Source: Peptococcaceae bacterium BRH_c23
Lineage (GTDB): Bacteria; Bacillota_B; Desulfitobacteriia; Desulfitobacteriales; Desulfitobacteriaceae
Assembly: GCA_000961805.1 (NCBI GenBank)
Contig: LADV01000203.1
Span: 1-21,056, forward strand
Reading direction: 5' to 3'
DNA: 21,056 bases
Part shown: positions 1 to 21,056 of the stretch, in pieces
Layout: every line of letters begins with the position of its first letter
Numbering within the stretch: the stretch's first letter is position 1
Translations under genes and position numbers: made by a program
Notes under the pieces: generated by a model
What the model was told of the DNA's origin: nothing
Database searches by the model: none
Seen by the model: only the letters and a program-made list of their open reading frames with translations

Positions 1-84
1 GCAACCGATAGTGCAAGCTATGAGGTGCTAATTCCAACAGAACCATAGGTTCTGAGAGATGAGAGTAGCGTGTTAAATATCATA
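1..84 (+). promoter_or_regulatory. SAM-I (S-box) riboswitch, 3' part of the aptamer, cut by the window edge
   Basis: The first 70 bases carry the conserved 3' half of an S-box aptamer: GCAACC at the very start, then GGTGCTAATTCC near 26-37, CAGA, a short hairpin, and GAGAGATGAGAG near 54-65. The 5' strand of the P1 stem lies before the window. An intrinsic terminator follows and then metY and metA, methionine genes that this class controls. SAM binding would be expected to favour the terminator and switch off the operon. The class assignment is strong from sequence and context; ligand binding is inferred. Confidence 0.93.
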
Positions 85-118
85 ACGGCCGCTTCTCTTG
101 AAGTGGGTCGTTTTTTAT
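85..118 (+). terminator. Riboswitch expression-platform terminator
   Basis: A GC-rich hairpin (ACGGCC-G-CTTC, loop TCTT, GAAGTGGGTCGT, with one bulged base and G-T pairs) is followed directly by a run of T. It sits between the S-box aptamer and the metY ribosome site, so it is the regulated intrinsic terminator of the met operon rather than the end of an upstream gene. Confidence 0.88.
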
Positions 119-168
119 TTACCAACCACCTCAATAGTCCTCTCTCAATTCAAACGATCCCTGTATGA

Positions 169-1494
<1,326 letters not shown>

Positions 1495-1656
1495 GGAGCT
1501 AAGAAGCTAAGAAACTTAAACTTGAGTAACCTTGCGCAATATCTGTTCACACAGTCTTGGCAGCAAAAAAAATGGGAGAATCGATGTGCGCTAGTTGGAT
1601 CTCGAATATCGGACTTCGTGCATCGAACCTCAACCTCGAAAAGGGAGTTTAGATAC

Positions 1657-2580
1657 ATGCCTATCAAAATACCTGAAAATTTACCTGCTTTAGAGATTTT
1701 AAATCAGGAAAACATCTTTGTGATGGGAGAAGAACGCGCCTTTCACCAAGATATCCGTCCCTTAAAAATTGTGATACTCAACCTCATGCCTCGCAAGGAA
1801 ACAACCGAAATACAACTCTTGAGATTGCTCGGAAATTCCCCTTTGCAAGTTGAAATTGTGCTTTTGCGTATTGATTCTCATGTTTCTAAAAATACTGCGC
1901 AGGAACATTTAGATTCCTTTTACAAAAGCTTTAGTGAGGTCAAAGGGCAAAAATTCGATGGCATGATCATCACTGGGGCACCAGTAGAGCATCTGGAATT
2001 TGAGGAAGTCTCCTACTGGGAAGAATTTAAAACTATCATGGAATGGACAAAAACTCATGTAACCTCCACCTTCCATATCTGCTGGGGGGCTCAGGCAGGG
2101 CTGTATCACCATTATGGAATTCCAAAATACCCTCTCTCTGAGAAGATGTTTGGAATCTTTAAGCACAATGTGAACAAGCGCAGCTTAAACGGCATGCAAC
2201 TGCTGCGCGGTTTTGACGATGAATTCTTCGTCCCCCACTCTCGCCATACGGAAGTCAAGCGCAGCGACCTTGAAACACACCCCGAATTAGAGATTTTATC
2301 GGAGTCTGATGAAGCGGGGCTTTACATTGTGGTTTCTAAAGACGGACGACAAGTGTTCGTAACGGGGCATTCGGAGTACGATACGTTAACTTTGAAAGAG
2401 GAATACGATCGGGACATCGCCAAAGGGCTTGCCATTGCACTTCCGAAAGGCTATTTTCCTAATGATGACCCTACTAAAACGCCAATCCATAATTGGCGCT
2501 CTCATACAAGCTTGCTATTTCAAAACTGGTTAAATTACTTTGTCTATCAGGAGACTCCTTATGATTTAGGAGCCCGCTAA
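1657..2580 (+). CDS. metA: Homoserine O-acetyltransferase of the MetA family
   Basis: MetA-type homoserine acyltransferase of 307 residues, catalysing the first step committed to methionine. The start is set at ATG 1657 ([15 protein letters not shown], the usual MetA N-terminus) with AAGGGAG ten bases upstream. An open frame reaches back to a TTG at 1522, but those 45 residues are unlike the family. Catalytic Cys142 lies in HICWGAQAG, and the His/Glu pair lies in TGHSEYD (His238, Glu240). Residue 111 is Glu in GAPVEHLEF; in this family Glu111 is associated with acetyl-CoA use and Gly111 (as in E. coli) with succinyl-CoA, so acetyl transfer is predicted. This agrees with the upstream metY, which consumes O-acetylhomoserine. 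Confidence 0.93.
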
Positions 2581-2610
2581 CTTAATCGATTCAAGTGAAC
2601 TCAACCCAAA

Positions 2611-2648
2611 AGAAAGCTACCGATACAGCATACTATCGGTAGCTTTCT
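2611..2648 (+). terminator. Intrinsic terminator after metA
   Basis: A perfect 15-bp inverted repeat (2611-2625 and 2634-2648) with an 8-base loop starts 30 bases after the metA stop. It has A-rich 5' and T-rich 3' sides (AAAAGAAAGC and GCTTTCTAG), so it could work on either strand. The T tract is interrupted, so strength is uncertain. Confidence 0.75.
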
Positions 2649-2705
2649 AGTATTTACGCTATCCTAATCCTCGCTAAATTGGACGTAATAGTTCTTGTAA
2701 TATAA

Positions 2706-3041
2706 GGGAAAGCTAATTTTAGGGCTTCTCTATACGGAGTCGCTTCCAAAATTGGTGCCACGGCCATTTTTCCAATCAAACCCAAAGATGCAATTGCTAC
2801 CTTTATATCTCACCTTGTGTTTGGAACGACGAAAATTACTATCGCAGCTAATTTAGGAGACAGCCGTTTATTCAAGCCAGATAATTTGACGTTAGAAATT
2901 GATGAACCGCAAAGTTTATTTTCTAAAACTAAAGAGAAAAACAGTATTTTACAAACGCTCAAATTTTTAACAAAGAACAACCTAGCGCGGTATGATGAAG
3001 ACTCTCGTAGGTTCGAATCCCACTCTTCACCAGTTACATAG
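2706..3041 (+). pseudogene. Unidentified ORF fragment running into a tRNA 3' end
   Basis: An open frame with no convincing start or ribosome site runs from just after a TAA at 2703 to 3041. Its first half reads like a real protein segment with small and hydrophobic residues (YGVASKIGATAIFPIKPKD near 2733-2789, then HLVFGTTKITIAANLGD). Its last third is formed by tRNA-like sequence, so the frame as a whole cannot be an intact gene. I do not recognise the family. The best reading is a truncated gene remnant that happens to continue into a tRNA fragment. It lies in a 617-bp stretch (2649-3265) that holds no intact gene. Confidence 0.3.
2997..3032 (+). other. 3' end of a broken tRNA gene (T-arm to CCA)
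   Basis: The sequence contains GTAGGTTCGAATCCCAC, a T-arm with the TTCGAAT loop, running into CTCTTCACCA. No D-arm or anticodon arm lies upstream, the T-stem has one A-C mismatch, and there are 14 bases rather than the canonical 16 from the 3' T-stem strand to the CCA, so it cannot fold as an intact tRNA. A tRNA 3' end without its 5' half is what an old attachment site or a deletion leaves behind. A hairpin follows at once, as after a tRNA gene. Confidence 0.5.
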
Positions 3042-3048
3042 AGCATAA

Positions 3049-3090
3049 GCAAGGGATTCTCGCCTTATAGGTAAGAATCCTTGCATTCTT
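3049..3090 (+). terminator. Hairpin after the tRNA fragment
   Basis: GCAAGGGATTCT (3049-3060) pairs with AGAATCCTTGC (3074-3084) with one bulged G, and is followed by ATTCTTT. It looks like the original terminator of the lost tRNA gene. Confidence 0.55.
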
Positions 3091-3118
3091 TGCCGCACAG
3101 GAAAAAGAACATACGCCA

Positions 3119-3229
3119 TGCCATGCAGATCGGTAAATTGCCATATCCCATCTCCACATATTTCATGATGGAAGCTTGGGCTGCTTTATCAAAGTTAACG
3201 CCATCCGCGCCATAAATCGACTTCTCTCC
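3119..3229 (-). pseudogene. fhs: C-terminal fossil of formate-tetrahydrofolate ligase
   Basis: Reading the minus strand from 3229 gives 37 codons including IYGADGVNFDKAAQ, then MKYVEMGYGNLPICMA. This closely matches the conserved region near the C-terminus of formyl-tetrahydrofolate ligase (normally IYGADGV...GYG.LPICMAKTQYS). The frame is preceded by a stop and the similarity ends right after ICMA, where the family continues with KTQYS; the frame then runs as unrelated sequence to a stop near 3065. The remaining 500 or so residues are absent. This is a dead remnant with no expected function. The family call is from memory of the motif. Confidence 0.72.
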
Positions 3230-3265
3230 ATGTTAGAAAATTCACTACCTCAGCTAAACCGTAAA

Positions 3266-4678
3266 TTAGTCTTCGGCTTGGCCTTCTATATCATACCTGC
3301 GTAGTTTTTCATAGAAGGCGCGACGCGAAATACCTAATTCTCTAATAGCTGTGCTACGGTTGTTATTGCTGTTCGCCAAAGCCGCAACCATTAAGTCTCG
3401 TTCAACTTTGGCTACAGCTTCTTTTAAATCATAAGGCCTTTCTTGGATCTGTTGACATTCAATATTGATCGGACGCAAATAATCCGGGAGATGCTGGCCT
3501 TCAATTTGCGTTCCGCTTCGAACAATACTGGCGTGTTCCAATACATTTTGTAATTCTCTAACATTGCCGGGCCAGTCATGAGCCTTCAGAATCCTTATCA
3601 CTTGTGGAGAAAGGGTTAACTCTTGGTTTACTTCCTCCAAATATTGAGCAAGGAACTTTTTGGCAAGAGTAAGGAGATCATCCATACGTTCACGTAACGG
3701 CAATAGGTATAGCGGCACAATATTAAGTCGATAATACAAATCACGACGGAAAGTCCCTTCGTCCATCATCTTTTCCAAATTACGGTTTGTTGCCGTAATC
3801 ACTCTTATATTCAGACTTATGGTCTTGGTGCCTCCAACCCGTTCTAATTCTCTTTCCTGTAGTACTCTCAACAGCTTAGCCTGCATATTAATGCTCATAT
3901 CACCGATTTCATCCAAAAAAATGGTACCACCGTGAGCCAGTTCAAATTTCCCTAGCTTGCCACCCTTTTTTGCCCCAGTAAAAGCCCCATCCTCAAACCC
4001 GAACAACTCGCTTTCCAGCAAAGCCTCAGGTATAGCCGCACAGTTAACTTTAATCAAAGGTTTATCCTTCCGCCGGCTGGAATTATGAATGGCCCTGGCT
4101 AAAACTTCCTTACCGACTCCGCTTTCACCCAAGATTAGTACTGTACTATCAGTTCGAGCCACTTTTGCCGCTAACCCCAAGGTTTCCCTCAAACGACTGT
4201 TCTGCCCTACATATTCTTTAAAGGACAAAGGCAACTGCGTCTGCTGATTTAACTGATCCTGCAAATAGTCAGCTACTCCCTTAGTCTGTTGTAATTCCCT
4301 GCTCAACTCTACAACTTTAGTTATGTTATTGAAAATTGCAACACAGCCTACGACCTGGTCCCCTTCAAAAAGCGGAAACGAACGTCCAATTACATCAATA
4401 CCGACTGAGGAAAGATTGTCCCGCTCGTTACTGGCTTTTCCTGAGCGCAATACTTTGATAGCCAGACATTCTGGCTCGATCAAATCTAGCCTGCGCCCCA
4501 AGACCTTCTGAACCGGTACTCCTAAAATCTTAGCGTAAGACTCATTGGCATAAACAATCGTGGTATCTGAATCAAGAACCATTACAACGTCTTCAATGTT
4601 ATCGAGGATCTTAAATAAAAGCCCTTGATCCCATTGCTTGATAACATCTGTAGTTATAGCGTAAGATCCGATGCTCAT
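3266..4678 (-). CDS. PAS-domain sigma-54-dependent transcriptional activator (enhancer-binding protein)
   Basis: A 470-residue bacterial enhancer-binding protein. Residues about 20-125 form a PAS sensor ([18 protein letters not shown]) and are followed by a short coiled linker. The AAA+ domain has Walker A GESGVGKE (184-191), the sigma-54 contact loop GAFTGA (231-236), Walker [10 protein letters not shown] (252-260) and a likely arginine finger in [10 protein letters not shown] (310-319). A Fis-type helix-turn-helix lies at about 436-463 ([22 protein letters not shown]). There is no receiver domain, so it probably senses a small ligand through PAS instead of a kinase. ATG 4678 is preceded by a GGGGGAAAAAGG ribosome site. 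The surrounding catabolic units have -24/-12 promoters with upstream palindromes, and one such palindrome lies 27 bp before its own start, so it is the likely regulator of the cluster. Confidence 0.93.
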
Positions 4679-4704
4679 CCTTTTTCCCCCAATATGTTGT
4701 ATGT

Positions 4705-4721
4705 TGTATATTTTGTATACA
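4705..4721. promoter_or_regulatory. Palindromic operator in front of the sigma-54 activator gene
   Basis: TGTAT-ATTTTGT-ATACA, a perfect match to the 17-bp palindrome found before the catabolic units, centred about 35 bp upstream of the activator start codon. A TTGACT at 4739-4744 (minus strand) could be a -35 element; the matching -10 region would then overlap this palindrome, which suggests negative autoregulation. The rest of the 4679-4895 gap holds a 13-bp palindrome (ACCGTT-G-AACGGT near 4778-4790) and two copies of ATGCTCGA near 4832-4852, with no coding sequence seen. Confidence 0.65.
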
Positions 4722-4895
4722 TCATATCAGAAAAAACCAGTCAAACCTCCTTTAATCTCCGAAAGGGATAAATTGACCGTTGAACGGTAGTAACAAGGTT
4801 TTTAACAGGGTACAGTCGCTGCACGCATCCGATGCTCGAGGCTCAATGCTCGATGTCCGAAGCACAAAGTAGAATGATTTAATGCACAATGTTAA

Positions 4896-5333
4896 TTATG
4901 CATTAATATTATTTCCTCTAAAGCTATCCTTGGTCTTAAACGAGACCTCTGCTGATCCCGTCAATACTTCTTCTCCGTTAGCTTTAGTCACAATAAGGTC
5001 ACATTTTACGGCATCAGACAGAGCATCTTTAATATAGCCAGAAAAAACTATCCGTTCTCCAACTCGAACCATATTTTTAAACCGGACTTCAAAACTCTTA
5101 AGGGTTCCTTCTTCACTTATCCAGTCTGTCAGCATGGCTCCAAGTTGAGCCATAGTCAACATCCCGTGAGCTATTATACCGTCAAATCCTGCTTTTCGGG
5201 CAAATGCCTCGTCTAAGTGAATAGGATTAAAATCACCTGAAGCCTCTGCATACTGCCGTAATTGCAGGTCGGTTGGCCACCATTCTCTACTGGGGAGCGA
5301 GTCGTTAACCTGATAATCCCAAAGGTGTTTCAT
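4896..5333 (-). CDS. MaoC-like (R)-specific enoyl-CoA hydratase / dehydratase subunit
   Basis: A 145-residue single hot-dog domain with the hydratase-2 signature: YAEASGDFNPIHLDEAFARK holds catalytic Asp34 and His39, and GFDGIIAHGMLTMAQLG follows. Enzymes of this family add water to trans-2-enoyl-CoA, usually giving the (R)-3-hydroxyacyl-CoA. ATG 5333 has AGGAAAG just upstream and lies 15 bp after the crotonase stop, so it is the last gene of a three-gene unit. The first gene of the unit is also a hot-dog protein but lacks the catalytic motif, so the two may form a heterodimer like mycobacterial HadAB. The substrate is not readable from sequence. Confidence 0.82.
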   Translation of the reverse strand: MKHLWDYQVNDSLPSREWWPTDLQLRQYAEASGDFNPIHLDEAFARKAGFDGIIAHGMLTMAQLGAMLTDWISEEGTLKSFEVRFKNMVRVGERIVFSGYIKDALSDAVKCDLIVTKANGEEVLTGSAEVSFKTKDSFRGNNINA

Positions 5334-5348
5334 CTTTCCTACAGATAC

Positions 5349-6128
5349 CTACCTTCCCTGAAAGTTTGGCTTACGCTTTTCCATAAAAGCCTTCATACCT
5401 TCTTTTTGATCCTCGGTGGCGAACAAAATACTGAAGCATCTTTGCTCATACTGCAGTCCTGCTTCCAAGTCCATGTGCAGCCCCTCATTGACGCAAGACT
5501 TTGCCATACGTAAAGCAACAGCCCCCTGACTCGCAAAGCGTTTAGCCATTTTTCTGGCTTCCTCGAAAAGTTCTTCAGCGGGAACTACTTTATTGACCAG
5601 GCCAATACGAAATGCCTCCTCAGCGCTGATAAAGTCACCGCTAAAAAGTAACTCTTTGGCTCTGCCTGCTCCGACGAGTCTTGGCAAACGCTGGGTTCCT
5701 CCGATTCCAGGCAAAATACCTAGTTTAATTTCCGGCAAGCCAAACTTGGCAGAGTCAGCGGCAAGACGTACATCTGCAACTAAGGCTAATTCACATCCAC
5801 CGCCCAGAGCATAACCTGCAACCGCTGCAATTACCGGTTTGGGCATATTTTCGATAGCGTTAAAAGCACGGTGTGCAGGTTGGTCATCTGTAGCAAAATC
5901 AACCGTAGTTGCTGTAGCCATTTGATCGATATCTGCTCCGGCTGCAAACACTTTGTCGCCTCCTGTGATAATGACTACCCGTACAGAATCATTCATGCCC
6001 AGTTCCAAAGCGGCTTCGCCTAATTCCCTAATAACCTGACTGTTTAAGGCATTTAACACCTTAGGCCGATTAAGGGTAATTGTTCCAATTCCGTCGTTGA
6101 TTTGTACTAGGATCGTTTCGTATGGCAT
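5349..6128 (-). CDS. crt: Enoyl-CoA hydratase / crotonase (3-hydroxybutyryl-CoA dehydratase)
   Basis: A 259-residue crotonase-fold protein of typical length. The oxyanion-hole segments are FAAGADI (61-67) and ALGGGCELAL (107-116). The two catalytic glutamates of classical hydratases are present at about Glu113 and Glu133 (the latter in LPEIKLGILPGIGGTQRL). It should hydrate crotonyl-CoA to (S)-3-hydroxybutyryl-CoA, the step between the AbfD-type dehydratases and Hbd encoded nearby. ATG 6128 follows AAGGAG with a 10-base spacer. It is flanked on both sides by MaoC-like genes in one unit: 24 bp after the upstream gene and 15 bp before the downstream one. The sequence does not fix the chain-length preference. 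Confidence 0.9.
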   Translation of the reverse strand: MPYETILVQINDGIGTITLNRPKVLNALNSQVIRELGEAALELGMNDSVRVVIITGGDKVFAAGADIDQMATATTVDFATDDQPAHRAFNAIENMPKPVIAAVAGYALGGGCELALVADVRLAADSAKFGLPEIKLGILPGIGGTQRLPRLVGAGRAKELLFSGDFISAEEAFRIGLVNKVVPAEELFEEARKMAKRFASQGAVALRMAKSCVNEGLHMDLEAGLQYEQRCFSILFATEDQKEGMKAFMEKRKPNFQGR

Positions 6129-6152
6129 TTATCTAATCTCCTTATTTTAGAT

Positions 6153-6560
6153 TTAAATTTCATCCCTATGATCAGAGAAGATCACTGTTGAACTCATTGA
6201 AAAAACCTGTTCCCCCGCATGATTGCACCCCGTAGTCTCAACTATAACAAACGTCATTTTGCCAACCTTACCGGACCGTTCAAAAACATCCTTGATCCGA
6301 CGAGTATAGACTATATTGTCACCGATTGAAACCGATTGAAAATAAACGAATTTTTGTTCACCATGAATTGTTCCGGGTTGAAATAGATCAACCCCTTCAA
6401 TACTACCTTTCATAAAGGTTCCAAAGAAAGTTGGAGGCACCCGGTTTTCAAAGGGAATACCCACCGTTTCGGCGAACCTGCGAACTACATCTGCCTCGAT
6501 CTTTACTCTAACTGGTTTGCTTTCCCGACCAATTAAATCTTTGCCAATTATTTTTACCAC
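6153..6560 (-). CDS. MaoC-like N-terminal dehydratase domain protein (FAS1-like hot dog)
   Basis: A 135-residue single hot-dog domain resembling the N-terminal half of MaoC dehydratases: VKIEADVVRRFAETVGIPFENRVPPTFFGTF, then GTIHGEQKFVYFQSVSIGDNIVYTRRIKDVFERSGK. It has no D-x4-H hydratase motif, so it is more likely the non-catalytic or substrate-binding partner of the MaoC protein two genes downstream. The GTG start at 6560 directly abuts a GGGGAGG ribosome site, leaving almost no spacer, so the true start may be a non-standard codon a few residues inside (the AUA/AUU codons near residues 4-5). It is first in the unit maoC-crt-maoC. Confidence 0.75.
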   Translation of the reverse strand: MVKIIGKDLIGRESKPVRVKIEADVVRRFAETVGIPFENRVPPTFFGTFMKGSIEGVDLFQPGTIHGEQKFVYFQSVSIGDNIVYTRRIKDVFERSGKVGKMTFVIVETTGCNHAGEQVFSMSSTVIFSDHRDEI

Positions 6561-6581
6561 CTCCCCTTTTGATATTACATA

Positions 6582-6767
6582 CTAAAAAGCATCTTCAGGA
6601 ATGTCTATTGCTGAGCTGTCCTCCTCTTTAATTACCCTTACTGTTGCCATAACGTCTGGAACAATATTTCTAACATAAAAACGTGCGCTGAAAATTTAAA
6701 AAATCTTTTCTCCTTCCAGCCATTCCTTAATGATAAATTTGTGATCCAGGTTATGATAAATAAAGTG
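6582..6767 (-). pseudogene. C-terminal fossil of an acyl-CoA dehydrogenase
   Basis: Reading the minus strand gives a 62-codon frame ending at TAG 6582-6584. It contains FIIKEWLEGEKIF, an in-frame TAA at 6696-6698, then SARFYVRNIVPDVMATVRV and ends in IDIPEDAF. This tail resembles acyl-CoA dehydrogenases that carry the extra C-terminal domain and end in a PEEAF-like motif. The rest of the ~590-residue enzyme is missing. The remnant lies just before the maoC-crt-maoC genes and in their orientation, so an acyl-CoA dehydrogenase probably once headed that operon. The stretch between it and the hairpin at 6878 shows no other identifiable gene. Confidence 0.6.
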
Positions 6768-6846
6768 GCTAGACAAATTTAACTCCACCTTCTTCCTCAA
6801 CATCAGAGAAAATTAAACACTTGTAGCGGCTGTTACTTACTTAACT

Positions 6847-6863
6847 TTCAATAATCGTGCCAA
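6847..6863 (-). promoter_or_regulatory. Probable sigma-54 promoter of the maoC-crt-maoC unit
   Basis: Minus strand TTGGCACGATTATTGAA: a perfect -24 box (TTGGCACG) but TTGA in place of TTGC at -12. The support is positional: the two upstream palindromes lie 63 and 106 bp from it, almost the same as the 62 and 105 bp seen before the second abfD gene. Transcription would begin near 6837, giving a ~277-base leader that includes the acyl-CoA dehydrogenase fossil. Confidence 0.6.
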
Positions 6864-6877
6864 CAATAACTATACAT

Positions 6878-6924
6878 AAAAATCCCTCAGGCAAACGTTA
6901 AAAAGCCCTGGGGGATTTTAAACT
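6878..6924 (-). terminator. Terminator of the thiolase-hbd unit
   Basis: On the minus strand AAATCCCCCAGGGC pairs with GCCTGAGGGATTT across a ~12-base A/T-rich loop (one G-T pair, one bulge) and runs into a T tract. It is about 80 bp after the hbd stop. Confidence 0.82.
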
Positions 6925-6925
6925 T

Positions 6926-6985
6926 TGTATAGCTTTGATACAAACAAGCAGGTGCCACTTAGCAAGTATGTATACTAATGATACA
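6926..6985. promoter_or_regulatory. Pair of palindromic activator sites upstream of maoC-crt-maoC
   Basis: Two perfect matches: TGTAT-AGCTTTG-ATACA (6926-6942) and TGTAT-ACTAATG-ATACA (6969-6985), with start points 43 bp apart, about four helical turns. They lie 63 and 106 bp upstream of the -24 element at 6863, a typical place for sigma-54 enhancer sites. They sit between the hbd terminator and the hbd stop codon. Confidence 0.75.
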
Positions 6986-6999
6986 CACAGTATCTAATC

Positions 7000-7851
7000 T
7001 TAATACTTATAGAAACCTTCTCCGCTCTTCCGACCATGTTTACCTGCTCTGCACATTTGTTTGATTATCTGCGGTGCAGCGTACTGGCTGTCGCTGAATT
7101 CATCAGCAAAGTATTCCATAACATGATAGGCAAGATCAATTCCACCAAAATCCAACAGTTCAAACATGCCCATGGGATAGTTGAGTCCAAGCTTTACAGC
7201 GGTATCAATGTCTTCAACGGATGCAACTCCTTCCTGCAGGAGGCGGGCAGCCTCAATCAGCTGGGGCATCAAAATCCGATTAGCTATGAATCCTGGGGAA
7301 TCCTTTTTGACCTCAACCGTTGTCTTGCCGAAAGCGCGGGCTAAATCAGTTGCTTCTGCTATCGTTTCGTCCGAACTCTGCGTTCCACGGATGATTTCCA
7401 CTAACCGCATAATCTGAGCTGGATTAAAAAAGTGCATACCGCAGACTTTGTCAGGGCGGCCTGAAGCAGTTGCAATTTCCGTGATCGACATGGAAGAAGT
7501 ATTAGTAGCAAAGATGACCTCAGGCCCGCACACCTTGTTCAGGGTCTGAAACACCTCCTTCTTTAGATCCATCTTCTCTAAAACTACCTCGATTATGAAA
7601 TCAGCAGCCGCCATATCCTCCAGCGCAGTCGTCTTTTTAAGCCTACCTAAAGTTACCTGTCGTACCTCCTCGGTCATCTTCCCTTTTTCAACAGAGCGCG
7701 CCATGAACTTATCCATATTAGCTACGGCACGATCAATAAACGTCATGTCGATATCCCGTAGGATTACATCATATCCTGCCATAGCGGCTATATGAGCAAT
7801 ACCTGTTCCCATAGTTCCAGCGCCAACAACTCCAATTGTGCGAATGTTCAT
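7000..7851 (-). CDS. hbd: (S)-3-hydroxybutyryl-CoA dehydrogenase
   Basis: A 283-residue short-type 3-hydroxyacyl-CoA dehydrogenase, the usual length for Hbd. The N-terminal NAD-binding Rossmann motif is GVVGAGTMGTGIAH (7-20). Substrate and catalytic residues are in ATNTSSMSITE (Ser119), GMHFFNPAQIMRLVEII (His140, Asn143) and DSPGFIANR. The C-terminal dimerisation domain ends in GRKSGEGFYKY. It oxidises (S)-3-hydroxybutyryl-CoA to acetoacetyl-CoA in the cytoplasm. ATG 7851 has AAGGAGG upstream. It follows the thiolase gene by 57 bp in the same orientation and the pair ends at a strong hairpin, so the two form one operon performing the last two steps to acetyl-CoA. Confidence 0.94.
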   Translation of the reverse strand: MNIRTIGVVGAGTMGTGIAHIAAMAGYDVILRDIDMTFIDRAVANMDKFMARSVEKGKMTEEVRQVTLGRLKKTTALEDMAAADFIIEVVLEKMDLKKEVFQTLNKVCGPEVIFATNTSSMSITEIATASGRPDKVCGMHFFNPAQIMRLVEIIRGTQSSDETIAEATDLARAFGKTTVEVKKDSPGFIANRILMPQLIEAARLLQEGVASVEDIDTAVKLGLNYPMGMFELLDFGGIDLAYHVMEYFADEFSDSQYAAPQIIKQMCRAGKHGRKSGEGFYKY

Positions 7852-7908
7852 CGTGGATCCTCCTTAAAATTGGTTCTTTTCTCCATCACAACGGCAGATT
7901 TAATATTC

Positions 7909-9093
7909 TTAATCAAGATATTGTTCTACAATTATAGCACTAGCCGGACCGCCGCCACCGCAAAGAGAAGCACACCCAAACCGGACACCGCGACGTCGCA
8001 TTTCATTGAGCATTGTAACGATCAACCGAGCCCCAGTGCAACTGACTGGATGGCCTAAGGAAATACCTGAACCATTAGCATTAACTTTATCCATGTCCAG
8101 GTTTAGTTCTCGGTTAACGGCTAAAAATTGAGACGCAAATGCTTCATTGATCTCCCAGTAGCCAATATCATCGATCTTGAGATTCGCAAACTTCAAGACG
8201 CGCTTTACTGCTGGGACGACTCCAATCCCCATAATTTTTGGATCTACAGCCGCTGAAGCAGAGGCAACTATACGTGCCAACGGTTTACATCCAAGTTCCT
8301 TGGCCTTGTCCAACGACATGAGAATCAAGGCGGATGCGGCGTCATTCAAGCCGGACGCATTTCCAGCAGTAACGGTTCCCTCTTTATCAAAAGCTGGTTT
8401 TAATTTTGCCAAACCTGCTAGGGTTGTGTCAGGCTTGGGATGTTCATCCGTATCAACCCAAATGGATCCCTTCTTAGTTTTTATCTCAACCGGGATGATC
8501 TCGTCTTTAAACTTGTTGTCCTTGATTGCCTGACAGGCCCTTTGGTGGCTAAGCAGAGCTAATTCATCCTGTTCCTCGCGAGTAATTTTATACATTTTTG
8601 CAAGATTTTCCGCAGTGACTCCCATGTGGTAGTTGTTAAAGGCGTCGATCAATCCGTCGTTAAACATGGCATCAACAATCTGAGCAGATCCCATGCGATA
8701 TCCATTTCGCGCCCCAGGTAAAAGATAGGGTATACTTGACATACTCTCCGGCCCAACAGCTGCCCCGATATCCGCCTTACCTAATATAATTTCCTGAGAT
8801 AAAATTTCTGTAGCCCTCATAGAAGATACGCATAGCTGATTAACTGTAACTGCTACTGTCTCAACTGAGCAACCTGTTCCTAACGCGACCTGTCGGGCTG
8901 TGTTGGGTTTGCAGCCAGCCTGATTGGAGTGCCCGGCTACTACCTCTTCGATTTGGCCTGGTTCTATCTTAGCTTTGTTCAACGCAGCTTTAAGTGCTAT
9001 TATCCCTAATTCGACGGCCGAAACGTTTTTCAAAGAACCTAAAAAATCGCCGATGGGGGTACGCATGCCACTGACGATAACAACTTCACGCAA
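7909..9093 (-). CDS. thlA: Acetyl-CoA C-acetyltransferase (thiolase)
   Basis: A 394-residue thiolase with all the catalytic residues at classical positions: nucleophile Cys88 in VNQLCVSSMRA, Asn316 in NEAFA, His348 in SLGHPVSCTGAR and Cys378 in SLCGGGGPA. It should cleave acetoacetyl-CoA into two acetyl-CoA, or run in reverse. The start is TTG 9093 (MREVVIVSGMRTPIG), with AGGAGAG upstream at proper spacing. Two small departures from the usual family text are HPVSCTGA where HPIGASGA is common, and LCGGGGPA where GGGMG or similar is common; neither removes a catalytic residue. A -24/-12 promoter lies ~195 bp upstream, and the leader holds an 8-bp hairpin (GAGGTTTG / CAAACCTC, 9189-9216). Confidence 0.92.
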   Translation of the reverse strand: MREVVIVSGMRTPIGDFLGSLKNVSAVELGIIALKAALNKAKIEPGQIEEVVAGHSNQAGCKPNTARQVALGTGCSVETVAVTVNQLCVSSMRATEILSQEIILGKADIGAAVGPESMSSIPYLLPGARNGYRMGSAQIVDAMFNDGLIDAFNNYHMGVTAENLAKMYKITREEQDELALLSHQRACQAIKDNKFKDEIIPVEIKTKKGSIWVDTDEHPKPDTTLAGLAKLKPAFDKEGTVTAGNASGLNDAASALILMSLDKAKELGCKPLARIVASASAAVDPKIMGIGVVPAVKRVLKFANLKIDDIGYWEINEAFASQFLAVNRELNLDMDKVNANGSGISLGHPVSCTGARLIVTMLNEMRRRGVRFGCASLCGGGGPASAIIVEQYLD

Positions 9094-9298
9094 ACAAATC
9101 TCTCCTTTTCATATATCCTAACTTCGCCAGTCTTGTTTATTAATGACCAAACTGTTTTCATGATATGATAAGTCCTACCAGCAAAACCGAGGTTTGCCGT
9201 CTTTTCCCCAAACCTCCTCATTTTCTAAGTTTTCTGACGGTTTTGATTAAACCAATACCCTAAAGCCTTTTCAAATAACCTCTAATATAGAATTCTAT

Positions 9299-9315
9299 TG
9301 CAAAAATTGTGCCGG
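9299..9315 (-). promoter_or_regulatory. Sigma-54 promoter of the thiolase-hbd operon
   Basis: Minus strand CCGGCACAATTTTTGCA has GG and GC separated by exactly 10 bases and a CGGCAC / TTTTTGCA core close to the TGGCAC-N5-TTGCW consensus. The start point would be near 9287, giving a ~195-base leader. A perfect palindromic activator site lies 120 bp upstream. Confidence 0.78.
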
Positions 9316-9381
9316 ACCGCACTAGATAATACTGAGCTCACGCCAAACCTACTCAAGAAATACATCTTTAACCCGTTTTCA

Positions 9382-9681
<300 letters not shown>

Positions 9682-9796
9682 TCACTATCGCTTCTAATAT
9701 TTGATCACGTTTCCCAACCTTAATCCATAATCGTCTACTATTATTAAATAAAATCGGAATTATCTTATTTTTTTATTATTTAGAAATATTGGTGCA

Positions 9797-9813
9797 TTGG
9801 TATGGATCTTGCA
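9797..9813 (+). promoter_or_regulatory. Sigma-54 promoter of the CoA-transferase gene
   Basis: TTGGTATGGATCTTGCA has GG-N10-GC spacing and is nearly identical in its -24 half to the two abfD promoters (TTGGTATG). It lies 115 bp upstream of the TTG start. The rest of the 9665-9928 interval is A/T-rich with no gene seen. Confidence 0.8.
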
Positions 9814-9928
9814 ACATTTATCACTACTTACCCTAAATAACGATAAAGGAAGGGCGGGATGAGGAATTGATGAGATGTTACTTGATTGTTGCTTATACAA
9901 TGCCGCATATGACTGAGGAGGTTATATT

Positions 9929-11263
9929 TTGAACTCAAAGTTTCAAGAAGAATACAAACGGAAGTTTATGTCGCTGGAAGATGCGGCTAAATTGATACAA
10001 TCCGGGGACAAGATTGTGTCAAATCAATGTGCCAGCGAACCGGTTGGTTTACTAAATGCAATCGGTAAACGGGCTATGGCGAAAGAATTTGATGATGTTG
10101 AGCACATAGGGTTTGGGCCAACGTTATCGACAGATTGGATAAAACCCGAAGTTTATCCCCACTTTAGGATAAGTACAACGTTCATTTTAACTCCTCCAGT
10201 GAGAAAAGCTGTAAATAATGGGTATGCTGATTTTATTCCAGAACATTTGCATAATGTCCCTAATACTTTAACCAATTACCTGCTTAAAGACCTTCCTCCA
10301 GGAAAGGCCAAGGTAATATCCAGTGTTACCCCCATGGACAAGCACGGGTATTTCTGTACAGCCACTGCTCCTTTCTATTTTCACGAACCTGCGCGGATGG
10401 AGAATACGATGGTAATCCTGGAAGTTAACGAGAATCAACCCCGGGTATTTGGTGATAACTTCATACACATATCGCAGGTTGATTATATTGTTGAAAATAA
10501 CCAACCGTTATTTACGAATCCAGCGGTGACAGAGAGCACGGCTGAGGATATTGCCATTGCCAATCTATTGCTAGAAATGATTGAGGATGGGTCTACTATA
10601 CAGTTGGGAATTGGAGGGATGCCTAATTTACTAGGTAAGCTCCTGGCAAATAAACATGATTTAGGAGCCCATACGGAGATGCTGGGAGATGCATATAAAT
10701 ATCTATGGGAATTAGGCGTCTTAAACGGGAAAAAGAAAACACTAAAACCTGAGAAAATATGTGCTTGTTTTGCTATGGGGTCAGTCGAAACGTATCAGTG
10801 GATGCACGAGAATCCTGCGGTGGAGATGCGCAGACAAGCTTGGACCAATGATCCATATATAATAGGACAGAATAATAAAATGGTCTCAATAAATCAGGCT
10901 CTTTCAGTAGATCTTACTGGTCAGGTGTGTTCTGAAAGCATTGGCCCGATTATGTATAGCGGTACCGGTGGCCAGATGGATTTCACTCTAGGATCACAGC
11001 TTTCACCCGGGGGGAAAGGCTTTTTATGCCTTAAATCAACAGCCGTTACAAAGAATGGACGGATTTCAAAAATTGTTCCGTTGTTAAATCACGGCTCAGC
11101 GATTACTACTCCACGTCAGGAAGTTAATCACATCGTAACTGAATATGGGGTTGCTCAACTTAGAGGAAAGAATATAAAACAGCGTGCTCAAGAGTTAATT
11201 AGTATTGCTCATCCCGATTTTAGAGCCGAACTTCGCGAAGAGGCAAAAAGACTTAATTTGTAA
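9929..11263 (+). CDS. abfT: 4-Hydroxybutyrate CoA-transferase / acetyl-CoA hydrolase family protein
   Basis: A 444-residue class I CoA-transferase of the acetyl-CoA hydrolase/4-hydroxybutyrate CoA-transferase type. The start is TTG 9929, 8 bases after AGGAGG; an ATG at 9910 is in another frame and closes at once. Features: N-terminal SLEDAAKLIQSGDKIV; IQLGIGGMPNLL (225-236); DLGAHTEMLGD, whose Glu250 aligns with the glutamate that carries CoA in this family; QNNKMVSINQALSVDLTGQV; GTGGQMDFTLGS; and VTEYGVAQLRGK with AHPDFRAEL near the end. It would activate an imported acid with CoA from acetyl-CoA or butyryl-CoA. The nearby AbfD-type genes favour 4-hydroxybutyrate as substrate, but other short acids cannot be excluded. 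Confidence 0.85.
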   Translation: MNSKFQEEYKRKFMSLEDAAKLIQSGDKIVSNQCASEPVGLLNAIGKRAMAKEFDDVEHIGFGPTLSTDWIKPEVYPHFRISTTFILTPPVRKAVNNGYADFIPEHLHNVPNTLTNYLLKDLPPGKAKVISSVTPMDKHGYFCTATAPFYFHEPARMENTMVILEVNENQPRVFGDNFIHISQVDYIVENNQPLFTNPAVTESTAEDIAIANLLLEMIEDGSTIQLGIGGMPNLLGKLLANKHDLGAHTEMLGDAYKYLWELGVLNGKKKTLKPEKICACFAMGSVETYQWMHENPAVEMRRQAWTNDPYIIGQNNKMVSINQALSVDLTGQVCSESIGPIMYSGTGGQMDFTLGSQLSPGGKGFLCLKSTAVTKNGRISKIVPLLNHGSAITTPRQEVNHIVTEYGVAQLRGKNIKQRAQELISIAHPDFRAELREEAKRLNL

Positions 11264-11316
11264 CGGTAGTAATCTAGTTCATTTTAACTCCTAAATTTAC
11301 ACTCCTCTTGGCATAA

Positions 11317-11371
11317 TTGGGCCCCCTTTACCCATAGGTATATTTTATACCTATGGGTAAAGGGGGCCCAA
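11317..11371. terminator. 26-bp perfect inverted repeat between convergent genes
   Basis: The arms 11317-11342 and 11346-11371 are perfectly complementary over 26 bp, with a 3-base loop. The stem includes a GGGCCCCC / GGGGGCCC block. It lies between the ends of the CoA-transferase (+) and dctM (-) genes, where a bidirectional terminator is expected, but no T run follows on either strand. The perfect pairing and tiny loop are unusual for a plain terminator. No other feature is seen in 11264-11488. Confidence 0.6.
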
Positions 11372-11488
11372 GCTGATTCGTTCGATATATTCTAGTATCC
11401 TCCAACTATTTCAGCCCAGTTATATCTTCCATTTGTTAAAAAATATCAATGGGCAAAGATGCCTCGCCCGTAAATGACATTCTCAATC

Positions 11489-12802
11489 TCATTCAAATAA
11501 CCGATTTGGAAGCCACATAATTATCTCAGGAAATATCACAAATAGTATTACGCATACTATCATAATTAGGACGAAGGGGAAGACCGACTTGTATATATCT
11601 CCCATCGTTACATCTTCTGGGACAATTCTTTTCATATAGAATAGACTGAAACCAAAAGGGGGGGTCAAGTATCCAAGCTGCATATTGACAATGAAAAGAA
11701 CACCGAACCAAACCGGGTCAAACCCTAACGTTTTTATAAGAGGGACAAAAATCGGAACAGTAAGCATTATGATTGCACCAGGATCCAGAAACATACCCAG
11801 GATAAATAAGAGAAACATTATTCCTATCAAAATAAGATAAGGTGATAGTGGTAGTAAAGCTATCGACTCTTGTACAAGCTGTATTGCTCCTGTAGATGCA
11901 TAAAGGGAAGTAAAGGCAGCGCTCCCAAGGATAATCCATACGACCATTCCAGAGAGTTGTAAAGTTTGGTAGCAAGTCTCTTTGATAACTGACCAAGTAA
12001 GTTTATGATTAATCGCAGCGCATAGGACACTGCCCAAACTACCGATGGCGGCAGCTTCCGTAGGAGTAGCAACACCCAAAAAAATCGAACCTAAAACTCC
12101 AAAAACAAGAAGCAAGGGGAGAATCAATCCGCGTAAAGCTACGAGCTTTTCCCTCATAGAAACTTTCTCTTCAAGTGGGATAGCTGGAGCTAGTTGAGGT
12201 TGCAAGAAGGCTTTTATAGCTATATAGGCCATGAATAGAAAGGACATCACTAAACCAGCAACGACCCCTCCGGCGAACAGCCGACCTACAGACTCCGACC
12301 CAAAAACCCCATAGATAATCATTAATACACTAGGAGGAATAAGTACTCCCAAAGTTCCCCCTGCACAAATACAACCAATAGCCAAATGTTTGTTGTAACC
12401 GCGTTTAAGCATAGCTGGAAGGGCTATAACCCCCATTGATATGGTAGCTGCAGCACTTGTTCCGGTCAAAGCTGCAAATATGGTGCAGACTACAACAGTC
12501 CCAATCGCTAAGCCTCCTCTAACGCCGCCCAACCATTTATACATTAACTCATAGGCATCTTCGGCTATGCCTGAGCGCTGGAGAATTACTCCCATAAAGA
12601 TGAACAAAGGTATAGCAATAATAACAAAATTTTCCATTACTCCATAGGCGTTACCGGCAATAGCAGCTAAGGATCTGGGACCCAACAGGAAATAGGAAAA
12701 TATAGTAGCAAGTCCTCCCATGATGAAAGCTAGCGGCAATCCTGAAATAAGAAGTACAATAAGCAAAGCAAACAAAAGAAGTGAAACGAAACCAACGCTC
12801 AT
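11489..12802 (-). CDS. dctM: TRAP transporter large permease subunit (DctM type)
   Basis: A 437-residue, very hydrophobic integral membrane protein with about 12 membrane spans, the normal size for DctM. Family marks include the N-terminal LLLISGLPLAFIMGGLA, IPLFIFMGVILQRSGIAEDAY, the segment FAALTGTSAAATISMGVIALPAM (stated here in part), and LGMFLDPGAIIMLTVPIFVPL. It is the transport subunit and would import an organic acid using the ion gradient. Its ATG overlaps the dctQ stop (TAATG), indicating translational coupling, and it is the last gene of dctPQM. The 26-bp palindrome follows 118 bp after its stop. Substrate is not readable; the neighbouring genes suggest 4-hydroxybutyrate or a similar short acid. 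Confidence 0.93.
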   Translation of the reverse strand: MSVGFVSLLLFALLIVLLISGLPLAFIMGGLATIFSYFLLGPRSLAAIAGNAYGVMENFVIIAIPLFIFMGVILQRSGIAEDAYELMYKWLGGVRGGLAIGTVVVCTIFAALTGTSAAATISMGVIALPAMLKRGYNKHLAIGCICAGGTLGVLIPPSVLMIIYGVFGSESVGRLFAGGVVAGLVMSFLFMAYIAIKAFLQPQLAPAIPLEEKVSMREKLVALRGLILPLLLVFGVLGSIFLGVATPTEAAAIGSLGSVLCAAINHKLTWSVIKETCYQTLQLSGMVVWIILGSAAFTSLYASTGAIQLVQESIALLPLSPYLILIGIMFLLFILGMFLDPGAIIMLTVPIFVPLIKTLGFDPVWFGVLFIVNMQLGYLTPPFGFSLFYMKRIVPEDVTMGDIYKSVFPFVLIMIVCVILFVIFPEIIMWLPNRLFE

Positions 12803-13302
12803 TATCTCTCTTCCCCCTTAACTAAAGTGGTGACGTCTCGGGCGAATTTAGCAATCCCCTGAAGGAGTAGGAGAAAAGCCCCTATGGGCAGCATAATTTT
12901 TATCGGATAGAGAGGCGGACCCCATATGCTTGAAGAATGTTCCATAATTCTTATAGAGTACAAAGCCCTTTCCCCTCCTTTAAAGATTAGCGCTACGCAA
13001 AAGGCAGCGAAAACCCCAAACGTAATTATGTCTATAAAAGCTTGTTGCCTTCTGGAGAGACGATTGTAAACCAAATCCATATTTACATGTCCTTTGATCG
13101 ATAAAATGTAGGCCGCACCAAGTACAATGTAGGTGCCAAACAACATGCCCGAAGCTTCATGGACCCAAATAGTGGGGGCATTTAATACATATCTTGCTAT
13201 TACTTCATAACCAATTATTAGGTTCAGCACAATTATTAATAAAGAAATGAATTTTCCTGAACACTCACTAACAAGATCAATGTAATGCAAAATTATTCTC
13301 AA
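12802..13302 (-). CDS. dctQ: TRAP transporter small permease subunit (DctQ type)
   Basis: A four-helix membrane protein of 166 residues with the DctQ-typical segments NLIIGYEVIARYVLNAPTIW, VHEASGMLFGTYIVLGAAYI and GHVNMDLVYNRLS. The start is placed at TTG 13302, which has GGAGG seven bases upstream; the longer open frame from GTG 13356 adds 18 residues but has no properly spaced ribosome site and gives an atypical N-terminus. Its stop overlaps the dctM start by one base. The 78-bp gap after dctP holds a hairpin (GAGGGG / CCCCTC, 13337-13361) that could lower expression of the membrane subunits relative to the binding protein. Confidence 0.88.
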   Translation of the reverse strand: MRIILHYIDLVSECSGKFISLLIIVLNLIIGYEVIARYVLNAPTIWVHEASGMLFGTYIVLGAAYILSIKGHVNMDLVYNRLSRRQQAFIDIITFGVFAAFCVALIFKGGERALYSIRIMEHSSSIWGPPLYPIKIMLPIGAFLLLLQGIAKFARDVTTLVKGEER

Positions 13303-13336
13303 TTGTGCACCTCCGTTATTAACTAATGTTAATATC

Positions 13337-13361
13337 GAGGGGAGCGGTGGATACACCCCTC
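13337..13361 (-). promoter_or_regulatory. Hairpin between dctP and dctQ
   Basis: A 6-bp G/C stem (GAGGGG and CCCCTC) with a 13-base loop lies 19 bp after the dctP stop. No T run follows, so it is more likely an mRNA-stabilising or partial-attenuation element than a full terminator. Confidence 0.45.
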
Positions 13362-13380
13362 CCCCCGACTAATCAACTTC

Positions 13381-14481
13381 TTACCAGGACAACTCACCAA
13401 ATTTTGGTGAGACGTTTTTGGCATCTAATCTTTCCTTGTGAAATTCCTTAAGCATGGTTATTACTTTTGCGTTAACTGGGTTTTTTGCTGCTATTTTATC
13501 CCATACTGTTGACGAAATTTCCTGCGCTTTTGCTTGATCTTCTTCAGATAATGTGTTCACCGTAACGCCAAATTTATCAACCATACTATCAAGCGCTCTA
13601 CTGTACATAGCCCGAGTTTGCTCTTCAGTTGCCCTACTACCATTTATAACAGCTGCTTCAATGGCCTTTCTTTGTCCAGGAGTGAACTTATTCCACACAT
13701 CTAAGTTAAAATATATACTGTTCCATGCTCCCTGTATTGGATCAGGCAGCATGTAATTTTTTAAGACCTCCGGAAACTTCATCTCATACATTGGCCCTGC
13801 GTCACCCCAACTAACTCCATCTATGACACCAGTAGACAAGGCTGTGTATAGCTCAGACCCTGGTATACTAACAACTGAGCTTCCAGCCGCGGTCTCAAAC
13901 ATACTCATTCCGCCAATAGACCTTAATTTCATCCCTTTTAAATCAGCAAACTGTTTAACCGGTTTTTTAGTCATTAAGCCGACGTTATAAGTTTCAACGG
14001 GAATTACGTAAATTTTTTGCTTAGCATATTCTTGCCGCAGTATATCCAGAAATCCTCTTTGCCACATGAAAATCCAGGCTTCATGTAAATTTTTATAGCC
14101 GTAGGGTAAACCTGAGGCGATTTCGCTTACTGGTATTACACCTGCAAATAGGCCTTCTGGAAGCAATGCCATATCAAGTCCTCCTGAAGTTAAGCCATTA
14201 AGCATTTCTGGCACCGGCATCAGTACCCCTGCAGAGTACGGCGTGATCTTGACTGTCCCATTAGTCTCTTTCTCTATTAGTTTAATAGTAGGACCCAGAG
14301 TACGCTCTAACTGTTCCCCAGAGAGGTGAGATTGCAATTTCAGATTAACTACCGGAGCAGAAGCTTCAATTGTTGACGTAGGATTAGAGTTTTGGGATAC
14401 TGTTGGTTTTTGTGCCATGCAGCCAACCAGGCTCATAGCTAATAACAATACTAACGAAATTGACAACACTTTTTTCTTCAT
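13381..14481 (-). CDS. dctP: TRAP transporter substrate-binding lipoprotein (DctP type)
   Basis: A 366-residue extracytoplasmic solute receptor. The N-terminus is a lipoprotein signal (MKKKVLSISLVLLLAMSLVG-C with lipobox LVGC, Cys21), so in a Gram-positive cell it would be tethered to the outer face of the membrane. Family features are GPTIKLIEKETNGTVKI (P/T-rich lobe I start), DLKGMKLRSIGG (with the conserved arginine that binds the substrate carboxylate), ELYTALSTGVIDGVSWG and WNSIYFNLDVWNKF. ATG 14481 has GGAG upstream at normal spacing. It leads dctPQM behind a sigma-54 promoter and a 272-base leader. The substrate is probably a monocarboxylate handled by the adjacent CoA-ester enzymes; that is inference. 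Confidence 0.92.
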   Translation of the reverse strand: MKKKVLSISLVLLLAMSLVGCMAQKPTVSQNSNPTSTIEASAPVVNLKLQSHLSGEQLERTLGPTIKLIEKETNGTVKITPYSAGVLMPVPEMLNGLTSGGLDMALLPEGLFAGVIPVSEIASGLPYGYKNLHEAWIFMWQRGFLDILRQEYAKQKIYVIPVETYNVGLMTKKPVKQFADLKGMKLRSIGGMSMFETAAGSSVVSIPGSELYTALSTGVIDGVSWGDAGPMYEMKFPEVLKNYMLPDPIQGAWNSIYFNLDVWNKFTPGQRKAIEAAVINGSRATEEQTRAMYSRALDSMVDKFGVTVNTLSEEDQAKAQEISSTVWDKIAAKNPVNAKVITMLKEFHKERLDAKNVSPKFGELSW

Positions 14482-14586
14482 TCTAAATTCTCCTTTTTTT
14501 AAGGGATTTATCTTTCCATTACAGAATTTCTAAACCTGTAGCCATATATAATTCTTTGGCCTATTATGTTTCTCCCCCTCCAAAGA

Positions 14587-14715
14587 TTACCTTCCTGCAA
14601 ATTCAGGCATTCTCCATCCTTTAATCACCTCAATTGCACCGCGGCCTTTGATCATATAAGGAATTACGCTTTCCTGAGCAAAAATGGACTGGTCATGTTT
14701 ACTTCAATAATTCCC
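14587..14715 (-). pseudogene. Short fossil of a short-chain dehydrogenase in the dctP leader
   Basis: On the minus strand IIEVNMTSPFLLRKA (14715 to about 14668) and, one base out of frame, VIPYMIKGRGAIEVIKG (to a stop at 14587) resemble the central SDR segment VNxxxPFLLxKAxxPxMxxxxxGxI. It has no start, a frameshift and only about 40 residues. The similarity is short, so the family call is tentative. The rest of the 438-bp gap 14482-14919 is regulatory. Confidence 0.4.
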
Positions 14716-14763
14716 CTCCTCAATTTGAATTATTTTAAGAATAATCACATTATTCATTGTCAT

Positions 14764-14780
14764 TGCAATAATTATGCCAA
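14764..14780 (-). promoter_or_regulatory. Sigma-54 promoter of dctPQM
   Basis: Minus strand TTGGCATAATTATTGCA, with GG-N10-GC spacing and a near-consensus TTGGCAT / ATTGCA core. Two palindromic activator sites lie 62 and 95 bp upstream. Start point expected near 14753. Confidence 0.82.
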
Positions 14781-14841
14781 ATATTCTAAGATAAAAATAG
14801 TTTCCTAAAGACGTATTTATGTACCTGCGTACTTATCCGAA

Positions 14842-14891
14842 TGTATATATTGAATACATATTAATCGTTGCAGCTGTCTACAAAGAATACA
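14842..14891. promoter_or_regulatory. Pair of palindromic activator sites upstream of dctPQM
   Basis: TGTAT-ATATTGA-ATACA (14842-14858, perfect arms) and TGTCT-ACAAAGA-ATACA (14875-14891, one mismatch) start 33 bp apart. The nearer one is 62 bp from the -24 element, the same distance as before abfD. Confidence 0.7.
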
Positions 14892-14919
14892 ACCCCAAAT
14901 GGTATTGATCTCTAGTATT

Positions 14920-15752
14920 TCAACTTGAGGTGCAAAGTAACTGTCCTCCATCGACAACTAAAGTGTGTCCTGTCATAAAAGAAGATGCCGACGATGCCAA
15001 CAGTAAGGCAGCGCCATCTATATCCTCCACCTCACCGACTCGGGGAATAGGATGACTTTCAACCATCTCCGACCCTTTCGTCCCTTCCCAAAGAACCTGA
15101 CTAAACTTTGTTCTGATTAGACCGGGAGCAAGGGCATTTACCCTTATACCATCAGCTCCCCACTCTCTTGCTAAGCTGCGGGTAAGGTGTATTAGACCAG
15201 CTTTAGAAACGTTATAGGCATTTACACCCGTGGAGGCAATAAATCCCCCTACCGAAGCAACATTGATAATCACACCTCCATGAGTCTTCATCCACGCCTG
15301 GTAAACTAATTGTGAAAGAAAAAGAGCTGACTTTAAATTGACCTCAATAACTTTATCCCACGCCTGTTCAGTTAAATCAGCTAAAGGTCCATAACCGGGA
15401 TTTCCACCTGCGTTATTAACCAGGATATCTATCTGTCCTGCCCAATCCATGGTCGCCTCAACTAATTTTTTTCTATCTTCAGGCACTAATACATTAGCTA
15501 CTATTTTCCTAAAACATTTTGCTCGTTTTTAAGGTAGGGGGACACACCACTTTCAGGGAGTGTCTCCAATGATCTGATTCTTTCCACTGATTCATTTACC
15601 CCTTCAGGCTTACGGCTGCAGATAACCACCTTAGCCCCCGCCATTAAGTAAACACCAGCAATTTCCTCCCCAATACCCCGACTTGCGCCAGTAATTATAG
15701 CAACCTTTCCTGCCAACGAAAACATAGAATCTATGGATTTAGCCACTTTCAC
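14920..15752 (-). pseudogene. Short-chain dehydrogenase/reductase broken by a frameshift and insertion
   Basis: Two frames together make one SDR. The N-terminal part (start 15752) has the nucleotide-binding motif [14 protein letters not shown] and reads to a stop at 15501. The C-terminal part, resuming near 15520 in another frame ([14 protein letters not shown]), has the NNAGG motif, the catalytic Ser-Tyr-Lys set (INVASVGG; YNVSKAG), and ends in TGHTLVVDGGQ. Between RIRSLE and IVANV about 20 extra codons replace the usual 8-10, with the frame lost, so this looks like an insertion scar more than a simple sequencing slip. An ATG at 15486 could still start the C-terminal part, but without its Rossmann start it should not bind NAD(P). 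It lies 61 bp after the zinc dehydrogenase gene in the same unit. Confidence 0.8.
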
Positions 15753-15813
15753 AATCCCTCCTCTGTCAAAGAACTTCTCTCTCTTTTCTATCTGATCGTC
15801 CTACAGCAAATAT

Positions 15814-16869
15814 TTATGGGTTAAGGACTACCTTTATGGCCCCATCCAGTCTCTTTTCAAAAAGTTCATACCCTTTCGAGGCCTCTGTCAGAGGAAAACG
15901 GTGAGTAATTAAGGGAGTAAGATCCAGTTTGCCGGCCTGAATTAGGCTTATCAATCTCTTAGTATGAATGAAATTGCCAAGTCCAGTTTGAATCGTAATA
16001 TTCTTTAATAAAAGCTTATGGAACGGCACTTCCACTGGTTTTGAAATAACTCCTATGATGGACACTGTTCCACCGATAGCTACTGTATCAAAGCAGTTAG
16101 CTAAGGATACTGGGCTGCCAACAGCTTCAACGACCAAGTCCACTCCCCATCCATCAGTAAAGTCCTTTATGGCCGCAACAGGATCCACCCTTGAAACATT
16201 AACCACCTTATCCGCTCCCAAACGGGTTGCCATGTCCAAACGATAGTCCTCTCTGTCCAAGGCAATCACTTGAGATGCACCGAAAAGACGCGCTACTGCT
16301 ACCGCGCACAGTCCTACAGGTCCAGCTCCGAAAATGGCAACTACACTCCCCGGTTGAATTCCCTTTCCATCCGGGTTTACCCCCACTACACCAGTGTACG
16401 CTGTGGCAAGGATATCCCCGACGAAGAGCACCTGCTCATCAGTCAGGTCATCTGGTATCTTTTCCAAGGTTTCATCTGCATACAATACACGAGCGAATTC
16501 AGCCTGAACCCCCTGGAGGTTACCCATCTTAGGCCCGCATCCATAAGCGCCTCCGTTTTCACAGGCAGATATAAGTCTGCTACGACAAGCACGACACTGC
16601 CCGCAATTGACCGCCGCCATGCTTACCACCCTGTCGCCAGGCTTAACCTTGGTTACAGCTGAACCTACTTCTTCCACAACACCAACGAATTCATGACCTA
16701 TAACCGTTCCCGGTTCCACCCTCAATAAACCATGCAGGATGTGCAAGTCACTGCCACAAATACTGGTCGTGGTAACCCGTACAATGGCATCCTCAGGTCC
16801 CTGGATTTCAGGTCTTGGCACATCATCCACCCGAATATCACCTAAACCCCGGTAAACTAGAGCTTTCAT
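15814..16869 (-). CDS. Zinc-dependent medium-chain alcohol dehydrogenase
   Basis: A 351-residue MDR-family dehydrogenase. The catalytic zinc ligands are Cys38 (SICGSD) and His59-Glu60 (IGHEF). The structural zinc site is complete: Cys89, Cys92, Cys95 and Cys103 in CGQCRACRSRLISAC. The Rossmann motif is VAIFGAGPVGLCA, followed by an acidic residue in IALDRED, which favours NAD over NADP. The closest types are threonine dehydrogenase-like and secondary-alcohol dehydrogenases. ATG 16869 has AGGAGG upstream. It lies downstream of abfD copy 1 in the same orientation, so it may oxidise an alcohol precursor or interconvert a hydroxy acid and its semialdehyde (for example 4-hydroxybutyrate and succinate semialdehyde). 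That substrate is a guess from context. Confidence 0.88.
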   Translation of the reverse strand: MKALVYRGLGDIRVDDVPRPEIQGPEDAIVRVTTTSICGSDLHILHGLLRVEPGTVIGHEFVGVVEEVGSAVTKVKPGDRVVSMAAVNCGQCRACRSRLISACENGGAYGCGPKMGNLQGVQAEFARVLYADETLEKIPDDLTDEQVLFVGDILATAYTGVVGVNPDGKGIQPGSVVAIFGAGPVGLCAVAVARLFGASQVIALDREDYRLDMATRLGADKVVNVSRVDPVAAIKDFTDGWGVDLVVEAVGSPVSLANCFDTVAIGGTVSIIGVISKPVEVPFHKLLLKNITIQTGLGNFIHTKRLISLIQAGKLDLTPLITHRFPLTEASKGYELFEKRLDGAIKVVLNP

Positions 16870-16897
16870 AATTTTCCTCCTTGGGTGCCAACTTAAG

Positions 16898-17005
16898 CTA
16901 CGCTTTAACGTTTTTCCTTAACTCTGTCTTTAGAGTCTTACCGCTGACTGTTTTGGGCAATTGCTCAAGGATGATAATACTTTTCGGAACTTTGTATAGT
17001 ACAAC
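16898..17005 (-). pseudogene. C-terminal fossil of an AMP-forming acyl-CoA ligase
   Basis: Immediately after the abfD copy 1 stop, the minus strand reads VVLYKVPKSIIILEQLPKT and then VSGKTLKTELRKNVKA to a TAG at 16898. This is the terminal segment of acyl-CoA synthetases, including the A10 motif PKTxSGK with its catalytic lysine. Only 35 codons of ~550 remain, joined directly to the abfD stop, so a deletion probably removed the rest. An acid-CoA ligase once followed abfD in this operon; the CoA-transferase could now do its work. Confidence 0.78.
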
Positions 17006-18526
17006 CTATTTTACTGAATTTTTAAATTTATCCAGCATCTTTCTTGGTGTCACAGTCTCCCTCTCATAGATGGGAAGTTCTTTATTAATTCCGGCCAGAT
17101 ACTTGGCGATATTCTTCAGACCTTCCAGATCGTACCGGGACATCATAGTAATGGTTTCCATCAATGGAGAGCCACCGCCGTGCATTCCTGCTACCATCTG
17201 TGCTCCGGAGAAATGCGAGCACAGCTGGTTCTCTACCATCCTGAAGCACCTATGTGTGTCTTCGGAGGAAATATTCGGGTTTCTCTTGATATACTTGTTC
17301 ACGAGCGAGCCAGTTTCCTCAGAAAAGAACTCCGCTTCCATGGGCAGGGTGGCACTCAGCCCACCTGCTAGGTCGGCTAGGATACTATACTCATTGTAAA
17401 TCTCTTGACCTGCTAACCGTCTTCCAGCATTGGTAAGAATTTCGTCTGGTACAAAGGAGCCGGATGGGAATTTTACACCGCGGTAGGCACTGGCCTGTCC
17501 TGCAGCAAACACTAGCTCTGCGGTACCGATGATGTGAGAAATCTTTTCCTTAACATGTTCAGCCTTTTGAATTCCATTGTATTCAGCCACGAGTGCCGCT
17601 TGACTGGCCAGAACTTCGGAAACAGCTGTTTTACAGCCTGTGTAGGAGTGTCTATGGAAGTGGGCGAACATCAGGGCCAAGTAGCCCGCATATTGTACAA
17701 CCTCAGGATTCTCTCTGCCGTTCATGAATACTCTTTCGTTAGGTACAAACACATCGTCAAAAATGGTCATCGATTCGACATCACCCACTTCACCCATTGG
17801 CGCCGGCAAGTATTTGCGCTTGCTATGACCACCAGGTAGAGCTATTAGCTTAACACCTTCCCAGTCCGAGGGAATGGCGAAGGCGACAGCATAGTCAGCG
17901 TCCTTTACGCCCATCAAACGCGTCGGCAAAACGATGATTTCATCCGCATAAGGAGCTATTGAGTTACAGATCTTAGCCCCTCTGACAATGATGCCATCCG
18001 GCTTTACATCGACAATCTTTACATACTGATCGGGATCCGCCTGTTCATGCGGCCTCTTCATTCGGTCACCCTTGGTGTCGGTCTGAGCACAGTTGGCCAC
18101 AAGGTCGTTAGCCTGGGAATACTCTAGGTATTTCAGAAATCTCTTGTTGTATACGGTGCCACAAGCCTCGTCCATATCATAGGTAACAACGGCAAGGGCA
18201 TTGAGCGCATCATTTCCCATACATCTTTGGATACACCCGCCCACTCGGTGACACAGCAGTCTCGTCATCCGTTGTTTCTTCAACAAATCATCCATGCTTT
18301 GATGAATGTGGGTATACCGATTGATTTTTTCACCGGTAAGGTGAGATGTTGCAGTACATACCTCCTCATAAGCCGGGTTGTGGGCGCAGTCAAAAGTCTG
18401 TTTTATGACATATAGCCCGCCGTTAATCCAATCACCAGTTCTATCGACTTTTTTACCGTTGATATAAACGTTTGGTTTCATCTTCTTTAGGCGGTCGACA
18501 TAGTTTTTATAAGTTCCTACTGGCAT
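17006..18526 (-). CDS. abfD: 4-Hydroxybutyryl-CoA dehydratase family protein, copy 1
   Basis: A 506-residue member of the AbfD / HpaB flavoprotein family. The [4Fe-4S] ligands of AbfD are all present: Cys98 and Cys102 (GGCIQRCMG), His291 and Cys298 (HRHSYTGCK), with the radical-chemistry Tyr295 and Lys299 beside them. The flavin-site text TDTKGDRMKRPHEQ and VPNERVF is also typical. In the classical enzyme a glutamate precedes MHGAGSP near the C-terminus; here the text is VAGMHGGGSP, so that glutamate (Glu455 in Clostridium aminobutyricum, from memory) appears replaced by Ala446. It is expected to turn 4-hydroxybutyryl-CoA or a related ester into crotonyl-CoA-type product, oxygen-sensitively, in the cytoplasm. 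ATG 18526 follows AGGAGG. Its sigma-54 promoter is ~93 bp upstream. It leads the unit with the zinc dehydrogenase and broken SDR. Confidence 0.85.
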   Translation of the reverse strand: MPVGTYKNYVDRLKKMKPNVYINGKKVDRTGDWINGGLYVIKQTFDCAHNPAYEEVCTATSHLTGEKINRYTHIHQSMDDLLKKQRMTRLLCHRVGGCIQRCMGNDALNALAVVTYDMDEACGTVYNKRFLKYLEYSQANDLVANCAQTDTKGDRMKRPHEQADPDQYVKIVDVKPDGIIVRGAKICNSIAPYADEIIVLPTRLMGVKDADYAVAFAIPSDWEGVKLIALPGGHSKRKYLPAPMGEVGDVESMTIFDDVFVPNERVFMNGRENPEVVQYAGYLALMFAHFHRHSYTGCKTAVSEVLASQAALVAEYNGIQKAEHVKEKISHIIGTAELVFAAGQASAYRGVKFPSGSFVPDEILTNAGRRLAGQEIYNEYSILADLAGGLSATLPMEAEFFSEETGSLVNKYIKRNPNISSEDTHRCFRMVENQLCSHFSGAQMVAGMHGGGSPLMETITMMSRYDLEGLKNIAKYLAGINKELPIYERETVTPRKMLDKFKNSVK

Positions 18527-18618
18527 TTTTTATCCTCCTCGTATTAATTAGTTTTTCCAGTAAATTTGATAAGACCAAAATTTAAATTTTATCATATGAT
18601 TTTGTAAATTCAGTGTAT

Positions 18619-18635
18619 TGCAAAAAACATACCAA
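18619..18635 (-). promoter_or_regulatory. Sigma-54 promoter of abfD copy 1
   Basis: Minus strand TTGGTATGTTTTTTGCA, GG-N10-GC. It differs at one position from the promoter of abfD copy 2, and lies 93 bp before the start codon, as there. Confidence 0.85.
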
Positions 18636-18639
18636 CCAC

Positions 18640-18915
18640 TACCAAAAGTAAAGAAAACTTGGCTGGCGCCCACGAAGACACTGTCTTCGCACGTATTAGC
18701 CTTCTTGCAGACACTGTCTTCGCACGTGTTAACTTAGCGGAGAAGCCATGGCGAAGGCGGCCGCCTTAGTTGCACTTATGCTTCCAGAAAGTATACAACT
18801 GAAAGTTATACTTTCTGACTAGTATAAAGTAAACTTGGCTGGTGCCAAGCCTTCTGATGAAGACAGATACCATAGTTACACTGATACGGACTGATTGTAA
18901 TACTTTATGATTGTA
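18640..18915. repeat. ~267-bp repeat-rich insertion between abfD1 promoter and its enhancer sites
   Basis: Comparison with the abfD copy 2 upstream region shows extra DNA here: promoter-to-enhancer distances are 329 and 372 bp rather than 62 and 105, a difference of exactly 267 for both sites. The insert has a direct repeat AAACTTGGCTGGYGCC at 18655-18670 and 18831-18846; a tandem repeat AGACACTGTCTTCGCACGT at 18676-18694 and 18709-18727, the first inside a 17-bp palindrome (18673-18689); and an 11-bp perfect inverted repeat (18785-18795 / 18807-18817). It has no transposase gene. It could be a miniature transposable element or a repeat cluster; the exact ends are not fixed. Confidence 0.6.
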
Positions 18916-18922
18916 TAAAAGA

Positions 18923-18960
18923 ATCCCCCGAATGGCCTAGAAAGCACGGGGGATAAAGTT
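18923..18960 (-). terminator. Terminator of abfD copy 2
   Basis: ATCCCCCG / CGGGGGAT forms an 8-bp stem (18923-18930, 18947-18954); on the minus strand it is followed by TTCTTTTAT. It lies ~180 bp after the abfD copy 2 stop and would insulate the next promoter. Confidence 0.7.
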
Positions 18961-18963
18961 ATT

Positions 18964-19023
18964 TGTATATTTATAAGATAATTATACTTAATTCGTTCAT
19001 TATAACTGTATACAATAGAGACA
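18964..19023. promoter_or_regulatory. Pair of palindromic activator sites of abfD copy 1
   Basis: TGTAT-ACAATAG-AGACA (19007-19023, one mismatch) and the weaker TGTAT-ATTTATA-AGATA (18964-18980, two mismatches) start 43 bp apart, matching the pair before abfD copy 2. The stretch 19024-19131, up to the abfD copy 2 stop, shows nothing recognisable. Confidence 0.62.
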
Positions 19024-19131
19024 CCATCAGTTTTAATCTTGAATTGCTTTCAGCTTAGTCTTCAATATTGAACGAATCACAATGTAATTAGAGAAGTATG
19101 CCAGCATCAAGAATGGGTATAGTACGTTCAA

Positions 19132-20652
19132 TTACTTTTGAGACTTTTTGAATTTATCTAGCATCCGCCTTGGTGTGACGGTTGCCCGCTCGTATATGGG
19201 CAGGTCCGGATTGATCCCGGCAAGATACTTGGCAATATTCTTCAGGGCTTCGAGGTCGTACGCGCCCATCATCGCAATGGTTTCCATGATAGGAGAACCG
19301 CCGCCGTGCATTCCTGCTACCATCGTTGCTCCGGCAAAATGCGAACAAAGCTGGTTTTCAACCATCCGGAAGCAGCGGTGGGTGTCTTCAGCGGAAATAT
19401 TCGGGTTTCTTATAATGTACTTGTTCACAAGCTCTGCTGTTTCTTCCGCGTAGAACTCCCCTTCGAGCGGCAGGGTGGCACTTAACCCTCCTGCCAGGTC
19501 AGCCAGGATGCTATATTCATTGTATATCTCTTGACCCGCCAACCGTCTGCCGGCATTGGTGAGAATTTCATCCGGCACGAAGGAGCCAGATGGAAATTTT
19601 ACGCCGCGGTAGGCGCTGGCCTGTCCTGCAGCAAACACTAATTCTGCGGTTCCAATGATGTGAGAGATCTTTTCCTTAACGTGTTCTGCTTTTTCAATCC
19701 CGTTGTATTCGGCTACGAGCGCGGCCTGGCTGGCCAAAACTTCGGAAATGGCTGCTTTGCAGCCTGTATAGGAATGTCTGTGAAAGTGCGCGAACATCAA
19801 GGCTAGGTAGCCCGCATATTGAACAACATCAGGATTCTCTAAGCCATTCATGAAAACTCTTTCATTGGGCACGAATACATCGTCAAAGATGGTCATTGAT
19901 TCAACATCACCGACTTCACCCATCGGTGCCAACAGATTTTTCCGTTTGCTATGCCCACCAGGCAAAGCCATCAGTTTGACACCCTCCCAGTCGGCGGGAA
20001 TGGCAAAAGAAACGGCATACGCAGCGTCCTTAGCGCCCATGAAGCGAGTCGGGGTCACAATAATTTCATCCACATAGGGAGCATTAGAGTTACAGATCTT
20101 AGCCCCTCTGACAATGATGCCATCAGGTTTTACTTCTACAATCCTTAAATACTGATCGAGATCCTCCTGTTCATGCGGCCTCTTCATCCGGTGACCCTTG
20201 GTATCGGTTTGAGCACAGTTGCCGACAAGGTCGTTGGCTTGGGTATACTCTAAATATTTCAGGAATCTCTTATTGTATTCGGTGCCACAAGCCTCGTCCA
20301 TGTCATAGGTAACTACTGCAAGTGCATTAAGGGCGTCAATTCCCATACATCTTTGGATACAGCCTCCTACTCTGTGGCAGAGTAGTCTGGTCATCCGTTG
20401 TTTTTTCAGCAAATCATCCATGTTTTGGTGAATATGGGTATATCGATTAATTTTTTCACCGGTCAGGTGAGATGTGGCTGTGCATAATTCCTCATAAGCC
20501 GGGTCGTGGGCGCAGTCAAAGGTCTGCTTCATAACATACAGCCCGCCATTGATCCAATCACCAGTTCTATCGACCTTCTCCCCGTTGATATAGACGTTTG
20601 GTTTCATTTTCTGAAGACGCTCGACATAATTTTCATAAGTACCTACTGGCAT
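19132..20652 (-). CDS. abfD: 4-Hydroxybutyryl-CoA dehydratase family protein, copy 2
   Basis: A 506-residue paralogue of copy 1 with no gaps and about 89% identity by eye (roughly 56 differences). It keeps the iron-sulfur ligands Cys98, Cys102, His291, Cys298 and the neighbouring Tyr295 and Lys299, and has the same VAGMHGGGSP text lacking the usual glutamate. Differences cluster on likely surface positions and in residues 163-241; none hits the cluster motifs. ATG 20652 has GAGGAGG upstream. It is transcribed alone: its own sigma-54 promoter lies 94 bp upstream and a terminator follows. The duplication includes the promoter and activator sites, so both copies should be induced together; why two are kept is unknown. 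Confidence 0.85.
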   Translation of the reverse strand: MPVGTYENYVERLQKMKPNVYINGEKVDRTGDWINGGLYVMKQTFDCAHDPAYEELCTATSHLTGEKINRYTHIHQNMDDLLKKQRMTRLLCHRVGGCIQRCMGIDALNALAVVTYDMDEACGTEYNKRFLKYLEYTQANDLVGNCAQTDTKGHRMKRPHEQEDLDQYLRIVEVKPDGIIVRGAKICNSNAPYVDEIIVTPTRFMGAKDAAYAVSFAIPADWEGVKLMALPGGHSKRKNLLAPMGEVGDVESMTIFDDVFVPNERVFMNGLENPDVVQYAGYLALMFAHFHRHSYTGCKAAISEVLASQAALVAEYNGIEKAEHVKEKISHIIGTAELVFAAGQASAYRGVKFPSGSFVPDEILTNAGRRLAGQEIYNEYSILADLAGGLSATLPLEGEFYAEETAELVNKYIIRNPNISAEDTHRCFRMVENQLCSHFAGATMVAGMHGGGSPIMETIAMMGAYDLEALKNIAKYLAGINPDLPIYERATVTPRRMLDKFKKSQK

Positions 20653-20745
20653 TTTGTATCCTCCTCAAATTATAGTCTCCTAAAATGGTTTTGACTAAAG
20701 TGAAACACTGAAGCCTTATTACATAACCTTTAATTTAAGTCTTAT

Positions 20746-20762
20746 TGCAAAAATCATACCAA
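20746..20762 (-). promoter_or_regulatory. Sigma-54 promoter of abfD copy 2
   Basis: Minus strand TTGGTATGATTTTTGCA with GG-N10-GC spacing; start point expected near 20734. Activator sites lie 62 and 105 bp upstream. Confidence 0.86.
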
Positions 20763-20784
20763 ATACCTCCGAAGTGAAAAAAGC

Positions 20785-20815
20785 CCTCAGAATGGTATAA
20801 AGTTGCTGAGGAAAA
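20785..20815 (-). terminator. Terminator of a gene beyond the right edge
   Basis: CCTCAG / CTGAGG stem (20785-20790, 20806-20811) flanked by A-rich sequence on the left and AAAAAA on the right; on the minus strand it runs into GGCTTTTTT. It may end a minus-strand transcript entering from outside the window, and could also work in the + direction. Confidence 0.65.
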
Positions 20816-20823
20816 AAGTGATT

Positions 20824-20883
20824 TGTATATAATTAATATCATTAAACTGAAATTGCTGGCTTCAGCTGTATACAATAGAGACA
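20824..20883. promoter_or_regulatory. Pair of palindromic activator sites of abfD copy 2
   Basis: TGTAT-ACAATAG-AGACA (20867-20883, one mismatch; 19 bases identical to the copy 1 site) and the weaker TGTAT-ATAATTA-ATATC (20824-20840) start 43 bp apart, 105 and 62 bp from the promoter. Confidence 0.65.
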
Positions 20884-20895
20884 CTCTCACTTCAG

Positions 20896-20915
20896 TTTGT
20901 GATTAATGTCACAAA
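20896..20915. promoter_or_regulatory. CRP/FNR-family-like palindrome
   Basis: TTTGTGA-TTAATG-TCACAAA is a perfect 20-bp palindrome matching the TGTGA-N6-TCACA pattern bound by CRP-type regulators (including HcpR of sulfate reducers). It lies 13 bp beyond the distal abfD copy 2 activator site. The remaining sequence to 21056 has no recognisable gene; one 6-bp inverted repeat (CAAGCT / AGCTTG, 20985-21003) is present. Confidence 0.45.
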
Positions 20916-21056
20916 TTCATAAATCTCAACTGATACTTATAACCATGCAAGAAAACTCCTCAAATTATCCCCAAACGTGATATTCAAGCTTAATTAGAGC
21001 TTGCTAATTTATCGAAAAGTCAAGACTTTGCAAGGGTTTACGGGTAGTTTCTTAAT

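Follow-up and report, generated by a model that had tools for sequence, protein, structure and literature searches.

A candidate sigma-54 regulon for short-acid catabolism in a Desulfosporosinus-like bacterium, and a possible tie between activator type and palindrome spacing

Nie et al. (2019; PMC6615313) described enhancers of the form TGT-N10-12-ACA for 15 clostridial activator groups, one of which controls crt-hbd-thl-maoC, and judged the enhancer motifs of NifA and FhlA to be similar to this class. CrbR of Clostridium is in that study a sigma-54 activator of crt-hbd-thl-maoC-type genes with a TGT-ACA repeat whose spacer is 10-12 bp and several sites before the promoter, and its targets include bcd-etfAB, assigned to butyrate/butanol synthesis in Clostridium; XanR, whose regulon contains an abfD operon, has a distinct motif that is not TGT-ACA and is distributed in Clostridium only (PMC6615313). 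At the level of COGs, beta-oxidation enzymes and COG2368, which includes 4-hydroxybutyryl-CoA dehydratase, have been placed under sigma-54 control in Clostridia, and 67 activator paralogues have been counted in Desulfosporosinus orientis (PMC12316311); the statements of that study drawn on here tie no activator or binding motif to the pathway. Genomes of this genus may hold dozens of sigma-54 activators, each of which has to find its own promoters.

The window analysed here is the whole stretch of 21,056 nt from contig LADV01000203.1 (GCA_000961805.1) of Peptococcaceae bacterium BRH_c23, and feature positions are 1-based on its forward strand. We propose that a single PAS-domain sigma-54 activator encoded at 3266-4678 very probably regulates six transcription units through the 17-bp palindrome TGTAT-N7-ATACA, and probably represses its own promoter as well. 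The locus shares with the CrbR system its activator class, its crt-hbd-thl-maoC-type genes, its type of repeat and the occurrence of several sites before a promoter, but it differs from that system in carrying abfD, abfT and a TRAP transporter and in its Desulfosporosinus-like host. No bcd-etfAB was found among the 17 window proteins scanned with Pfam, and a short C-terminal remnant of an acyl-CoA dehydrogenase lies near 6585-6695. In comparison with the motifs of NifA and FhlA, that of the window is extended to TGTAT-N7-ATACA; it is a TGT-N11-ACA, and most paralogues of the V type defined below adjoin TGT-N12-ACA, both falling within the TGT-N10-12-ACA class. The regulon is absent from Table 1 of Nie et al. 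2019 (PMC6615313), and a literature search by titles and abstract openings returned no description of it. The first-pass annotation of this DNA knew of no described regulon with this motif; the motif class itself has been described. The kind of enhancer and activator is already known, and the evidence presented for the regulon is computational.

Five of the six units lie on the minus strand: a maoC-crt-maoC operon (4896..6560; MaoC dehydratase, enoyl-CoA hydratase and FAS1-type dehydratase by Pfam), the thl-hbd unit (7000..9093; thiolase at 7909-9093 by Pfam Thiolase_N, hbd at 7000-7851 by Pfam 3HCDH_N), the dctPQM genes of a TRAP transporter (11489..14481; DctM, DctQ and DctP by Pfam), and two genes of the 4-hydroxybutyryl-CoA dehydratase family, abfD1 (17006..18526; HpaB fold, Pfam HpaB_N) and abfD2 (19132..20652; PDB 1u8v, E 9.7e-95). 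The sixth, on the plus strand, encodes an AbfT-like 4-hydroxybutyrate CoA-transferase (9929..11263; PDB 3eh7, E 8.8e-97; Pfam AcetylCoA_hyd_C). AbfD1 is 89% identical to AbfD2, and residues C98, C102, H291 and C298 of AbfD2, matched by C, C, H and C at the aligned positions of AbfD1, are kept in 32 of 32 AbfD-family proteins (both window copies and 30 relatives). These residues, positioned as in 1u8v, are presumably the ligands of the [4Fe-4S] cluster. One AbfD homologue, 6vjr, is named vinylacetyl-CoA delta-isomerase. Most simply, the predicted targets would form a pathway from 4-hydroxybutyrate or a related short acid to acetyl-CoA, whose induction would provide uptake (TRAP), CoA activation (AbfT), dehydration (both AbfD copies) and beta-oxidation (Crt, MaoC, Hbd and thiolase). 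Short-acid catabolism in Desulfosporosinus would in this way have a candidate activator with its operators and promoters.

Each of the six units is preceded by a -24/-12 element, and the five GG-N10-GC elements and the single GG-N10-GA element that the first-pass annotation had reported were all recovered. On the minus strand they are located at 6847..6862 for maoC-crt-maoC (TGGCACGATTATTGAA, the GG-N10-GA case), 9299..9314 for thl-hbd (CGGCACAATTTTTGCA), 14764..14779 for dctPQM (TGGCATAATTATTGCA), 18619..18634 for abfD1 (TGGTATGTTTTTTGCA) and 20746..20761 for abfD2 (TGGTATGATTTTTGCA), and on the plus strand at 9798..9813 for abfT (TGGTATGGATCTTGCA). A sigma-54 gene is present in 29/29 genomes of the genus, a set outside which the window's own genome lies.

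A scan of the window for TGTAT-N7-ATACA, to whose copies no strand is assigned, located five exact copies, five with one mismatch and two relevant copies with two mismatches; eleven of these are candidate enhancers and the twelfth, exact at 4705, is taken up below with the activator. The maoC operon has exact copies at 6926..6942, 63 bp from the promoter element, and at 6969..6985, 43 bp further upstream; dctPQM has an exact copy at 14842..14858, at 62 bp, and a one-mismatch copy 33 bp upstream of it (14875..14891); and abfD2 has a two-mismatch copy at 20824..20840, again at 62 bp, with a one-mismatch copy 43 bp upstream (20867..20883). Before abfD1 the two-mismatch copy (18964..18980) and the one-mismatch copy 43 bp upstream of it (19007..19023) are set back, such that the nearer site is 329 bp from the element, or 62 bp once a 267-bp insert is subtracted. 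Two one-mismatch copies precede abfT (9615..9631 and 9648..9664, at 166 and 133 bp, 33 bp apart), and thl has only a single palindrome, exact, at 9435..9451 and 120 bp from its element. The pairing with 33- or 43-bp periods claimed earlier is therefore borne out by coordinates at five units, whereas the fixed 62- to 63-bp geometry claimed with it applies directly to three of the six promoters and to a fourth, abfD1, after correction for the insert, but not to thl or abfT. In the mechanism that we envisage, a dimer of the activator's Fis-type HTH would bind the 17-bp palindrome at one or two sites per sigma-54 promoter, in many cases one at a distance of 62 bp to the -24 element and another 33 or 43 bp upstream of that, which is close to whole turns of the helix, and DNA looping together with ATP hydrolysis by the activator would open the sigma-54 polymerase complex.

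Chance, or duplication of sequence without function, is an alternative source of such sites; abfD1 and abfD2 have promoters that are similar copies of each other, and one and the same 17-mer forms the palindromes at 6969 and 9435. Against this, all ten palindromes with one mismatch or none lie in non-coding DNA, which makes up 20.7% of the window (expected mean 0.25, maximum 2 in 500 resamples); with two mismatches allowed the excess is weak (19 versus 11.4 expected). An orthologue of the activator was found in 23 of 29 genomes of the genus (E 1e-150), and 739 kb of sequence, comprising 40 regions around activator orthologues, contained 46 exact palindromes, compared with 0 in a control of 400 kb; the four scrambled versions were matched 1-3 times around the orthologues and 0-2 times in the control. 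Perfect sigma-54 sites numbered 65 in the orthologue regions and 1 in the control. Palindromes unlinked to -24/-12 promoters had been named beforehand as an outcome that would speak against the regulon, but a link was found: exact palindromes within 250 bp of a perfect sigma-54 site lie upstream of it in 29 pairs and downstream in 2, and for 37 of the 46 a sigma-54 match lies on the correct side at a distance of no more than 400 bp. One-mismatch palindromes discriminate less sharply, with 77 in the activator regions versus 23-68 for the scrambled patterns, one of which is not far below. Conservation before orthologous units, whose lack had been named likewise, was also seen, in that many genomes of the genus, and three from elsewhere in the family, again have palindromes by related genes, and the 62-bp geometry recurs in relatives. 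In the family outside the genus, the locus of one RRAF gene (L233) had no site at one mismatch or fewer. Together with the architecture scan described next, this enrichment, pairing, placement and recurrence with identical geometry in other species leave virtually no probability for chance or functionless duplication as the origin of the sites.

The architecture of a palindrome, 55-75 bp and GGN8TTGC was matched 16 times in 11/29 genomes, in 14 cases no more than about 15 kb away from an orthologue of the activator, and its reversed pattern was matched 0 times; with a sigma-54 spacer one base longer there was 1 match and 1 reversed-control match. Twelve of the 23 genomes with an activator orthologue had no match to the strict architecture pattern. 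A strict pattern of exact pairs was found in 2/29 genomes only, because one site of a pair is usually imperfect, and it was rejected as a survey for its strictness. Across the 29 genomes the exact palindrome occurs 181 times and its reversed pattern 92 times, an approximately two-fold difference; 44 of the 181 fall inside activator regions (the 46 above less two in genome G003), and the majority outside them is background or unexplained. The regulon, described earlier as local, does form a local cluster in the window but is not only local, given the 23 genomes with an orthologue. A family-wide activator search at E 1e-221 gave no match in 45 genomes, so these offer no closer relative of the window than the genus set does. 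The genus hits numbered 46, and the tree of 42 sequences consists of 40 of them, one from G003 and the window; five hits outside the activator regions and one gene split between two regions were left out. A profile scan of contigs with the activator alignment was rejected as an orthologue survey, being swamped by generic AAA+ motifs (identity at most 54% in the 80 loci retained), and its loci L012, L018 and L039 were used to reach whole genomes.

The activator itself (minus strand, 470 aa) has the order PAS, AAA+ and HTH_8 by Pfam (PAS_4 3e-7; Sigma54_activat 2e-72; HTH_8 6.1e-10, residues 422-462), is of the RRAF or A type, and shares 93% identity with a protein of Desulfosporosinus burensis. 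Its AAA+ domain with GAFTGA (residue 231), its C-terminal Fis-type HTH and the -24/-12 targets with upstream sites are those of an enhancer-binding protein. Its assignment as PrdR (NCBIfam NF041552; 463.5 bits, curated cut-off 795) or NifA (TIGR01817; 360 bits, curated equivalog cut-off 528.85) was rejected.

The exact palindrome at 4705..4721 lies 26 bp ahead of the start codon of the activator gene and is part of that gene's sigma-A promoter, not of a sigma-54 promoter. The -10-like hexamer of this sigma-A promoter, TATGAT (4721..4726, minus strand), is preceded by TG as in an extended -10, and the putative operator begins with the hexamer's last T. This overlap occurs in identical register in 18 of 20 RRAF-type activator genes, the window included (two RGAF, one RKSF and one RRSF protein were left out of the Fisher test), which suggests autorepression, with a single site over the -10 end and start region blocking transcription. 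A dimer bound over this region is expected to hinder RNA polymerase. That the activator instead stimulates its sigma-A promoter, or leaves it unaffected, we consider unlikely; site position is the one kind of evidence here, and the position in question covers the -10 end and start region.

Comparison of paralogues carries the argument from the locus to the activator. Among genes of the RRVF or V type, an 18-bp N8 palindrome stands at the adjacent promoter in 14/18, compared with 0/16 of the A type (RRAF, or RGAF in two genes) at two mismatches or fewer; the N7 palindrome stands at 12/16 A-type and 3/18 V-type promoters, and four of the 16 A-type promoters had no N7 site at one mismatch. Not included in this comparison were the window, an RRSF gene and six genes that lack a sigma-54 site within 700 bp; as a control, palindromes with a spacer of 5, 6, 9 or 10 were matched at one mismatch in 6/35 genes. 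The three V-type exceptions (L178, L181 and L183) adjoin N7 palindromes and have no good N8 site, and although N8 matches number 17 for the V type at two mismatches, those of L178 and L181 look like chance. Across the 29 genomes each of the 8 matches to the N8 consensus has a V-type gene no more than 4 kb away; the informative part is the absence of other matches, the consensus having been derived from V-type loci. The changed HTH residue aligns, as counted on the alignment, with Fis position 87, which we take to be a DNA-contact position.

Covariation of HTH type with palindrome spacer ties the motif to the activator, and with the promoter link and the recurrence it supports the earlier proposal that the PAS activator would control the acid-catabolism cluster through this palindrome. 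A different regulator, for example a paralogous activator, could in principle bind the palindromes while the adjacent activator controls something else; the paralogue number in D. orientis, the coexistence in one genome of paralogues 66-74% identical to the window activator and the three V-type exceptions lend this some weight. It is nevertheless quite improbable, since the palindrome lies in register at this activator's own promoter in 18/20 RRAF genes and tracks its HTH type, and since none of the six genomes of the genus that lack an orthologue at E 1e-150 has an architecture match, compared with 11/23 of those that have the orthologue, and these six show no clear excess of palindromes (17 versus 13).

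Less settled is what the spacing difference means. V-type genes are essentially one clade, so that the N7/N8 covariation represents few evolutionary events, and shared promoter ancestry, with both types binding both spacings, may explain it instead of a specificity switch. This explanation, which the three exceptions also favour, is possible if on the doubtful side, set against the lack of N8 at A-type promoters, the restriction of the N8 consensus to the vicinity of V-type genes and the position of the changed residue. A broader reading, in which a difference of one base pair in the distance between half-sites keeps paralogous activators within a cell apart (RRAF to N7, RRVF to N8), autorepression was lost alongside, and a terminator commonly sits in the enhancer-promoter loop, stands in our estimate midway between probable and improbable. 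If it holds, the activator family would offer a concrete code, a recognition-helix change together with a one-base change in palindrome spacing, with both types present in the same genomes (e.g. G001, G006, G012 and G014).

Helical phasing of the sites was seen at 50-75 bp by Rayleigh values that are overstated, related loci having been treated as independent, and periods of 10, 10.5 and 11 fit it about equally; as a general rule phasing was rejected, being absent outside this range (36 sites, p about 0.24). Within the maoC loop a terminator-like hairpin with a T run (6881..6917, minus strand, read from sequence) probably belongs to thl-hbd; it is outside the scored loop set and was unflagged by a terminator scan with a loop limit of 8. 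The abfD2 loop, from the 20824 site to the promoter element, also holds such a hairpin. A standard scan with that loop limit found 9 terminators versus 13.7 expected and left the loop hairpins unflagged, whereas a wider script found terminator-like hairpins in 16 of 27 distinct loops, versus an expectation of 1.5 from shuffles that preserve mononucleotide and not dinucleotide composition. The 27 loops were reduced from 30, with two mismatches allowed in window loops and one in those of relatives, and four window promoters lie outside the pattern or distance range. Between the abfD1 enhancer and promoter lies the repeat-derived insert of about 267 bp (18650..18925, no strand assigned, boundaries approximate), pieces of which match other Desulfosporosinus loci, control regions included.

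On its domain content, the gene at 3266-4678 (minus strand) encodes a PAS-AAA+-HTH_8 activator, and the 93% identity of this protein to one of D. burensis marks the host as Desulfosporosinus-like. Also in the cluster are maoC-crt-maoC, hbd, a thiolase gene (thl), an AbfT-like CoA-transferase gene and the dctPQM TRAP transporter, and the window further holds an SDR in two frames, a zinc alcohol dehydrogenase and two AbfD-family proteins. AbfT matches 3eh7 (4-hydroxybutyrate CoA-transferase, E 8.8e-97), AbfD2 matches 1u8v (a dehydratase/isomerase of gamma-aminobutyrate metabolism, E 9.7e-95), and the C, C, H and C residues that we take to be the cluster ligands of the AbfD family are kept in 32 of the 32 family members aligned (both window copies and 30 relatives). 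We infer the substrate of the pathway from homology. A frameshift or a sequencing error has apparently broken the SDR (14920-15752) into two open frames, 14920-15486 and 15501-15752. Ahead of the cluster, 202-2580 carries O-acetylhomoserine sulfhydrylase-type and homoserine O-succinyltransferase-family genes, both of which have homologues (83-86% over the aligned stretches) close to an activator in the related locus L176.

The first-pass annotation had described six -24/-12 elements preceded by copies of a 17-bp palindrome, TGTAT-N7-ATACA (N7), and all six elements and the named palindromes were found in the window; its anatomy of the sigma-54 cluster was right. Allowing two mismatches, the palindrome shows mild enrichment only (19 matches, 11.4 expected). 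With no more than one mismatch, ten remain, and every one lies in non-coding DNA (20.7% of the window), where 500 first-order resamples of that DNA averaged 0.25 and never exceeded 2. The thl palindrome at 9435 falls within a small open frame (9379-9630) with a weak, below cut-off match to nitronate monooxygenase (E 1.4e-4), probably a gene remnant. In the maoC promoter region, 37 residues match the C-terminus of an acyl-CoA dehydrogenase (6585-6695; E 1.8e-4, below cut-off), probably what is left of a lost gene of that kind.

Among 29 genomes of the genus, 23 possess an activator orthologue (46 matches, E at most 1e-150, 66-74% identity). AbfD-like genes at E 1e-100 also occur in 23, the same set except for G015, which has an AbfD-like gene and no activator orthologue, and G030, where the reverse holds. 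We set 40 orthologue-containing regions (39 of them from these genomes, the other from a further genome, G003; 739,137 bases) against 20 control regions taken from four of these genomes (400,000 bases). The exact palindrome was found 46 times in activator regions and never in controls, versus 1-3 and 0-2 times, respectively, for four scrambled palindromes, and spacers of 5, 6, 8 and 9 gave 0, 1, 9 and 0 matches in activator regions; matches with one mismatch discriminate less well (77 versus 23-68 for scrambled patterns). Perfect TGGCAYRN4TTGCW sites numbered 65 in activator regions and 1 in controls. A sigma-54 match lies within 400 bp on the correct side of 37 of the 46 exact sites, and some of the others are self-operators of activator genes. 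The proposed link to -24/-12 promoters was borne out in the relatives, where exact palindromes within 250 bp of a perfect sigma-54 site lie upstream in 29 pairs and downstream in 2. So was conservation before orthologous units, the neighbouring genes being of the same kinds as in the window (maoC, crt, hbd, thl, abfD-like, abfT-like and adh). In one of these regions, L152, two short adjacent pieces of another activator copy (14114-14597), apparently a broken paralogue, lie beside an N7 site and a sigma-54 site.

Outside the genus, we inspected eight activator matches from seven of 15 family genomes. Three RRAF activators, named for a motif in their HTH, have N7 sites nearby (L230, L231 and L232), and a fourth (L233) lacks one even with one mismatch allowed. 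At L230, as read from the sequence, a GG-N10-GT element and an open frame with an enoyl-CoA hydratase-like beginning come after a terminator-like hairpin and an exact N7 site. A more distant activator (L237, 45% identity) has an exact 18-bp TGTAT-N8-ATACA (N8) palindrome downstream, about 200 bp ahead of a sigma-54 site.

Genome-wide, the exact palindrome occurs 181 times versus 92 for the reversed pattern (29 genomes, approximately 136 Mb by rounded sizes). The fetched activator regions, about 0.5% of that DNA, hold 44 of the 181 (the 46 less two in G003); those elsewhere are background or unexplained, and the six genomes lacking an orthologue have 17 exact palindromes versus 13 reversed-pattern matches. 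The full architecture of palindrome, 55-75 bp and GGN8TTGC gave 16 matches in 11 genomes, and 0 when reversed; it was present in 11 of the 23 genomes with an orthologue and in 0 of the 6 without, and an orthologue is no more than about 15 kb away from 14 of the 16 matches. Lengthening the sigma-54 spacer by one base left 1 match, as did its reversed control.

The 42 activators assembled (40 of the 46 genus matches, one from G003 and that of the window) are mainly of two HTH types, RRAF (20) and RRVF (18). At the first sigma-54 promoter downstream of each activator gene, the N7 palindrome (up to one mismatch) was found for 12 of 16 A-type activators (RRAF plus two RGAF) and 3 of 18 V-type (RRVF), and the N8 palindrome, typically TGTATCTAATTCCATACA, for none of the 16 and for 14 of the 18; with two mismatches allowed, the V-type figure rises to 17 of 18, two of which look like chance. 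The N8 consensus TGTAYCTAATTCCATACR has eight matches in the 29 genomes (reversed pattern 0), all within 4 kb of a V-type gene; as this consensus was derived from V-type loci, the added information is that it has no matches elsewhere. The strongest indication that this activator itself binds the palindrome, as predicted, is this covariation, which rests on a small number of evolutionary events; the earlier choice of the PAS activator as regulator was in all likelihood right. The Ala454 position may be the first to have changed toward the V-type, because the IRRVF activator of L159 (Ile kept, Val present) already has an N8 site at one mismatch; counted on the Fis alignment, Ala454 lies opposite Fis position 87, presumably a DNA-contacting residue. 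Three V-type genes (L178, L181 and L183) do not fit: ahead of the adjoining sigma-54 promoter they carry an N7 palindrome but lack a good N8 site, and in L183 and its close relative L185 the spacer length differs beside a nearly identical protein. These loci provide a natural test case for the spacing code.

Before the activators' own genes the palindrome is single and overlaps a sigma-A-type promoter, such that the last T of the -10 is the palindrome's first base. Allowing one mismatch, it occurs no further than 60 bp from the start codon in 19 of 20 RRAF genes (window included), 18 of these 19 with a -10 hexamer in register (TATAAT, TATGAT or TATACT); the window gene has TATGAT preceded by TG, and an exact palindrome (4705). 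Its position over the promoter suggests that the bound activator would repress its own gene. RRVF genes lack the operator (one match in 18, out of register; Fisher p 1.6e-8 versus RRAF, a value overstated since the RRVF genes are essentially one clade). The self-operator is also missing, at up to one mismatch, from the genes of the RGAF activators L160 (2747-) and L169 (15147-), which makes RGAF a second HTH variant accompanied by its loss.

Across 57 Clostridiales, Nie et al. 2019 (PMC6615313) reconstructed 39 activator groups, and the Desulfosporosinus entries of their Table 1 (YcbP, XhpR, XptB and YpyB) differ from the window activator in their targets. Beta-oxidation COGs and COG2368 are listed as sigma-54-linked in Clostridia, and 67 activators are given for D. 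orientis (PMC12316311). Our literature searches by title and abstract start found no paper on this regulon. The earlier claim of novelty should be limited to the regulon and not extend to the motif class, the TGT-N10-12-ACA kind being already known from 15 clostridial activator groups (PMC6615313). We regard the regulon as a further case of the described activator-enhancer kind, possibly with a new specificity feature; if confirmed, the novelty would extend to the one-base spacing code and the self-operator, and otherwise it is confined to this regulon.

A fixed enhancer-promoter distance of 62-63 bp had also been proposed, which stood for maoC, dctPQM, abfD2 and, with its insert discounted, abfD1. 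It failed for thl, whose single site lies 120 bp from the promoter element, and for abfT (133 and 166 bp). The window-type 62/105 pair of sites recurs in CEB3 (L190). The 27 distinct loops in the 50-75 bp range, counting N7 and N8 sites alike, include 11 of exactly 62 bp, 7 of 50-53 bp and 3 of 72-75 bp, consistent with whole helical turns; no phasing was seen outside this range (36 sites). Paired sites within 60 bp of each other were spaced by 41-43 bp in the relatives (seven pairs) and by 33 bp in the window (two pairs), a count that sets aside one overlapping pair 9 bp apart and, by its stricter promoter pattern and mismatch limit, the 43-bp pairs of the window. Of the 27 loops, 16 enclose a T-tailed, terminator-like hairpin (1.5 expected from mononucleotide shuffles). 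In the window, the hairpin scan flagged the abfD2 loop and none in that of dctPQM, and hairpins were read by eye in the loops of maoC and abfD1. A natural interpretation is that the enhancers would sit directly behind the upstream gene, with its terminator between them and the next promoter, a placement that might aid insulation. At abfD1 the enhancer pair is separated from the promoter by a repeat-derived stretch (18650-18925) that looks like a mosaic of dispersed repeats, because pieces of it match stretches in several other Desulfosporosinus loci, control regions included.
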